In this document: one piece after another, positions 1-64,000 of the stretch | How positions within the stretch are numbered: the stretch's first letter is position 1 | Layout of the letters: the number at the start of each line of letters is the position of its first letter | Assembly: GCF_000718785.1 (NCBI RefSeq) | Contig: NZ_JOCA01000016.1 | Coordinates: 1-64,000, forward strand | Source: Streptomyces sp. NRRL WC-3626 | GTDB taxonomy: Bacteria > Actinomycetota > Actinomycetes > Streptomycetales > Streptomycetaceae | Direction: 5' to 3' | DNA: 64,000 nt | Position numbers and translations under genes: made by a program | Notes under the pieces: model-generated | What the model was told of the DNA's origin: nothing | Seen by the model: only the letters and a program-made list of their open reading frames with translations | Database searches by the model: none

Positions 1-55
1 GGAGGGCGGAGGGCGGAGGGCGGAGGGCGGAGGGCGGAGGGCGGAGGGCGGAGGG
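1..55. repeat. Tandem repeat, (GGAGGGC)n
   Basis: Seven perfect head-to-tail copies of the 7-base unit GGAGGGC fill positions 1-49, followed by a partial eighth; the array may continue left of the window. The strand is extremely G-rich with G-runs every few bases, so it could form G-quadruplex-like structure. It lies downstream of the 3' end of the DUF6104 gene. I see no gene between 56 and 273, only GC-rich sequence. Confidence 0.9.
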
Positions 56-273
56 GTGCGGTATGACTGCCCGCGGAGGGCAGCGGGAGCGTGCGGTGCT
101 ACTGCCCGTGGCGGGCGTCGGGGCGGGTGGTGGCCGCTGCCGCGCGGCGGGGTGTGGCTGTGGGCGGGCGTGTGGGTGCGGATGGCCGTCATTCGGCCGG
201 CGCCGGTCTGCTCGTCCCGGCGAGGTGTGGGCGCGGGGGTGCAGGGTGGGGCCGTGGGTGTCCGGGGAGGGGG

Positions 274-453
274 TTAGTCCTCGTCCTCGTCGTCCAGGCG
301 GGCGAGCCAGGTGGCCAGGCGTTCCACCGGGACCTCGAAGTCGGGGTTGAGGTCGACGAAGGTGCGGAGCTGTTCGGCCAGCCACTCGAAGGAGACCTCC
401 TCCTCCCCGCGCCGCTTCTCCAGTTCCTCGATGCCACGGTCCGTGAAGTACAT
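274..453 (-). CDS. DUF6104 family protein, 59 aa
   Basis: A small acidic cytoplasmic protein of unknown function. It begins MYFTDRGIEELEKRRG and ends in an acidic DDEDED tail. I recognise this from memory as the DUF6104 family, a short conserved actinobacterial protein commonly encoded just downstream of the 2-oxoglutarate dehydrogenase gene, as it is here (81 bp after kgd, same strand). The ATG at 453 is preferred over an upstream in-frame start at 492 because family members begin at MYFTD. No catalytic motif or membrane segment is visible. Confidence 0.8.
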   Translation of the reverse strand: MYFTDRGIEELEKRRGEEEVSFEWLAEQLRTFVDLNPDFEVPVERLATWLARLDDEDED

Positions 454-534
454 GAGGACAAGGATAGGTGCGGGAAAACGGGCGGGCCGCACCCCCCGTG
501 AGAGGGGTGCGGCCCGTACGGACGGCCGGAGAGG

Positions 535-3500
535 CTACGCCTCGAAGACCTCGCGCACCAGCTGCTCCTGCTCGGCCTGGTGGCGCTTCGCGGAGCCGAC
601 CGCCGGGGACGAGCCGTGCGGCCGCGAGATGCGGCGCAGACGCTCGTCGTGCGGCAGGTCGGCGCCGACCGACAGGTCGAGGTGGTCGATCAGGTTGAGC
701 GCGATGAACGGCCAGGCACCCTGGTTCGCCGGCTCCTCCTGGGCCCACAGGTACTTCTCGGCGTTCGGGTACTTCTTGATCTCCGCCTGGAGCTCGGCAC
801 CCGGCAGCGGGTACAGGCGCTCGATGCGGATGATCGCCGTATCCGTCGTGCCGCGCTTCTTCCGCTCGGCGTCGAGGTCGTAGTAGACCTTGCCGGCCGT
901 GAAGACGACCTTCTTCACCGCGGCCGGGTCGACCGTGTCGTCGCCGATGACCGGGCGGAACTGGCCCGAGGTGAACTCCTCCGCCTTCGCCGCCGCGGCC
1001 TTCAGGCGCAGCATCGACTTCGGGGTGAAGACGACCAGCGGCTTGTGGTGCGGGTTGTGCGCCTGCCACCGCAGGAGGTGGAAGTAGCTCGACGGCGAGG
1101 TCGGCATCGCGACCGTCATGTTGTTCTGGGCGCAGAGCTGCAGGAACCGCTCCGGACGAGCCGAGGAGTGGTCCGGGCCCTGGCCCTCGTAGCCGTGCGG
1201 GAGGAGCAGGACCACACCGGAGGTCTGGGCCCACTTCTGCTCCGCCGAGGAGATGAACTCGTCCACGACCGTCTGCGCGCCGTTGACGAAGTCACCGAAC
1301 TGCGCCTCCCACAGCACGAGCGCGTCGGGGCGGGCCAGCGAGTAGCCGTACTCGAAGCCCATCGCCGCGTACTCGGACAGCAGGGAGTTGTAGACGTTCA
1401 GCCGCGACTGGTCCTCGGAGAGGTACTGCAGCGGCGTGTACTCCTCGCCCGTGCTGCGGTCGATGATGACCGCGTGGCGCTGGCCGAAGGTACCGCGCTG
1501 GGAGTCCTGGCCCGCGAGGCGCACCGGGACGCCCTCCAGGAGCAGCGAGCCGAGGGCGAGGGTCTCGCCCATGCCCCAGTCGATGGTGCCGTCCTCGACC
1601 ATCGTCGCCCGGCGCTGCAGCTGCGGCAGCAGCCGCGGGTGGACGGTGATGTGGTCGGGGATGTTGACCTGGGACTCGGCGATCCGCTTGACGGTCTCCG
1701 TGGTCACCGCGGTGTTCACGGCGACCGGGAACTCGGCCTGCGGGTCCGAGGTCTCGACCGTGGCCGGCTGCGAGGTGGCCTCACGGACCTCCGTGAAGAC
1801 CTTCTCCAGCTGGCCCTGGTAGTCCTGCAGCGCCTGCTCGGCCTCTTCCAGGGTGATGTCGCCGCGACCGATGAGGGACTCGGTGTACAGCTTGCGCACC
1901 GAGCGCTTCTTGTCGATGAGGTCGTACATCAGCGGCTGGGTGAAGGCGGGGTTGTCGGTCTCGTTGTGACCGCGGCGGCGGTAGCAGATGAGGTCGATCA
2001 CCACGTCCTTGTTGAACGCCTGACGGAACTCGAAGGCGAGCCGCGCCACGCGGACGCAGGCCTCCGGGTCGTCGCCGTTCACATGGAAGATCGGGGCCTC
2101 GATCATCCGGGCCACGTCCGTCGCGTACATCGACGAGCGGGACGACTCCGGGGCGGCGGTGAAGCCGACCTGGTTGTTGATGACGACGTGGACCGTGCCG
2201 CCGGTGCGGTAGCCGCGCAGCTGCGACATGTTCAGGGTCTCGGCCACCACGCCCTGGCCCGCGAAGGCCGCGTCGCCGTGGATCGCCACCGGCAGGACGG
2301 TGAAGTCCGTGCCGCCCTTGCCGATGATGTCCTGCTTGGCGCGGGCGACGCCCTCCAGGACCGGGTCGACCGCCTCCAGGTGAGAGGGGTTGGCGACCAG
2401 GGAGACCTTGATCTGCTCGCCGTCCAGCCCGGTGAAGGTGCCCTCGGCGCCCAGGTGGTACTTCACGTCGCCGGAGCCGTGCATCGACTTCGGGTCGAGG
2501 TTGCCCTCGAACTCGCGGAAGATCTGCGCGTACGACTTGCCGACCACGTTCGCCAGCACGTTCAGCCGGCCGCGGTGGGCCATGCCGATGACGACCTCGT
2601 CGAGGCGGGACTCGGCGGCCGAGTCCAGCACCGCGTCGAGCAGCGGGATGACGGACTCGCCGCCCTCCAGGGAGAAGCGCTTCTGGCCGACGTACTTCGT
2701 CTGCAGGAAGGTCTCGAAGGCCTCCGCCGCGTTCAGCCGGCGCAGGATGCGCAGCTGCTCCTCGCGCTCGGGCTTGGTGTGCGAGCGCTCGATGCGGTCC
2801 TGGATCCACTTGCGCTGCTTCGGGTCCTGGATGTGCATGAACTCGACACCGGTGGTGCGGCAGTACGAGTCGCGCAGCACGCCGAGGATGTCGCGCAGCT
2901 TCATCAGGGTCTTGCCGGCGAAGCCGCCGACCGCGAACTCGCGCTCCAGGTCCCACAGGGTGAGCCCGTGCTCGGTGATGTCCAGGTCGGGGTGCTTGCG
3001 CTGCTGGTACTCCAGCGGGTCGGTGTCGGCCATGACGTGGCCGCGGACCCGGTAGGAGTGGATCAGCTCGAAGACACGGGCGGCCTTGGTGACGTCGTCG
3101 TCGTGGGACGCGTCGATGTCCTTGAGCCAGCGGACCGGCTCGTAGGGGATGCGCAGCGCCTCGAAGATCTCGTCGTAGAAGTTCTTCTCGCCGAGCAGCA
3201 GGTTGGCGACCGCGCGCAGGAACTCGCCGGAGGCGGCGCCCTGGATCACCCGGTGGTCGTAGGTCGACGTGAGCGTCATGACCTTGGAGATGCCGAGCTT
3301 GTTCAGGGTGTCCTGGGAGGTGCCCTGGAACTCCGCCGGGTAGTCCATGGCGCCGACGCCCATGATCACCGACTGGCCGGGCATCAGCCGCGGCACGGAG
3401 TGGACGGTGCCGAGTCCGCCGGGGTTGGTCAGGGAGACCGTGACACCGGTGAAGTCGTCCATCGTCAGCTTGTTGTCGCGGGCGCGGCGGACGATGTCCT

Positions 3501-4359
3501 CGTAGGCCTGCCAGAACTCGAAGAAGTTCAGCGTCTCGGCCTTCTTGATGGCCGCGACGACCAGCTGGCGGTCGCCGTTGGGCTTCACCAGGTCGATGGC
3601 CAGACCGAGGTTGACGTGCTCCGGCTTCACCAGGGTCGGCTTGCCGTCCACGCGCGCGAACGAGTGGTTCATCGTCGGCATGGCCTTGATGGCCTGCACC
3701 ATCGCGTAGCCGATGAGGTGCGTGAAGGAGATCTTCCCGCCCCGGGCCCGCTTGAGGTGGTTGTTGATGACGATGCGGTTGTCGAACAGCAGCTTCACCG
3801 GGACCGCGCGCACGGACGTGGCCGTGGGCAGCTCCAGGGAGGCGTCCATGTTCTTCACCACGGCGGCGGACGGGCCGCGCAGGGTGACCTGCTCGGGGCC
3901 GGTCTTCGCCGCGCCGGCGGCCTCGGGCTTCGCGGCGGCCGGCTTGGCGGCGGGCGCGGCAGGCGCGGCCGTCTTCGCCGGGGCCGGAGCCGCGGCAGGT
4001 GCCGGGGCCGGTGCGGCGGGAGCCTTGGCGGCCGGCTGAGCGGCGGCAGCGGGCTGCGCGGCCGCCGGCTGCGCCGGGGTGGCCGGCCGGGCCGGGGTGA
4101 CCGGCTGGGCCGTGGGGGTGGAGGTTCCCGCGGCCCCCGCGGCCGCGGTACCCGCCGGAGCCGACGCGGCAGGCGCGCCCGGCTTGTAGTCGGCGAAGAA
4201 GTCCCACCAGGCTCGGTCGACCGAGTTCGGGTCCTGGAGGTACTGCTGGTAGATCTCGTCGACGAGCCATTCGTTGGCACCGAAGGCCGCTGCGGGGTTC
4301 TTGCCCGCTTGGTCGGTGTCGGTCGAGATGCTCGAGTTACTGGGGGACTGTGGCGACAC
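535..4359 (-). CDS. kgd: Multifunctional 2-oxoglutarate dehydrogenase E1/E2 and decarboxylase
   Basis: Central TCA-cycle enzyme. In actinobacteria this single polypeptide joins the succinyltransferase (E2o-type) core to the thiamine-diphosphate E1o subunit; it converts 2-oxoglutarate with a lipoyl-bearing partner and has carboligase/decarboxylase activity. At 1274 aa it has the usual family length. Order: a short N-terminal E1 segment (about 25-55, containing [11 protein letters not shown]), an Ala/Pro-rich linker (about 60-155), the acyltransferase core (about 170-390, with the catalytic DHR near 368), then the TPP-dependent E1 region ([19 protein letters not shown]). The GTG at 4359 (VSPQSPSN) is chosen because GAGGG lies about 10 bases upstream and because homologues begin there; an upstream start would add 40 residues. 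Long antisense ORFs are shadows. Confidence 0.96.
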
Positions 4360-4650
4360 GGCGTCAACCGCCCTCTTCCGCTTCGCAAGATGATGGACAG
4401 CGGAAATAAAGGCTACGCCCCCGAGAGCGAGAAGGTCAGGCCGGGCCCGTTCATCGTCGCGTAAGTCACATTGCGGCAAGCGTTTCGGGGCATGAAATGG
4501 CGGGAAACAACCCTGGTTTCGATTCTTCCGGCCGCGTCAGGCATCACTGCGCCGGGCCTCGGCGCTCAGCTCGCGCGGGCCTCTGCCTGATCACACGTGT
4601 CCGTCAGCGTGGACACGCATGGATCGTGCGGCTCCGCTTCGAACTTTACG

Positions 4651-5763
4651 TCAACTTGGTACGGAAGAGGCTTCCGGAAGAGTGATGAGGATCCGGCAGC
4701 CCCGCTCGGATTCGGCCACGCCGATCCGGCCGCCGTGCAGATCGACGGCCCAGCGGGCGATCGCCAGGCCCAGTCCGGTGCCGCCGTCGCTGCCCGGCCC
4801 GTGCGGCCGGTTGACGTTGCCCCGGTTGAAGCGCTCGAAGACCCGGTGCCACTCGGTCCGCGGAATGCCGGGCCCCTCGTCCAGCACCTCCAGCTCCAGC
4901 GACCCCTGCTGCGCCCCGACCCGCGCCCTGACCGTCACCCGGCCGTGCGGCGGGCTGTGCTTGACCGCGTTGTCGATCAGGTTCGCGACGACCTGGTGGA
5001 TGCGCTCGGGGTCGGCGTGCGCGACCAGCTCGGGCGGCGACACGTCGAGGTGCAGATGGACGTCCGTACGCGTGTGGCTGCCCGAGCCGGAGGCCATGCC
5101 CGCGCGGGCGGTGGAGACCATGTTGGCCTCCTTGAGCACCCCGGACAGATACGGCCACACCTCGAACCGCCGCTTCTTCAGCGGCACCACGCCGTTGTCC
5201 AGGCGGGACAGGTCCAGGAGGGTCTCCACGAGGCGGCCCAGCCGCTCGGTCTGCTTGAGGGCCGTACGCATGGTCTCGGGGTCGGCCTCGGTGACGCCGT
5301 CGACGATGTTCTCCAGCACCGCGCGCAGACCCGCGATGGGGGTGCGCAGCTCGTGCGAGACGTTGGCGACCAGCTCCTTGCGCTGGCGGTCCTGGGCCTC
5401 CAGCTCGTCCGCCATGACGTTGATCGTCTGGGCCAGGTCGCCGAGCTCGTCCCAGCGGTTCTCGCGGACCCGGCGGGTGTAGTCGCCGTGCGAGATGGAA
5501 CGGGCCACGGCGTTCATGTCGTCCAGCGGCGCGGTGAGCGAGTGCGCCACGAACTGGGTGATCAGCAGTGTGGCGATCATCGAGAACACCGTGATGAAGC
5601 GCAGCTCCGTCTTGGTGTGCACGGCGATCACCGACAGGCCGGTGGTGATCAGGACCGACACGACGACGAGTGCGCCGAGCTTGGTCTTGATCGAGAACGG
5701 GCGTACACCGCCCCAGGGCGGCTGTGCCCCGGGGCCTCCGCGTCCGGCCGGCCCGTCGCTCAT
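4651..5763 (-). CDS. Membrane sensor histidine kinase
   Basis: Sensor partner of the response regulator encoded immediately upstream; the genes share an ATGA overlap (5760-5763), so translation is probably coupled. 370 aa. Two membrane segments (about 27-48 and 55-75) enclose only a few residues outside the membrane, suggesting intramembrane or cell-envelope sensing. Then come a HAMP linker, the HisKA dimerisation helix with H-box VSHELRTP (His near 139), and a HATPase_c domain with N-box NLIDNAVKHS and G-boxes DEGPGIP and GTGLGLA. All kinase motifs are intact. Its signal is not evident from sequence. Confidence 0.93.
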   Translation of the reverse strand: MSDGPAGRGGPGAQPPWGGVRPFSIKTKLGALVVVSVLITTGLSVIAVHTKTELRFITVFSMIATLLITQFVAHSLTAPLDDMNAVARSISHGDYTRRVRENRWDELGDLAQTINVMADELEAQDRQRKELVANVSHELRTPIAGLRAVLENIVDGVTEADPETMRTALKQTERLGRLVETLLDLSRLDNGVVPLKKRRFEVWPYLSGVLKEANMVSTARAGMASGSGSHTRTDVHLHLDVSPPELVAHADPERIHQVVANLIDNAVKHSPPHGRVTVRARVGAQQGSLELEVLDEGPGIPRTEWHRVFERFNRGNVNRPHGPGSDGGTGLGLAIARWAVDLHGGRIGVAESERGCRILITLPEASSVPS

Positions 5764-6500
5764 GGCGTCGGCGTCTCCAGGGCGTAGCCCACGCCGTGCA
5801 CGGTGCGGATGCGCTCGGCGCCGATCTTCCGGCGCAGCGCCTTGATGTGGCTGTCGACCGTGCGGGTGCCGGAGGCGTCCGCCCAGTCCCAGACCTCGGC
5901 CAGCAGCTGCTCCCGGGAGAGCACCGCGCGCGGGGTGTTCGCCAGGCACACCAGGAGGTCGAACTCGGTGGGCGTCAGATGGACGTCCTCGCTGCGCACC
6001 CGCACCCTGCGCTGCGCGTGGTCGATCTCCAGTTCGCCCAGGCGCAGGATGCCGCTGCGCGGGGTCGTCGCCGCGAGGGCCGCCCGCTCCATGCGGCGCA
6101 GCAGTACGTGCACGCGTGCCGCCAGTTCCCGCATGGAGAAGGGCTTCGTCATGTAGTCGTCGGCGCCGACGCCCAGCCCGACCAGCATGTCGGTCTCGTC
6201 GTCGCGCGCGGTGAGCATCATCACCGGCACCGGCCGCTGGGCCTGCACGCGGCGGCAGACCTCCAGGCCGTCGAAGCCAGGCAGCATGATGTCGAGGATC
6301 AGCAGGTCGGGCTGCCAGGCCTCCGCCGTGTCCACCGCGGACGGGCCGTCGCCCGCCGTTTGCACCAGGAATCCCTCGGCGCGGAGGCGAGTCGCGATGG
6401 CGTCCACGATCGTCGCGTCGTCCTCGACCACCAGGACCCGGCGCTGAGCGCCGGGGGTGGTCGTGGCCGTGCCGTTGTGGGAGGTGTGTGTCTGCTCCAT
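5760..6500 (-). CDS. OmpR/PhoB-family response regulator
   Basis: Cytoplasmic transcription factor of 246 aa, cognate to the overlapping downstream kinase. An N-terminal receiver domain holds the acidic pair VVEDD, the phospho-acceptor Asp70 in LLILDIMLP, and the conserved Lys in MTKPFS near 121. The C-terminal winged helix (about 150-243) contains LTPTEFDLL and the recognition-helix region TVDSHIKALRRKIG, typical of the OmpR class. It lies next to kgd and lon, but nothing in the sequence shows which genes it controls. Confidence 0.94.
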   Translation of the reverse strand: MEQTHTSHNGTATTTPGAQRRVLVVEDDATIVDAIATRLRAEGFLVQTAGDGPSAVDTAEAWQPDLLILDIMLPGFDGLEVCRRVQAQRPVPVMMLTARDDETDMLVGLGVGADDYMTKPFSMRELAARVHVLLRRMERAALAATTPRSGILRLGELEIDHAQRRVRVRSEDVHLTPTEFDLLVCLANTPRAVLSREQLLAEVWDWADASGTRTVDSHIKALRRKIGAERIRTVHGVGYALETPTP

Positions 6501-6625
6501 CGCCCGCCCCTGAGGTGTGCTTTTTCCGGAATCCGTGGGGTGATCCGTCGTCTGCGCATCACTGCTATTGACGCTTGAATGATCCGCGTCAGGGCAGCAG
6601 CGTACGGGGAGTCACCACGGCTTTG

Positions 6626-7315
6626 CTATCCAGGGCGGACGCCGATGTGCACGACGTCCGGAACGCCCCGGGCAACGGGGACCTCATCGGTACGCACCCC
6701 CTGGAACCCGGCATTCCGCAAGGTTTCTTCGAAATCCGGGGAGGGCTTGGCCGACCATACGGCGAGTACCCCGCCCGGTCTCAACACCCGCGCGCAGGCC
6801 GCGAGTCCGGACGGCTCGTACAGGCCCTCGTTGTCCTCGGTGACGGTCCAGTCGGGCCCGTTGTCGATGTCGAGGCAGAGCGCGTCGAACGTGTCCGACG
6901 TCTCATCGAGGTACCCGACCAGGTCCGCCTCGACGATCTCCGTACGCGGATCGGCCAGCGCCTTCGCCGAGACCGCGGCGAGCGGTCCCGCGCGGTGCCA
7001 TCCGATGACGGCCGGTTCGCGTTCCACCACCGCGATCCGTCCCCAGCGGGACTGCCCGGCCGCGTGTGCGAGCGAGAAGCCCACCCCGAGGCCGCCGATC
7101 AGCACGTGCGGGGCGGCCGCGCGCGGGCCGAGGGCGGCCAGCGCGACATCGACGAGCCGGCGCTCCGAGCGGCCGTCGGAGGTGTCCATCAGGAAGCAGC
7201 CGTTGGCGATGATCTGCAGCAGACCGCCGTGCCTGCGCAGCACGACCTCGCCGTACGGACCCTCGCGACGGTCCAGGACTTCGGGGGGTTCGGGAATGCC
7301 GTACGGGGTGGACAT
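6626..7315 (-). CDS. Spermidine-synthase-like (SAM-fold) protein
   Basis: 229 aa with a Rossmann-like methyltransferase fold of the spermidine/spermine synthase superfamily. The glycine-rich nucleotide-binding loop is VLIGGLGVGFSLAHA (about 72-86), followed by the acidic strand-2 end VVEREPAV and a later LDIDNGPDW acidic loop. It is shorter than genuine spermidine synthases (about 280 aa) and lacks a clear N-terminal beta domain, so the natural product of its reaction is uncertain; a small-molecule methyltransferase is an alternative. It is transcribed divergently from lon with about 110 bp between them. Confidence 0.75.
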   Translation of the reverse strand: MSTPYGIPEPPEVLDRREGPYGEVVLRRHGGLLQIIANGCFLMDTSDGRSERRLVDVALAALGPRAAAPHVLIGGLGVGFSLAHAAGQSRWGRIAVVEREPAVIGWHRAGPLAAVSAKALADPRTEIVEADLVGYLDETSDTFDALCLDIDNGPDWTVTEDNEGLYEPSGLAACARVLRPGGVLAVWSAKPSPDFEETLRNAGFQGVRTDEVPVARGVPDVVHIGVRPG

Positions 7316-7425
7316 GCGTTCATCCTGGCAGCTCCCCTTCCACGGCGGGCCGGGGCCTCATGTACCCCCCGGGGGTGATCGCTCAGAGCGAACGCGGCCT
7401 CGGGAACATTCGGCGCCTCCCCTGC

Positions 7426-7446
7426 ATTGAGTCGGCATAGCTCAAC
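7426..7446 (+). promoter_or_regulatory. HAIR-like operator for HspR, upstream of lon
   Basis: Inverted repeat ATTGAGT-N7-GCTCAAC, matching 11 of 14 bases of the HspR-associated inverted repeat CTTGAGT-N7-ACTCAAG. It ends 21 bases before the lon start codon, so it overlaps the likely transcript start or leader. HspR control of lon and clpB by this element is established in Streptomyces; the match here is read directly from sequence. Confidence 0.75.
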
Positions 7447-7467
7447 TTGACTGCCGAAGGGGAGATC

Positions 7468-9882
<2,415 letters not shown>

Positions 9883-9894
9883 CGGACGCGATCG

Positions 9895-9943
9895 GACGGG
9901 TGAGGCCCGGGTCCCGTGAGGGAGGCCCGGGCCTTCACCCGTC
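9895..9943. terminator. Hairpin between lon and GH25 gene
   Basis: Long inverted repeat: GACGGGTGAGGCCCGGG pairs with CCCGGGCCTTCACCCGTC around a loop of about 14 bases, with one mismatched or bulged region. It lies 13 bases after the lon stop and just before the end of the convergent lysozyme gene, so it probably terminates both transcripts. There is no T-tract, as is common in Streptomyces. Confidence 0.8.
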
Positions 9944-9949
9944 TCCGGA

Positions 9950-10765
9950 TCAGCCGGTCGCGAGGGCCCGTACGCGGTCCACGGTGCCGTTGAAGCGGTC
10001 GTGGTCGCCGACGGTCGGGCCGGTCGAGGTGTACTGCCACATCGTGTACGTGCTCCAGCCGGCCGGCAGTTCGCCCGCGGTGGAGGCGTACCGGGCGATC
10101 CACAGCGGGGTGGTGGAGGCGAAGCCGGCATAGTCACCGGTGCACTGCTTCCACCAGCTGGTCGCCGTGTAGATGACGGCGCTGCGGCCGGTGCGCTCGC
10201 GGTACCGGTCCAGGAAGTCGCGGATCCAGCTCACCATCGCGCTCTGCGACTTGCCGTAGCAGGCGTCGCCGTACGGGTTCCACTCGATGTCGAGCACGCC
10301 CGGCAGGGTGCGGCCGTCGGCGGACCAGGCGCCGCCGCGGGCGACGAAGTAGTCGGCCTGGGCGGAGCCGCTCGCGGTGTCGGGCGTGCCGAAGTGGTAG
10401 GCGCCGCGGATCATGCCGACGTCGTAGGAGCCGCCGTACTGCTGCGAGTGGTACGGGTTGGTGTAGTACGTGCCCTCCGTGGCCTTGGCGTAGGCCCAGC
10501 GGACGCCGCTGTTCCACAGGGTCGTCCAGGCGACGTTGCCCTGGTGGCTGGAGACGTCCACGCCCTCCGTCTGGGTGGAGCGGGCGGTGGGCAGGCCGTC
10601 CTGCCCGTCGTGGTCGAGCACGCCCATACCCATGTGGGCGGAGCCGCGCGGAGGGGCGGTGGGGGAGGTTCCGGCCGCGCCGGCCGGGTGGGGGAGGGAG
10701 AGCAGCGCGAGCAGGACCGCGCCGGCGGTCGCGAGCGCGCGTATGCGGGATCTGTGCACAGGCAT
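9950..10765 (-). CDS. Secreted GH25 lysozyme-like muramidase
   Basis: Predicted extracellular cell-wall hydrolase cleaving the MurNAc-GlcNAc bond. 271 aa: a signal peptide (positive start, hydrophobic ATAGAVLLALLSLP, Ala-rich cleavage region near 30), a short spacer, then a glycoside hydrolase family 25 domain (about 65-265). The hallmark GVDVSSHQG near its start and the catalytic acidic pair LDIEWNP are present. The ATG at 10765 is preceded by GGAGA at good spacing; a longer ORF extends upstream without support. It is convergent with lon. Confidence 0.92.
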   Translation of the reverse strand: MPVHRSRIRALATAGAVLLALLSLPHPAGAAGTSPTAPPRGSAHMGMGVLDHDGQDGLPTARSTQTEGVDVSSHQGNVAWTTLWNSGVRWAYAKATEGTYYTNPYHSQQYGGSYDVGMIRGAYHFGTPDTASGSAQADYFVARGGAWSADGRTLPGVLDIEWNPYGDACYGKSQSAMVSWIRDFLDRYRERTGRSAVIYTATSWWKQCTGDYAGFASTTPLWIARYASTAGELPAGWSTYTMWQYTSTGPTVGDHDRFNGTVDRVRALATG

Positions 10766-10994
10766 GACGCATCTCCGAAAGGTCGGTGGGGCGAACCCGG
10801 AATGTGAGCCACATTGCTTGCGTGTTGTGGGCATGCCACTTAATCGCCTGGTGGGGAAAGTGCGTACGTGGACCACGACGGGACGGGGTGGCCGCTCCGC
10901 CGATGGTCTACGCCTGCGAAATACTGGTGGAGCTGGGGCGACGTCGCCACTTGGCGGGAAACTTTCAGAACCGGAAACCTGAGCAGGGGCGAAC

Positions 10995-11489
10995 GTGCAC
11001 GAAGACGGGAACGGCGGCGAGGAGCGGGGCGCGTCCGCGTCAGCCGCGCGGGGTGTGGATCAGCCCGGATTCCTCGCGCTGGAGCGTGAGTTGACGGTGC
11101 TGCTGCGGCGGGCGCGGGCCAGTCAGGGGGAGATGTCCCGGGCCGTGCATCCGGAGCTGGAGCCGTCCGCGTACGGGCTGCTGGTCCGTCTGGATGAGTG
11201 CGGGCGGCAGCGGGCGACCGAGCTGGCCGGCTACATCGGGGTCGGCAAGGCGACGATGTCGCGGCAGCTGCGGGCGCTGGAGGAGCTGGGGCTGGTGGTC
11301 CGGGAGCCGGATCCGGCGGACGGGCGGGCGTGGTTGATCGCGCTGACGGGGGAGGGGCAGGAGCGGGTGCGGCGGGTCCGGGAGGCCCGGCGGGCGCGGT
11401 ATGCGGGGCGGTTGGCGGACTGGGACCCGGCGGAGGTCTCGGAGCTCGCCCGGTTGCTCGGGCAGTTGAACCGGGGGATGGAGCGGTAA
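10995..11489 (+). CDS. MarR-family transcriptional regulator
   Basis: 164-aa winged-helix regulator. After a variable 25-residue start, dimerisation helices flank the helix-turn-helix with RATELAGYIGVGKATMSRQL (about 73-92) and the wing containing EPDPADGRAWL (about 103-113), both characteristic of MarR proteins. It starts at GTG with an AGGGGCGA site upstream. No obvious target operon is adjacent; the divergent neighbour is the GH25 gene 229 bp away and the convergent one a phosphatase. Ligand unknown. Confidence 0.9.
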   Translation: MHEDGNGGEERGASASAARGVDQPGFLALERELTVLLRRARASQGEMSRAVHPELEPSAYGLLVRLDECGRQRATELAGYIGVGKATMSRQLRALEELGLVVREPDPADGRAWLIALTGEGQERVRRVREARRARYAGRLADWDPAEVSELARLLGQLNRGMER

Positions 11490-11620
11490 CGCGGGCGGTG
11501 GGCCGCTTCTGTGTTTGCGGGGGCCGCTGCTTGTAGGTGCGGGGTGCGGGGTGCGGGTGCTGGCGGGAGCGGGGTGTGCGCCGGCCCCGCTGGAGGGGGT
11601 GCCGCTGCGCCCACCCGTGC

Positions 11621-11654
11621 CGCCCCAGCGGCACGACTGCCCGCAGCTGGGGCG
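11621..11654. terminator. Hairpin between MarR and PP2C genes
   Basis: CGCCCCAGC (11621-11629) pairs perfectly with GCTGGGGCG (11646-11654). A smaller nested hairpin, GTGCCG...CGGCAC, overlaps it. It lies between the ends of two convergent genes and is the common Streptomyces terminator style without a T-tract. Confidence 0.6.
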
Positions 11655-11678
11655 CTGGGGCGGCGCGGTTGCCCGTGG

Positions 11679-12473
11679 CTACGGCGTCAGCTCCGTGTAG
11701 ATCACCGTCGCGTCGTCGTGGGTTTTGCCTCGGCGGGGTGGGCCCGTGCGTTCCAGGGTTCGTACGTGCTGGACCAGGGCGCGGGCGCCTTCCTTGCGGA
11801 TCAGGGTGAGGCAGTCGGGCCAGGTGCCCTGGTGGAAGCGGTCGACCCAGCGGGTCGCGCCGTCCGTCAGGGCGGCCAGGGCACGTACCCCGGTGCGGGG
11901 CAGGGAGCCGGTGACCGCGCGGGACGCCACCGACGGGTCCGCCGCCGCGGTGAAGAAGCCGCCCTCCTTGTTGCGCAGCGTGCTGTCGACCAGGGCGTCG
12001 GTGGCCAGGGCCGAACGGGGGATGCGGTCCAGCCGGTCGTCCAGCAGCGCGGTGACCGTGCCGTCCGGGGACTCCACGAGCAGCGCCGAGTCGGACAGCA
12101 CCAGGTACTCCACCGAGGCCGGTGACCAGCGGGCCAGCGCCACCGTTGCCTGAGGTGTACGGGGGTGAGAAAGGTCACAGGTTGACGCATGGCTCCCCGC
12201 GGTACGCGCGATGGCGAGGGAAAGCAGCTCGGCCAGTGGAACATCCGGGCGGGAAACGGTCAGTTCGGTCAGCGCCCCGCCCAGCCGGGCGGTGAACCAG
12301 GGCACGGAATGCAGACATCCGCCGCCGTCCCGGGGCGGCGTGACCCCGTCCAGCACCACGAGCGAACCGCCCTGCCCGGACGCCGGAAGCCCGACGCTCG
12401 CGAAGTCCTCGTTGGGGCGGCCGGGGTCACCGGGCTCCGAAACAAGCTCAGTACGCATCCAGCCAGTCTGCAC
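11679..12473 (-). CDS. PP2C-domain protein phosphatase-like protein
   Basis: 264-aa protein resembling a PPM/PP2C serine/threonine phosphatase. Metal-binding acidic motifs are recognisable: PNEDFASVG near 20, VVLDGVTPP near 40, ALTDGATRW near 208 and a C-terminal KTHDDATVI. The core is shorter and more divergent than canonical PP2C enzymes, so reduced activity is possible. The GTG at 12473 has GGAGGG four bases upstream; an ATG five codons later (12458) is the alternative and may match homologues better. It lies divergent from the conservon across a 380-bp region. Confidence 0.82.
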   Translation of the reverse strand: MQTGWMRTELVSEPGDPGRPNEDFASVGLPASGQGGSLVVLDGVTPPRDGGGCLHSVPWFTARLGGALTELTVSRPDVPLAELLSLAIARTAGSHASTCDLSHPRTPQATVALARWSPASVEYLVLSDSALLVESPDGTVTALLDDRLDRIPRSALATDALVDSTLRNKEGGFFTAAADPSVASRAVTGSLPRTGVRALAALTDGATRWVDRFHQGTWPDCLTLIRKEGARALVQHVRTLERTGPPRRGKTHDDATVIYTELTP

Positions 12474-12853
12474 GAGCCCTCCACACGGGCCGCGAAAACC
12501 CCTGGCTCGTCGCCCGTTCCGCCCGGCCGTGCAGGTCAGGCGCCTGTTTTGGGGGCAAATGCAGCGCTCCGGGAAGACGTGGCGGCGAATATTGCCACCG
12601 CCCGCCGCAGACGTCCAACCGGCGTACCGCGCACGGCCGCTGCGACGGGCAACGGAACTTGCCCCTCAACTCACCTCCGGGGTTCACTCCTTCGAGTGGC
12701 GGGTCCGGTGATGCGCATCCACTGCCCGCGGTCGCTGGGAGGGTCGGGGAGCGATGGGGGCGCCTCGCTGTCCGAGCACGGTCAGGAGCTCGGGGTGAAC
12801 GCCCGCAGCCGTTGACGGAGCGTCACCCGGACCCACGGGTACACGAGTCAGGA
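12474..12853. other. Intergenic region between PP2C gene and conservon
   Basis: 380 bp between two divergent genes, presumably holding both promoters. The cvnA reading frame stays open back to 12659 (TTG), but no ribosome binding site or conserved protein sequence supports coding there. I see no clear sigma-factor hexamers, repeats or RNA gene. Confidence 0.5.
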
Positions 12854-15800
12854 ATGCGAGCACCGGTGCAGAAGTCGCGGCCTCGTCGCACAGGCAAGCA
12901 GACGGCCCCCACGGGGGACGCGGAGCAGGCGCCCCGCGTAGGCAGGGGCAGGCCCACCCATGTACGCAACCGGCTCATCGTCGCCGTGGCCGTGGTGGCC
13001 GCCGCGATCGCCGCGGCCGGGGCACCCTCCGTACTCGCGTCCTCCGGGGAGCTCGCGGACTCGCAGGAGCTGGTGACGCTCGCCGAGCAGACCCAGGACT
13101 CCCTCGCGCTGGCCCACTCCCTCGCCGACGAGCGCGACGAGGCGGTCCCCTACATCGCGGCGGGGCGGCCCAAGGACAAGGCGCCCTCCGAGGAGCACAG
13201 CGCCCGCGTCGACCGGCAGGTCGAGGAGCTGCGCGCCGACACCGACATCCCGGGGGAGCTGCGCGAAGGGCTGGACGCCGTCGCGGCCGTACGCAGAGCG
13301 GCGCTCACGGGCAAGAGCAGTGCTCTCGAAGCGCATCAGGCGTACTCCACCGCCATCACCCAGCTGCACCGGCTCGCCGAACAGCTGGCGGAGCGGACCC
13401 CGCCGCGCGCCGGCTCCGGCGCCCACGCGCTCGCCGAGCTGGACTCCGCCGTCCAGCAGGCCGCCGCCACCCGCGGACTGCTGCTGGCCGCGCTGAACGT
13501 GCCGACCACCACCCAGACCGTGATCGACCCGATCACCGGCCTGCCCTCCACCGTCACCGGTTCCACGGACGCCGACACCAAGCGCCGCGACGCCCTGACC
13601 TCCGCCGCCCTCCAGGCCCGGCTGCGCTCCGACGCGGCCCTCGCCGACTTCCGCGAGACCGCGCCGGAGACCGCGCGCGGCTCCTACGACTCCACGGTCA
13701 CCGGCCCCGAGGTCGAGACCGCCGAGAAGTACCTGGCGAGCCTCACCGACGAGCCGACACTCTCCGACGACGACCTCGGCACCAGCACCAAGAAGCTCAC
13801 GGCGGCGCTGACCGCGCGGATCGAGACGATGCGCGGGGTGGAGTCCTCCCTCTTCGACCAGCGCACCAAGGACCTCGCCCAGCTCCGCGACGACGACGTC
13901 ACCGCGCTGGAGATCAGGGTCGCCGTCCTCGGCGCCCTGATGCTGCTCACCATCGGCGTCGCCACCGCGATGGCCCGCACGCTCACGCGCCCGCTGTCGG
14001 TGCTGCGCCGGGGCTCCGCCCGCCTCGCCGAGGCGGAGGACCCCGCCGCTCAGGAACCGGTCGCCTTCACCGGTCGCAACGACGAGTTCGCGCAGGTCGT
14101 CCGCTCCGTCAACGCCCTCCGCGCGCACGCCGCCGCGCTCGCCGAGCGGATCGCCACCCTGGAGGCCGACCGCAAGCATCTCGTCGGCCAGCGGCAGAAG
14201 ATGGCCGACGCCCGCGAGGAACTCCGTACCGAACTCGCCGAGTCCGCCGCCCATCTGGAGCGGATGCGGGCCGGGATCGGAGGCACGTTCGTCAACCTCG
14301 CCCTGCGCACCCTCGGACTGGTCGAGCGGCAACTCGGCGTCATCGAGGGGCTGGAGGAGCGTGAGGACGACCCGGACCGGCTGGCCACCCTCTTCAAGCT
14401 CGACCACTTCGCCACGGTGATGCGCCGGCACAGCGAGAACCTTCTCGTCCTCGCCGGCACCGAGCACATCCAGCACGCGGCGGGCCCGGTCCCGCTGGTG
14501 GACGTCGTACGGGCCGCGGTCAGCGAGATCGAGCGGTACGAGCGGGTGCGGATCGCGGCGCTGCCGCCGCACGCGCACATCGCCGGGTTCGCCGCGGACG
14601 ACCTGTCGCATCTGCTCGCCGAACTCATGGAGAACGCCACCTCGTTCTCGCCGCCCGACCTGCCCGTGGAGATCTCCGGCTGGCTGCTGGAGAACGGCGA
14701 GGTGATGCTCTCCGTCCAGGACGAGGGCATCGGCATGACCGGGGAGCGGCTGGAGCGGCTCAACGCCCGGCTGGCCGACTTCGACCCGGAGGTCAGCTAC
14801 GACGCGGAGGCCGAGGACGGTCTCGGCCTCGGGCTGTACGTCGTGGCCCGGCTCGCCCACCGGCACGGGGTGCGGGTCAAGCTGCGCGAGCAGAAGCAGG
14901 GCGGCATCGCCGCGGTCGTGGTCCTCCCCGACGCCCTGCTGGCGCCCGCCACCCCCGACGCGGTCCCCGCGTCCGTCGCCGCGACCGGGTACGCCCTGCC
15001 GGGCGCCGACGCCGAGGCCAACTCCAACGTCCTGCACGGCCGCACCGAGTCGGACGACCCGCTGGTCGCCCTCGCGGAGAAGACGCTGCGTCAGGACGCG
15101 GCCGGCGAGGAGACGCCCGGCGAGCCGACGGGGACGGACGCCGCGGAGAAGCCCTCGCGAACCCCCGCGGCGGCTGCCACAGGAGATGCCGGCGAGCCGG
15201 CGCCGAACGAGGCCGGTCGAGCGGACACTCCTGCCGAAGACGCGGATGAGGCCGCGCAGACCGGCGCGGGCGACACTGCACCGGCCCGTGCGGACGAGAC
15301 CGCACCGGCCCGTGCGGACGAGACCCCGTCGGCCCGTGCGGGACATGAGGACGCGGAAGGCGCGGCCGACGCCGACGTACCGGCCGAGCGGCCCGCCGAA
15401 GTCACGATGGAACTGCTGATCCCGGCACAGCCGAAGGGCGAGAGCGTCCGCCCGGGGCCGGGTCACACCGGCGGCGGGGACGACGCCGCGGACGCGGCTC
15501 CGCCGCCGTTCGGCGCGGGCACCGACGACGCGGTCCGCCCGGGCGCCGGTCACGCGACCGCGGACGAGGAGCCCCCTTCCGCCGCCGCGGGCGAGCCCGC
15601 CGTCGAGGACACCGGGGGTGCCGCCGATCCGGCTCCGGCCGCCAAGGACGTACCCGCGGCGGAGGCGGCCCCCGAGGACGCGCCCGCCGCCCCGGCAGGC
15701 CTCCCGCGCCGACCGGCCGCCGCGGCCGCCCCCACGGCGGACGCGCACGCCGACGCCGAGCACACCCGCGCCCCCGACGGAGACGCCGAGGACGACGACC

Positions 15801-16048
15801 CCGTCACCGCCAAGGGCCTGCCCAAACGCACACCCAGAATCACCGCGCCCACCGCCGTCCCGCGCCCGCGTACCGGGGCCGTGGACGCCGAGGCGCTGCG
15901 CCGCCGGCTCGGCGGCTTCCGCCGGGGGGCGGACGCCGGGCGCCGGGACGTCGAGGCGGAACTCGCCGAGCCGACCGGTGACCACGAGGCGCCGGCCGCG
16001 GCATCCGAAGAGACCACGGGGGGAACCGTCGAGGAGGCAAGCAGTTGA
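12854..16048 (+). CDS. cvnA: Conservon sensor-kinase-like protein CvnA
   Basis: First gene of a four-gene Streptomyces conservon, whose products form a membrane-associated complex likened to eukaryotic G-protein signalling. 1064 aa. A positively charged start precedes a membrane segment (about 36-58), then an extracytoplasmic nitrate/nitrite-sensing (NIT)-like helical domain, a second membrane segment (about 355-375), HAMP, a coiled coil, and a HATPase domain (about 590-700) with LMENATSFSPPD, DEGIGM and GLGLYVVARL. The usual phospho-acceptor H-box is not evident. Beyond about 715 lies a very long Ala/Glu/Pro-rich, probably disordered tail with short repeats. The ATG at 12854 is chosen because the hydrophobic segment follows closely; its ribosome site is weak. 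Confidence 0.9.
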   Translation: MRAPVQKSRPRRTGKQTAPTGDAEQAPRVGRGRPTHVRNRLIVAVAVVAAAIAAAGAPSVLASSGELADSQELVTLAEQTQDSLALAHSLADERDEAVPYIAAGRPKDKAPSEEHSARVDRQVEELRADTDIPGELREGLDAVAAVRRAALTGKSSALEAHQAYSTAITQLHRLAEQLAERTPPRAGSGAHALAELDSAVQQAAATRGLLLAALNVPTTTQTVIDPITGLPSTVTGSTDADTKRRDALTSAALQARLRSDAALADFRETAPETARGSYDSTVTGPEVETAEKYLASLTDEPTLSDDDLGTSTKKLTAALTARIETMRGVESSLFDQRTKDLAQLRDDDVTALEIRVAVLGALMLLTIGVATAMARTLTRPLSVLRRGSARLAEAEDPAAQEPVAFTGRNDEFAQVVRSVNALRAHAAALAERIATLEADRKHLVGQRQKMADAREELRTELAESAAHLERMRAGIGGTFVNLALRTLGLVERQLGVIEGLEEREDDPDRLATLFKLDHFATVMRRHSENLLVLAGTEHIQHAAGPVPLVDVVRAAVSEIERYERVRIAALPPHAHIAGFAADDLSHLLAELMENATSFSPPDLPVEISGWLLENGEVMLSVQDEGIGMTGERLERLNARLADFDPEVSYDAEAEDGLGLGLYVVARLAHRHGVRVKLREQKQGGIAAVVVLPDALLAPATPDAVPASVAATGYALPGADAEANSNVLHGRTESDDPLVALAEKTLRQDAAGEETPGEPTGTDAAEKPSRTPAAAATGDAGEPAPNEAGRADTPAEDADEAAQTGAGDTAPARADETAPARADETPSARAGHEDAEGAADADVPAERPAEVTMELLIPAQPKGESVRPGPGHTGGGDDAADAAPPPFGAGTDDAVRPGAGHATADEEPPSAAAGEPAVEDTGGAADPAPAAKDVPAAEAAPEDAPAAPAGLPRRPAAAAAPTADAHADAEHTRAPDGDAEDDDPVTAKGLPKRTPRITAPTAVPRPRTGAVDAEALRRRLGGFRRGADAGRRDVEAELAEPTGDHEAPAAASEETTGGTVEEASS
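15278..15345 (+). repeat. 24-bp in-frame tandem repeat in cvnA
   Basis: The 24-base unit starting GCACCGGCCCGTGCGGACGA occurs twice exactly (15278-15301 and 15302-15325), followed by a degenerate partial copy. It encodes repeated ADETAPAR-like octapeptides in the disordered CvnA tail, so copy-number variation would keep the frame. Confidence 0.85.
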
Positions 16049-16548
16049 CCGCGCCCGGTACTGTCGGACTGAGCAGTGAGGCCCGTAACCTGCACTGGCT
16101 GCTGAGCAACCTCGTCGAGGAGGTGCCCGGCATCCTCTCCGTCGCGGTCGTCTCCTCCGACGGCCTGCTCCTGCTCTCCTCCGACGACAGCCGCAACGAC
16201 CAGGCCCGCGAGGCGAGAACCGGCAGACGCGCCGGCCCCCGCGGCTCCGCCGCCGACCTCGCCACCGTCGTCTCCGGCATCGGCAGCCTCACCGTCGGCG
16301 CCTCGAAGCTGATGGACTACGGACCGGTCAAGCACACGATGGTGGCGATGGACGAGGGCAGCCTGTTCGTGATGTCCATCAGCGACGGCTCCCTGCTCGG
16401 TGTGCACGGCTCCGCGGACTGCGACATGAGCGTGGTGGCTTACCACATGGCCCTGTTCGTCGGCCGGGCCGGCCACGTCCTCACCCCGGAACTCCGCAGC
16501 GAGTTGCGCCAGTCCCTGGAGAACGAGTCCACCGGGAGCGCCCGTTGA
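16045..16548 (+). CDS. cvnB: Roadblock/LC7 protein CvnB
   Basis: 167-aa roadblock/LC7-domain protein, the bacterial relative of GTPase-regulating light chains. It starts at TTG with a strong GAGGAGG site and overlaps the cvnA stop (TTGA), indicating translational coupling. It contains the typical LLSNLVEEVPGILSVAVVSS start and the later GSLFVMSISDGSLLGVHGS strand region. In conservons this protein is thought to modulate the CvnD GTPase. It appears complete. Confidence 0.93.
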   Translation: MTAPGTVGLSSEARNLHWLLSNLVEEVPGILSVAVVSSDGLLLLSSDDSRNDQAREARTGRRAGPRGSAADLATVVSGIGSLTVGASKLMDYGPVKHTMVAMDEGSLFVMSISDGSLLGVHGSADCDMSVVAYHMALFVGRAGHVLTPELRSELRQSLENESTGSAR

Positions 16549-16964
16549 GCACATCCAGGAAACACCTCCCCGTGCGCGGCGGTGACCGCAAACCCGCCCG
16601 GGTGCGCCCCTATTCGCTCACCGGCGGCCGCACCCGCTTCGGCCATGTCCTCCTCGTCGAGACGTTCGTCGGCGCCACGGCCGCGCTCGAGGCCGCCGAC
16701 GAGCGCAAGGAGTTGACGAACGGTCCGCTGGGCGTCCGGGTGATGCCGGAGATGCGGGCCATCGTCGAACTGTGCCGCCGTATGCGTACGGTGGCCGAGA
16801 TCGCCGCGTTGCTGAGGATGCCCCTCGGTGTGGTCCGGGTCCTGTTGAGCGACCTCGCGGACCAGGGAAAGATCCGTGTCTACGGAACGGGAACCGGCCA
16901 CGGCACGGGCCGCCCGGACCGCGCGCTGCTGGAAAGGGTGCTGAGTGGACTCCGTCGTCTCTGA
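16545..16964 (+). CDS. cvnC: DUF742 protein CvnC
   Basis: 139-aa DUF742 protein with the hallmark VRPYSLTGGRTR near 20-31 and a C-terminal winged-helix-like region (MRTVAEIAALLRMPLGVVRV, DLADQGKIRV). It begins at TTG overlapping the cvnB stop by four bases, and its end overlaps cvnD by 20 bases. Its role in the complex is not established; the helix-turn-helix resemblance suggests nucleic-acid or protein binding. Confidence 0.92.
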   Translation: MSTSRKHLPVRGGDRKPARVRPYSLTGGRTRFGHVLLVETFVGATAALEAADERKELTNGPLGVRVMPEMRAIVELCRRMRTVAEIAALLRMPLGVVRVLLSDLADQGKIRVYGTGTGHGTGRPDRALLERVLSGLRRL

Positions 16965-17583
16965 CGCCGCTCGTGGTGTCTCCCCGCTCGTCGACGACGA
17001 CGAGCCCCTGCGCCCCTGGCAGATGGACCGCACCCGTGCGCCCGTCGCCACGAAGATAGTCGTGGCGGGCGGCTTCGGCGTCGGCAAGACCACGCTCGTC
17101 ACCACCGTCTCGGAGATCACGCCCCTGGAGACCGAGGCGCTGATGACCGAGGCGAGCGCCGGGCTCGACGACCTCACCGCCACGCCGGACAAGCTGACCA
17201 CCACCGTGGCCATGGACTTCGGCCGCATCACGCTCGACGACGACCTGGTGCTCTACGTCTTCGGCACGCCCGGCCAGCAGCGCTTCTGGTTCATGTGGGA
17301 CGACCTGGTGCGCGGCGCGATCGGCGCCGTCGTCCTCGCCGACACCCGCCGCCTCAAGGACTCCTGGCCCGCCCTGGACTACTTCGAGAGCTGCGGACTG
17401 CCGTACATCGTCGCGGTCAACCACTTCGACGGCAGTGAGCGGTTCGACGCCGACGACGTGCGGGAGGCGTTGACGATCCCCGCGCACATACCTGTCATGA
17501 TCATGGATGCGCGCCAGCGGATCTCGGTCATCGAGACCCTCCTGTCCCTCGTGGGCCACGCGCTGGACGAAACCCCCGAGTAA
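16945..17583 (+). CDS. cvnD: Small Ras-like GTPase CvnD
   Basis: 212-aa GTP-binding protein, the output component of the conservon. The P-loop GGFGVGKTTLV lies at about 42-52. A G3-like FGTPGQQRFW replaces the usual DxxG, and the G4-like NHFD is also non-canonical, both as known for this actinobacterial family. It starts at GTG 16945 inside the end of cvnC with GGAAAGG upstream. Translational coupling through all four genes implies a stoichiometric complex. Confidence 0.93.
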   Translation: MDSVVSDAARGVSPLVDDDEPLRPWQMDRTRAPVATKIVVAGGFGVGKTTLVTTVSEITPLETEALMTEASAGLDDLTATPDKLTTTVAMDFGRITLDDDLVLYVFGTPGQQRFWFMWDDLVRGAIGAVVLADTRRLKDSWPALDYFESCGLPYIVAVNHFDGSERFDADDVREALTIPAHIPVMIMDARQRISVIETLLSLVGHALDETPE

Positions 17584-17604
17584 TCCCCTAGGAGCGTCCC
17601 CCGA

Positions 17605-18858
17605 ATGCGGAAGATACTCGTCGTCGGAGCCGGCCAGTCCGGTCTCCAGCTCGCCCTCGGCCTCCAGTCGCACGGGTACGAGGTCACCCTCATGTCCAAC
17701 CGGACCGCGGACGAGATCCGTACCGGACGGGTGATGTCGACGCAGTGCATGTTCCACACCGCTCTCCAGCACGAACGCGATCTCCAGCTGAACTTCTGGG
17801 AGTCCCAGGCCCCCAGGATCCAGGGGATCGGCGTCTCGGTCGCGGCCCCCGGCTCCTTCGACCCGGGGCCGTCGCAGCGCGCCATCGACTGGCTGGGCCG
17901 GCTCGACGGCTTCGCGCAGTCGGTGGACCAGCGGGTGAAGATGGCGGGCTGGATGGAGACCTTCGCCCAGCGCGGCGGCCAGCTCGTCATCCACGGCGCG
18001 GCGGTCGGCGACCTCGACTACTTCTCCCGCGCGTACGACCTGGTGCTCGTCGCCGCCGGCAAGGGCGAGCTCGTGCAGATGTTCGGCCGGGACGCCTCGC
18101 GCTCCCCGTACGGCGAGCCGCAGCGCGCCCTCGCCGTCGCCTACGTCCACGGCCTCGGCCCGCGTCCCGAACACCCGGACACGGAGGCGGTCCGCTGCAA
18201 CCTGGTCCCCGGCGTCGGCGAGATGTTCATCATGCCGACGGTCACCATGTCGGGCCGCGCCGACATCCTGTTCTGGGAGGGCATACCCGGCGGCCCGCTC
18301 GACGCCTTCAAGGACGTCAAGGACCCGGCGGAGCACCTCTCCCTGACCCTGGAACTCATGGAGACGTTCCTCCCCTGGGAGTACGCGCGGGCCACCAAGG
18401 TCGAACTGACCGACGCCGGCGGCACCTTGGCCGGCCGCTACGCCCCCACGGTCCGCAACCCCGTCGGCCGGCTGCCCGGCGGCGGACTCGTCCTCGGCGT
18501 CGCCGACGTGGTCGTGGCCAACGACCCGATCACCGGACAGGGCTCCAACTCGGCCTCCAAGTGCGCCGCTTCCTATCTCGCCTCGATCGTCGAGCACGGC
18601 GAGAAGGAGTTCGACGAGACCTGGATGCGGGCCACGTTCGACCGCTACTGGGAGACGGCGCGGCACGTCACCAAGTGGACGAACACCATGCTCGCCCCGC
18701 CGCCGGAGCATGTCCTGAACCTCCTCGGCGCCGCCGGACAGCTCCAGCCGGTCGCCGACCGCTTCGCCAACGGCTTCAACGACCCGTCCGACTTCGAGAA
18801 CTTCTTCTACGACCCTGAGAAGACGGGGAGTTACCTGGCGGAGGTCTCCGGCGCGTAA
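17605..18858 (+). CDS. Styrene/indole monooxygenase-like flavoprotein
   Basis: 417-aa FAD-dependent oxygenase of the StyA group. An N-terminal Rossmann motif VVGAGQSGLQLALGL (about 6-20) is followed by the family features FHTALQHERDL and the FAD-binding region near NDPITGQGSNSASKC (about 308-322). These enzymes need a separate flavin reductase, and none is visible nearby. The gene begins 21 bp after cvnD with AGGAG at good spacing, so it is likely co-transcribed with the conservon and may be its effector. The 3' end overlaps the convergent NlpC/P60 gene by 28 bp. Substrate unknown. Confidence 0.85.
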   Translation: MRKILVVGAGQSGLQLALGLQSHGYEVTLMSNRTADEIRTGRVMSTQCMFHTALQHERDLQLNFWESQAPRIQGIGVSVAAPGSFDPGPSQRAIDWLGRLDGFAQSVDQRVKMAGWMETFAQRGGQLVIHGAAVGDLDYFSRAYDLVLVAAGKGELVQMFGRDASRSPYGEPQRALAVAYVHGLGPRPEHPDTEAVRCNLVPGVGEMFIMPTVTMSGRADILFWEGIPGGPLDAFKDVKDPAEHLSLTLELMETFLPWEYARATKVELTDAGGTLAGRYAPTVRNPVGRLPGGGLVLGVADVVVANDPITGQGSNSASKCAASYLASIVEHGEKEFDETWMRATFDRYWETARHVTKWTNTMLAPPPEHVLNLLGAAGQLQPVADRFANGFNDPSDFENFFYDPEKTGSYLAEVSGA

Positions 18859-19952
18859 CCGGTGCCGGAGGCCGCCCCGGCCGGGAGCTCCGGTGGTTCG
18901 TACCGCCGTACGGACTCCCCGGCCGGGTCGGGACGTACGGCGCCCAGCACCGGGGCGGCCGCGACCGGGGACACCTTGATCCGCGCTCCGGGGCGGGGTG
19001 CCTGCACCACCATGCCGTCGCCGAGGTAGAGGGCGACATGCGTGGCCTCCGGGAAGTACACGACGAGGTCGCCCGGCCGCAGCTCGTCCAGCGGAACCCG
19101 CTCCAGCCGGGCCCACTGCTCCTGGCTGGTCCGGGGGATCGGTGTCCCGGCGGCGCCCCACGCCTTCGAGGTCAGCCCCGAGCAGTCGAACGCGGCCGGT
19201 CCCTCCGCCCCCCACTCGTACGGCTTGCCGAGCTGCTCCACGGCGTACCGTACGGCCCGTTCACCGGCCGGGGTGGGGGCGTGGGTGCTGCTCAGCGCGC
19301 CGGAGGCGACGAGTTCCCGCTGGGCCTCGGCGGTGTTGGCCTGCTCCAGGTCGGCGAGCGCGGTGAGCTGCCCGGGGGTGAGCGAGGCGAGGAGCGCCTC
19401 GACCGCGTGGAGCCGGGTGCGGACGTGGTCCCGCTCCTTCTCCCGCCGCTCGGCGAGGGCGGTGCGGGCGTCGAGGGCCTTGCGGGCCCGGCGGGCCAGC
19501 TCGACGGCCTTCTTCGTGTCACCGGTCAGCCGGCCCACCGTCGCCGCCCGCTCCCGCGCCAGCTGCCCGATCACATGCCCCTGGTCGAGCGCCCGCTGCG
19601 GATCGTGCGCGAGCAGCAGCCGTACGTAGGGGGAGAGGCCGGTGACGCTCTGGTACTGCTGCCGGGCCAGCCGTCCGGCCGCACCCCTGCTGTCGTGCAG
19701 GGAGTCCCGGGTACGGGCGAGCGCGCGGTCCAGCCGCTCGGTCTCGGCGCGCTGCCTCTTCAGCCGCTCCTCGGTGGCGTTGTAGCTCTCGGTGGCCTTC
19801 TCCGCCTCCCGGTACAGGGTCTGAAGCTCCGTCAGCAGCCCGGCGACGGAACGCGCGCCGGGCTCCGGGACGGCCGCGGCGGAGCCGGGCACGAGCACCG
19901 CCCCGGCCGCCAGTGCCGCCGTACACACCAGACGCAGTAGCCTTCCTGACAC
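18831..19952 (-). CDS. Secreted NlpC/P60 peptidoglycan endopeptidase
   Basis: 373-aa exported cell-wall hydrolase. A signal peptide (LVCTAALAAGAVLVPGSAAA) is followed by a long coiled-coil region (about 35-230, rich in Arg/Glu/Leu heptads) and a C-terminal C40 domain. The catalytic Cys is in FDCSGLTSKAW near 257 and the His in ATHVALYLG near 304. This RipA-like layout is typical of hydrolases whose coiled coil restrains the catalytic domain. The GTG at 19952 is preceded by an unusually complete GGAGGTGAT ribosome site. The last nine codons overlap the convergent flavoprotein gene. Confidence 0.93.
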   Translation of the reverse strand: MSGRLLRLVCTAALAAGAVLVPGSAAAVPEPGARSVAGLLTELQTLYREAEKATESYNATEERLKRQRAETERLDRALARTRDSLHDSRGAAGRLARQQYQSVTGLSPYVRLLLAHDPQRALDQGHVIGQLARERAATVGRLTGDTKKAVELARRARKALDARTALAERREKERDHVRTRLHAVEALLASLTPGQLTALADLEQANTAEAQRELVASGALSSTHAPTPAGERAVRYAVEQLGKPYEWGAEGPAAFDCSGLTSKAWGAAGTPIPRTSQEQWARLERVPLDELRPGDLVVYFPEATHVALYLGDGMVVQAPRPGARIKVSPVAAAPVLGAVRPDPAGESVRRYEPPELPAGAASGTGYAPETSAR

Positions 19953-20055
19953 CTCATCACCTCCGACCCGGGGCGGCAGGTCCGCTCCGCATCGCGAGCA
20001 TCAGGCGGGTGCGCGCGGTCCGCGCGCCGAGTGTGCGCGGTTCGGCGCAACCCGG

Positions 20056-20370
20056 TCACCCGTTCGCGTCGTCCGGCTTGCCCTGCGGCGTGGCGTCTGG
20101 ATCGGGCGCCGGCTTCGACCACGGCCATCTGCGGCCGTCGCCGGCCCGGCCCGTGGGGTCGTACAGATACTTCCACCCCCGCGTCAGCCCGGTTCGGCTG
20201 CCGCGACCCCGGGGCACCCGCCGGTAGACCAGCACGGTGGGCGCGCCGCCGTCCGGGGCGGGGACGGGGATGCGGTAGGTCTTCGGCGGGTGCCCGGTGA
20301 TGCCCAGCAGCACGGGCAGGACGCGCCCGTCCATGGGCCCGCCCTCGAACGGGGTGTCTTCGCTCTTCAC
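20056..20370 (-). CDS. Conserved hypothetical protein, 104 aa
   Basis: Small soluble protein of unknown function, starting MKSEDTPFEGGPMDGRVLPV and ending in a charged low-complexity tail. The FEGGPMDGR start and the following beta-rich stretch are familiar from Streptomyces hypotheticals, but I cannot assign a family. It lies 28 bp upstream of the TetR gene's end-of-coding side, on the same strand, and could be cotranscribed with it. No membrane segment or catalytic motif is visible. Confidence 0.65.
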   Translation of the reverse strand: MKSEDTPFEGGPMDGRVLPVLLGITGHPPKTYRIPVPAPDGGAPTVLVYRRVPRGRGSRTGLTRGWKYLYDPTGRAGDGRRWPWSKPAPDPDATPQGKPDDANG

Positions 20371-20398
20371 GCCACCAGTGTCGGTGATGCGCCGCCCG

Positions 20399-21052
20399 TC
20401 AGAGGTCCATGGCCAGCGCCTGGACCAGGGCGTCGGTCTGCGCGTCGCGCCGCGCGGTCACCGCGAGGACCGCCGCGAACTGCTCCACGAGCCAGTCCCG
20501 CAGCTCGTCCGGCGGGGGCTGCTTCTCCTCGTCGAGCCAGATCAGGGAGGCCGCCTCCACGGCGGTGATCCACATCCGGATGGTCATCCGCAGCCGGGGC
20601 CCGGGCTCGGCGACGCCGAGATGGCTGAGGATGTGCTCGGCGGCGGCCCGCCGTACCCCGTCGACGATCGCGGTCGTACGGGAGGTCTCCACCACGCTGC
20701 CGCCCTGGAGCAGCGCGCTGAACCCGGTGTCGTGCTCGTCGACGAAGCCGAGGTAGCGGTCGAGGGCGCGGGAGAGGCGGGGCAGCAGCGGGCCCTCGTG
20801 CGGCTCGTCGAAGCAGGTGCGCAGCTCGTCGGCGGCGGAGTGCAGGGCCGCCTCGTACAACTGCTGCTTGCCGCCCGGGAAGTACCGGTACACCAGGGGG
20901 CGGGACACGCCGGCCGCCTCCGCCACGTCGTCCAGGGAGACGTCCTCGGGGGCGCGGTGGGCGAAGAGGGACAGCGCGGCCTCCAGCAACTGGCTGCGAC
21001 GCTCCTCGACGCTGAGCCGCCGGTAGGCGGGGGTGGAGGCCTGCGGGGTCAT
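20399..21052 (-). CDS. TetR/AcrR-family transcriptional regulator
   Basis: 217-aa repressor-type protein. The N-terminal DNA-binding domain has RRSQLLEAALSLFAH, then the helix-turn-helix VSLDDVAEAAGVSRPLVYRY (about 38-57) and the conserved FPGGKQQLYEAAL. The C-terminal ligand domain carries the hydrophobic, Trp-rich helices usual for the family. It lies 22 bp downstream of the diiron-protein gene on the same strand, so the pair is probably one operon; the diiron enzyme or its product pathway is the likely regulatory target. Confidence 0.92.
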   Translation of the reverse strand: MTPQASTPAYRRLSVEERRSQLLEAALSLFAHRAPEDVSLDDVAEAAGVSRPLVYRYFPGGKQQLYEAALHSAADELRTCFDEPHEGPLLPRLSRALDRYLGFVDEHDTGFSALLQGGSVVETSRTTAIVDGVRRAAAEHILSHLGVAEPGPRLRMTIRMWITAVEAASLIWLDEEKQPPPDELRDWLVEQFAAVLAVTARRDAQTDALVQALAMDL

Positions 21053-21074
21053 GCCCGCAGGGTATCCGCCCGGC

Positions 21075-22013
21075 CTAGGCGAGCAGCCCCGACGACCGCC
21101 ACAGCTTCCGTCCGACCCCGCGCAGTACGCCGATGTCGTCCAGGAAGTCGGTCAGCTTGCGCGCACCCTGCTGCATCACGTCGCGCCGGTGTCCGCTCGC
21201 CCTGACCTGGGCGACGGCCGCGCGCCGGTCCAGGCCCACGTTCGTGTACACCTCGGGGTTGATGAAGGCCACGGAGAACACCCGGGCGAACTCCCCGGAG
21301 GTGACCCGGGTGAACTCCTGCGACCACTTCGGCGCGGTCACCATCTGGCGCCGCAGCTCCTCACGGGCGTACCGCACATGCCGCGCCTCCTCGATCACGT
21401 GGATGCGCGTGACGCCCCGGATCAGCGGCTGGACCCGCTCGTCCGGGAAGGTCAGCCGCTGCATCCAGTCCAGGACCTCCTCGCCGAGCAAGGTGGCGGT
21501 GAAGGAGCCGGGGGTGGTGGAGACCGTCTTGAAGAGCCGGCCGAGGTTCTGGTGCACCCGGCCCACCGGATACCAGGGCGTACCGCCGCGCGCGATCACC
21601 CGGGCGAACATCTTGGAGTGCCGGCACTCGTCCTCGATCTCGGTGAGGGCGTACCGCACATGCGCGCTGGTCGCGGACTTGTCGTAGATGTGCCGGACCA
21701 GCAGCTGCATCAGGATCAGCTCGAACCAGATACCGAGCGAGGCCAGCGCCGCCGCCTCGTGCCGCGACAGCAGGACGCGCTGCTCCTCGCTCATCCGCCG
21801 CCACATCGGGGTGTCGTACAGCGACACCAGCTCCGGCGGCCAGAACCACTTCCCCTCCTCGAAGGGCGCCTCCCAGTCCAGTTCCCTGTCCGGGTCGAAG
21901 GAGTGCTTGGCGGAGGACTCGAGCAGCCGCCGGGCCACCTGCTCCCGGTCCTTGAGCATCCCGAGCGCGTCCCGCAGCTCATCGAGCGCCTCGGCTTCGG
22001 ACAGGGTCGTCAT
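21075..22013 (-). CDS. AurF-like diiron oxygenase
   Basis: 312-aa ferritin-like helical protein resembling the diiron N-oxygenase AurF and related actinobacterial proteins. Metal-ligand motifs are visible as EIEDECRHSKMF (about 140-151) and VIEEARHVRYAREE (about 215-228), each with the Glu/His spacing of diiron enzymes. The ATG at 22013 is favoured over a GTG at 22061 because GAGGTGG precedes it and because a TATAAG element sits right before the GTG. The linked TetR gene suggests induced expression. The substrate cannot be told from sequence; fatty-acid or aryl-amine oxidation are both possible. Confidence 0.82.
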   Translation of the reverse strand: MTTLSEAEALDELRDALGMLKDREQVARRLLESSAKHSFDPDRELDWEAPFEEGKWFWPPELVSLYDTPMWRRMSEEQRVLLSRHEAAALASLGIWFELILMQLLVRHIYDKSATSAHVRYALTEIEDECRHSKMFARVIARGGTPWYPVGRVHQNLGRLFKTVSTTPGSFTATLLGEEVLDWMQRLTFPDERVQPLIRGVTRIHVIEEARHVRYAREELRRQMVTAPKWSQEFTRVTSGEFARVFSVAFINPEVYTNVGLDRRAAVAQVRASGHRRDVMQQGARKLTDFLDDIGVLRGVGRKLWRSSGLLA

Positions 22014-22060
22014 GACGGGTTCCACCTCGAAGACGTCTCGGGTCACCGACGGTTCACCCA

Positions 22061-22092
22061 CTTATAAGACTGCCTGTCAGCAAGCCCGTCAA
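22061..22092 (-). promoter_or_regulatory. Possible promoter of the diiron/TetR operon
   Basis: Reading the minus strand, TTGACG is followed by CTTATA at 18-base spacing (or TATAAG at 20). The CTTATAAG box is itself palindromic and is strikingly AT-rich for this genome. It lies between the DUF3291 stop and the diiron gene ATG. A transcript would begin close to 22050, giving a leader of about 40 bases. Confidence 0.4.
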
Positions 22093-22634
22093 TCCCTTGG
22101 GCGGGACTTGTCGACGACCGCCGTCCGCTGCGCCGGGCGGCCCGGCCTCTCCGGTACCTCGCCCGGTACCAGGGCCGGCGAGCCCGGCGGGAACGAGGTC
22201 CGCAGGGTGAAGGCGTGGGGGGTGGGGCCGTGGGTGCGCAGGTGGAGGAGGCGCGACTCCGCCTCCGCGACCGTGGGGCGGTGGCCCTTCGGGATCCACC
22301 ACAGGGTGGTCATCGCCTCCTCGACCCGCTCGAACCACTCCCGGCGGCGTGCCAGCAACTCCCGGTGGCGGCCCTGGTACATGAACGCCGTCAGGGCATC
22401 GGTGTCCCGCCACACCGACATGTTGATGATCAGCCAGGAGTCGCCGAAGACGGCGATGTCCGTCGCGTCGCCCTCCTCGCCCTGCAGCCGCCAGACGAAT
22501 CCGTCGGCGGTGTCGGCGTCCGCGTTCACCGGGTCGAGACCGTCGACGAAGTCCTTCAACGGCGGGGAGTCCAGCGGGGCCTTGAGGCGGGCGATGTTCA
22601 CCTGGGCGAGTTCGTGCACGGTCGTCTCGGTCAT
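22089..22634 (-). CDS. DUF3291 domain protein
   Basis: 181-aa cytoplasmic protein of the DUF3291 family, a dimeric alpha/beta-barrel-like fold related to monooxygenase-type small proteins. Recognisable features are LAQVNIARLKAPLDSPPLKD near the start and VWRDTDALTAFMYQGRHREL near 74-93. Catalytic function is not established for the family. It is upstream of the diiron gene on the same strand with 75 bp between, where a promoter-like element lies, so cotranscription is uncertain. Confidence 0.88.
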   Translation of the reverse strand: MTETTVHELAQVNIARLKAPLDSPPLKDFVDGLDPVNADADTADGFVWRLQGEEGDATDIAVFGDSWLIINMSVWRDTDALTAFMYQGRHRELLARRREWFERVEEAMTTLWWIPKGHRPTVAEAESRLLHLRTHGPTPHAFTLRTSFPPGSPALVPGEVPERPGRPAQRTAVVDKSRPRD

Positions 22635-22680
22635 GTACCGAACGTTAGGTCGGGGATACGGTGCCGCGGCAACCCCCGTC

Positions 22681-24159
22681 TCAGTAAGTGGGCGGCCTGG
22701 GCCCCGAGTTGAGCACCGCCTCCATCACCGCCCGCGCGATCGGCGCCGCCGTGCCGCCCCCGCTGATCTCCCGCCGGTTCGCCGCCGCGTCCTCGACCAC
22801 CACCGCCACCGCCACCTTGGCCTCCAGATCCTCCCCGCCCTGCGCCCAGGAGATGAACCAGGCGTACGGCGTACCGGAGTTGCCGAGGCCGTGCTGGGCG
22901 GTGCCGGTCTTGCCGCCGACGATCGCGCCGGGGATCGCCGCCTTCTTGCCGGTGCCGTCCTCCACCACGCCCCGCATCAGCTCCCGCAGCCGCGACGCCG
23001 TCGCCGGATACATGGCCCGCCGTACCGAACGGGAGCCCGCCGTCGACACCGTGCCCCCGCCCGCCCGGGTGGTCCGCTCCACCAGGTACGGCGCCCGCAC
23101 CTGACCGCCGCTCGCCACGGCCGCCGCCACCATCGCCATCTGCAGCGGGGTCGCCCGGGTGTTGTACTGCCCGATCGACGACAGCGCGAGCTGCGCCCGG
23201 TCCACCGAGGTGTCGAAGGTGCTGGGCGCCACCCGGAACGGAATCCGTACATCGGCGTCGTTGAAGCCGAAGCTCTCGGCCGTCGCCCGCATCCCCGCCA
23301 CGCCCGTCGTCACGCCCAGCTTGGCGAACACCGTGTTGCAGGACCAGACGAACGCCTCCCGCACCGAGGCGTCCGCGCAGCCCTCGGAACCGTTGGTCAG
23401 CCGGGTCCTGGTCCCCGGCAGGGTGTAGGGGTCGGGGGAGTCGGTCGCCCTGTCCAGGTTCCGCACCACACCGGCGTCCAGCGCCGCCGCCGCCGTGACC
23501 ACCTTGAACGTCGAACCCGGCGGATACGTCCGCTGCACCGCACGGTTCAGCATCGGCCGGTCCGGATCGGCGTTCAGCCGCGCCCAGGCGTCCCGCGCCG
23601 TCGCCCCGTTCCCCGACAGCAGCGCGGGATCGTACGACGGCACCGACACCAGCGCCAGGATCCGCCCGGTCGACGGCTCCACCGCCGCCACCGCCCCCTT
23701 CCGTGAGCGCAGTCCCTCGTACGCCGCCCGCTGCGCCGCCGGATCGATCGTCGTCACCACATGGCCGCCCGCGTTGTGGCCGCGCGTGAACTCGTTCCAC
23801 AGCGGCAGCGGAGCGAGCCCCGGGGCGGCCCCGGACAGCAGCCCGTCCTCCGTGTGCTCCAGCAGCGTCGTGCCGTACTCCTGCGAGGCGAACCCGGTCA
23901 CCGGCGCGTACAACGGTCCCTCCCGGTACGTCCGTTCGTAGCGCAGATGCTCCCCGGTGTCCCGCGACCCGGTGACCGGCCGGCCGTCCACCAGGATGTC
24001 CCCGCGCGGCTGCTGATAACGGGCGATGGCGTCCCGGCGGTTGGCCGGATTGCTGTCGTAGGCGTCGGCCCGCAGCACCTGCACCCGGGCGGCGTTCACC
24101 AGCAGCGCCACCAGCAGCAGCGCGCAGAACAGCGCCGCGTGCCGGATGTTGCGGCTCAC
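22681..24159 (-). CDS. Penicillin-binding protein (class B transpeptidase)
   Basis: 492-aa peptidoglycan D,D-transpeptidase with one N-terminal membrane anchor (about 7-25) and a periplasmic-side enzyme domain. Active-site motifs are intact: the nucleophile Ser in PPGSTFKVV (SxxK), SCN in VWSCNTVF and KTG in GGKTGTAQ. It overlaps the upstream FtsW-family gene by ATGA, and such pairs form the glycosyltransferase/transpeptidase unit for septal or sidewall growth. The layout matches the second ftsW/pbp pair found outside the division cluster in Streptomyces. Confidence 0.95.
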   Translation of the reverse strand: MSRNIRHAALFCALLLVALLVNAARVQVLRADAYDSNPANRRDAIARYQQPRGDILVDGRPVTGSRDTGEHLRYERTYREGPLYAPVTGFASQEYGTTLLEHTEDGLLSGAAPGLAPLPLWNEFTRGHNAGGHVVTTIDPAAQRAAYEGLRSRKGAVAAVEPSTGRILALVSVPSYDPALLSGNGATARDAWARLNADPDRPMLNRAVQRTYPPGSTFKVVTAAAALDAGVVRNLDRATDSPDPYTLPGTRTRLTNGSEGCADASVREAFVWSCNTVFAKLGVTTGVAGMRATAESFGFNDADVRIPFRVAPSTFDTSVDRAQLALSSIGQYNTRATPLQMAMVAAAVASGGQVRAPYLVERTTRAGGGTVSTAGSRSVRRAMYPATASRLRELMRGVVEDGTGKKAAIPGAIVGGKTGTAQHGLGNSGTPYAWFISWAQGGEDLEAKVAVAVVVEDAAANRREISGGGTAAPIARAVMEAVLNSGPRPPTY

Positions 24160-25517
24160 CGGGCGGCACCCCCGCCGCCCTGCCGCCGGGCCGAGTCGCT
24201 CAGCCGGACCAGCAGTGCCACGATCGCCCAGTTGGTCACCACCGACGAGCCGCCCTGCGCCAGGAACGGCATCGCCATCCCGGTCAGCGGGATCAGCCCG
24301 GTCACCCCGCCCGCGATCACGAACACCTGGAGCGCCACGAGCGAGGCGAGCCCCACGGCGAGCAGCCGCCCGAACGGGTCCCGCAGGGCGAGCCCCGCCC
24401 GGTAGCCGCGCTCCACCAGCAGCCCGTACAGCAGGAAGATCGCGGACAGCCCGGCAAGACCCAGCTCCTCACCGGCCGTGGCCAGGATGAAGTCGGACTT
24501 GACCGCGAACCCGATCAGCACCGAATGCCCGAGCCCGAGCCCGGTGCCGAGCGTCCCGCCCTCCGCGAACGCGAACAGGGACTGGGCGATCTGGTTCGGG
24601 CCCTCGCCCGCCTCGATGGACGCGAACGGGTGCAGCCACGTCTCGATCCTGTGGTGCACATGCGGCTCCAGCCGGCCCACCGCCACCGCCCCCAGCGAGG
24701 CCAGCAGCACACCGATGGCGATCCACCCGGTGCGGCCGGTGGCGACGTACAGCAGCACCACGAACAGGCCGAAGAACAGCAGCGAGGTGCCGAGGTCCCG
24801 CTCCAGCACCAGCACACCCACACTGACCAGCCACACGGCGACGATCGGGCCGAGCACCCGCCCGGTGGGCAGTCGCAGCCGCCACACGCGACGGCTCGCG
24901 TAGGTGAGGGCGCCCCGGTTCGCGGCCAGGTACGCGGCGAAGAAGACCGCCAGCAGCACCTTCGCGAACTCCCCCGGCTGGATGGAGAACCCGGCGACCC
25001 GGATCCAGATCCGCGCGCCGTTCACCGCCGGGAAGAGGATCGGGACCGTCAGCAGCACCAGCGCGACGGTGACACAGACGTACGCGTAGTTCTGGAGCAC
25101 CCGGTGGTCGCGCAGCACGAGCACGACGCCGATGAACAGCGCCACACCCAGCGTCGACCAGATCAGCTGCGCCGGGGCCGCCGGATCGCCCGGTGTCTCC
25201 AGGTCGAGCCGGTAGATCAGCACCAGACCGAGCCCGTTGAGCAGCACCCCGATGGGCAGCAGCACCGGATCGGCGGCCGGGGCACGCCAGCGCACCGCCA
25301 GATGGGCGACCAGCGCGAGCACGCCGAGCCCGGCGCCGTAACCGGCGGCGCCGGGCGGGACGGTGCCGTTCCTGGCGAGGCCGACGGCGCAGTAGCCGTA
25401 CACCGACAGCAGAACGGCCAGGACGATCAGGGCGAGTTCGACGCCGCGGCGTCCGGTGAGACGGACCGCGGGCGCGGGCGGATCGGCCGTCGGCAGGGTG
25501 ATACCGGCCTTGCTCAT
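24156..25517 (-). CDS. FtsW/RodA/SpoVE-family SEDS glycosyltransferase
   Basis: 453-aa polytopic membrane protein with about 12 hydrophobic segments. SEDS-family features include the loop ending in VNGARIWIRVAGFSIQPGEF (about 165-184), RDLGTSLLFFG and the C-terminal LTGMAMPFLAQGGSS. SEDS proteins polymerise lipid II and work with a class B PBP, here encoded immediately downstream with a 4-bp overlap. The ATG at 25517 (MSKAGITLP) gives a short cytoplasmic start. Confidence 0.94.
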   Translation of the reverse strand: MSKAGITLPTADPPAPAVRLTGRRGVELALIVLAVLLSVYGYCAVGLARNGTVPPGAAGYGAGLGVLALVAHLAVRWRAPAADPVLLPIGVLLNGLGLVLIYRLDLETPGDPAAPAQLIWSTLGVALFIGVVLVLRDHRVLQNYAYVCVTVALVLLTVPILFPAVNGARIWIRVAGFSIQPGEFAKVLLAVFFAAYLAANRGALTYASRRVWRLRLPTGRVLGPIVAVWLVSVGVLVLERDLGTSLLFFGLFVVLLYVATGRTGWIAIGVLLASLGAVAVGRLEPHVHHRIETWLHPFASIEAGEGPNQIAQSLFAFAEGGTLGTGLGLGHSVLIGFAVKSDFILATAGEELGLAGLSAIFLLYGLLVERGYRAGLALRDPFGRLLAVGLASLVALQVFVIAGGVTGLIPLTGMAMPFLAQGGSSVVTNWAIVALLVRLSDSARRQGGGGAAR

Positions 25518-25560
25518 GTCCGGAACTTACCCACATGGGATGGCTTGCGTGCCGGACTCA

Positions 25561-26211
25561 TCAGCACCAGCGTGGCGCGGGACCGATGTTGTCGATGTGG
25601 GCGGCGGGACCCCAGGCCCAGGTGCCGTCCGTGAGCAGGTACCAGAGGGGATTGCCGTTCACCTTGTCGCCCGGGACCTTGCAGAAGATCGAGACGACAT
25701 CCCCCTTGTGGACGTACCGGATGACCTGCGAACCACGGTTCGGGGCAGTGCGCAGGGCGAGCGACTTCACGGTGACGCGGCCCTTGTACTGGCCCTGGTC
25801 GCCGTGGTGGCCGCCGGCCTGGCCGGTGCCGCTCTCGTGACTGCCGTTGCCGCCCTGGTTGGAGCCGGTGCCGCTCTCGTGGTTGCCGTTGCCGCCTTGG
25901 TTGGAGCCGGAGCCGGAGCCGGTGTCGTGACCGCTGTCGCCGTTGCCGCCGCCGCTCTGCTGGCCGGTGTCGCCCTGCTGGTGGCCGCTGCCGGACTGCT
26001 GGTCTCCGTTGCCGCTCTGCTGACCGGAGTCACCGTGGTCGCCGCCGCTCTGCTGGCTCCAGTCGCCCTGTCCGCTGCCCTGTCCGCCTCCCTGGGCGGG
26101 GTCGTCGGCGGCGACGGCGGGAGTGACGGCGGCCGTGACCGCGAGAGCCCCGGCGGCCAGCGCTATGGGCAGACGGCGGGTGAGCGGCGGGCGCGGGGGA
26201 CGCAGGGACAT
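25561..26211 (-). CDS. Secreted SH3-domain protein with Gly/Ser/Gln repeats
   Basis: 216 aa. A twin-Arg-containing signal peptide (RRLPIALAAGALAVTAAVTP) is followed by a low-complexity region (about 40-125) of Gly, Ser, Gln, Asn and His repeats and a C-terminal bacterial SH3-like domain (about 130-216) with VKSLALRTAPNRGSQVIRYV and WAWGPAAHIDN. SH3 domains of this type bind cell-wall material. GGAGGT precedes the ATG. The function is unknown; a wall-associated or spore-surface role would fit. Confidence 0.85.
   Translation of the reverse strand: MSLRPPRPPLTRRLPIALAAGALAVTAAVTPAVAADDPAQGGGQGSGQGDWSQQSGGDHGDSGQQSGNGDQQSGSGHQQGDTGQQSGGGNGDSGHDTGSGSGSNQGGNGNHESGTGSNQGGNGSHESGTGQAGGHHGDQGQYKGRVTVKSLALRTAPNRGSQVIRYVHKGDVVSIFCKVPGDKVNGNPLWYLLTDGTWAWGPAAHIDNIGPAPRWC
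25820..25925 (-). repeat. In-frame repeats encoding Gly/Asn/His-rich segment
   Basis: A 42-base unit (containing GTGCCGCTCTCGTG, then TGCCGTTGCCGCC and TGGTTGGAGCCG on the plus strand) occurs twice with few changes, followed by further degenerate copies. It encodes repeated SNQGGNG-HESGTG blocks of the SH3 protein. Confidence 0.75.
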
Positions 26212-26327
26212 GGCGGTACCTCCACATGCGGGAAAACGGGCTGAAGCTGACTTATCGCCACACTAGGAGCGGCCCTCCGCGCCCGCCCGCCCTGCTGCGC
26301 CATCGGGGACGGCACCACCCGCCCCGC

Positions 26328-26834
26328 CTATTCCGTCAGCTCCTCCAGCAGCCGCGCCGTCGGCAGCCCCGCCCGGAGGTAGTCCACGAACAGATCGTTG
26401 TGCAGCGCCCAGGGCGAGCGGCGGGAACGGATCAGCCGGATCGCGGCCTCGGCGGTCCTGCCCTGCCGGATCAGCGCGTGCGCGACCACCAGACCCGAAC
26501 GGTTGTACCCGTGGTAACAGCGCACGAGGACCGTACGGCCGCCGTCCAGCGCCTCGCACGCCGCCTCCGCCAGCCGGATCACCCCCGCGAGCTGCGTCCC
26601 GTCCAGCGGCCCGTCCGGGACCGGCCACACATGGTGCTCGACCCCGGCGTCCGGCCCGTGCCCGGGCAGCCGCAGCAGCGTCTGTACGAGATCGAACTGC
26701 CGGTGCACCACGGCGAACTCCAGCTGCCCGGAACGGCCCCGGAACTCGTGCCCGCCCATCCACAGGCCCGGCACGATCTCGTTCCACGGAGTGTCCGGAG
26801 CCGGTACGTCGGGTTGCTTCCCGCGGGTACGCAA
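26328..26834 (-). CDS. Dual-specificity protein phosphatase-like protein
   Basis: 168-aa cysteine phosphatase. The P-loop CYHGYNRSG (near 119) fits the CX5R signature, followed by a GLVVAHALIRQG helix; the start WNEIVPGLWMGGHEF is typical of the family. The start is a TTG at 26834 (LRTRGKQPDVP) because GGGGAGG lies five bases upstream; the reading frame is open far upstream but without coding character. The general acid Asp is not obvious. It lies divergent from the NERD gene, about 100 bp away. Substrate unknown. Confidence 0.85.
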   Translation of the reverse strand: MRTRGKQPDVPAPDTPWNEIVPGLWMGGHEFRGRSGQLEFAVVHRQFDLVQTLLRLPGHGPDAGVEHHVWPVPDGPLDGTQLAGVIRLAEAACEALDGGRTVLVRCYHGYNRSGLVVAHALIRQGRTAEAAIRLIRSRRSPWALHNDLFVDYLRAGLPTARLLEELTE

Positions 26835-26933
26835 CGGCGCCTCCCCACCATGACCGCCCAACTCCTCCCAAAGGTATCCGGCTTCTTGCCCCCGGAGCAC
26901 CCGCCTGTTCCCATGGACATGGGGTGATGGTGC

Positions 26934-27737
26934 ATGAACGGACTGCGCGTCATACCGACCTACCGCCACGGCCGCGAACGGCTGTACGTCTGCCTCCCGG
27001 ACGGCAGGAACCTCGCCTGGTACGACCGTGAGAGCGCCAGGGTGAACCTGCTCGGGGACGACCACGAGGAGGACGTCCTCACCGCCCTGGGCCCCTTCCT
27101 CACCGGCCCGGTCCAGGTCGGCCCGCCCCCGGTCCCCACCCCCGCCGACCTGGCACGTCTCGCCCTGCACCCCGACGACGACCTCGCGCCGAACCGCCCC
27201 GGCGAGGCGCTCCTGGTCGCCCTCGACCGCGACCCCGCCCCGGCCCGCCGCCTGCGCCCCGACCCGCGCCGCCGGGCACTCACCGCGGAGCGGACGGTCG
27301 GCGCCGCCCTGGACCGCATGGACGGCGCCGGCTGGCACACCCTGCACTCGATCCCGCTGCCCGGCGGCGACCGCGTCCACCATCTGCTGATCGGCCCCGG
27401 CGGTCTGTACGCCGTACACGCCGTGTACGCCCACAAGCGGCGCGTCACGGTCACCGACCCCCGGGTCGCCCTGGGCCGCCACGCCCCTCGGCCGCTGCTG
27501 CGCCGCGTACGGTCCGACGCCGGCCGCGCCTCGTACGCCCTGACGGCCGAGGTCCGTCCCGTGCTCGTGCTGGTCGGCGCGGCCCGGGTGAGCTGCCCCG
27601 TCCCGCCGCGCGAGGTGCGCGTCCTCACCGACGCCGGCCTGGACGGCCTGACCGGCAGGGGCGGGGTCCTGAAACCCGCCGACGTGGAGGCCCTGCACGC
27701 CATGGCCCGGGACCGGAACACCTGGGCGCGGCTGTGA
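26934..27737 (+). CDS. NERD-like domain protein
   Basis: 267-aa protein with a C-terminal nuclease-related (NERD)-like region. Between about 120 and 220 it shows AERTVGAALDRMDGAGWHTL, the strand HHLLIGPGGLYAVHAVYAHK and a later VRPVLVLVGA, matching the alpha/beta core and the Gly-Pro-Gly-Gly turn of NERD proteins. The usual catalytic Asp/Glu residues are not clear. The N-terminal third (YRHGRERLYVCLPDGRNLAWYD) recurs in Streptomyces proteins of this type. It lies beside the end-joining genes ligD and ku, convergent with ligD (4-bp gap), so a DNA-related job is plausible but unproven. Confidence 0.72.
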   Translation: MNGLRVIPTYRHGRERLYVCLPDGRNLAWYDRESARVNLLGDDHEEDVLTALGPFLTGPVQVGPPPVPTPADLARLALHPDDDLAPNRPGEALLVALDRDPAPARRLRPDPRRRALTAERTVGAALDRMDGAGWHTLHSIPLPGGDRVHHLLIGPGGLYAVHAVYAHKRRVTVTDPRVALGRHAPRPLLRRVRSDAGRASYALTAEVRPVLVLVGAARVSCPVPPREVRVLTDAGLDGLTGRGGVLKPADVEALHAMARDRNTWARL

Positions 27738-27741
27738 GGGC

Positions 27742-28623
27742 TCACGGCAGAGCGGCGGCGTGCCCGTGGTCCAGGAGCGGGGCCAGCAGATCGCCGTAGT
27801 CCCGCACCCGCGGCCCGATGTCCGGCGCCCCGAACGCCATCCGCTCCGGCACCCGGCACGCCTCGACCTCCTCCCAGGTCACCGGCGCCGACACCAGCGG
27901 CTCGGCCCGCGCCCGCAGCGTGTACGGGGTGGCCGTGGTCTTCCGGGCCGCGTTCTGGCTCCAGTCGACGAACACCTTCCCCGGCCGCAGGCTCCGGGTC
28001 ATCCGGTGCAGCGCCAGTCCCGGCAGGGCCTTCTCCGCCTCCACGGCCAGCTCCTTGGCGTACTCCGACACCCGATCGGAGGAAGCGCCCCGCACCGCCG
28101 CCAGCAGATGCAGCCCCTTCGACCCGGACGTCTTCGCGTACGCCCCGATCCCGTCCGCCGCCAGCCGCTCCCGCAGCCACAGCGCGACCTCGCAGCACTG
28201 CACGACCGTCGCGGGCGCGCCCGGGTCGAGGTCGAACACGATCCGGTCGGCCTGCCCGGGGTCGCCGATCAGCCACTGGTGGGTGTGGAACTCGGCGACC
28301 AGGTTCGCCGCCCACATCAGGCTCGGCAGATCCTGCACCAGCACCATCCGGGCCGGCCCCTCGCTCCTCGGCACCTCGGCGGTGGTGACCCAGTCGGGGG
28401 TGCCCGGCGGCACGTTCTTGGTGAAGAACACCTGGCCGTCGGGCCCGTCCGGATACCGCAGGAAGGACACCGGGCGGTCCCGCAGATGCGGCAGCAGTAC
28501 GTCGGCGACGGTCGCGTAGTAGTGCAGTACCTCCGCCTTGGTGAACCCGGTGGCGGGGTACAGCACCTTCTCCAGATTGCTGAGCGCGAGCCGTCGCCCC
28601 TCCACCTCGGTGATAGGCGCCAT
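27742..28623 (-). CDS. ligD: LigD-type polymerase/primase for end joining
   Basis: 293-aa archaeo-eukaryotic primase-type polymerase of bacterial non-homologous end joining; it fills or extends ends together with Ku and a ligase. Catalytic motifs are visible: motif I FDLDPG (metal-binding Asp pair), motif II KTSGSKGLH and motif III VFVDWSQN. The start region VEGRRLALSNLEKVLYPATG and FHTHQW are family hallmarks. There is no ligase domain, so the ligase is encoded elsewhere. The ATG at 28623 is preferred; the frame extends ten codons further. It is divergent from ku with 74 bp shared for both promoters. Confidence 0.93.
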   Translation of the reverse strand: MAPITEVEGRRLALSNLEKVLYPATGFTKAEVLHYYATVADVLLPHLRDRPVSFLRYPDGPDGQVFFTKNVPPGTPDWVTTAEVPRSEGPARMVLVQDLPSLMWAANLVAEFHTHQWLIGDPGQADRIVFDLDPGAPATVVQCCEVALWLRERLAADGIGAYAKTSGSKGLHLLAAVRGASSDRVSEYAKELAVEAEKALPGLALHRMTRSLRPGKVFVDWSQNAARKTTATPYTLRARAEPLVSAPVTWEEVEACRVPERMAFGAPDIGPRVRDYGDLLAPLLDHGHAAALP

Positions 28624-28697
28624 ACGATGAGAATCGCACGCGAACCGTGACAAAAGCCTCCGACGGTGATCGGCGGACGACCGGAAAGGTGCTGCAC

Positions 28698-29699
28698 GTG
28701 AGATCCATCTGGAACGGCGCGATCTCCTTCGGCCTGGTCAGCATTCCGATCAAGCTCGTGAACGCCACCGAGAACCACTCGATCTCCTTCCGCCAGATCC
28801 ACACCGAGGACGGCGGGCGGATCCGGTACCGCAAGTTCTGCGAGCTGGAGGACCGGGAGGTCACCGGGCAGGAGATCGGCAAGGGGTACGAGGACGCGGA
28901 CGGCACGATCATCCCGATCACCGACGACGATCTGTCGAGCCTGCCGATCCCGACCGCCCGGACGATCGAGATCGTCGCCTTCGTCCCCGAGGACCGGATC
29001 GACCCGCTCCAGATGGACGCGGCGTACTACCTCGCGGCGGGCGGGGCGCCGGCGGCCAAGCCGTACACGCTGCTGCGGGAGGCACTGAAGCGGAGCAACA
29101 AGGTGGCCATCGCCAAGTTCGCGCTGCGGGGCAAGGAGCGGCTGGGCATGCTCCGGGTGGTCGGTGACGCGATCGCCATGCACGGGCTGCTGTGGCCGGA
29201 CGAGGTCCGCGCGCCGGAGGGGGTGGCGCCCGACACCGACGTCACCGTGCGGGACCAGGAGCTGGACCTCGCGGACGCGCTGATGGACACGCTGGGCGAG
29301 GTCGACCTGGAGGACCTGCACGACGAGTACCGGGAGGCGGTGGAGGAGGTCATCGCCGCGAAGGCCTCCGGCGAGGCGCCACCGGAGTCCGCGCCCCCGG
29401 AGCGGGAGGGCAAGGTCCTGGACCTGATGGCGGCGCTGGAGAACAGCGTCCGCGCGGCCCGCGAATCCCGTGGCGAGGAGGCCGAGGTCAAGCCTCTGCC
29501 CCAGCGCAAGACGTCCCGCTCGTCCCCGAAGGCGACGGGCGGCAAGAAGTCGACGTCGACGGCCAAGAAGAAGACGGCCGCGCCGGCCCGCAAGTCGACG
29601 TCGAAGACGCCCCAGCAGGAGAAGAAGCCGACGGCGAAGAAGTCGCCCGCGAAGAAGGGCGCGGCAAAGAAGGCCACCCCCCGCAAACGCTCGGCCTGA
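28698..29699 (+). CDS. ku: Ku protein of non-homologous end joining
   Basis: 333-aa homodimeric ring protein that binds DNA ends and recruits LigD. It begins MRSIWNGAISFGLVSIPIKL, the conserved Ku start. The Ku core covers about 1-255, followed by a long Lys/Ala/Thr/Ser/Pro-rich C-terminal tail (about 270-333) like a histone tail, known in Streptomyces and mycobacterial Ku to aid DNA binding. The GTG at 28698 is chosen because GGAAAGG lies eight bases upstream and the family begins there; an in-frame GTG at 28689 and an earlier start at 28647 are less likely. Confidence 0.95.
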   Translation: MRSIWNGAISFGLVSIPIKLVNATENHSISFRQIHTEDGGRIRYRKFCELEDREVTGQEIGKGYEDADGTIIPITDDDLSSLPIPTARTIEIVAFVPEDRIDPLQMDAAYYLAAGGAPAAKPYTLLREALKRSNKVAIAKFALRGKERLGMLRVVGDAIAMHGLLWPDEVRAPEGVAPDTDVTVRDQELDLADALMDTLGEVDLEDLHDEYREAVEEVIAAKASGEAPPESAPPEREGKVLDLMAALENSVRAARESRGEEAEVKPLPQRKTSRSSPKATGGKKSTSTAKKKTAAPARKSTSKTPQQEKKPTAKKSPAKKGAAKKATPRKRSA

Positions 29700-29739
29700 C
29701 CCCCGGCCGCGGGGGCGGTCGCCGCGCCCCGCCCGCCCC

Positions 29740-31509
29740 CTACGCCACCCGTCGAAGCGCCAGTACCGCGTTGTGGCCCCCGAATCCGAACGAGTTGCTC
29801 AGGACCAGATCGCCGTCCGACGGCAACGCCCGGGGCTCACCCCGGACCACGTCCAGATCCACCGCCGCGTCGACCTCCCCGCACCCCACCGTGGGAGGCA
29901 CCACCCCGTGGTGGAGGGTGAGCACCGCGGCCACCGCCTCCACGCCGCCCGCAGCGCCCTGCAGATGCCCCAGATGCCCCTTCAGCGCCGTCACCGGTAC
30001 GTTCCGCCGCCCCAGCACCCCCCGCACCGCCCGAGCCTCCGCGAGATCCCCGTCCACCGTCGCCGTCGCATGCGCGTTGACATGAACGACATCGGCGACC
30101 CGGCCCCCCGCGTCCCGCACCGCCCGCCGCAACGCCAGCGCGATCCCGTCCCCCGACGGATCCGGCGCGGCCACATGGTGGGCGTCGGCCGACAGCCCCC
30201 ATCCCGCCGCCTCGCAGTAGATCCGCGCCCCACGGGCGAGCGCGTGCTCCTCGGACTCCAGCACCAGCACCCCCGCCCCCTCTCCGTTCACGAACCCGTC
30301 CCGGTCCTTCGCGAACGGGTGCGACGGCGACCCCGCGGCGGGATCCCCCGCCGCCAGCGCCCGCATCGCGGCGAACGACGCCATGATCGCCGGCGTGACG
30401 ACGGCCTCCGCCCCGCCCGCGAGGGCGACGTCGACCCGGCCGTACCGGATCCGGTCCACGGCCTGCCCGATCGCCTCGGTCCCGGACGCGCACGCGCTGG
30501 TCACGGTGCGCGCCTCACCGGTGATGTGCAGGTCCAGCGAGACCTGCGAGGCCGCCTGCGAGGGCACGGTCATCGGCGTGGTGAGCGGTGACACACCGCG
30601 CGGTCCCCGGTCCCGCAGCTTCCGGTCCCCGCCGACCAGCACCGACGCGTCCCCGAGGATGGCGCCGAGACTGACCCCGACCCGTTCCGGATCGAGCCCG
30701 CTCTCGCGCGTACCGCCGTCCGCGTACCCCGCGTCCGCCCACGCCTCCCGCGCCGCCAGCACGGCGAACTGCGCGGCCCGGTTCATCCGCCGCGCCGCCT
30801 GCCGGGGCAGCAGCCCGGCCGGGTCCACCGGCACGGTCCCGGCGATCCGCACCGGCAGCCCGTCGAACTCCTCGTCCGCCAACTCCCGTATGCCGTGCCG
30901 CCCTTCGAGCAGCCCCTGCCACAACTCGCCCGTACCGACCCCCAGCGGCGTGACCGCACCGAGCCCGGTGACCACCACCCGCCGCGCCCCGGCGGCCTCG
31001 GCCGCCCGCACGGGCCGAGGCTCATGCCGTACGAGCACGCCGTCCCGGTCCGCTTCCGCGGCCCACCGCCGTACACCGGCGTCGTCGACCGACCCGGCCG
31101 AGGACGGCCCCTCGGCCGCCCAGGCGCCCCACCGGCGCACATACGTCACCTCGTCCGCCTCCGGGTCCACGGCCCGCAGTGTGTGCACCCGGTCCCCGTC
31201 GCGGAACTCCACGTCGTCCAGGGCCGGCGAGCTCACGCACGGAACCGCGTCCACGTCCATCCGCCGCCCGGCGACGGTCACCCGCCGCTCGCGCCGCAGC
31301 GTCTCCTCACGGTCCACCCCGCCCAGTGGCGGACGCAGCGTGACCTGGATCACCTCCGGACCCACGGGCAGGGTGTGCGTCACGACATGCCACCGGCGCC
31401 CCGCCACGTCCTCCCGGGTCAGGGCGAGCAGATCACCGGGAACGACCTCGGCGGCGCCGACCGCGTACGGACGTATGGGTACTTCAGGCGTTTCGGGGGA
31501 GTGGGTCAT
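29740..31509 (-). CDS. Beta-ketoacyl-ACP synthase with extra N-terminal region
   Basis: 589 aa. Residues about 137-589 form a FabF/KS-II-type condensing enzyme with an intact Cys-His-His triad: TSACASGTEAIG, NAHATAT and KGHLGHLQGAAGG. The first 130 or so residues are not part of a normal ketosynthase; they form a beta-rich region (VVPGDLLALTREDVAGRRWH, DEVTYVRRWGAWAAEG) that I do not recognise. Starting at the ATG at 31509 keeps this segment; a shorter start just before RRVVVTGLGAVTPLG would give a normal ketosynthase, but the upstream frame has clear coding bias and no good internal start. No acyl carrier protein or reductase gene is adjacent. It may serve a polyketide-like or specialised lipid pathway. 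Confidence 0.85.
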   Translation of the reverse strand: MTHSPETPEVPIRPYAVGAAEVVPGDLLALTREDVAGRRWHVVTHTLPVGPEVIQVTLRPPLGGVDREETLRRERRVTVAGRRMDVDAVPCVSSPALDDVEFRDGDRVHTLRAVDPEADEVTYVRRWGAWAAEGPSSAGSVDDAGVRRWAAEADRDGVLVRHEPRPVRAAEAAGARRVVVTGLGAVTPLGVGTGELWQGLLEGRHGIRELADEEFDGLPVRIAGTVPVDPAGLLPRQAARRMNRAAQFAVLAAREAWADAGYADGGTRESGLDPERVGVSLGAILGDASVLVGGDRKLRDRGPRGVSPLTTPMTVPSQAASQVSLDLHITGEARTVTSACASGTEAIGQAVDRIRYGRVDVALAGGAEAVVTPAIMASFAAMRALAAGDPAAGSPSHPFAKDRDGFVNGEGAGVLVLESEEHALARGARIYCEAAGWGLSADAHHVAAPDPSGDGIALALRRAVRDAGGRVADVVHVNAHATATVDGDLAEARAVRGVLGRRNVPVTALKGHLGHLQGAAGGVEAVAAVLTLHHGVVPPTVGCGEVDAAVDLDVVRGEPRALPSDGDLVLSNSFGFGGHNAVLALRRVA

Positions 31510-31870
31510 GGCCGCACATGCTCTCTTTGATACGAACTGTCGTACTGGGAACGGATACGAGTGTTCTGTACGCATTGCGAACGGGCCATTGTTGAATCCC
31601 GCCCATGTCCGTTTTGCCACGTTCTACCAGGCGGGTGACGCGAGACACACCGCACAACTCCCGCGTGCCCCCGGTGGGTTGCCTCGACGCGACCGGCATG
31701 TGGGAAGCGTCACGCCGCAAACCACCGCCACACCCCCGCCCGACGGATCCCGGCACCCGCGTTCGGCGTCTTCTCACAGGGGTGTGCTTCGATGAGCCCG
31801 ACCTGAGAAACCTGAACACGCGGCGGGGACGGCCGGGTTGCACGGGAAATCCGAGACACCGGTGGAGGGC
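31510..31870. other. Intergenic region between ketosynthase and sigma-factor genes
   Basis: 361 bp between divergent genes. Near the ketosynthase end, the minus strand holds two TCGTATC copies about 20 bases apart, which could be promoter or operator elements. No conserved ORF or RNA is visible. The sigma-factor frame is open back to a TTG at 31838, but the ATG at 31871 has a better ribosome site. Confidence 0.4.
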
Positions 31871-32386
31871 ATGACCGAGGAAGAGTTCGACGCTTTCTAC
31901 GCGGCCGCGTTCCCCCGTCTGACCGGGCAGTTGTACACCTTCACCGGGGACCTCGGCGAAGCGCAGGACGTCGTCCAGGAGGCGTTCGTACGGGCCTGGG
32001 ACCGCCGCCAGAAGCTGCTCGCCGACGAGGCGCCCGAGGCGTGGATACGCACCGTCGCCATGCGGCTCGCCGTGAGCCGCTGGCGGCGCGCGAAGCGCTG
32101 GCTGGAACTGGTGCGGCACACCCCGCCCCCGGAGAACACGCCCGGCCCGGACCCCGACCGCACCGCCCTCGTCGCCGCGCTGCGCCAACTCCCGGAGCAT
32201 CAGCGCATGGCCGTGGTCCTTCACCATCTGTGCGACCTCAGTGTCGAACAGGTAGCCTCCGAGACCGGCGCACCCGTGGGTACGGTCAAGGCCAGGCTGT
32301 CCCGCGGACGGGCGGCACTGGCCAGACAGCTGGCGGTGGACGAGGCCGAGGAGCCGGCCTGGAGGGAGGGCGGCCGTGTCGGATGA
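31871..32386 (+). CDS. ECF sigma factor, SigE-family type
   Basis: 171-aa extracytoplasmic-function sigma factor. Region 2 (about 8-75) has DVVQEAFVRAWDRRQKL and the promoter -10 recognition segment AWIRTVAMRLAVSRWRR. Region 4 (about 105-155) has LPEHQRMAVVLHHLCDLSVE and the helix-turn-helix VASETGAPVGTVKARLSRGR. The ATG at 31871 follows GGTGGAGGGC. The last 11 bases overlap the next gene, a single-pass membrane protein, which suggests a sigma/anti-sigma-like pair. Confidence 0.93.
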   Translation: MTEEEFDAFYAAAFPRLTGQLYTFTGDLGEAQDVVQEAFVRAWDRRQKLLADEAPEAWIRTVAMRLAVSRWRRAKRWLELVRHTPPPENTPGPDPDRTALVAALRQLPEHQRMAVVLHHLCDLSVEQVASETGAPVGTVKARLSRGRAALARQLAVDEAEEPAWREGGRVG

Positions 32387-33080
32387 ACTCGCCGGAGCCT
32401 TGCGCGAGTTGGCCGCACAGCACGAGACCCCGCCGCGCGTCGGCGGCGCGGAGGTCCGCGACCGGGCCAGGCGCCGCTCCCGCCGCCGCAGGGCGACCGC
32501 CGCGCTGGCGTCGACGGCCACGGCGGCGAGCGTGTTCGCGGCCGTCGCGTTCACCCTGGACACCGAGCCACCCGCACGGAAACACCGCACCCCCGCCACG
32601 GCGTCGACCCTCCCCGCCCCGGCACCGGACACGGCGACCCCCGAGCCCGCCCCCACCACCGGCGTACTGGACCTGAACCGGCGCACCCTCACCGTCGACA
32701 GACGCGTCATCCGGATCGACTCGCACACCTTCCCCCGCTTCCGGCCCGGCAGCCGGATGACGGTGGTCACCAAGGCCGACCTCAAGCTGCTGCCCCTGGA
32801 CGGCGGCGCCGGGTACGGCGGCGAGGTCAAGGTCCCGTACCTGGTGGAGCTGCGCACCCCCGACCGGGAACCGGTCTACGCGGGCGCCCTCGCCTTCGAC
32901 ACCAAGAAGCTCTCCGCGCTCAACGCCGAATCCTGCTGGCTGGACATGAGCACCAAGGACGCCCAGTGGTTCTACGCCCGGGCACGGGTGGGCGACGGCA
33001 TCGAGATCACGTCGACCGTCCCCGCGACGCCCCCGGGAACGGCGGCCACCGCCCCGACGCGGGCGGGGACGGCCCCCTGA
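32376..33080 (+). CDS. Probable membrane protein partner of the ECF sigma factor
   Basis: 234 aa, not assigned to a family. A cytoplasmic N-terminal stretch of about 40 residues (MSDELAGALRELAAQHETPP, then a very basic RRRSRRRR) precedes one membrane segment (about 41-62), a Pro/Thr/Ala linker and an extracytoplasmic beta-rich domain with DLNRRTLTVDRRVIRID. There is no HxxxCxxC zinc motif, so it is not a classic ZAS anti-sigma factor. The overlap with the sigma gene and the topology still suggest it controls that sigma factor; this is inference. Confidence 0.75.
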   Translation: MSDELAGALRELAAQHETPPRVGGAEVRDRARRRSRRRRATAALASTATAASVFAAVAFTLDTEPPARKHRTPATASTLPAPAPDTATPEPAPTTGVLDLNRRTLTVDRRVIRIDSHTFPRFRPGSRMTVVTKADLKLLPLDGGAGYGGEVKVPYLVELRTPDREPVYAGALAFDTKKLSALNAESCWLDMSTKDAQWFYARARVGDGIEITSTVPATPPGTAATAPTRAGTAP

Positions 33081-33095
33081 CCCCGTGGACACCGG

Positions 33096-33923
33096 TCAGG
33101 CCGGCTGATCCTTCGCCCACCACAGGAACGCGGCCGCGTGCTGCTGACTGGCGAACCCCTCGCCGGCCAGCGAACGCAGCAGGTCGTTGCTCCACAGGAC
33201 GAGCCGGCCCAGCGTCCAGTCGACCGACTCCGGCGCCGGGAGCTCGAGGCCGTACACCTGCCGCGCGATCTCGCGCTTGCCGCCCGCCTCCGTCGTGTAC
33301 TTGAGGATCGTCAGGAACCGTTCGGGCCGCACCACGCACAACACCCGCGTGAGCAGCGCCTCTTTGAACCCGGTCATGGCGAACGGCACGGTCCCGGACA
33401 GCAGTTGCTGCAGCCGGTCCCCGAGCGGAATGTCCTCGGGCCCGTACAGGAGGTACGCGATCGTCTCCCGGGTCGCCTCCCCGGCCGCCGCGTCCCCCAT
33501 GGCGTTCCAGGCGGAGTTGAAGGTGGCCTGGTTGCCGGGGCGGGCGCCGATCTCGGAGTTGGCGAAATCCTTCAGCCGCCGAGGATCGCAGGTCCGCAAC
33601 CCGTCCGGGGAGAAGATCTCCTGGTACTCCGCCCAGTACGCCGCGACCCGGGGATCGACGTCCGGCCGTACGGCGAGGTAGCGCTCCTTGAGCCGGTCCA
33701 GACGGCGCAGCCGCTCCGGTTCGACCTCCTCGGCCTTCGGGAAGCGCGCGGCGAGCTCGTCGAACGAGCGCGGCACCCGCTCCCCCCGCGGAGCGGCGGC
33801 GGGCGCCGCGTCCTCCCACTCGTAACCGCACCGGTGCCGTACGACCCGCCCACCGCCCTCCAGGCTCCGGACCACCTCGATGTCCTCGTCGTCACTGCAC
33901 AGCGGACACATGACCAGTGCCAT
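33096..33923 (-). CDS. Hypothetical protein with N-terminal zinc-ribbon-like motif
   Basis: 275 aa, family not recognised. The N-terminus has CPLC and later HRCGYEW, a possible incomplete zinc ribbon. The rest is an alpha-rich soluble domain with KDFANSEIGARPGNQATFNS, LLYGPEDIPLGDRLQQLL and ILKYTTEAGGKREIARQVYG, somewhat like proteins that bind DNA or act in restriction-related contexts, but no catalytic motif is certain. The ATG at 33923 follows GGGTGGC. It sits alone between the convergent sigma-factor pair and the sugar ABC operon. Confidence 0.7.
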   Translation of the reverse strand: MALVMCPLCSDDEDIEVVRSLEGGGRVVRHRCGYEWEDAAPAAAPRGERVPRSFDELAARFPKAEEVEPERLRRLDRLKERYLAVRPDVDPRVAAYWAEYQEIFSPDGLRTCDPRRLKDFANSEIGARPGNQATFNSAWNAMGDAAAGEATRETIAYLLYGPEDIPLGDRLQQLLSGTVPFAMTGFKEALLTRVLCVVRPERFLTILKYTTEAGGKREIARQVYGLELPAPESVDWTLGRLVLWSNDLLRSLAGEGFASQQHAAAFLWWAKDQPA

Positions 33924-33998
33924 GCCACCCCCCAACCCCTGTGGCGAAGCCCGAGCCCCCGCCGTGAACCGATGCGGACACCCTAGAACCCGCACCCC

Positions 33999-34859
33999 CT
34001 ACCCCTTCACCGCCCCCGAGGTCAGCCCCCGGATGAACGACCGCTGCAGCGCGAGGAAGGCGAGCACCGACGGCAGCATCGCCAGGAAGGCGCCCACCAG
34101 CAGCACCCCGATGCCCACCTGGTCGTCGGAGCGCAGCGAGCGCAGGGCCAGCGGCAGGGTGTACTGCGCCGGGTCGGTGGCGACCAGCAGCGGCAGCATG
34201 TACTGGTCCCAGATCATCGTGAACCCGAAGATGCCGATCACCCCCAGCGCCGGCCGGCACAGCGGCAACACCACCTGCCAGAAGACACGGAACTCGCCCG
34301 CGCCGTCCAGCCGCGCCGACTCCTCCAGCTCCGTCGGGATCTCCTTCATGAACTCGGTCATCACCAGGATGGAGAAGCCCCACGCCGCCACCGGCACGAT
34401 CATGCCGACCAGCGAGCCGACCAGGCTGATGTGCAGCACCGGCAGATCCGCCAGCAGCACCGACAGCGGTACGGCCAGCACCTCCTCCGGCAGCATCATG
34501 GTGGCCAGGATGAGCACCAGCACCACCGCCGACCCGCGGAACCGCTTGCGGGCCAGCGCGTATCCGGCGAAGACGCTGACCAGCACCTGCAGCGCCAGCC
34601 CGCCGCCCACCACGAGGAAGGAGTTGAGCAGATAGTCCAGCACGTTCCGGTCGATCGCCCGTTCCAGGTTGTCCAGGGACAGCCGGTCCGGGAACAGGGT
34701 GAACTGCGTCGGGTCCACGGTCGGTGTGAAGGCGCCGATCATCAGCGCCAGCAGCGGCCCCGCGAACACCGCGAACAGGACGGTGTACAGCACGAACCGC
34801 AGCACCCGGGCCCACGGCCCGCGCGCCTCCTGCAGTCCGAGCGCGGTGTCGTTCCTCAT
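33999..34859 (-). CDS. Carbohydrate ABC transporter permease (MalG type)
   Basis: 286-aa inner-membrane permease of the CUT1 sugar importer class with six hydrophobic segments. The EAA-like cytoplasmic loop EELEESARLDGAGEFRVFWQ-type sequence lies near 178-195, which contacts the ATPase. It ends the three-gene operon and overlaps the upstream permease gene by ATGA. The ATPase is not encoded here, as usual in Streptomyces, where the shared MsiK ATPase serves many sugar importers. Confidence 0.93.
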   Translation of the reverse strand: MRNDTALGLQEARGPWARVLRFVLYTVLFAVFAGPLLALMIGAFTPTVDPTQFTLFPDRLSLDNLERAIDRNVLDYLLNSFLVVGGGLALQVLVSVFAGYALARKRFRGSAVVLVLILATMMLPEEVLAVPLSVLLADLPVLHISLVGSLVGMIVPVAAWGFSILVMTEFMKEIPTELEESARLDGAGEFRVFWQVVLPLCRPALGVIGIFGFTMIWDQYMLPLLVATDPAQYTLPLALRSLRSDDQVGIGVLLVGAFLAMLPSVLAFLALQRSFIRGLTSGAVKG

Positions 34860-35794
34860 CGGACCCCCCTACGGCGTACGCGCGAGGCGACGGTCAGCAC
34901 CAGCAGAATCGCGAACAGCAGCACCGTCCCGGCCGCCGCGACCCCCAGCTCATTGCGTTCCAGACCGAGCTTGTACGTCAGCGTCAGCAGCACCTCGGTC
35001 GAGCCGTCGGGCCCGCCGTTGGTCAGCAGGAACACCTCGGTGAAGATCCGCAGTCCCCGGATCGCGGCCAGCGTCAGCAGGATCGCGAACACGGGCCGCA
35101 GTCCGGGCAGGGTGACGTGCCAGATCCGGCGGAAGCGCGAGGCACCGTCGACCGCGGACGCCTCGTAGAGCACCCGGTCCACCCCGGCCAGCCCCGCCAG
35201 GAAGATCATCATGTCGTACGGGGCGCCCCGCCAGACGCCGACGAAGGCGATGGACGCCAGTGAACTGTCGGGCGAGTTGAGGAACTCGCTGGGCCCCAGC
35301 CCGATGACGGACAGCACGGAGTTCAGCGCACCCCCCTCGGCCGGGTAGTACATGACCCGCCACACCTCGGCCACCACCGCCATCGCCGTCACCACCGGCA
35401 GGAAGATCGCCGACCGGATGAACCACAGCGACCGGGTCTGCCCCTCCAGCAGCAGCGCCAGCACCATCCCGAGCACGATCGAACCGGCGGTCGTGGCCAC
35501 GGCCAGCACCACCGTGTGCCACACCGCCGCGCCGAAGTCGGATTTGCCCGCGATCTCCGAGTAGTTCGCGCCGCCGACATAGGTGTTGCCGAGGAACGGC
35601 CGTACCTCCTGGAAGCTCATCCGCACGGCCTCGGCCATGGGGATGAACTTGAAGTACAGGAACAGCAGCAGGGCCGGCGCGAGGAAGAGCCAGGGCGTCG
35701 CGGCCCGGCGCAGCCGGGTCCTCACCGGAGGGGCCGTACGCGGGGCCCCCTTGGTGGCCGGCCCGCGCGACGTCCGCGCCTCGGTCACCGTCAT
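34856..35794 (-). CDS. Carbohydrate ABC transporter permease (MalF type)
   Basis: 312-aa permease with six membrane segments and the EAA-like loop VLYEASAVDGASRFRRIWHV (about 218-237). The N-terminal about 35 residues are hydrophilic. The ATG at 35794 overlaps the substrate-binding-protein stop (TGATG), and the 3' end overlaps the second permease, so the three genes are translationally coupled. Together with its partner it forms the membrane channel for an oligosaccharide or other sugar; the substrate is not evident. Confidence 0.93.
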   Translation of the reverse strand: MTVTEARTSRGPATKGAPRTAPPVRTRLRRAATPWLFLAPALLLFLYFKFIPMAEAVRMSFQEVRPFLGNTYVGGANYSEIAGKSDFGAAVWHTVVLAVATTAGSIVLGMVLALLLEGQTRSLWFIRSAIFLPVVTAMAVVAEVWRVMYYPAEGGALNSVLSVIGLGPSEFLNSPDSSLASIAFVGVWRGAPYDMMIFLAGLAGVDRVLYEASAVDGASRFRRIWHVTLPGLRPVFAILLTLAAIRGLRIFTEVFLLTNGGPDGSTEVLLTLTYKLGLERNELGVAAAGTVLLFAILLVLTVASRVRRRGVR

Positions 35795-37146
35795 CAGCCC
35801 TTGGCCCCCTGCTTCTCGAGCTCGGCGTCGATCTCGCCCGCCAGTTCGTCCATCGCCCGGCCGACGTCGCGCGAGCAGTCGGAGACGACGCCGTTGAGGC
35901 CCTCGGAGGAGATCTGCCGGACGTTGGACCAGTTGGGCAGAGCGGGGGCGTTGCGGCCGGCCGTGTCGTACACCTTCTGGAAGACGTCCCAGCGCGGGTC
36001 CTCGCGCTCGGCGGCCCCGTCCACCTTCGTGTTGACCGGCAGCCGCACGATGATGCCGCCGTTGTCGACCCCGAGGCCGATCTTCTGCCCGGCGGGGGAG
36101 GCGGCGAACTCCGCGAACCGCTGCTGGCCCTGCTCGTTGGCCGATCCGGCCATCATGTAGACGTTCTCGCCCTCCGCCAGGGCGGCCTCCCCGCCGGCGC
36201 CCGGCGGGGCCGCGACGACCTCGTACTTGTCCTTGCCGAGCGATCCGTCGAAGCGCGGCAGCATGTACGGCCCGGTCAGATAGATGCCGCCCTTGCCGCT
36301 CTCGAACACGGTGTGCGTGGTGGAGGAGTCGGCGGTCGTGGCCCCCGGCTGGACGACCTTGGAGTCGCAGAACATCGCCTGCAGCTTCTCGACCGCCTTG
36401 ACGGACGCGTCGTCGCTGATCGCGGGCGCGTAGCCGGCACCCGTCTTCTTGACGAACCCGCCGCCCTCCGACCACAGCATGGTGGAGAACCACCAGGTCA
36501 GATAGCCGCGCGTGGTGGTCCCCGGCACCACCATGCCGGCGGTGTCGTCCTTGCCGTTGCCGTCGGGGTCGTCGTCGGTGAACTTGACGGCCAGCTCGGT
36601 CAGTTCGTCCCAGCTCGTGGGAACGTCCGCCCCCACCTCGTCCCGCCAGTCCTTGCGTATCAGCAGCGCGAAGGCCTGCGAGTTGAAGGGCACCCCGTAG
36701 TACTTGCCGTCGTACCCCTGCGCCGCCTCCCAGGCCCGGTCGGCGAGGTCCCCGCTTCCGGCGACACCCTCCCGGTCGACCTCGCGGACCAGGCCCTGGG
36801 TCACCAGGTTGCCCAGCTGGCCGGTGTCGTTGATGACGATGTCCGGCAGATCCTTCTGCGCGGTGCGCTGCTGCAGCTTGGTCTCGAAGTCCGTCACGCC
36901 GACGGCGACCAGCTTCGCCTCGATACCGCTCTCCTCGGAGAACGCCTTGGTGAGAGCCTCCGCGGACTCGGCGGCGGGACTGCCGGCGTCCTGCCGGATC
37001 CACACCTCCAACGGGGCGGAGTCGTCCTGCTGCTGACCGGATCCGCCCGAGGAGCACCCCGTGACGGTGGCGGCGGCGACGGCGAGAACGGCGGCGATCG
37101 CGCCGAACCGCCGCCCTCCTTCTGGTTTACGGAGTTGCTTCGACAC
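35794..37146 (-). CDS. Sugar ABC transporter substrate-binding lipoprotein
   Basis: 450-aa extracellular solute-binding protein of family 1. The N-terminus is a lipoprotein signal: basic start, hydrophobic AAVLAVAAATVTGC with a lipobox ending at Cys near 32, then a Ser/Gly/Gln linker. The mature part shows the family pattern PLEVWIRQDAGS at its start and LTGPYMLPRFDGSLGKDKYE later. The GTG at 37146 follows GGAGA. It heads the operon, and an AT-rich stretch around 37225-37240 upstream probably carries the promoter. Confidence 0.93.
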   Translation of the reverse strand: MSKQLRKPEGGRRFGAIAAVLAVAAATVTGCSSGGSGQQQDDSAPLEVWIRQDAGSPAAESAEALTKAFSEESGIEAKLVAVGVTDFETKLQQRTAQKDLPDIVINDTGQLGNLVTQGLVREVDREGVAGSGDLADRAWEAAQGYDGKYYGVPFNSQAFALLIRKDWRDEVGADVPTSWDELTELAVKFTDDDPDGNGKDDTAGMVVPGTTTRGYLTWWFSTMLWSEGGGFVKKTGAGYAPAISDDASVKAVEKLQAMFCDSKVVQPGATTADSSTTHTVFESGKGGIYLTGPYMLPRFDGSLGKDKYEVVAAPPGAGGEAALAEGENVYMMAGSANEQGQQRFAEFAASPAGQKIGLGVDNGGIIVRLPVNTKVDGAAEREDPRWDVFQKVYDTAGRNAPALPNWSNVRQISSEGLNGVVSDCSRDVGRAMDELAGEIDAELEKQGAKG

Positions 37147-37300
37147 GAGGGTCTCCGTTTGGTCCGTACGGGCGAGGTGACCGGACTCTACGCACAGACC
37201 GCAGCACACATCTAGACTGTGAGATGGAATTTATATACATGAACCGCATGGAGGTGAAGCCGTGCCGAGAGCCACGCCCGAGGCCTTCGGGGAGACGGAA

Positions 37301-37332
37301 GCCGGCCTCACCCGCTCCGGGGTGAGGCCGGC
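37301..37332. terminator. Perfect 13-bp stem hairpin
   Basis: GCCGGCCTCACCC (37301-37313) and GGGTGAGGCCGGC (37320-37332) form a perfect 13-bp stem around a six-base loop. It lies 28 bases past the stop of the minus-strand DUF5980-like gene and would terminate its transcript before the sugar-transport promoter region. Confidence 0.85.
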
Positions 37333-37360
37333 CACGACGCGATGCGGCGCCGTCCGCCGT

Positions 37361-37798
37361 CTAGTAGCACCCGTCCTTGAAGACGATCAGCAGCGCATCG
37401 GTCTGCGTCTCCGTGCCGTCGGTCGCCCAGATCTCGGCCGTGTACTCACCGACCGGCGCGGCCGCGATCGACAACTGCAGCCAGCCGTTGACGACCAGGC
37501 CGTGGTCGACGGGGTCCCGCTCGTTCGTACCCGGCGCGATGGTGCTGCCGCCCTGACTCGTCGAACCGGGCGGCAGGTGACGCACCCCGGTCCGGACCGG
37601 CGCCGACCAGGTCCCGGAGACCGGGGCGAAGGCGTAGGTGTTGGGCCACCCGTACCCCGCCTCGACGCAGATCCGCTGCCCCTCGGCCTCCAGTGTCCAG
37701 GTCGCCGAAGCCGAGGCCGGGGACGCGCCTACCAGCGCCAGTGCGAGCGTCGAGGACAGGCCGAGGGTCAACCCGGCCGCGCGTTGACGTGCTTTCAT
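37361..37798 (-). CDS. Secreted protein, DUF5980-like
   Basis: 145-aa exported protein with a clear signal peptide (basic start, LTLGLSSTLALALVGASPAS, cleavage near 32). The mature part is beta-rich: ATWTLEAEGQRICVEAGYGW, FAPVSGTWSAPVRTG and a C-terminal ALLIVFKDGCY, with two Cys that may pair. I associate it from memory with DUF5980, a Streptomyces family of unknown function; this is moderate confidence. The ATG at 37798 follows a strong GGAGGT. Confidence 0.75.
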   Translation of the reverse strand: MKARQRAAGLTLGLSSTLALALVGASPASASATWTLEAEGQRICVEAGYGWPNTYAFAPVSGTWSAPVRTGVRHLPPGSTSQGGSTIAPGTNERDPVDHGLVVNGWLQLSIAAAPVGEYTAEIWATDGTETQTDALLIVFKDGCY

Positions 37799-38060
37799 CG
37801 ATACCTCCTGGTGGGGGAGCATGAGGCCGTACGAAAGGGTCTCCCGGCCGTTCCCGCCGACCGGCAGCCGTCAACGAGTGTCACTCGCTCAACAACCGTG
37901 GAACAAGGCGTAGTTGTACTTTCAATGACTGTGTCCGGATACCGCCGTAGCGACGGATTGTCAGTCCCCTCTGCCGGCATCCCGTCATGCCGTACGACAT
38001 CGCCCCCACCGCCTGCCGGACCTGACGCGGGTCTCCGACGAGGACCTTGGAGGCCTGCTG

Positions 38061-38765
38061 GTGGCGTCCGATGAGGCGGACAGGTGTTCCGCGGGATCTG
38101 CGGGCTGGAAGAGCGGCCTGCTCGGCCCCCGGGACGACGGGGACGGCGCCGAGGCCGAGAAGACGCCAGCCGCGGGGGAGCGGCGCGTCCGCTTCCACCA
38201 CACGTGGTCCGACTGGTCGGGCGGCGACGAACTGGCCTCGACCGGCAGAGTCGGCTTCGACCGCCGAACGGACGGCATAGGGCACGAGGCGCCACTCGCC
38301 GACGTACCCCCGCTGGTGTTCAGCGAGGCGATGCGCGACGTGGACCTCTTCGTAGGCGTCACATCGATCGCCGCGGACCCCGACTTGCGGGAGGGCGGCC
38401 CGGAACGCGCCTACTGGGAGCGGACGGCCTTCGGAGAGCTCGACGCAACCGCCGCGACCCGCCGCGACGCACTGGAACGGCTCCTGCCCCGCCTGAAGAT
38501 CGCGGACCGCTGCACACTGGACGGCCGCTTGCTGGTGGTCCGGGGTGACCGGGGCACGTACAAGATCCACCTGCTCTCGGCGAACATCCTGATGGAGCCG
38601 GACGACGCCCACCTCTGCATAGTCCCGACCCCCGCCAGGGGTGAGCGGTACCTGCCCTTCGAGGACGACCGCCTGTCCCTGATCCTCAGCAAGGCGTTCC
38701 TGCCGGCCGCGGACGCGGACATCACGGACGAGTCCATCCTCACACAGCTCGGGCGAGGCGCCTGA
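38061..38765 (+). pseudogene. DUF4132 protein, C-terminal fragment only
   Basis: The frame encodes about 185 recognisable residues from the C-terminus of a DUF4132 (MolR-like) protein: RVRFHHTWSDWSGGDELAST, PLVFSEAMRDVDLFVGVTSI, RLKIADRC and YKIHLLSANILMEPDDA. Intact family members exceed 800 residues, so most of the gene is gone. The first 45 residues (MASDEADRCSAG...) do not match the family section expected there, so the 5' part looks fused by deletion, and the true left limit is unclear (the frame is open further left). The stop overlaps the next ATG, preserving the original operon contact. Confidence 0.75.
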
Positions 38766-39043
38766 TGGCCACCGTGACCTTCCGCGACGAGGCCGCCACG
38801 GGCAGGCCCCTCGGGGAGTGGCAGTCGACCGGCCTCCCCGACCGCATGACGGTACGCGCCCTGATCCGTCGCCGGGCAAGCGAGCAGGCGGCCCACCCCA
38901 TCGACTGGGAAAGGGCCTTCCTGACCAACGGCTTCTTCCTCCTCGTCGGCGACCACCAGGCGGACGGCCTCGACGAGGAAGTGGACCTCACGACCACCCC
39001 CACCCTGATCTTCATCAAGCTGGTAGCCCTGGCCGGCGGCTGA
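38765..39043 (+). CDS. Small protein associated with DUF4132 genes, possibly shortened
   Basis: 92 aa beginning MATVTFRDEAATGRPLGEWQ and ending IFIKLVALAGG. Proteins of this look usually follow DUF4132 genes in Streptomyces; from memory they are roughly 130 aa, and here the join RRRASEQAAHPIDWERAFLT suggests an internal in-frame deletion. The ATG overlaps the DUF4132 fragment stop (TGATG). Function unknown. Since its partner is truncated, this gene may no longer work. Confidence 0.55.
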   Translation: MATVTFRDEAATGRPLGEWQSTGLPDRMTVRALIRRRASEQAAHPIDWERAFLTNGFFLLVGDHQADGLDEEVDLTTTPTLIFIKLVALAGG

Positions 39044-39066
39044 ACACGCACCGCGTTCGGGGCGAC

Positions 39067-39288
39067 CTACAACTTGGTCATCTTCGAGTACGGACTCGGA
39101 ATCCGTCGCTCCGCCGACCCGAAATCCACAACGGCGGCGATCCCCTCCTCGATACCGACGACCCGACCGAGGCCGTACATGTCATGCGTGACCTGATCCC
39201 CCACGGCGAAGTGCTTCGGAGGCGGAGCGACCGGAGCCTTGAAGGGACTGGTGGGCAAATGGCGCTTGGCTGCTGCTGGCTTTGTCAT
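39067..39288 (-). CDS. Small conserved protein with CarD/KOW-like beta core
   Basis: 73 aa. A Pro/Ala-rich start is followed by HFAVGDQVTHDMYGLGRVVG and IAAVVDFGSAERRIPSPYSK, a short beta-barrel pattern reminiscent of the CarD N-terminal domain that touches RNA polymerase. It is familiar as a conserved Streptomyces small protein; function is not established. The ATG at 39288 is the start that gives MTKPAAAKRH. Confidence 0.75.
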   Translation of the reverse strand: MTKPAAAKRHLPTSPFKAPVAPPPKHFAVGDQVTHDMYGLGRVVGIEEGIAAVVDFGSAERRIPSPYSKMTKL

Positions 39289-39341
39289 CGTCCCCAGTAT
39301 GCGCCTGTCGCCGCTCGCCACCAGCCCTTCATACTCCGGGG

Positions 39342-39676
39342 ATGGACTTGTCCGACGAAGGTGACCCACTTGATCCCGGATTGACCGATATGTCCAACAA
39401 TGTGTACGGCCTCCTTCCCGGCCACCGAGACGCCTCACCCTTCGCGGAACGCGTCGTCCGAGCCGGCTGGAGATCGGCCTCCTCCTCCTGGCACGGCTAC
39501 GAGGTGACAACGAGCTGGTGCGAGGTGGAGCTGACCCCGCTCGACGACGGGACCGTCCTGCTGAACGGAGTGATAGCCCCCACCGCCTCGACGACCTGGC
39601 CACCGTCCTCGGCGTGCCGTGCACCTTGGAGCTCTGTGCCGAGGACGGCACCGTGCTCCGCGAACTCCGCACATGA
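39342..39676 (+). pseudogene. Frameshifted hypothetical gene
   Basis: The frame starting MDLSDEGDPLDPG (or MSNNVYGLLPG at 39390) reads sensibly through EVELTPLDDGTVLLNGVIA and then loses coding character at a run of five C (39568-39572). Shifting frame at that run restores PHRLDDLATVLGVPCTLELC and ends ELRT at a TGA overlapping the next ATG (ATGA). One base gained or lost in the C-run explains it; a sequencing error there would make it an intact gene of about 111 aa. Family unknown. Confidence 0.6.
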
Positions 39677-39785
39677 CCGCCGCCGGCCTCACCCGGGAAC
39701 CCCCGTTCTGCGGCGAGGGCAACTCCTGCTTCCGCCTCGGCACGGATACACAGCTGTCGCCGCCCAGGCGGACCATCTGCTGTAG
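39673..39785 (+). pseudogene. Decayed DUF397-like gene copy
   Basis: The start MTAAGLTREPPFCGEGNSCF RLGTD parallels the intact DUF397-like protein at 40044-40235 (WEDPFCGEGSSCFRLGTDAD). After GTD a short deletion shifts the frame, which then reads GYTAVAAQADHLL and stops, matching the beginning GYIAVAGQ and the final ADHLL of the intact copy with the middle missing. At least two deletions therefore separate it from a functional gene. Confidence 0.7.
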
Positions 39786-40043
39786 AGCAGGCAGCTCGGC
39801 GGCGGCCTGACCTTCCCTCTGCGGTAGCAATCCCCCGGGGCTCCGCCGCCTGGGTCGGGACGACCTCCCCACCACGGCCCCGACGAACTCCAGAACCTCC
39901 CTCCCGTGCCTGAGGGGCAGCACGGGAACCCACCTGCTCCGCCGCGCCCCCGGGCATCCTCTCAACGAGGCACACATCGGCTATCACCGCGACCTGTGCC
40001 GTATCAACGCCCGCAAGCCCACCACGGGCTGAGCCCGCACGCT
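39786..40043. other. Gene debris, no intact gene
   Basis: 258 bp with no supportable gene. A plus-strand open frame ends at 40032 with LRRAPGHPLNEAHIGYHRDL CRINARKPTTG, which has coding character and may be the surviving C-terminus of a lost gene; I cannot identify it. Confidence 0.4.
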
Positions 40044-40235
40044 CTACAGCAGGTGATCCGCCTTACCGGCCTTGATGTCGTTGATGAGCGTGCGCAGAGC
40101 TTCGAGGGAGTCGGTGAGAGGGTTCTCCTCCTGACCGGCCACGGCTATGTATCCGTTGCCGTCGGCATCGGTGCCGAGGCGGAAGCAGGAGCTGCCCTCG
40201 CCACAGAACGGGTCTTCCCAGGTGATGTCGGTCAT
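40044..40235 (-). CDS. DUF397-like small protein
   Basis: 63 aa, beginning MTDITWEDPFCGEGSSCFRL and ending KAGKADHLL, in the DUF397 style of short actinobacterial proteins that accompany Scr1-type regulators. Typical conserved features are the Cys-containing GEGSSC and the later ALRTLINDIKAG. The ATG at 40235 is chosen because GAGGAGT precedes it; the GTG at 40250 lies inside that ribosome site. It follows the Scr1-type gene by 11 bp in the same operon and probably works with it, possibly as an antagonist, as proposed for such pairs. Confidence 0.85.
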   Translation of the reverse strand: MTDITWEDPFCGEGSSCFRLGTDADGNGYIAVAGQEENPLTDSLEALRTLINDIKAGKADHLL

Positions 40236-40246
40236 GTGGTCACTCC

Positions 40247-41098
40247 TCACAGTTGGTGAGCGATCTCGCGGATGACGTCGCGGGACCTCTCCGGGGACAG
40301 TGCCAGACCTTCCAACAAGTCGAGTTGGGCACGGTATTTCGCGAGTTGGCCGTCACTGTGGAGGAAGTCCGGGCCGTGCGAGTTGTCGATCTGCACGGTG
40401 TCGAGCTGCGGCACGGGCCCCTCGGCGTAGACGACCGTCTGTCCTGCACCGGGGAAGGCACCCTGGTCGAAGGGAAGCACGAGCACGGTGACGTTGTCCC
40501 GCTCGGAGACTTCCAGAAGGTGCTTCAGCTGCCCCCGGGAAACGTCCCGTCCCCCGAACTGCATGCGAAGCGCCGCTTCATGGATCACGGCCACGTACGG
40601 CACCGGGTTGTCCCGGGTGATCACACTCTGGCGCTCTGAGCGGTGGGCCAGACGGAGAGCGACCTCATGTTCGGGAAGCTGCGGGATGACGGCGCGGAAG
40701 ATGGCCATTGCGTGCTCCGACGTCTGGAGCAGCCCCGGTACGTGCACGGTGTTCGCGCCCCGCAGGCGTACGGCGTAGGCCTCGGTTTCGGAGATGTCCA
40801 GAAAACCCTGAGGCAAGCTACCTCGGTAGCGTTCCCACCATCCTGGCCGGCTTGGCTCCGCCATTTCGGCGAGGGCGTTGATGTACGTCTCGTTGGTGCA
40901 CTCACAGTTGCAGGCCAACGTACGCAGCCGTTCGGCGTTGATGCCGCGCAGCCCGGACTCCATGTTGGAAATCCGGCTTCGGTCGACGCCGAGAAGTCCG
41001 GCGGCGTACTCCGCGGACACGCCGGCTGTGGTGCGCATCCTGCGCAATTCACTGCCCAGTCGCTTCTGGCGTTGAGTGAGGATCGTCCTCGGGGGCAT
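40247..41098 (-). CDS. Scr1-family helix-turn-helix regulator (DUF5753)
   Basis: 283-aa regulator. An XRE-type helix-turn-helix at about 14-70 includes YAAGLLGVDRSRISNMESGL. The C-terminal DUF5753 domain (about 90-275) has TVHVPGLLQTSEHAMAIF, RQSVITRDNPVPYVAVIHEA and VLPFDQGAFPGAG. Such regulators occur in many copies in Streptomyces, next to a DUF397 gene and an ATPase-like anti-sigma gene, exactly as here, and several influence development and antibiotic production. No further function can be assigned. Confidence 0.93.
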   Translation of the reverse strand: MPPRTILTQRQKRLGSELRRMRTTAGVSAEYAAGLLGVDRSRISNMESGLRGINAERLRTLACNCECTNETYINALAEMAEPSRPGWWERYRGSLPQGFLDISETEAYAVRLRGANTVHVPGLLQTSEHAMAIFRAVIPQLPEHEVALRLAHRSERQSVITRDNPVPYVAVIHEAALRMQFGGRDVSRGQLKHLLEVSERDNVTVLVLPFDQGAFPGAGQTVVYAEGPVPQLDTVQIDNSHGPDFLHSDGQLAKYRAQLDLLEGLALSPERSRDVIREIAHQL

Positions 41099-41351
41099 GA
41101 CGTTCCTTCCATACGCTGCGGTGCCCGGATTAGTCCTATGAGTACAAGTTCACCGCATCGGTGCCATTATTTCAGACCGCATGGCAAATGTGACCCCTGC
41201 TGCTCTACTGTCAGTATCGCGCAAGTTACACAACGCGATGCCGGAAGTGCACCGCGCGAGCATGCCCGCCTGCCCTGGGCCGGGTGTGCCCGCGCCCTGG
41301 GCGGCAGGCCACCGGCAACCCAAAAACCTCCACACAGCACTGGAGTTCGCC

Positions 41352-41765
41352 ATGCCCGAGATCCCCCTCGTACCCGCCCACTGGCACTTCCCCGCCCACC
41401 CCGCCTCCGTACGACGAGCCCGCCACGCCGTCACGGAATCGCTGCCGCACGTCCTCCGCCCCCACCTCGGCGACGACCTCGGCCTTCTGACCTCCGAACT
41501 GGTCACCAACGCCATTCGTCACGGAACCCGCCGAGAGGACGAAGACCTCATCGAACTGGTCCTGTGGCCGGCCGACGGCCACTACTGGCTCGCCGTCTCC
41601 GACCCCGGCACAGGCAGGCCCGTACTGACCCACCCGGACGCGAACGCCGAGAACGGCCGGGGCCTGCTGCTGGTCGACAGCCTCGCCACGACGTGGACCG
41701 TCCGCGCCCGTCCCACACACGGAACATCGGTGATCGCGGGCCTTTCGCTCCGCCAGGACACCTGA
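41352..41765 (+). CDS. ATP-binding protein, RsbW-like anti-sigma type
   Basis: 137-aa GHKL-type ATPase domain protein. N-box: LLTSELVTNAIRHG (about 48-61); G1-box: AVSDPGTGRPV; G2-like NGRGLLLVDSLATTW. These match the anti-sigma serine-kinase fold widespread in Streptomyces. The ATG at 41352 follows GGAG; the open frame starting at 41181 has no ribosome site. It is divergent from the Scr1/DUF397 operon and completes the usual three-gene arrangement. Confidence 0.88.
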   Translation: MPEIPLVPAHWHFPAHPASVRRARHAVTESLPHVLRPHLGDDLGLLTSELVTNAIRHGTRREDEDLIELVLWPADGHYWLAVSDPGTGRPVLTHPDANAENGRGLLLVDSLATTWTVRARPTHGTSVIAGLSLRQDT

Positions 41766-42005
41766 CCCCTGCACGGTGTGGCCACGACACCGTCCGCCAA
41801 GGGCGTCCAGGCGAGCATCGCCCTCAGTGAGCTCGCCTGCCGGACAGACCCGAACTCGCACAACTCCCAGGCGGAACGAGGGCGAGGCGCGCTCGTGCCG
41901 CCGTGCCTTCATCGACGGTTCGGTGAGTACCGAACCGTCCGGCCGGTAGCGTGCCGAGCCCTGTGCGGGAGATGCCCGCGCTGGTAAACGCCGGAGGCTA
42001 CCCAA

Positions 42006-42605
42006 ATGCCGGAGACAGACCTCAAGCACCAGCTCGCCGAACGATTCCGCGAGATCAACGGCGACCATCCGATGACCGATGCCGATGACGTATACGTCAG
42101 CACGCAGTTCGTCGCCCTGGAGGAACTGTGCGCAGTCCATGGCCGCGTTGCCGACGCGGTCCGCCATCTGATGCTGGGGCAGCATCTGCCGCTTCCGGGA
42201 TATCTGCGCTCCGACGGCGCTGAGATGGTGCCGGCCGACCTGTTCGCTCTCGCCGACGAAGCCGGCGGCGTAGAGCAGCTCGAAACGTGGTTCACCGCAC
42301 ACTGGGCCGACCCGGCCACCGGGAAGGCGGAGTGGAATGCGTATCTCAGCGGACAGTATGTGTGCCTGCACTCGGTGACCCCGGCCACCATTCAGCGCAA
42401 GGAATACCTGACGGCCACGATCAGCGCCGCAGCGAACGAGCCGGATGCCGGTTCAGCACAGTGGTCTGAGCAGCTGCACGCCGTGGTCGACGAACTCGAC
42501 ACACTGGAACCGGCGTTCACGGCCTATGACCGTCTTCGGTTCGGCGGGCCCACGTCCCGGGACACCTGCATCGACGCCATGCGCGCCCGCTTCCCGCGCC
42601 CGTGA
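42006..42605 (+). CDS. DUF6058 family protein
   Basis: 199-aa soluble protein of the DUF6058 group, often labelled natural-product biosynthesis protein. Family features: REINGDHPMTDADDVYVSTQ, LPLPGYLRSDGAEMVPADL, AEWNAYLSGQYVCLHSVTPA and FTAYDRLRFGGPTSRDTCID. The biochemical role is unknown. No biosynthetic genes surround it. The stop codon lies inside a perfect 20-bp palindrome. Confidence 0.85.
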   Translation: MPETDLKHQLAERFREINGDHPMTDADDVYVSTQFVALEELCAVHGRVADAVRHLMLGQHLPLPGYLRSDGAEMVPADLFALADEAGGVEQLETWFTAHWADPATGKAEWNAYLSGQYVCLHSVTPATIQRKEYLTATISAAANEPDAGSAQWSEQLHAVVDELDTLEPAFTAYDRLRFGGPTSRDTCIDAMRARFPRP

Positions 42606-42618
42606 TCCGGATCACGGG
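42599..42618. terminator. 20-bp perfect palindrome at the DUF6058 stop
   Basis: CCCGTGATCCGGATCACGGG is self-complementary over 20 bases with no loop. It includes the stop codon. It could act as a terminator in RNA or be the target or edge of the transposon remnant that begins right after it. Confidence 0.5.
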
Positions 42619-42912
42619 TGGTGTACTGCGGATCGGTTGCGATCGCCCATGCCACGCGGGTTTTGGGACGTTCGACGAGGTGGGGCGCGTTCATGGTCCC
42701 GCCACCGGGCCCGGGCGGACTCGACGAGCTTGAGGACCATCGTCAGGGCTGCGGTGCGGGAGCCGGCGCCGCGGGTGACCTTGGTCCGCAGCCGGACGGT
42801 GGCGAACGTGGACCCGCCGTCGATGATCTTTTTGACGGCCTTGGGGGAGCTCGCGCCATAGAGCTTCCCGCAGGGCCTGAGGGAAGGCGATTGCGGTGAG
42901 GTTTCCCATCAT
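42619..42912 (-). mobile_element. Transposase 3' remnant
   Basis: In three minus-strand frames, pieces of a transposase C-terminus remain: LTAIAFPQALREALW, then after a frameshift LYGASSPKAVKKIIDGGSTF and VTRGAGSRTAALTMVLKLVE, then after another shift MNAPHLVERP. From memory the order SPKAVKKIIDGG, GAGSR, ARWR, NAPHLV, ERP matches the end of a Streptomyces transposase; between NAPHLV and ERP a stretch appears deleted. The insertion-sequence family is uncertain and no terminal repeats were found. Confidence 0.65.
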
Positions 42913-42934
42913 GCGTGGATGACGGGTTGGGACG

Positions 42935-43450
42935 TCAGGCGATAACGCGGTAACGGCGGCGCAGTAGCGCCAGGACTGCGACGGCTGCGAAGGTCATCCA
43001 CGTTTTGCCGAGGATTTGTCCAGGCAGGTAACTGAAGGAGCCGAAGGCAAGGTGGAGGAACAAGAGGCTGTCGGCGAGAAGTCCGACGGCATTCGAGGCC
43101 AGTATCGCGACCAGCAGTCCTCGCTTGCGCAGGGGTTCGTAGACGACGAAGTCCATGGTCTCAGCAACGGCGAAGGCGACCGCTGACGCAGTGGCGAGGC
43201 TGGGGTCAGCGAGAAGGTAGGACAGGACGGTGCCGACGGCTATGGCGGCGAGAATGGCGCCTCGGCCGATTGCCTCGCGTGCAAGGTCGCGTAGGACAAG
43301 CGCCAGGCCGACGAGGTAGACGCCAGCAGGCGCGACGTAACCGAGGCCGACGGGTACCGCGCCGAAATGGGTGACGGCCAAGTTGGCGGCCGGGATAGTG
43401 GCGATGTAGGCGATGAGCGTGGCGATACCAGCAGGAACGGGGGCCTTCAC
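42935..43450 (-). CDS. VUT-family transporter, possible 7-deazapurine importer
   Basis: 171-aa membrane protein with five or six hydrophobic helices, of the vitamin-uptake/YhhQ-related VUT family. Recognisable motifs are TIPAANLAVTHFG, VLRDLAREAIGRG and VAETMDFVVYEPLRKRG. YhhQ-type members import queuosine precursors such as preQ0 and preQ1. Next to a complete preQ0 pathway and a Dpd island, uptake of 7-deazaguanine precursors is the likely job, but this is inference. It is shorter than YhhQ (about 220 aa), as usual for actinobacterial members. It starts at GTG 43450 and is separated from the que operon by a hairpin. Confidence 0.82.
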   Translation of the reverse strand: MKAPVPAGIATLIAYIATIPAANLAVTHFGAVPVGLGYVAPAGVYLVGLALVLRDLAREAIGRGAILAAIAVGTVLSYLLADPSLATASAVAFAVAETMDFVVYEPLRKRGLLVAILASNAVGLLADSLLFLHLAFGSFSYLPGQILGKTWMTFAAVAVLALLRRRYRVIA

Positions 43451-43801
43451 GATCTGCTTTCTCTCTCAGTGGTGGGGTGTTGCGCTCGGCTCCCGCGGGG
43501 AACGGGCGGTGGGGCGAACGTGCAGACAGTGCAGCGCACGGCACTGACATTCTTAAGGCGTCGGTCCGTGCTGCGGTGCTGGGGCAACTGCCTGGTTCCG
43601 GAGGTGTGCAAGGTCCGCATGGGGCAGGCGGCGGTGCCGCGCTGAGGAGTTCGAGCGGAACTCGCGATGGCGGGCGCGCCAGGCAGCGTGGCGGGTGCCA
43701 GCCCGCTGCACGGGTTGCGGGGCGCGTGCATAGCCGCCAGCGGATGCGTCCTGCGGGCTCGGCGGAACCATGTGCCTTGCCGCCGCAGGCGCCGCGTAGG
43801 A
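43451..43801. other. Intergenic region between que operon and VUT gene
   Basis: About 350 bp without a supportable gene. It should contain the VUT promoter. I looked for a preQ1-type riboswitch, tRNA and conserved ORFs and recognised none. A TGCAGACAGTGCA near-palindrome lies around 43519-43531. Confidence 0.4.
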
Positions 43802-43822
43802 AAGGGGGATGGCATCCCCCTT
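43802..43822 (-). terminator. Hairpin ending the que operon
   Basis: AAGGGGGAT (43802-43810) pairs with ATCCCCCTT (43814-43822), a perfect 9-bp stem with a three-base loop, 26 bases past the folE2 stop on the minus strand. Confidence 0.8.
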
Positions 43823-43847
43823 CCCGCTCTGTGGCGCGTGCGTGGGT

Positions 43848-44621
43848 TCAGTCGGTGTAGGTCAGGCTGGCGATGGCGTCGTGGCTGTGAATACTTTCCA
43901 GATTCTTCGCCCGGATCGCATGGTTCAGACCCTTTTCGCGACATGTAAGGCTTACATCACGGATGATGTCTTCGACGAAAACGGGATGTTCGTAAGCCTG
44001 CATGGTGACGACGCGTTCGTCGGGCCGCTTGATGAGGGGTAGGACGGGGGCAGAACCGGCGCTGCGCAGCAAATCGACGATTTCGTGGATCGCCAGGGGG
44101 TAGGGCGCGTCGGCTGTGCCGGTGACCGTGAGGGTGATTTCGCTGCGTTGGTTGTGGGCCCCGTAGTCGGAGATGGCCTTGGAACACGGGCACAGACTGG
44201 TGACGTCGGTCGTCACTGTGGTTGCGACGGTGCAGGTGTCGGGGGTGATGCGGCCGGTGATGGTGACGTCGTGGGTTTGCCATGACTGCTGCTGACTTGC
44301 GGGTGCGGTCACGGTCGTGGCGATGGGCAGGGACAGCGCCATGGCCAGGGTGGGGGCTTCGAGCAGGGTGAGCCCTCGTTTGAGGGCGATGGGCAACTCC
44401 TGCGGGGCGAGGGTGGCCACTTCCTCGTGCACCAGGGCGATCATGCGGCTCATGTGGGTGCCGCGCCGGTCGGCTTGCAGGCCGACGGTGACGCTGATGT
44501 CGGCGATGCCGTGCTGGTGCGTGTGGCCGTCATCGAACGTGACGGGGTAGCGCAGGCCGCTGATTCCCACTTCGTCGATGGCGATGCCGCGGTGGTCGGC
44601 CTCGTTTTGGATGTCGTGCAT
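43848..44621 (-). CDS. folE2: GTP cyclohydrolase IB (FolE2)
   Basis: 257-aa zinc-independent-type GTP cyclohydrolase converting GTP to dihydroneopterin triphosphate, the first step toward preQ0. FolE2 hallmarks are RGTHMSRMIAL near 53-63 and the catalytic-Cys segment SLCPCSKAISDYGAHNQRSE near 142-161. It is the last gene of queC-queE-queD-folE2, four bases after queD. A dedicated copy inside this operon means precursor flow is committed to 7-deazaguanine rather than relying on the folate-pathway enzyme. Confidence 0.95.
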   Translation of the reverse strand: MHDIQNEADHRGIAIDEVGISGLRYPVTFDDGHTHQHGIADISVTVGLQADRRGTHMSRMIALVHEEVATLAPQELPIALKRGLTLLEAPTLAMALSLPIATTVTAPASQQQSWQTHDVTITGRITPDTCTVATTVTTDVTSLCPCSKAISDYGAHNQRSEITLTVTGTADAPYPLAIHEIVDLLRSAGSAPVLPLIKRPDERVVTMQAYEHPVFVEDIIRDVSLTCREKGLNHAIRAKNLESIHSHDAIASLTYTD

Positions 44622-44625
44622 GCTG

Positions 44626-44982
44626 CTACTCGCCTCGGTAGGTGCAGCCGGAGGTGCAGGTCTCGCGCACGGTGATCGCGGACAGTTGGGGGAGTTCGGT
44701 GATCATCCGGTCCCAGATCCAGCGGGCCAGGTTCTCGCTAGTGGGGTTGTCCAGGCCGTCGATGTCGTTGAGGTAATAGTGGTCGAGTTGTGCATCGATA
44801 GGCTTGAAGGCCTGCTTGATATCCCCGAAGTCCATCACCCAGCCCAGTTCCTCGTCTACCGGTGCTTCGACGTGCACGGTGACCTTGTAGGAGTGGCCGT
44901 GCAGTCGGGCGCATTTGTGGCCTTCGGGTACACGGGGCAGGCGGTGGGCCGCTTCGAAGGTGAACTCGCGGAAGATTTCCAT
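44626..44982 (-). CDS. queD: 6-carboxy-5,6,7,8-tetrahydropterin synthase (QueD)
   Basis: 118-aa PTPS/QueD enzyme converting dihydroneopterin triphosphate to carboxytetrahydropterin. The zinc-binding His and catalytic Cys are in AAHRLPRV and [14 protein letters not shown] (near 13-33); [12 protein letters not shown] and [14 protein letters not shown] complete the fold. Full length for the family. The ATG overlaps the queE stop by one base. Confidence 0.96.
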
Positions 44983-45617
44983 TACTGAATTCCCAGATAC
45001 TTGTGCGTCTGGAGAGAGAGTGTCCAGCGCGGGTTCTTCATGCAGTACTCGACAGCGGCGCGGGTGTGGTCCTCACGGTGGGCGTCATCCAGCGGCTGCA
45101 GTCGGAAGTGCTGGAAGTCGAGCCCCTCGAATTGAGCCGGGTCGCCGCCGGCCTGGGGGTAGACCAGTTTCAGTTCATCGCCGCTGGTCAGGACCAGGTC
45201 GGAGCCGATCTTGGGGCTGACGCACAGCCAGTCGATGCCGCGGGGAGCCGGCCGGGTGCCGTTGGTTTCCACCGCTACCTCGAAGCCGCGGCCGTGCAGG
45301 GCGGCGATGGCGTCCTCGTCCAACTGCAGCAAGGGCTCGCCGCCGGTGCACACCACGAACCGGTGGGCACGGTCGGTGCTGGGCCAGGCGGCCTCGACGG
45401 CGTCGGCGAGATCATCCGCAGTGCCGAACCGGCCGCCTCCTTCGCCGTCGGTGCCGACGAAGTCGGTGTCGCAGAACTGGCAGATGGCGCGGGAGCGGTC
45501 TGCTTCCCGGCCGGTCCACAGGTTGCAGCGGGAAAAGCGGCAGAAGACCGCCGGGCGCCCGGCGTGGCTGCCCTCTCCCTGCAGGGTGTAGAAGATCTCT
45601 TTGATCAGATAGGTCAT
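44982..45617 (-). CDS. queE: 7-carboxy-7-deazaguanine synthase (QueE)
   Basis: 211-aa radical-SAM enzyme that contracts the pterin ring to 7-carboxy-7-deazaguanine. The start [20 protein letters not shown] and the cluster-binding Cys residues in RCNLW and ICQFCDTDF (with the long insert typical of QueE) are intact, as are [13 protein letters not shown] and [10 protein letters not shown]. It sits two bases after queC and overlaps queD, so the genes are translationally linked. Confidence 0.96.
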
Positions 45618-45619
45618 GT

Positions 45620-46315
45620 TCAGGCGCTCTGGTACCGGACAGGGTCGGTGACGCCGGCTTCAGCGAAGCCCTTCAGGCGCAGCAGGCACGTGTCGCACTT
45701 GCCGCAGGCCTGGCCCTGGTCATCGGGGTCGTAGCAGGAGGACGTGAGGGAGTAGTCCACGCCCAGGCGCAGGCCTTCGCGCACGATGTCGGCCTTTGAC
45801 ATGGCGATCAGGGGGGAGTGCAGCGTCATCCGGGAGGTGCCCTCCACGCCTGCCCGGGTCGCCAGGTTCGCCATGGTGGCAAAAGCGTCCATGTACTCGG
45901 GGCGGCAGTCGGGGTAGCCGCTGTAGTCCACGGCGGTGACTCCGGTGAAGATGTCGCTGGCACCTACGGTCTCGGCGAAAGCCAGTGCGAACGACAGGAA
46001 GATCGTGTTGCGGGCCGGCACGTAGGTGATCGGCACCCCGCCGTCCTCGACGTCATCCAGCGACTCGTGCTTGGGAACCTCGATGTCGGCGGTCAGGGCA
46101 GAGCCACCGAAGACCCGCAGATCGATGTCGGCGATGACGTGCCGGGCCACCCCCTGGACCTTGGCAACGCGCTTGGCGGCCTCCAGTTCGATGCTGTGCC
46201 GCTGGCCATAGCGGAAGCTGAGTGCATAGGGAGTGAACCCCTGGTCCTTGGCGATGGCCAGCACCGTGGTCGAGTCCAGGCCGCCGCTCAGCAACACGAT
46301 CGCGGGACGGTCCAT
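45620..46315 (-). CDS. queC: 7-cyano-7-deazaguanine synthase (QueC)
   Basis: 231-aa ATP-dependent enzyme turning 7-carboxy-7-deazaguanine into preQ0. The PP-loop is [16 protein letters not shown] (about 7-22). A zinc site is formed by [18 protein letters not shown] (about 193-210). It is the first gene of the que operon and is divergent from the dpd modification operon across 124 bp. Confidence 0.96.
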
Positions 46316-46439
46316 GCTGTCACTCCCCTATCCGAAGTCCAGTTGCCTCAGTCGAGGCAGAGGCAGCCTACCCTTCTAACTAGCGGCTACAGTAACCACA
46401 ACAACAAACGAGTTACCGAAACCCAGGGGTCGAGCCGCA
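46316..46439. promoter_or_regulatory. Divergent control region of que and dpd operons
   Basis: 124 bp between queC and the dpdC-like gene, relatively AT-rich at 46378-46420. It contains TGCCTC-N4-GAGGCA (46344-46359), a perfect 6-bp inverted repeat, and an immediate third half-site GAGGCA (46360-46365) 50 to 29 bases upstream of the queC start. CTACAGT near 46387 could be a -10 element for the dpd side. A shared repressor or activator for both operons is plausible. Confidence 0.5.
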
Positions 46440-47333
46440 GTGAACGAGTTGCCCATCGTGGTCACGTGCACGGACCGGAAAGCGTCCCCTCCCACAGCAG
46501 ACCTGCAGGCCCGCACCCTGACGGCTGTCGACCTGCTCCAGCGGGCGGAGGAGTGGGCGCACCGGCTGCGCACCACACCGAGCAGGCATATGGCGCTGGA
46601 GGACCTGTACCGGGGAGACCAGTGGAAACGCGCCCTCGCGCTCACCCACGCTGCATCCCGGGCAGGCTTCACCCCCCGCCTGTATGCAGCCTCGGCCGGC
46701 CTGGGCCTGCGTCCAGTCTCCAGCCTCGCCCCCTCCTACGCCGCGACTTTCCTGCCCCGGCACGCAGATTCCGTGGCTTCCTCCAGCGCCCAGACCTCCC
46801 AGTGGTGGGATCATCTGCAACGCTTGGACGGCACCCGCGACCTGCCCCAGATCGTCGGCGCCGCCGGACGCGCCCTCGTTGTGCTGTCCGCGCCCTATGC
46901 CCAGGCCATGCACCACGACCTGCTCGCCCTCGCTGATACCGCCACCGACGTCGTCCTGATCGGTGGCGCCACCGACATTGAGGGCATACAGCGCGTGCCC
47001 GCCAACGCCGGCCTGCGCCACGCCCTGGGCGGCACCCTGACCAGCCTCAACGTGCGCATGGCCGCCTCCTGGCTCGAGCACTGCACACCCGGACGCCTCA
47101 CCGACCCCCCTGCCCAGCTGCGCTGGGACGACTGGGCCTCCCAGACCGCCCGGCCCGAGCGCTACGACCGCACACCGGTTACGGACAAGACCGTCATCGC
47201 CTTCATCAAAGAGATGAAGAGCACCTACCCCGACGCCTCCCGCACCCGCCTGCTGCGCCTCTTTCGAGACAAGGGGATGGCCTGCGAACAAAAACGCTTC
47301 GCAGACCTGTACAAATCAACGATTGGCCGCTGA
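46440..47333 (+). CDS. dpdC: DpdC-like protein (candidate preQ0-to-ADG converter)
   Basis: 297-aa soluble protein heading the dpd modification operon. It starts MNELPIVVTCTDRKASPP, like YaaA/DUF6884-type proteins that begin with a short strand and a Cys-x-Lys/Arg-Lys turn, followed by LYAASAGLGLRP and VVLSAPYAQAMHHDLLALAD. In described Dpd systems, DpdC is needed to turn deoxy-preQ0 into the amido form dADG. Position next to dpdB and dpdA and the length support this call, but I cannot confirm homology by search, so a different DNA-modification helper is possible. The 3' end overlaps dpdB by one base (TGATG). The start is GTG with a weak ribosome site. Confidence 0.6.
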   Translation: MNELPIVVTCTDRKASPPTADLQARTLTAVDLLQRAEEWAHRLRTTPSRHMALEDLYRGDQWKRALALTHAASRAGFTPRLYAASAGLGLRPVSSLAPSYAATFLPRHADSVASSSAQTSQWWDHLQRLDGTRDLPQIVGAAGRALVVLSAPYAQAMHHDLLALADTATDVVLIGGATDIEGIQRVPANAGLRHALGGTLTSLNVRMAASWLEHCTPGRLTDPPAQLRWDDWASQTARPERYDRTPVTDKTVIAFIKEMKSTYPDASRTRLLRLFRDKGMACEQKRFADLYKSTIGR

Positions 47334-48466
47334 TGACTTCCACCGTGCTGAAACGCCGAGCCCTGCGGATCGAGCAGCACCCCACGATCCCGCTGTACGT
47401 GTTCACGCTGGCGGCAGAAGAGGTCCACCAGGTCGCCGATGTCGCCCGGATCTCCCGCGACGAGGCCGGCAAACTCATCGGCTACCAGCGCCCCGAGAAG
47501 AAGCAGCACGTACGGCAGATCTTGGAATACCTCGACAGCGACGAGGTCCTCTTCCCCAACGGCCTGATCATGGCCCTGCCTGCCAGTGTGCGCTTCAAAT
47601 CCAGCCCCGGCCCCAGCAGCAGCGACGGCCTGTGCACCTCCGGCACGCTGGAGATCACGCTGCCCGATTCCCCCGACGCCCCCCGGCCCGCCTGGATCGT
47701 CGACGGCCAGCAGCGCAGCCTCGCCCTGGCCCGCACCCGCAACACCCGCCTGGCCGTCACCATCGCCGGCTTCGTTGCCGAGGACCTCGAAACCCAGCGG
47801 GACCAGTTCCTGCGGGTGAACACGGTCTCCCCCCTGCCGACCAACCTGGTCACCGAACTCCTCCCCGAGGTCGGCACCGCTCTGCCCACCAAGCTCTCCG
47901 CCCGTAAACTCCCCGCCGTCCTGGTCGAAGCCCTTAACCACGACAAGGACTCACCGTTTTGCGGACTGGTGCGCCGCCCCTCCACCACCGCCGAGCAAAA
48001 AGCCGACGCTGTCGTCACCGACAACAGTCTGACCACGGCTATCCAGGAGGCCCTCAACTCCCCGTCGGGAGCCTTCTTCCCCTACAAAAACCTCTCCAAC
48101 AACACCGTGGACACCGCTACCATCCGCCAGATCCTCATCACCTACTGGACTGCGGTACGCGACACATTCCCTGACGCCTGGGGCCTGCCGCCGACCCGAA
48201 GCCGCCTCATGCACGGCGTCGGCATCCGCTCCATGGGACGCCTGATGGACCGCGTGATGATGGCCATAGACCCCGCCTCCCCCCACGCACTGCAGCAGGC
48301 ACGCGACGAACTCGCCCTGATCGCCCCGCACTGCTACTGGACCAAGGGGCGCTGGCCCGACCTGAACATCCCCTGGAACGAACTCCAGAACAACCCGCGT
48401 CACATCAGTACCCTGTCGAACTACCTCCTCCGTATCTATGTGCAGGAAAAGGCAAAAGCCGCGTGA
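47333..48466 (+). CDS. dpdB: DpdB-like DGQHR-domain protein, copy 1
   Basis: 377-aa member of the DGQHR group, relatives of ParB/DndB-like proteins. The motif is WIVDGQQRSLALA (about 122-134); before it lie GYQRPEKKQHVRQILEYLDS and PNGLIMALP, and after it DQFLRVNTVSPLPTNLV. In the known Dpd system DpdB works with DpdA to exchange guanine for preQ0 in DNA, with ATPase activity proposed. It overlaps both neighbours (TGATG before, GTGA after), so it is translated with DpdA. It is paralogous to the protein encoded just after dpdA. Confidence 0.85.
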   Translation: MTSTVLKRRALRIEQHPTIPLYVFTLAAEEVHQVADVARISRDEAGKLIGYQRPEKKQHVRQILEYLDSDEVLFPNGLIMALPASVRFKSSPGPSSSDGLCTSGTLEITLPDSPDAPRPAWIVDGQQRSLALARTRNTRLAVTIAGFVAEDLETQRDQFLRVNTVSPLPTNLVTELLPEVGTALPTKLSARKLPAVLVEALNHDKDSPFCGLVRRPSTTAEQKADAVVTDNSLTTAIQEALNSPSGAFFPYKNLSNNTVDTATIRQILITYWTAVRDTFPDAWGLPPTRSRLMHGVGIRSMGRLMDRVMMAIDPASPHALQQARDELALIAPHCYWTKGRWPDLNIPWNELQNNPRHISTLSNYLLRIYVQEKAKAA

Positions 48467-49683
48467 AATTCTATTTCCCTGACAGCCAGGACCTGGTGAG
48501 CCCCACCTATGACTTCGTCAACGACGAGTACTCGCCTTACCGAGTCCGTCAGCGCGACGACGTCTACGCCCACCAGGCCGTGACGCCGATCCCGTATGAC
48601 GGGATTCTTGTCAGCAAGGCTGTTGTCGACGGATCCATGAAGGGTGCAGGGAAATACTCCACTCCGCAGCGCGAGCGGCTTTACCGCCTGGGTGTGAGGA
48701 ACTTCTTCCGCCTTCCCGAAAGGTGCTCCACCATCGGTGACTGTGGCGCCTTCAACTATATTGACGAAGAGCGCCCTCCGTACGAGGTCGACGAAGTCAT
48801 CGATTTCTATGGTCGTTGCGGATTCGATGCTGGCATCAGCATCGACCACATCATCTTCGGCTACATCCCTCAAGAATCCGATACGGAACCAGAAGCGGCG
48901 TGGGTGGAACGCCAGCAGATCTCCCTGGAACTCGCCGAGAACTTTCTCGCCACGGTAAAAAAGCGCGGCGTCCGCTTCGAACCCGTTGGCGCCGCCCAGG
49001 GATGGGGACCCGACAGTTACGCCCACTCCGTCGCGCAACTGCAGAAAATGGGATACCGGCGTATCGCCCTCGGCGGCATGGTCCCCCTCAAGTCCCACGA
49101 GATCCTGGCCTGCCTGCGAGCCATCGACGAAGTACGCAACCACGACACCGAACTACACCTGCTCGGCATCAACCGCGTCGACAGCATGGAGCAGTTCGCC
49201 CGCCACGGCGTGACCAGCTTTGACAGCACCTCCGCCTTCCGCCAGGCCTTCATGGACGACCGCAACAACTACCACACCGCCACCGGCGCCTATACCGCCA
49301 TCAGAGTCCCCCAAGTCGACGGCAACCCCGCACTCAAACGCCTCATCCTGTCCGGAAACGTCTCCCAGGCCCAGGCCATCACCGCAGAACGGGCCTGCCT
49401 GCGTGCACTGCGGGAATTCGATCGTGAAGAAGACTCGCTCGAAGAAGTGCTGGACGCCCTCGCTGCCTACGAGTCGCTCGTCCTCGGTCCGAAGAAGAAG
49501 AGCTATCTCGCATACTACGAGCGCACCCTCAGCGACATGCCCTGGCGCATCTGCCCCTGCGCTCTGTGTAAGAAACATGGCATCGAGATCGCAATATTCC
49601 GGGGAGCCGAGCGGAACAAGCGTCGAGGATTCCACAATCTGACCGTGCTCGAGGCCAAAATGCGCTCCCTCACCTTCGGGTGA
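48463..49683 (+). CDS. dpdA: DpdA, DNA-guanine transglycosylase
   Basis: 406-aa homologue of tRNA-guanine transglycosylase that acts on DNA, swapping guanine for preQ0. TGT-like features: GISIDHIIFG near 120-129 (general Asp), GAAQGWGPDSYAHSVAQL, MGYRRIALGGMV, and HGVTSFDSTSAFRQAF near 248-263 corresponding to the nucleophile-Asp segment FD of TGT. Zinc ligands are CPCALC near 364-369 with a later His in GFHN. The tRNA-recognition insertions of normal TGT are not seen. It starts at GTG overlapping dpdB and is flanked by a DGQHR gene on each side. Confidence 0.93.
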   Translation: MKFYFPDSQDLVSPTYDFVNDEYSPYRVRQRDDVYAHQAVTPIPYDGILVSKAVVDGSMKGAGKYSTPQRERLYRLGVRNFFRLPERCSTIGDCGAFNYIDEERPPYEVDEVIDFYGRCGFDAGISIDHIIFGYIPQESDTEPEAAWVERQQISLELAENFLATVKKRGVRFEPVGAAQGWGPDSYAHSVAQLQKMGYRRIALGGMVPLKSHEILACLRAIDEVRNHDTELHLLGINRVDSMEQFARHGVTSFDSTSAFRQAFMDDRNNYHTATGAYTAIRVPQVDGNPALKRLILSGNVSQAQAITAERACLRALREFDREEDSLEEVLDALAAYESLVLGPKKKSYLAYYERTLSDMPWRICPCALCKKHGIEIAIFRGAERNKRRGFHNLTVLEAKMRSLTFG

Positions 49684-49721
49684 ACCCCCACTTTTCTTCT
49701 TTTGACATGTCTGGAGATGCA

Positions 49722-50825
49722 ATGGCCGACCGATACGAACTCAGGCTCCCGGCGCTCGAGATCCGCCAGGGCGACAAAAAGATCTACTGCTTCGCCGTCG
49801 ACGGCAAGAAACTTCACAGCTTCGCCGCGGTCTCCCGCGTGCGCCGCGACGGCGACAGCAACCTCCAGGGCTACCAGCGCCCCGAGGTCCTTAGTCACAT
49901 CCGCGGCATCCGCCGCTACCTCGAGTCCGACAACGCCATGCTCCCCAACGCCCTGGTCCTGGCCTTCGACGAAAGCGTCAGGTTCGAGAGCGGGGCGCGG
50001 CGGGCCGCCGGCGTCGACTACTCCGTCCCCGGCGAGTTGGTGATCCCTGTCGACGAGTCCCTTGCCGATGAGGACAAGCCCGCCCTGATCGTCGACGGCC
50101 AGCAGCGCAGCGCCGCTATCCGCGACGCCGACCTGGCCGAATTCCCCGTCGCCGTTGTCGGGTTCATCGCCGACAACCACGACGATCAGCGCTCCCAGTT
50201 CATCCTGGTCAACTCCACCAAGCCGCTACCCAAGGGCCTCATCCACGAGCTCCTGCCCGAGACCAGCGGCCACCTCCCGCCCACCTACGCCCGCAAGCGC
50301 CTGCCCGCCCAGTTGATGACCCGCCTCAACACCGACGGTCAGGGTCCCTTCTACGGCCGCATCGCCAGCCCGACCTCACCCGACGGCAACATCAAAGACA
50401 CTGCCATTCTCCGCATGCTGGAGCACAGCCTCTTCGAGGGTGCTCTCTACCAGTACCGCAACCCCGAAGACGGCTCCGGCGACGTCGACCGCATGCTGCT
50501 GCACCTGCGTTCCTTCTGGGCCATCGTTAAGGACACCTTCAGCGATGCCTGGAAACTCCCGCCCCGCCAGTCTCGCCTCACTCACGGCGCCGGCATCCAG
50601 GCCATGGGCTTCGTTATGGACAGCCTTACCGATGGCATGCCTGCCGAAGACGTCGACTGCGACGCAGTACGCAACGCTGTCCTGGGCCTGATGCCGATCA
50701 CCGCCTGGACCTCCGGCATGTGGCGTTTCGCCGACGGCGAGCAGCGCCGCTGGAACGGCCTGCAGAACACCCCCAACGACGTCCGCCTCCTGACCGACCT
50801 GCTGGTCCGCGCCGTACACAGCTGA
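49722..50825 (+). CDS. DpdB-like DGQHR-domain protein, copy 2
   Basis: 367-aa paralogue of the upstream DpdB. It has the same layout: GYQRPEVLSHIRGIRRYLES, PNALVLAFDE, the motif LIVDGQQRSAAIRDA (about 124-138), QFILVNSTKPLPKGL, and a C-terminal WNGLQNTPNDVRLL like WNELQNNPRHISTL in copy 1. The two are clearly diverged, so this is not a recent duplication. The ATG at 49722 is chosen for its CTGGAG site; the frame is open from a GTG at 49680 overlapping dpdA. It closes the modification operon, before a strong hairpin. Confidence 0.88.
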   Translation: MADRYELRLPALEIRQGDKKIYCFAVDGKKLHSFAAVSRVRRDGDSNLQGYQRPEVLSHIRGIRRYLESDNAMLPNALVLAFDESVRFESGARRAAGVDYSVPGELVIPVDESLADEDKPALIVDGQQRSAAIRDADLAEFPVAVVGFIADNHDDQRSQFILVNSTKPLPKGLIHELLPETSGHLPPTYARKRLPAQLMTRLNTDGQGPFYGRIASPTSPDGNIKDTAILRMLEHSLFEGALYQYRNPEDGSGDVDRMLLHLRSFWAIVKDTFSDAWKLPPRQSRLTHGAGIQAMGFVMDSLTDGMPAEDVDCDAVRNAVLGLMPITAWTSGMWRFADGEQRRWNGLQNTPNDVRLLTDLLVRAVHS

Positions 50826-50873
50826 CCTGACCCTTCGCGGTGCTCCGACTATGGGGCACAGCAAATGACGGCA

Positions 50874-50908
50874 ATTCGCCCGCCACCGGCATCCGGTGGC
50901 GGGTGAAT
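50874..50908 (+). terminator. Strong hairpin ending the dpd modification operon
   Basis: A 16-bp stem (one G-U pair) runs from ATTCGCCCGCCACCGG (50874-50889) to its partner at 50893-50908 with a three-base CAT loop. It lies 49 bases after the copy-2 stop. No T-tract follows. Confidence 0.9.
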
Positions 50909-51322
50909 CCGTTTTCAGGGCCGTAGCAGCTGGCTGCTCGTACGGTGCTGCCGCCGGCGCTCCACCGCCGTGCACCAGCCCATGAGGATGCCGACCGACC
51001 CCGGTGAGTGTCGGCCCGGGTCGTCGGCGGGACCGAAGCCCTGGTTGCCGGTGCTGATGAACCTGCGGCAGTACCCGGTAACGGTTGTCAACCCGACGGC
51101 GGGCAGCGGGATCACTCGAACGTAGCCGTCGACCGGTTGACGCCTCGTCCCGCCACGCTTGCATCTACCGGTGCGGCAGGTCCTGCGCCGCTCCTTCTCC
51201 TTCCAAGTTCCGTCAGGCGGGGCAGGTTAGGTCTCCTCTCGGCTCGCAGCGCCTGCAGCGTCCGACATCGCGGGCCCCGGGGTGTTCCCGCAGCGTCAAA
51301 TATTGATTGTTTGCGCTCGGTA
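50909..51322. other. Gap between the two dpd operons
   Basis: About 410 bp of the 764-bp gene-free interval. Short ORFs on both strands (for example minus strand 50915-51115) lack ribosome sites and family resemblance. From 51298 the sequence turns abruptly AT-rich. No RNA gene was recognised; a small RNA or decayed gene (the position where DpdD might sit) cannot be excluded. Confidence 0.4.
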
Positions 51323-51377
51323 TTGACCAGATTGACTGTGTGAGTTATGAAGCTAAATGATCATCTTTATTGTGATC
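51323..51377 (+). promoter_or_regulatory. Promoter and possible operator of the dpdE operon
   Basis: TTGACC (51323-51328), 17-base spacer, TATGAA (51346-51351), close to the vegetative consensus. Directly at the expected start of transcription lies GATCA-N9-TGATC (51359-51377), an inverted repeat that could bind a repressor. The leader to dpdE would be about 230 bases. Confidence 0.65.
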
Positions 51378-51589
51378 TCACTCCCGGCAGGGTGGCGTGG
51401 AAGGGTGGTGGGGTGGCAGAGGGGGCGCCGGATGGGGTGGTGACGGGCGGCACGGGTTGCGGCTTCGGTGCGGTGGCCTAGCGTCGACGAATCGCGATCG
51501 CCCAAGATGGTCCACCCGGCGGGGGCGTTGTCGGTGGTGCGGTCTACGCTTCAGCCGGCTGGATGTGAGCATCTTGTGAAGGAAGTGCG

Positions 51590-54500
51590 ATGTCGGGGCT
51601 GAGGGTGGGGGATTTCGTCCGGTTCGCCGGTTCGCCGGGGGTTGGGCGTGTGGGTGCGCTTGAAGGGGACAGTGTCCAGGTCGACTTTTTCGAGTCGATA
51701 GCGGAACCTGTTGCACTGCAGCAGCGGATCGCTGCACGGTCGTGCATATCGGTGGCCCTGCCGGAGGAGACCCGGGTCTACCGGCGCGATCCCAGTACGG
51801 GCGTGTGGATCGTGGGACGGGTGCGGGGCAGCGACCCGGGCGTGTACTACGTGCAGTTCCCCAATCATCCGGACGTGCACCTGCCCGTCAAGGCGGCTGA
51901 GTTGCACGTGCGCTGGGACGAACCGGTACGCAATCCGGTGGCCACCCTCGGGGCCGGTGGAAACGAGTCCGGTTACTTCCACGACGCCCGCCTGCCGATG
52001 CTGCACAGCCTCATCGCCCAGCGCAGTGCCAGCGGCAGCATTCCTGCGCTGCTCTCCGCCGCCGTGGAGATCTACCCCCACCAAGTGCAGGCCGCCTTGA
52101 CGGTCCTCTCCGATCCGGTGCAGCGCTACTTGCTGGCTGATGAGGTGGGACTCGGAAAGACCGTCCAGGCTGGCTACGTCATGCGGCAGACCCTCATCGA
52201 CAACCCCCGCGCCAGGATTGTCGTCGTTGCGCCCCAACCTCTGGTGAGGCAGTGGCGCAGCGAGATGTTGGAGAAGTTCTTCATCGACGACTTCCCCAAT
52301 GCACACATCACCTTCACCGCCCACGAGACCCCCCGCAAGTGGGAGACCTACCAAGGTGCCGACCTGCTCATCGTGGACGAGGCGCATCTCCTCGTCCACG
52401 GCATCACCGAGCCGGCGCAATCGCCGTACCGGGAACTGTGCGGCATCGCCCACTCGGCCGCCCGACTGTTGCTACTGTCGGCCACTCCGGTGACCTCTCA
52501 CTACGTCACCCACCTCGGCCTGCTGCATCTGCTGGACAAGGACCTGTACCGGTGGGACGACCGTGCCGCGTTCGAGGAGCGCTACCGGCGGCGCAAGGAC
52601 CTGGCCGACGGCGTGTTCCAACTGGACGCCTACTTCCCCGCACTGCTGCCGATGACTATCGAAAGCCTGCGAGACCTCCTGCCGCCCGATGCACACTTCG
52701 AAAACCTGGCCGCCGGAGTACTGGCCCTGCTCACCGAGGACGCTGATCTGGCGGACGAGGATCAGGCCCCCGAACTGGGCCTGCGCGTGGAGAGCCTGAG
52801 AGCTCATCTCAGCGAGACCTACCGTCTGCACCGCAGGGTCATCCGCCACCGTCGTGCCTCCGTGCTCCAAGAGGACGAGGAGACGGACCTGGTGCCCTAC
52901 GAGGTCAGGGGCCGCACCCGCCCGCGCCTGCTTGCGTTGGACCGGGACGAACACCACCTGGGCCAGGAGTTGTTGCTCGAGTGGCGCATGCTTGCTGCCG
53001 ACCACCTGATGGACACTGAAGCAGACGACCACCAGTACACGGCGTTCGCCATGGCACTGGCGGTGCTGGCCTCCCGGGCCGGGGGCCCGGCTCAGGACCT
53101 GCTGTGCGCACTGCGCTGGCGCACTCACCTCGACGAGCACGCCGCTGACCGCGCCGGACTCACCGAACAAGAACGGCACCTGCTCACGGCGCCAAGCGCC
53201 CTACCGGGCGAAGGTAGCCTGCTGGAGATCTACAGCAACCAGTGTGCCGATTCCTTTGATGCCTCCGCTTGCACCTCCCTTGCTCAGGTGCTGGCACCGG
53301 TGCTGCGTCCCGGGACGAAGGTAGTGATCTTCTGCGGTCCGGGCTCCCTGGCCGCACAGTTGGCGGCCGCCCTCACTGCCGCCCACGCGGCAACTGCATC
53401 GGTGGGCCTGCACACGACGAAAGCTGGCGCGGACGCCTGCGAACGTGCGGTGCAGGCATGGCGTGCCCCGCAGGACGCGGGACTGTGCCAGGTCCTCGTT
53501 GCCGATACCTCGGCCGAGGACGGGCTGAACCTGCAGGTTGCCGACACGCTGGTGCACATGCGGCTGCCGTGGTCTCCCAATCGCCTCGAGCAGCGGATCG
53601 GACGGGCGGACCGCTACCGGGGAGTGGAATCGCTGCGGCAGAATCGGCCGGCGCAGCAGTTCCGCATCGGTGACCGCGAAGGCAACGAGATGTTCTGCGG
53701 CGCCTGGGCTGGCCTCCTCCACGAGGGGTATGACCTGTTCACCGCATCGGTTTCGACTCTGCAGGACATCATCGCCGAAGGACTGGCTCGAGTGTGGCGG
53801 CAGGCGCTGACCGACGGCCCCGCAGGATTCACAGCCCTGGCACCTGGCCTGCGTGAAGACCTCCGCCAGGCCAAACGGGACATCGACACCATGGACATGC
53901 TGGAGTCCATCCACGAGACGTCGGAACAGGCCCGTCAGACCACGGGCGCACTCGACCGCCTGGAACAGGACTGGCGCACGCTGCGCACGAACCTGGTGCA
54001 CTACGCCGACGACAGCAGCGGTGGCCTGCGCTTTCGGCATGACGTACGCACCGTCGCCGGTCACCAGCGCGACCTTTTCGATGTCGCCTCCTCGCGTCCC
54101 CTGCTCGACCCCCGGCGCCACAAGGCGGTTACGGAAAGTATCCACCCCCATATGTCTCAGGGCGTGTTCAACCGCTCCACCGCCCTGCGAGCACCAGGGA
54201 CTCGGCTCTTTCGCTCAGGCAACCCCTTCGTCGACATGCTCGCGGGCATCGTCTTTACCGACGAACGCGGACAGGCCACGGCTTTCCGGCGCTTTGACCC
54301 GGCCTGCCGGGGCGCGGACGAGGCGTACTTCGGCTTCGAGTACCTCGTCGAGGCCGACATAGGCTCCGCCCTCCAGCACCTCGCGGACGTACGGGAAGCG
54401 AGGCGGGCACTGCGTCGCCAGGCCGACCGCCTGCTCGCACCATTCACCCGCAAGGTCTGGGTGCCAGCCGGACACCGAACAGCTCTCACCAATCCCAAGG

Positions 54501-54901
54501 CGTGCGCTTGGCTGGACGCCCCCTACGGTCAGCAGGGCGACCAGAACTACAACTTCACCAACCATCAGCAGCTGATCGCCGTGTTCGGAGGCGGGCAGGA
54601 CTACCGGCGGACGGCCGAAGCAGCTGAGGAGGTGGCTCGCGCCCACCTCGTCCGGGCAACCGATCTGGTCAACAAGTGCGTTACGGCCCAGGACCAGGCA
54701 CGACAGCAACTTGCCGTGGCCAGTGCGCAGGCGCAGGCGCGACGTGCGGCCGGGCATCTGCTGGGCGACACCGAGAGCTACCTGCTGGACGTGGCCGTGG
54801 CGCGGGATCTGACGGAAGGCCTGAGCCGTCCCTCGGTGCGCGTGGTGGCCGCCACCTGCATCGTGCGCGGTGGATACCGGACGGTGAACCACCATGGGTG
54901 A
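51590..54901 (+). CDS. dpdE: DpdE, SNF2-like helicase
   Basis: 1103-aa superfamily 2 ATPase. After a beta-rich N-terminal part with two small barrel-like segments (RVGDFVRFAGSPGVGRVG, WIVGRVRGSDPGVYYVQFP), the helicase core has DEVGLGKTVQAG (Walker A, about 184-195), LLIVDEAHLL (DEAH near 263), LLLLSATPVT, and the C-terminal lobe with ADTSAEDGLNLQVADTL and the Arg-finger motif PNRLEQRIGRADRYRG (about 664-680). In the Dpd system DpdE belongs to the restriction arm needed to exclude unmodified DNA. The ATG follows AAGGAAG; the 3' end overlaps dpdF by eight bases. Confidence 0.88.
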   Translation: MSGLRVGDFVRFAGSPGVGRVGALEGDSVQVDFFESIAEPVALQQRIAARSCISVALPEETRVYRRDPSTGVWIVGRVRGSDPGVYYVQFPNHPDVHLPVKAAELHVRWDEPVRNPVATLGAGGNESGYFHDARLPMLHSLIAQRSASGSIPALLSAAVEIYPHQVQAALTVLSDPVQRYLLADEVGLGKTVQAGYVMRQTLIDNPRARIVVVAPQPLVRQWRSEMLEKFFIDDFPNAHITFTAHETPRKWETYQGADLLIVDEAHLLVHGITEPAQSPYRELCGIAHSAARLLLLSATPVTSHYVTHLGLLHLLDKDLYRWDDRAAFEERYRRRKDLADGVFQLDAYFPALLPMTIESLRDLLPPDAHFENLAAGVLALLTEDADLADEDQAPELGLRVESLRAHLSETYRLHRRVIRHRRASVLQEDEETDLVPYEVRGRTRPRLLALDRDEHHLGQELLLEWRMLAADHLMDTEADDHQYTAFAMALAVLASRAGGPAQDLLCALRWRTHLDEHAADRAGLTEQERHLLTAPSALPGEGSLLEIYSNQCADSFDASACTSLAQVLAPVLRPGTKVVIFCGPGSLAAQLAAALTAAHAATASVGLHTTKAGADACERAVQAWRAPQDAGLCQVLVADTSAEDGLNLQVADTLVHMRLPWSPNRLEQRIGRADRYRGVESLRQNRPAQQFRIGDREGNEMFCGAWAGLLHEGYDLFTASVSTLQDIIAEGLARVWRQALTDGPAGFTALAPGLREDLRQAKRDIDTMDMLESIHETSEQARQTTGALDRLEQDWRTLRTNLVHYADDSSGGLRFRHDVRTVAGHQRDLFDVASSRPLLDPRRHKAVTESIHPHMSQGVFNRSTALRAPGTRLFRSGNPFVDMLAGIVFTDERGQATAFRRFDPACRGADEAYFGFEYLVEADIGSALQHLADVREARRALRRQADRLLAPFTRKVWVPAGHRTALTNPKACAWLDAPYGQQGDQNYNFTNHQQLIAVFGGGQDYRRTAEAAEEVARAHLVRATDLVNKCVTAQDQARQQLAVASAQAQARRAAGHLLGDTESYLLDVAVARDLTEGLSRPSVRVVAATCIVRGGYRTVNHHG

Positions 54902-57488
54902 TCTGTGGTCGCACGCCCAGGAGTTGTTCTCGGCATGGCCCGAGGTGCCCGCGACGACCGCGACGGGGACGGTGCGGCGGCTGAAGGACGCTTTGGCCGA
55001 CCGGGCGGCCAAGCGCACCGACGCGGTCGACTGGCGCGACATCGCGGCCCTGACCCGCCAAGTCCTGCTGGAGGCCGCGGTCAGGGGCAACCATGCCGGC
55101 CTAGAGGTGCCGTTGGATGCGGCCCTGCCCAGCCGCGAGCAGTGGGAGCAGATGGCGTGCAGGACGCTGCCCACCGGACGTGGACTGCGTGTTTTTGCCC
55201 TGGAGTGGCATCCGCGTGCCCTGACACCCCACGCACAACAGAGCGCACAGGAGGACCTGCAGCAGATCTATCTGGGAGAAGACTCACTGCACCGGCGCCA
55301 CCTCCAATCCCAGCTGGCCGATCCCTATTGGACCGAGGCCCTCGGCTATCCGGAGTACGTCTCCGTCGGACAGCAGCAGGCCGCACGGGCCGTCGCGCTG
55401 GCTCCCGCGGGCAGCACCACGATCGTGTGCCTGCCCACCGGCCACGGCAAGACCGCCGTGGCCCAGGCCGCCGCGCTGCTGGCAGGCGCCCGCGGGGGAG
55501 TGTCCGTCGTGGTCGTCCCCACCGTCGTTCTCGCCCTGGACATGGAGGCCAGGACGCAAGCTGCCCTTGCTCGGCAGGGTAGGCAGAGCCCGACCAGTCG
55601 CTACGCCTACACCGGTGGCATGCCGCAGGAAGTCAAGCGACAGATCTGCGAGGACGTGCGGACTGGTCGCCAGCGCGTGCTATTCACATCTCCCGAAGCG
55701 GTGGTGACGGCGCTGAAGAAGCCTCTGGAGGACGCCGCCGAAGCCGGGCTGCTGCAGTACTTCGTCATCGACGAGGCGCACCTGGTCGAGCAGTGGGGCA
55801 CCGGCTTCCGGCCCGAGTTCCAGACCATGGCCAGCCACCGGCGTACCTGGCTGCGCAAGGCCCCACCAAAGCAGGCCCCGGTGACGGTGGCGATGAGTGC
55901 CACCCTCACCCACCAGCAGGTCAGCCTGCTGGAGCAACTGTTTGCCGAGGAAGGCCAGGCCGAGGTGATATGGGCTTCCCAACTGCGCCACGAGCCCAGC
56001 TATTACGTCGACACATGCCCCGACGACCAGAGCCGTAACCAAGCCGTCATCGACGCGGTCGCCATGCTGCCTCGGCCGCTGGCGCTCTACACCACCCGGG
56101 TCAAAGACGCCGTCGACTGGGCCGAACGGCTGCGCCAGGCCGGTTTTCGCCGCGCCACCCAGGTCACCGGAAAATCTACCGACGAACAGCGGCGGCAGGC
56201 TCTTGAAGGCTGGGCGGGATCGACCGCGGCCGGGCCTGCAACCACGCGCTTCGACGTGGTCGTGGGCACCTCGGCCTTCGGCCTGGGAGTCGACCTCGCC
56301 GACGTGCGTACCGTGGTTCACGCCTGCCTTCCGGAGACCACGGACCGCTACTACCAGGAGGTCGGCCGCGCCGGACGTGACGGCAACCCCTGCATCGCCT
56401 ACATGGCCACCGCCCCCGGGGACGAGGAATTGGCCGAAAGTATCAATCGCAGCCCGCAATTGACCGCCGAGCGTGCCTGGTCTCGGTGGCGGGCCATGTG
56501 GGTGGGGCGCACCTCCACCGGCAACGGTGCCCACCGGCTCAGCCTCGAAGCCCTGCCGGCCGACATGCCCGAAGGGTTCGGCCGCCACCGCAGTTGGAAC
56601 GAACGCATCCTCAACTTCATGGTCAGAGCAGGGCTCATCAAGGTGAGTATCCCCGAACCCCCGCAGCGCGCCGCGCAGGAGGCCGACACGGCTTGGCAAG
56701 AACGCCTCGATGAATTTTATGCGTCGCTGGGCAAAGAGTTCGACGTCTTCCTCGTGGACGGCCAGACCAACGACCGCGTCTACTTCTTCCAGCGCTTCAA
56801 CGACGTCCGCCGGCTGATCATCAACGACCAGCGTGACGCCGCCGGCCGGCTACGAAAGATCCTTCGCGGCGACCGCTGCTGGGGCGAAGCTCTGGCCGAC
56901 CACTACCGCGTGCCCTACCGCCAAGGCGTCCTGACCACGGCCGTCACCTGCCGCGGATGCCCACCCTGCCGAAAGCAGGGCCCGCCGCGGACCGCACCGG
57001 AGGGCTACTACCGACTCGCGGTCGAGCCCTGGCCAGCCGTGCCATCGTGGCCGAACCGGCACGAGGACCCTCTGAAGCGGTTCCGCGTAGACCTGCCGTG
57101 CCTGTCCCTGTACTGGGAAACCGAGCAGGAGTTCACCGACCTGGTGCCCGAACTGCTCGAGCGCCTAGCCGTGCGGGGGATGTCGGTCCTCGGCGGTCCG
57201 GGACTCGCCCGCCTTGCCACCCGGCGGCTGCAGCGCGACGTGCGGCCTCGCCCTCTGGTCGTCGACAGGGACGAGGACCTCCTGGGCCGCTACACCAACC
57301 CGATGGTCTGGCTGCTGGACCCTTCCGCCTCCCACATGGGAGAGGAACTGACGATGCGATTCGATTCTCAGGATGTAACGTACCTGCTGCATCCACGGTC
57401 TTTGGCGCACCCGGATCGCCCCGACACCCCACTTGTTGCAATCCACCGCGCCCACTTGTGGGTACGTACTGCCTTGGAGTCGTTCTAG
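54894..57488 (+). CDS. dpdF: DpdF, RecQ-like helicase
   Basis: 864-aa DEAH helicase with RecQ-like core: LPTGHGKTAVAQ (about 180-191), VIDEAHLVEQWGTGFRPEFQ (about 291-310), VAMSATL, and motifs V-VI FGLGVDLADVRTVVHACLPE with YYQEVGRAGRDG (about 462-497). Beyond the core, about 600-864 is a region with a possible metal site TCRGCPPCRKQGP (about 684-696). Translationally coupled to dpdE (8-bp overlap) and dpdG (TAGTG). Probable role: unwinding or translocating on DNA during restriction. Confidence 0.88.
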   Translation: MGDLWSHAQELFSAWPEVPATTATGTVRRLKDALADRAAKRTDAVDWRDIAALTRQVLLEAAVRGNHAGLEVPLDAALPSREQWEQMACRTLPTGRGLRVFALEWHPRALTPHAQQSAQEDLQQIYLGEDSLHRRHLQSQLADPYWTEALGYPEYVSVGQQQAARAVALAPAGSTTIVCLPTGHGKTAVAQAAALLAGARGGVSVVVVPTVVLALDMEARTQAALARQGRQSPTSRYAYTGGMPQEVKRQICEDVRTGRQRVLFTSPEAVVTALKKPLEDAAEAGLLQYFVIDEAHLVEQWGTGFRPEFQTMASHRRTWLRKAPPKQAPVTVAMSATLTHQQVSLLEQLFAEEGQAEVIWASQLRHEPSYYVDTCPDDQSRNQAVIDAVAMLPRPLALYTTRVKDAVDWAERLRQAGFRRATQVTGKSTDEQRRQALEGWAGSTAAGPATTRFDVVVGTSAFGLGVDLADVRTVVHACLPETTDRYYQEVGRAGRDGNPCIAYMATAPGDEELAESINRSPQLTAERAWSRWRAMWVGRTSTGNGAHRLSLEALPADMPEGFGRHRSWNERILNFMVRAGLIKVSIPEPPQRAAQEADTAWQERLDEFYASLGKEFDVFLVDGQTNDRVYFFQRFNDVRRLIINDQRDAAGRLRKILRGDRCWGEALADHYRVPYRQGVLTTAVTCRGCPPCRKQGPPRTAPEGYYRLAVEPWPAVPSWPNRHEDPLKRFRVDLPCLSLYWETEQEFTDLVPELLERLAVRGMSVLGGPGLARLATRRLQRDVRPRPLVVDRDEDLLGRYTNPMVWLLDPSASHMGEELTMRFDSQDVTYLLHPRSLAHPDRPDTPLVAIHRAHLWVRTALESF

Positions 57489-58378
57489 TGGCCCTGCTGC
57501 TCGCGGAATCTTCAATACCACCCTTTATGTGGGCCGTCGTTCGTCTTCTTGCCGCAGAAAAAAGGCCGGTTCCGGTCGATCGCGCACGGGCTCTTCTGGC
57601 TCCCCCGTCCCTGACCGAGGGCAAGGAGAGCAAGACCTTCGACCAAGCCGTGCGCAGCCTGCGCGAGGTGCAGATGGTCGTCGTCGACGAAGGCCGCCTC
57701 TCGCTGACTGGATATGCCAGCGACCTCGACGGCACGGACTTTTCGTCCTTCAGTAGCGCCCTGCGCCAGGCCGTGTTGGCCGGTGAACTCAATGTCGGTC
57801 TGGCCGACGACGCCGGACAGACCGGTTCGCGCGACCTCACCCGCATCCTCGTGTGGTTCCTCTCCTGCGACCCTCTCGACGGACCGGCCACCTGGGACAT
57901 CGTCCAACGCGAGCAGTCCATCGACCTCAATCCGGATGCGGGTACGGCGTCGCGAAACGACACGCGCTGGAACCGCTTCGTGCACTGGGCGCCCGCTCTG
58001 GGCCTGGCCGCGGCGCCCTTGCTGCCCACCAGCGGAGGGGGACCCCTGCTGCCGGATTGCACCGAGGCCGTCAAGCAGACGGTGCACAGGCTGTGGGCGG
58101 TCGGGGAACGCGTCAATGCCGTCGACGCCGCCCGAACCCTGCGCACTGCCCTGCCGGTCCTGCCGGGTGGGGACTACGCCAATGCCATGGGCATCCCCGT
58201 CCCAGGCGGACAGTCAGCCGGGCCGGCCCTGTCCTACGCCTTGCTGCGCGGCGAAGACGAGGGCTGGCTCATGCTGCAGCAGGACGCCGACGCCCAGCGC
58301 GTCTTGACCCTTCATGATCCCGACCGTCCGTCGCACTACGTGTCCGACATCGTCATCTCGGAGGACCAGCATGGCTGA
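57488..58378 (+). CDS. dpdG: DpdG-like protein
   Basis: 296-aa protein without a recognised enzymatic motif, placed exactly where DpdG lies in described islands. It starts at GTG 57488 (VALLLAESSIPPFMWAVVRL), overlapping the dpdF stop by one base. The N-terminal 80 residues look like a winged-helix domain (LLAAEKRPVPVDRARALLAP, VVVDEGRLSLTG). The rest is alpha-rich. The call rests mostly on position. A DNA-binding adaptor for the ATPase DpdH would fit. Confidence 0.7.
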   Translation: MALLLAESSIPPFMWAVVRLLAAEKRPVPVDRARALLAPPSLTEGKESKTFDQAVRSLREVQMVVVDEGRLSLTGYASDLDGTDFSSFSSALRQAVLAGELNVGLADDAGQTGSRDLTRILVWFLSCDPLDGPATWDIVQREQSIDLNPDAGTASRNDTRWNRFVHWAPALGLAAAPLLPTSGGGPLLPDCTEAVKQTVHRLWAVGERVNAVDAARTLRTALPVLPGGDYANAMGIPVPGGQSAGPALSYALLRGEDEGWLMLQQDADAQRVLTLHDPDRPSHYVSDIVISEDQHG

Positions 58379-61300
58379 CTTCCGTGGCTTCCTGTGCTGG
58401 ACGCCCGAAACCGCCGCCGCGACGATCAACACCGAGGCAGTCAGCCCCTCTCGCGCGGTCTTCCTGGCCACGCATGCGCCGCTGCGCATCCGCAGGGCCG
58501 GCCTGGACGGACGTGCCATCGTCTCCGACGGTCCCCTCATCGACGAGAACACCGTCCTCAAAGACTTCCTGTCGTTGCAGTCCGACACCGGCGCGCTCCT
58601 ATTGCCGATCGTCGGCGACTCCGGAACGGGAAAGTCGCACCTGGTGCGCTGGGTGCGCGAAAACCTTCCCCCCTCGGACAGGTACAAGATCATCTATCTG
58701 GAGAAGGCCAAGACCAGCCTGCGCGCTGTGATCGACGCCCTGCTTGCCGACGCGGACAGCGGCGCGCTGGCTCAGTTGCGCTCCGACATCCACCGATTCA
58801 CTGACGGCGTGGACGCGGCCACGCTGAGCAGGCGTCTGGTGAACGCCCTAAGTGAGTCGCTGGCCGCCACGACGGCCCGGGACGTACCTCAGCACGCCCG
58901 TCCGCTGGCCGGTCCCCGCGGCCTGACGGTCGTCCTGCAAGACCCTCACGTGAGCGCTTTCATGCTCGGACAGGGCAAGTTCATCACCCGACTCGCGGAA
59001 CAACTGCTGCAGGACCGCGCAGATGGTGAGCCGGACCGCCCGATGGCGTTCACCATGCAGGATCTCCCCACCGACCTGCTGGATCTCCACCGCGCCGCCC
59101 AGATTACGATCAAGCTGATCAACGTGATCTCGGGCAACACACAACTGCAGCAGGCCGCCGTCGACCTGCTGAACCAGCATCTAGAAGCGGCCGTCAAGCG
59201 GGTGGCGAGCCTGGGAGCGGGCCGCTTGCAGGATGCCATGCTCCAAGTACGGCGGGAGTATGCCCGCAAGGGCAAAGAGATCATCCTGCTCATCGAGGAC
59301 TTCGCGCTGATCCAAGGTGTGCAGAAAGATCTTCTCGATGCGGTCATCGAGGCCGCCAACCGCTACGGCAGCACCACCTTGGCCCCGATCCGCACCCTCA
59401 TGGCGGTCACCACGGGCTATTTCAGCGACCTCCCGGAGACCGCACTCACCCGTGTGCGGGCCACCGCCGGCTATGTCTACAACCTCAACGTCCCCTTCAC
59501 CAATGACGACCAGGGCGAAGCCGAGATCACCTCGTTCGTCGGACGGTATCTCAACGCCGCCCGGGTCGGGCGAGACGCCCTGGAAAACGAGCGGCAGGTG
59601 CGCAATCCCTGCGAGACCTGCGACATGGTCTCCCGATGCCATGAGCAGTTCGGGGCCACCACCGAGGGCTTCGGCCTGTATCCGTTCAACCCCTCCGCCC
59701 TGGTCCGCGCCATCCACGCGACAGCTCCGCGCAGCGACCCTTACGCATTTGTCCCGCGTACCGTGCTGGGCAGCGTGATCCGTCCCGTCCTGGTCGAGCA
59801 CGCCGGCGCACTCAAGGAAGGCACCTTTCCCGACGCCCGTTTCCGCACGCAGTTCCCCACCGCGGACATCGACGAGCCGCTGTCCACCGACGTGCAGGAA
59901 GTGGTAGAGGCAGAGGACCATCTGGATGCAGACCGTCGAAAGATCGTCCTGGAGTTTTGGGGCGGGGCCCCCGACCAGGCCAGCGCGCTGCCGTCCGCGG
60001 TCACAGAAGCCTTCGCCCTGGAAGCCCGTACCTTCTCCGGGGCCAGCGCTGCTCCCAAGCAGCCGATCAAAGCCCAGCCGGCGAAGCGGGAAAAGAAGCA
60101 GACCGAGACGGAATCCACCACCGCAAAGCTCCCTCCTTCTCTCCAGGCCAAGCTCCACGCCGTGGAGGACTGGCTTACCCGCGAACAAGTACTGCCGCAG
60201 GCCGTGGCCGGCGACCTGCGCACGATCATCGCCACGGCCGTCGCCCAGCGCTATCGCTGGGTTAATCCGCTAATGCGGGAACAGAACCAGACGACGATCC
60301 GCGCAGCATGGCCGTCCAATGCTCGTGTGGTCTCCCTCGAAGGCGCAACGGAAAACATTCAAGGCGCGGACACGGCGCCGATCCGGTTCAAGCGGACGGC
60401 ACGCAACAGCCGTTATTTGCGCAGCGTGCTGCTGCTGAAGAACGGCCAGCCCGCCCAGCGGGCCGAACACGTGAGACGACTGAGCACCGAATCCGACCGC
60501 TACACGGCGTCGCTGACCACCGCTTTGCAAAAAAGTCTGCAGATCACCGATGGTGACCTGGTTCTCGGGCTGCGGGCAGCCCTGATCGGCGCCGCTTTGG
60601 CCGGGCAGGCGTGGCCCGGCATGGACGAGGCCGAACTGCTGGCAGTCGCCTTCGCCGACGGCCGCTCCTGGGCGCGCGAGGACACGGCATCGCGCGACGA
60701 TGGGTGGGACCGGGCACTGGAGGGTCACCTTCAGCACAGGACACCCCTCGTCGAACGGTTGCGGGACGCCCTGGGTGTGGCGCAGGGCGAGGGCAAGCCC
60801 CGACTGATCGACGCAGCGCGGGCGCTACCGCTGCTGCGTCAAGCGACAGCGCAGTGGGACTGGCAGGTGACGGGATCGGACATACCGGAGTGGGTGAAGA
60901 AGGCTGTTAAGAACTTCGCCAATTGGACCGACATCGTGAAGGCGCAGAATGCTTCGCTGCGCCACCAACTGGACGGCATACGCCGCCACCATCCACGGGG
61001 CACGACCGGCGCGCAGGTCCTGGCCGCCGTGCGCGACGCGCTTTTTGCGGCCGAGAACGCCAGCATCCCGATTTCGCTGGCCACACGGACAGGTATCACC
61101 AGCCTTCTGGCGCAGGCGCAGGACATCGACTGGAAAATAGTGAACCAACTCGAGAACGATCTCCTACGCGCGGAGGACGCCGAGGCCTCCGACGCGGCCC
61201 GCATCACGGCGGCCGTGCGGGACCGAGGGGTGACCCCCCAGGTGGTCGGAGCCTTGCTGCAGGCCAGTGACGCATGGCTGACCACCGCTTTGGAACACGC

Positions 61301-61400
61301 TGCGTCCCGCACCAACTCCCATGGCGATGAGGCAGCCAGGGGTGTTCAGGAACTTTTGATCGAATGGCAGTCGCTGAGTGCACCGGAGGAGGATCAATGA
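58371..61400 (+). CDS. dpdH: DpdH, large P-loop ATPase
   Basis: 1009-aa P-loop protein. Walker A: GDSGTGKSHLVRWV (about 82-95). Walker B-like: IILLIEDFAL near 304, with a sensor-like APIRTLMAVTTGYF after it. A Cys cluster CETCDMVSRC (about 414-423) may bind metal. A charged linker (KREKKQTETESTT, near 575) separates a C-terminal alpha-rich half. The organisation resembles STAND/ATPase partners of multi-gene defence systems, and the position fits DpdH. The ATG at 58371 follows GGAGGACCAGC and overlaps dpdG by eight bases. Confidence 0.85.
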   Translation: MADFRGFLCWTPETAAATINTEAVSPSRAVFLATHAPLRIRRAGLDGRAIVSDGPLIDENTVLKDFLSLQSDTGALLLPIVGDSGTGKSHLVRWVRENLPPSDRYKIIYLEKAKTSLRAVIDALLADADSGALAQLRSDIHRFTDGVDAATLSRRLVNALSESLAATTARDVPQHARPLAGPRGLTVVLQDPHVSAFMLGQGKFITRLAEQLLQDRADGEPDRPMAFTMQDLPTDLLDLHRAAQITIKLINVISGNTQLQQAAVDLLNQHLEAAVKRVASLGAGRLQDAMLQVRREYARKGKEIILLIEDFALIQGVQKDLLDAVIEAANRYGSTTLAPIRTLMAVTTGYFSDLPETALTRVRATAGYVYNLNVPFTNDDQGEAEITSFVGRYLNAARVGRDALENERQVRNPCETCDMVSRCHEQFGATTEGFGLYPFNPSALVRAIHATAPRSDPYAFVPRTVLGSVIRPVLVEHAGALKEGTFPDARFRTQFPTADIDEPLSTDVQEVVEAEDHLDADRRKIVLEFWGGAPDQASALPSAVTEAFALEARTFSGASAAPKQPIKAQPAKREKKQTETESTTAKLPPSLQAKLHAVEDWLTREQVLPQAVAGDLRTIIATAVAQRYRWVNPLMREQNQTTIRAAWPSNARVVSLEGATENIQGADTAPIRFKRTARNSRYLRSVLLLKNGQPAQRAEHVRRLSTESDRYTASLTTALQKSLQITDGDLVLGLRAALIGAALAGQAWPGMDEAELLAVAFADGRSWAREDTASRDDGWDRALEGHLQHRTPLVERLRDALGVAQGEGKPRLIDAARALPLLRQATAQWDWQVTGSDIPEWVKKAVKNFANWTDIVKAQNASLRHQLDGIRRHHPRGTTGAQVLAAVRDALFAAENASIPISLATRTGITSLLAQAQDIDWKIVNQLENDLLRAEDAEASDAARITAAVRDRGVTPQVVGALLQASDAWLTTALEHAASRTNSHGDEAARGVQELLIEWQSLSAPEEDQ

Positions 61401-62083
61401 GCGCGCCCCTGTCCGTGCTGCAAAAGGCCGAGCGTTTGCAGGCGGAGGCACGCCGACTTAACGAGGGAGAGAAGGGGGAGGAGGAGGCGAGGCGCATCAG
61501 CCAACGCATCGGTGGCCTGCACAACGAGTTGATGGCCCTGCAGCGAAGCCTGCGCATCGCCCGTGCCCTGATGGCTCAGCCGGCGGCCGGCGACATCGAC
61601 TTCTCCGGGCTCGACACAGGCTTGGCAGCCTTCACCCGCCAGTGCGAGGGCGGACTGCCTCCCAACCCCGCCTTCACCAGGGCTTCGACAGCGGTGCACA
61701 AGGTCGCCGACCGCATCGCCCAGGACAGTCAGGAGGCGTGGCGGCAGTGGACACAAGCCCAACTGGTGGCCTTGCAGATGGCGCGGCAGGCCATGCTCTC
61801 CCTGCGTGATCAGGCGCGGGCCAAAACCCTTCACCAAGAACTCACCAAGACGGCTCGCGCCGACGTCGACGTAGCCGTGATCACACTGTTCGCCCATGCC
61901 CATGCCGAACTGGTTGAACTCCTCGAGACTGCGCCAGCGCCGCCAGAAGGACTGCAGACGCTCCTGGACCGTCTTGCCTCCGGCACCGCCCTGCTCCTCA
62001 GCGACATCACGGACGAGGAGATCGCACTGCTGCGTCGTGTCGATCTCGACGCCGACCTGGAAGTCCGCAGGAGGCGCACGTGA
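61397..62083 (+). CDS. dpdI: DpdI-like coiled-coil protein
   Basis: 228-aa, almost entirely alpha-helical protein with coiled-coil character at both ends (LQKAERLQAEARRLNEGEKG near 8-27). No catalytic motif. GAGGAGGATCA precedes an ATG that overlaps the dpdH stop (ATGA). Assigned as DpdI only by position and size between dpdH and dpdJ; it may be a structural subunit of the helicase/ATPase assembly. Confidence 0.6.
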   Translation: MSAPLSVLQKAERLQAEARRLNEGEKGEEEARRISQRIGGLHNELMALQRSLRIARALMAQPAAGDIDFSGLDTGLAAFTRQCEGGLPPNPAFTRASTAVHKVADRIAQDSQEAWRQWTQAQLVALQMARQAMLSLRDQARAKTLHQELTKTARADVDVAVITLFAHAHAELVELLETAPAPPEGLQTLLDRLASGTALLLSDITDEEIALLRRVDLDADLEVRRRRT

Positions 62084-64000
62084 TCACACCGTCCCTTGCA
62101 CGTTTTTACAACCACGTCCTCAACACGCTCGAGAACCGAGAGTTGCCCCTGGTGTCCTGGGGCATCACCGACGGCGCCCTGACCGAGAGCGAAGTCGTCG
62201 AGGCCATCGAACTCTGCCTGCCCGACGCTCCGCAGGAGGCGGCAGGCATCTCGAGCGAAGGCCTGCTGTATGAATTCCGCGACCGTGCCTGGCTGTTCAA
62301 GGTGCCCGACACCTCGCCCCCGCAATATCGCACACGACTGGCCGAAACCGTCCGTCTGGCGGCACAGTTGCGGCAACTCTTCCCTTGGCAGGTCCGCGAC
62401 GAGGCCATGCCGTGGTGGCAGAGCAGCAAGCGACTAGTCGCCGACTACCGCCTGCACACCGCGCCCCGCCGCTACCCCCAGCGCAACATCCCCGCGGCCA
62501 CCGCGCTGAAAGAACTCGCCGACCTGCCAGGGTGGGGCCGCCTCCAGCACCTCGTGGCACAGGCGCAGATCGGCTCCCGTGACCTTGCCCGCTTCCAGAT
62601 CGATGCCGCTGCCGCGGTGACTCAGGCCCTGAAGCGCCCACACTCCAGCGGTGTCATCGTGGGCGCCGGCACCGGCAGTGGCAAGACGCTCTCCTTCTAC
62701 CTGCCGGCGTTCGCCGCCATGGCCGAACGCGCCCGCCCGAACAGCTTCCGACTACACACCCTGGCGCTGTATCCGCGTAAGGAACTGCTGCGCGACCAAC
62801 TACGGGAGGCGCTGAGCACCGCCCGCGCCCTGGAGTCCACCCTGCACAGCGGCGATCGCCGGCCGCTTCGCCTGGGAGCCCTCTACGGAGACACGCCCTA
62901 CCACTCCCAGGACACACGCCTCGAGCCCGGCGCCAACGGCCGCACCACCTGGAAGCGAACCCAGCAAGGCGCCATCTGCCCCTACCTGACGTGCCCGCAA
63001 TGCGAACGCGGTGAACTCCTGTGGCACGACACCGACCGCCGCCGCAACATAGAACGGCTGACCTGCCTCAACCCCACCTGCCAGAGCATCATTCAAGAGG
63101 GCTGCTTGGCCCTCACCCGCCAATCCCAGCGCGAGCAGCCACCAGACCTGCTGTTCACGACGACAGAGATGCTCAACCTCTACAGCGCCGCAGGCGGCAT
63201 CGGTCGACTGCTGGGCTGGCAGGCAGGCGCGGTGCCCTCGCTGGTTCTGCTCGACGAGGTGCACACCTACGCTGGGCTGCACGGAGCGCAGACGGCCCTG
63301 CTGCTGCGCCGATGGCAGCAGGCCGTTGGTAAACCGGTCGCCTTCGTCGGACTGAGCGCCACCCTGCGCGACGCCAGCACGTTCTTCGCCCGCCTGGTGG
63401 GTCTGCGTGACAACAACGTCGAGTACATCCAGCCCGCCGACGACAGCATGGATGAGGAGGGCCGCGAATATGCCCTCGCACTGCGCGGCGATCCCATCGC
63501 CGGCAGCAGCCTGCTGGCCACCTCCATTCAAACGGCCATGCTCTTCGGGCGCATGCTCGACCCTGAGGAAGACGCCGCCCTGTACGGGTCCACCGGATTC
63601 CTCTTCACCGACGACCTGGACGTCACCAACCGCTTCTACGACGACCTGCGCGATGCCGAGGGAAAGCAAGACCGCTACGGCAGGCCAAATGGCCGCCAAC
63701 CCGCCCTCGCCGCCCTCCGCGCTCCGGCCAGCCCCCAGCACCGCGCCCGCTACCGCGACGGCCAGTCATGGGACCTCATGGAGAAGATCGGCCATGTGCT
63801 CACCCCCGGTACGGGCAGTCACGCCCTGCGCGTGGCACGCACGTCGTCGCAGGACGTCGGAGTCGATCTGCACGCGGACCTGACGGTGGCGACCGCTTCC
63901 CTCGAAGTCGGCTTCAACGACCCGCGTGTCGGACTAGTGCTCCAGCACAAGGCACCCCACGACGCAGCGGCCTTCATCCAGCGACGTGGCCGCGCTGGCC
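62080..64000 (+). CDS. dpdJ: DpdJ, DEAD/DEAH helicase, cut by the window edge
   Basis: 640 codons are visible before the sequence ends, with no stop. It starts at GTG (MITPSLARFYNHVLNTLENR) after GCAGGAGG and overlaps dpdI (GTGA). Superfamily 2 helicase: Walker A VGAGTGSGKTLSFYLPAF (about 191-208), a Cys-rich insertion CPYLTCPQC with a later CLNPTC (about 305-335, probable zinc site), LLDEVHTYAGLHG (near 390), GLSATLRDA, then ATASLEVGFNDPRV and AAFIQRRGRAG at the edge. This is the Lhr/YprA-like arrangement expected of DpdJ. The C-terminal part and any dpdK nuclease gene lie outside. Confidence 0.88.
   Translation, partial: MITPSLARFYNHVLNTLENRELPLVSWGITDGALTESEVVEAIELCLPDAPQEAAGISSEGLLYEFRDRAWLFKVPDTSPPQYRTRLAETVRLAAQLRQLFPWQVRDEAMPWWQSSKRLVADYRLHTAPRRYPQRNIPAATALKELADLPGWGRLQHLVAQAQIGSRDLARFQIDAAAAVTQALKRPHSSGVIVGAGTGSGKTLSFYLPAFAAMAERARPNSFRLHTLALYPRKELLRDQLREALSTARALESTLHSGDRRPLRLGALYGDTPYHSQDTRLEPGANGRTTWKRTQQGAICPYLTCPQCERGELLWHDTDRRRNIERLTCLNPTCQSIIQEGCLALTRQSQREQPPDLLFTTTEMLNLYSAAGGIGRLLGWQAGAVPSLVLLDEVHTYAGLHGAQTALLLRRWQQAVGKPVAFVGLSATLRDASTFFARLVGLRDNNVEYIQPADDSMDEEGREYALALRGDPIAGSSLLATSIQTAMLFGRMLDPEEDAALYGSTGFLFTDDLDVTNRFYDDLRDAEGKQDRYGRPNGRQPALAALRAPASPQHRARYRDGQSWDLMEKIGHVLTPGTGSHALRVARTSSQDVGVDLHADLTVATASLEVGFNDPRVGLVLQHKAPHDAAAFIQRRGRAG

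What the first reader, a model, noticed from the sequence alone, without database searches (positions are those of the whole stretch)
42935..64000. Dpd-type DNA 7-deazaguanine modification and restriction island in Streptomyces
A DNA-directed TGT homologue, DGQHR proteins, a full preQ0 pathway and a six-gene helicase/ATPase operon lie together. Established knowledge: such dpd clusters (Salmonella Montevideo is the reference) put dPreQ0 or dADG into DNA and restrict unmodified DNA. Inference: this strain carries that base modification. The family is known; the actinobacterial variant seen here differs in organisation.
Basis: partly seen in the sequence, partly recalled or inferred. Interest (0 to 1): 0.85.

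Follow-up and report, generated by a model that had tools for sequence, protein, structure and literature searches.

The report
Dpd island with DNA-damage promoter
This Streptomyces carries a complete gene island of a known type that is expected to mark its DNA with modified guanines and attack unmarked DNA; new here is that the attack genes sit behind what looks like a DNA-damage switch and belong to a cassette that bacteria exchange while keeping the marking genes.

Summary
Confirmed: 42935-64000 holds a complete Dpd (7-deazaguanine DNA modification/restriction) island. Its restriction operon has eight genes (dpdE-F-G-H-I-J-K-D), not six, and ends at contig position 69202, past the window. 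Dpd islands in Streptomyces are already catalogued (PMC11888242), so it is a new member of a known family. (1) Upstream of dpdE lies a perfect match (51528-51550) to the mycobacterial PafBC/recA-P1 DNA-damage promoter. The genome has 33 such sites against 0 for the reversed pattern, some before recA, uvrA and uvrB, and encodes PafB/PafC homologues. With at most one mismatch the element recurs at the restriction operon in 16 of 27 other Streptomyces dpd loci; 7 lack it. No second match lies in the window. (2) The island is two cassettes: modification genes 97-98% identical over 7 kb are joined to restriction cassettes whose DpdE is only 46% alike, sometimes inverted. (3) Actinobacteria mostly keep two dpdB genes; DpdB1 has lost 24 positions shared by DpdB2 and a single-copy Enterobacter DpdB. 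Prediction: DNA damage raises restriction but not modification, opposite to classical restriction alleviation (recalled). Modification chemistry and induction are inferred, not measured.

The parts
42935..43450 (-). VUT/YhhQ-type queuosine-precursor (preQ0) transporter, 171 aa; optional left end of the modification cassette
   Evidence: Pfam PF02592 38 bits; shared at DNA level with 7 of 20 loci, L004-L008, L013, L059; a YhhQ transporter beside dpd islands is noted in PMC11888242
43848..44621 (-). FolE2 (GTP cyclohydrolase IB), first step to preQ0
   Evidence: Pfam GCHY-1 227 bits
44626..44982 (-). QueD (6-carboxytetrahydropterin synthase), 118 aa
   Evidence: ORF and sequence; no profile run on it
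44982..45617 (-). QueE, Cx14CxxC type radical SAM enzyme
   Evidence: TIGR04508 351 bits, cut-off 240
45620..46315 (-). QueC (preQ0 synthase)
   Evidence: TIGR00364 203 bits, cut-off 150
46440..47333 (+). DpdC (dPreQ0 to dADG)
   Evidence: PADLOC PDLC02817 365 bits
47333..48466 (+). DpdB1, divergent actinobacterial DpdB paralogue
   Evidence: NF041060 404 bits, cut-off 300; lost conserved positions
48463..49683 (+). DpdA, DNA-guanine transglycosylase
   Evidence: NF041059 628 bits; PDB 7UI4 E 1.8e-126
49680..50825 (+). DpdB2, canonical DpdB (ParB/DndB-like ATPase)
   Evidence: NF041060 524 bits; Pfam DndB 91 bits
43850..50827 (.). modification cassette core; DNA homology to other Streptomyces loci stops at or just after the dpdB2 stop
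   Evidence: blastn: in 16 of 20 loci the block ends between 50803 and 50828
51528..51550 (+). PafBC/recA-P1 type DNA-damage promoter TTGTCGGTG-N8-TACGCT, 39 nt before the dpdE ATG
   Evidence: 0 mismatches; 0.05 expected in the window at up to 1 mismatch; 33 sites v 0 control in the genome
51515..64000 (+). restriction cassette (promoter plus dpdE-F-G-H-I-J-K-D), continues past the window to contig 69184-69241
   Evidence: blastn blocks against L187-L190
51590..54901 (+). DpdE, SNF2-type helicase
   Evidence: NF041062 1195 bits
54894..57488 (+). DpdF, RecQ-like helicase
   Evidence: NF041063 847 bits
57488..58378 (+). DpdG (GTG start inferred; the ORF opens inside dpdF)
   Evidence: NF041064 94 bits, cut-off 80; codon checked
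58371..61400 (+). DpdH, ATPase (ATG start inferred; ORF opens at 58314)
   Evidence: NF041065 1054 bits; codon checked
61397..62083 (+). divergent DpdI, predicted all-helical (ORF opens at 61364; start from homologue alignment)
   Evidence: same slot on Enterobacter, Nostoc and Agrobacterium plasmids; weak profile match; start M12; model pLDDT 70
62080..64000 (+). DpdJ, YprA-family helicase, cut by the window end (runs to contig 66603); then DpdK 66600-67121 and DpdD 67103-69202 outside the window
   Evidence: PADLOC 1800 bits on the full protein; DpdK 236, DpdD 905 bits

Best explanation
It is a complete Dpd modification-restriction island. FolE2, QueD, QueE and QueC make preQ0 from GTP; DpdA with the DpdB pair swaps guanine in DNA for preQ0, and DpdC hydrates it to dADG (inferred from characterised homologues). 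DpdE-F-G-H-I-J-K-D, three helicases, an ATPase, a PLD-family nuclease and accessory proteins, attack DNA without the mark (inferred). The restriction operon, but not the modification operon, carries a PafBC-type DNA-damage promoter (motif shown). When ssDNA accumulates, as during phage attack or when Dpd helicases and nuclease open unmarked DNA, PafBC activates the promoter and more restriction complex is made, a possible positive feedback (inferred). The two halves evolve as separate cassettes around one shared mark, so different restriction cassettes can read the same modification (exchange shown by sequence; functional compatibility inferred). DpdB1 is most likely a non-equivalent partner of DpdB2 in the transglycosylase complex (inferred).
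For: Family membership. No TGT family match in the genome. Motif: perfect at 51528-51550 and the only match with up to 1 mismatch in the window; 33 perfect sites in the own genome, 0 of the reversed control; 101 of 101 Streptomyces genomes sampled have 9-44 sites each, with 9 control hits in total. Genes after the own sites include recA, uvrA, uvrB, ung, pcrA, xseA, dnaX. PafB and PafC homologues are adjacent and near two Pup-ligase family genes, with PafBC chains as best PDB matches. At dpdE, up to 1 mismatch within 130 nt in 13 of 60 loci; same scan before queC 0 of 61, dpdC 0 of 63, dpdB1 0 of 64, dpdA 0 of 64, dpdB2 5 of 64, random windows 23 of 20000. By eye the leaders around the motif share no other block between the DpdE lineages. 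Cassette exchange.
Against: No chemistry, transcription or restriction data. The motif is missing at dpdE in 7 of 27 named Streptomyces loci (L006, L009, L012, L013, L036, L059, L061), weak in 4 more (2 mismatches in L014-L016, 3 in L017), and at 1 mismatch or fewer in only 1 of 33 non-Streptomyces loci (L055), so damage control is not essential to Dpd. PMC9380542 (passage seen) says an initial search suggested that the M. smegmatis PafBC motif is not conserved in S. venezuelae. The control scan upstream of dpdB2 gave 5 of 64; the four of these sites whose positions I compared (L040, L045, L047, L065) lie at the 3' end of dpdA. The four loci L008, L010, L011, L018 count for the motif only through a site in front of a short dpdE-like remnant, not directly at their dpdE.
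Confidence: 0.75

Rival explanations
1. The dpdE promoter answers DNA damage, but through another regulator that reads the same element (ClgR has been proposed for mycobacterial P1), or through PafBC for a purpose unrelated to phage, such as repair or removal of badly damaged cells.
For: PMC5656591 passages report that ClgR recognises the P1 promoter region. Three helicases and an ATPase in the operon could act in repair.
Against: PafB and PafC homologues are present near the Pup-ligase genes; ClgR was not searched for. The link of the operon to DNA modification genes cannot be used as evidence, because the loci were fetched by DpdA.
Confidence: 0.15
2. The motif upstream of dpdE is a chance match and the restriction operon is expressed constitutively.
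For: 7 of 27 named Streptomyces loci lack it at dpdE.
Against: 33 v 0 sites genome-wide; 13 of 60 v 23 of 20000 random windows; kept in lineages whose leaders show no other shared block.
Confidence: 0.08
3. The preQ0 genes serve tRNA queuosine or a 7-deazapurine natural product, and the dpd genes are passengers.
For: preQ0 is the precursor of other 7-deazapurine molecules in bacteria (PMC11888242 section 37 read).
Against: No TGT family match in the own genome while 14 of 14 controls have one. The preQ0 genes lie with dpdC-B-A-B as one conserved block in the Streptomyces loci aligned.
Confidence: 0.03
4. Not cassette exchange: the restriction genes simply evolve fast in place.
For: Defence genes often evolve fast (recalled, no call).
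Against: L012 and L014-L016 share 97.4-98.1% identity over 7.1-8.2 kb of the modification side, but only short 66-69% DNA matches beyond it and 46-47% identical DpdE; cassettes occur in both orientations; DpdE of L008, L010, L011, L018 groups with Nocardioides, Terrabacter and Kribbella; AU p 1.7e-11 against one clade.
Confidence: 0.03

Closest known systems
Dpd system of Salmonella enterica serovar Montevideo (dPreQ0/dADG)
   Same: DpdA, B, C plus the restriction genes; DpdA matches 7UI4 over residues 1-400 of 406
   Different: a second divergent dpdB; FolE2; PafBC-type promoter before dpdE; very divergent DpdI. The S. Montevideo island itself was not fetched; its gene set is from PMC11888242 and recall
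Actinomycetota dpd islands listed by GATOR-GC (PMC11888242, section 37 read): 333 unique windows, Streptomyces among the main genera, 801 additional dpdB copies over all islands, YhhQ transporter
   Same: same gene content, including extra dpdB and transporter
   Different: that section does not discuss a damage promoter, cassette exchange at fixed boundaries, or what the second dpdB has lost
PafBC (LexA/RecA-independent) DNA-damage regulon of mycobacteria (PMC5656591, PMC11804915; passages seen)
   Same: consensus tTGTCRgtg-8nt-TannnT; recA and other repair genes behind it; PafB/PafC homologues
   Different: here a restriction operon carries the element, in Streptomyces; binding and induction not shown
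WYL regulators of defence systems (BrxR, CapW and relatives; PMC9122589, PMC9122601, PMC9122588; listings and starts of abstracts seen)
   Same: WYL-domain control of phage defence
   Different: those are dedicated regulators found with the system; here the element of a global, chromosomal damage regulator is used
BRIGADE systems of haloarchaea (PMC12458937, passages seen)
   Same: 7-deazaguanine genes with a YprA helicase and usually a PLD nuclease
   Different: BRIGADE has ARMADA-like YprA proteins and was detected only in halophilic archaea; here DpdJ scores 1800 bits to a PADLOC DpdJ model

Membership tests
Dpd system | DNA-directed TGT homologue DpdA | tested here: met
   NF041059 628/200 bits; 7UI4 E 1.8e-126; CxCxxC and H391 kept
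Dpd system | DpdB (DGQHR/ParB-like ATPase) | tested here: met
   two copies above cut-off
Dpd system | DpdC for dADG | tested here: met
   PADLOC 365 bits; no NCBIfam hit
Dpd system | preQ0 supply | tested here: met
   FolE2, QueE, QueC by profile; QueD by sequence only
Dpd system | restriction genes dpdD-K | tested here: met
   D, E, F, G, H, J, K by profile; DpdI by slot and weak profile match only
Dpd system | 7-deazaguanine bases in genomic DNA | not testable with these tools
   needs LC-MS/MS
Dpd system | restriction of unmodified DNA | not testable with these tools
   needs transformation or phage assays
PafBC regulon | promoter element tTGTCRgtg-8nt-TannnT | tested here: met
   consensus
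PafBC regulon | PafB and PafC encoded in the genome | tested here: met
   homologues:
PafBC regulon | damage induction, lost without pafBC | not testable with these tools
   needs reporter or RT-qPCR
BRIGADE | ARMADA-like YprA homologue in the operon, haloarchaeal host | tested here: not met
   the operon's YprA protein is DpdJ by PADLOC and NCBIfam; genome of the genus Streptomyces; YprA proteins elsewhere in the genome were not searched

The most novel reading that the evidence does not exclude
In Streptomyces the Dpd restriction operon is a genuine member of a PafBC-type damage regulon and forms a self-amplifying sensor: restriction of unmarked DNA makes ssDNA, ssDNA activates PafBC, PafBC raises restriction while modification stays flat. 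This is the reverse of restriction alleviation. Around it, one modification cassette serves several highly divergent, interchangeable restriction cassettes, and an asymmetric DpdB1-DpdB2 pair drives the transglycosylase.
Probability: 0.35. Interest if true: 0.8.

Novelty: new variant of a known kind. Interest (0 to 1): 0.6.

Why it matters
It makes a direct prediction that a reporter can test. Natural pairs of near-identical modification cassettes with highly divergent restriction cassettes (L012 against L014-L016) make it testable whether one DNA mark can license several restriction machines. The motif survey also points to a PafBC-type damage regulon across Streptomyces, which the cited S. 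venezuelae study (PMC9380542, passage seen) left open.

Tried and rejected
Rfam search of the window, both strands: no match at gathering score, so no known riboswitch. tRNA queuosine as the use of preQ0: no TGT match. Att-like copies of the neighbouring tRNA-Arg (exact 18-mers) outside the gene: none in the 90 kb held; between left and right flanks the longest match is 17 nt, inverted. The relatives search with the flank around tRNA-Arg was not developed into an empty-site comparison, so the way of insertion is open. A DpdG N-terminal extension suggested by the ORF (56957) was dropped: that start lies inside dpdF. A site about 500 nt before dpdE in L009, L012, L061 (1 mismatch, in the last T) was not counted because no consistent gene follows it. 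Sites at 11171 in L040, L045, L047 and at 11177 in L065 lie at the 3' end of dpdA and were not counted as promoters. Fold search of the DpdI model: no PDB match at E <= 0.001, 281 at E <= 10; the model has pLDDT 70 and pTM 0.53, so no fold claim beyond all-helical. DpdB2 has no PDB relative by sequence at E <= 0.01. DpdA against phage records: one unannotated record at 38% identity, not pursued. In some searches the upstream flank was placed wrongly for four loci near contig ends (L017, L013, L033, L053); correct this, and the count 13 of 60 is unchanged. L033 has only 54 nt of upstream sequence, so its absence of the motif is uncertain. No general promoter scan was run.
Full report
WHAT IS THERE. 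The window is positions 1-64000 of contig C16 (167400 bp) of a 7.9 Mb genome of the genus Streptomyces (inferred from the nearest named relatives). From 42935 the genes are: VUT transporter, folE2, queD, queE, queC on the minus strand; then dpdC, dpdB1, dpdA, dpdB2 and, after a 764-nt gap, dpdE, dpdF, dpdG, dpdH, dpdI, dpdJ on the plus strand. The window end cuts dpdJ; the contig continues with the rest of dpdJ (to 66603), dpdK (66600-67121) and dpdD (67103-69202), then an IS4/5-type transposase gene and, at 72533-72606, a tRNA-Arg beside an argS-related gene. Family assignments rest on Pfam, PADLOC and NCBIfam profiles; scores are in the observation check. DpdA aligns with PDB 7UI4 over residues 1-400 of 406 (E 1.8e-126). 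In an alignment of 62 DpdA, one from Enterobacter, 63 polar, charged, Tyr or Gly positions agree in at least 61, among them CxCxxC (364, 366, 369) and H391. DpdA relatives occur in 17 of 295 Streptomyces genomes sampled, own included.

HOW IT MOST LIKELY WORKS, CHEMISTRY. By homology, preQ0 is made by FolE2, QueD, QueE and QueC, put into DNA by DpdA with DpdB, and converted by DpdC to dADG; PMC12839542 (passage seen) summarises those steps and calls DpdB a ParB-like ATPase. The genome has no match to the TGT family PF01702 at E <= 0.001, while 14 of 14 control genomes have one over the cut-off (DpdA itself falls just short of that threshold). The restriction side has SNF2, RecQ-like and YprA helicases (DpdE, F, J), an ATPase (DpdH), a PLD-family protein (DpdK) and DpdD, G and I.

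THE GENE WITHOUT A FAMILY IS MOST LIKELY DpdI. The ORF between dpdH and dpdJ matched no profile at E <= 0.01 and had 10 relatives at E <= 0.001 in the protein search, 7 with a Streptomyces name and 3 without a name; more distant relatives at 26-40% identity lie in the same place in other actinobacterial loci. Enterobacter, Agrobacterium and Nostoc plasmid islands have an unnamed 234-282 aa protein in the same slot. A profile of 21 actinobacterial sequences plus the 10 relatives matches the Agrobacterium and Enterobacter proteins weakly (6e-6 and 8e-6 in a three-sequence search; Nostoc 0.024); hhalign probabilities were low (59% at best). The model is all-helical at modest confidence. I take it as a very divergent DpdI.

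A DNA-DAMAGE PROMOTER IN FRONT OF THE RESTRICTION OPERON. When 20 related Streptomyces loci were aligned to the window, a short stretch upstream of dpdE stayed alike even in loci where the rest of dpdE did not. It holds TTGTCGGTG-N8-TACGCT at 51528-51550, a perfect match to the consensus tTGTCRgtg-8nt-TannnT of the LexA/RecA-independent mycobacterial promoter that depends on PafBC (PMC5656591, passages). Chance: 0.05 matches expected in the window with one mismatch allowed; one found, with none. In the own genome there are 33 perfect sites and 0 for the pattern read backwards. Of 29 sites other than dpdE for which a locus was held, I scanned the downstream protein of 20. Ten were picked by eye as likely repair or regulatory proteins: Ung, DnaX, XseA, PcrA, RecA, UvrB, UvrA, a second UvrD/Rep-type helicase, a RarA-like ATPase and an ECF sigma factor (several are cut by the locus end and so score below the full-length cut-off). 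Of ten others one is a RecD2-type helicase and nine show no repair domain. So at least ten of 29 sites lead to replication or repair genes. In 14 of 30 loci the likely start codon lies 6-9 nt after TAnnnT, as for leaderless transcripts; dpdE starts 39 nt after it behind GAAGGAAG. The genome encodes adjacent PafB and PafC homologues near two Pup-ligase family genes. Their best PDB matches are two chains of 7p5x (2.3e-54, named transcriptional regulator-like protein; 2e-52, named PafC) and both match PafBC 6sj9 (3e-47, 2e-38). In a sample of 101 Streptomyces genomes, own included, all have the pattern, 9 to 44 times each, against 9 control hits in total. PMC9380542 (passage) reported that an initial search suggested the motif is not conserved in S. 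venezuelae; I did not test that species by name. PafBC is triggered by ssDNA in mycobacteria (PMC11804915, title, abstract start and passages).

IS THE PROMOTER CONSERVED WITH DPD? DpdE genes above cut-off were found in 60 of 62 genomes searched (30 of 30 and 30 of 32); the genomes of L023 and L058 were not searched. Within 130 nt upstream, 13 of 60 have the motif with at most one mismatch; the same scan gives 0 of 61 before queC, 0 of 63 before dpdC, 0 of 64 before dpdB1, 0 of 64 before dpdA, 5 of 64 before dpdB2, and 23 of 20000 random windows. Four of the dpdB2 sites were located and lie at the 3' end of dpdA. In four more loci (L008, L010, L011, L018) the motif and a short dpdE-like 5' remnant stand in front of a different dpdE. 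Counting those, 16 of 27 named Streptomyces loci have it with at most one mismatch, three have two mismatches (L014-L016), one has three (L017), and seven lack it (L006, L009, L012, L013, L036, L059, L061). Outside Streptomyces it is rare: 1 of 33 with one mismatch (L055), L054 with two, and L066 with two at 137 nt; L033 had only 54 nt to look at. In the motif-bearing lineages I see no other shared block in the leaders (by eye), which points to selection on the element. On a quick DpdE tree of 54 rows the motif label, degenerate forms included, needs at least 7 changes.

TWO CASSETTES. Loci L004-L067 were fetched by similarity to DpdA, so the conserved modification genes are partly a matter of selection; the contrast with the restriction genes is not. 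Among 19 loci, window included, with DpdA at least 86% identical to the window's, DpdE falls into four groups with pairwise identity down to 28%. DNA homology to the window ends at 50803-50828, around the dpdB2 stop, in 16 of 20 loci; in L017 and L018 it runs about 100 nt further, and in L004 and L005 it runs on. In relatives of the same restriction type the block ends near the dpdD stop (69205-69241 in L187-L189; 69184 in L190), and in L190 (the L016 genome) it is inverted as a unit, 51515 to 69184, beside the same modification cassette. L012 and L014-L016 share 97.4-98.1% identity over 7.1-8.2 kb of the modification side, with only short 66-69% matches beyond and DpdE 46-47% identical. The 19 loci form one group on the DpdA tree (100% SH-aLRT); holding them together on the DpdE tree is rejected (AU p 1.7e-11; quick trees, and I had seen the identity groups before the test). 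DpdE of L008, L010, L011 and L018 groups with Nocardioides, Terrabacter and Kribbella.

TWO DpdB PROTEINS. dpdB1-dpdA-dpdB2 is found in 59 of 64 loci; L031, L058, L060 and L062 show only the B2-like copy and L064 only B1 next to DpdA. Both copies keep DGQQR and QRxQF. At 24 positions the single Enterobacter DpdB and at least 95% of 62 DpdB2 agree while under 10% of 61 DpdB1 do (for example K43, R148, K181, D97, D367 in DpdB2 numbering); the reverse holds at 5, conservative or aromatic. DpdB1 therefore looks like the derived copy, kept for a different role. GATOR-GC counted 801 additional dpdB copies without this analysis in the section read.

WHAT IS KNOWN AND WHAT IS NEW. Dpd islands in Streptomyces, extra dpdB copies and YhhQ transporters are in print (PMC11888242, section 37). 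Four founding or review papers (PNAS 2016, Mol Microbiol 2018, NAR 2023, MMBR 2024) are not held here, so earlier statements on cassette exchange in them cannot be excluded. No held paper contains both PafBC and 7-deazaguanine; four hold PafBC and anti-phage, of which I saw listing and starts of abstracts. Verdict: known family, new variant in control and modular make-up.

Noticed in passing
G000 whole genome; 101 Streptomyces genomes: A PafBC-type damage promoter pattern is present in all 101 Streptomyces genomes sampled, 9-44 perfect sites each against 9 reversed-control hits in total; in the own genome sites precede recA, uvrA, uvrB, ung, xseA.
   Followed up: partly
L008:13433-13716, L010:14359-14855, L011:9181-9683, L018:12832-13250: A damage-type promoter and a short dpdE-like 5' remnant stand in front of a different dpdE whose frame opens with a zinc-finger-like stretch; it looks like a scar of cassette replacement.
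   Followed up: partly
L064 (Virgisporangium ochraceum) and L045 (Terrabacter sp. Root181): The two genomes of 62 without a DpdE above cut-off: L064 shows queC, queE, queD, DpdB1 and DpdA without recognisable dpdC or restriction genes in the stretch held; L045 keeps dpdF, G, H.
   Followed up: no
L027, L031, L032: Little or nothing like the window's restriction cassette within 10 kb to the right of dpdA, although their genomes have a DpdE; other genes may sit beside the modification cassette there.
   Followed up: no
contig C16 72533-72606 (L002:12533-12606): tRNA-Arg (ccg) about 3.3 kb past dpdD; in some relatives short copies of its 3' part recur, as at integration hot spots. No copy found in the own 90 kb held.
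   Followed up: partly
G000:C19:73994-74016 (L103) and G000:C26:111365-111387 (L108): Damage-type promoter sites in front of a SUKH-4 protein and a WGR-domain protein, possible further non-repair members of the regulon.
   Followed up: no
MT835580.1 34181-35446 (H9): Unannotated phage record from human faeces encoding a DpdA relative over 99% of the query, 38% identical to the window's DpdA.
   Followed up: no
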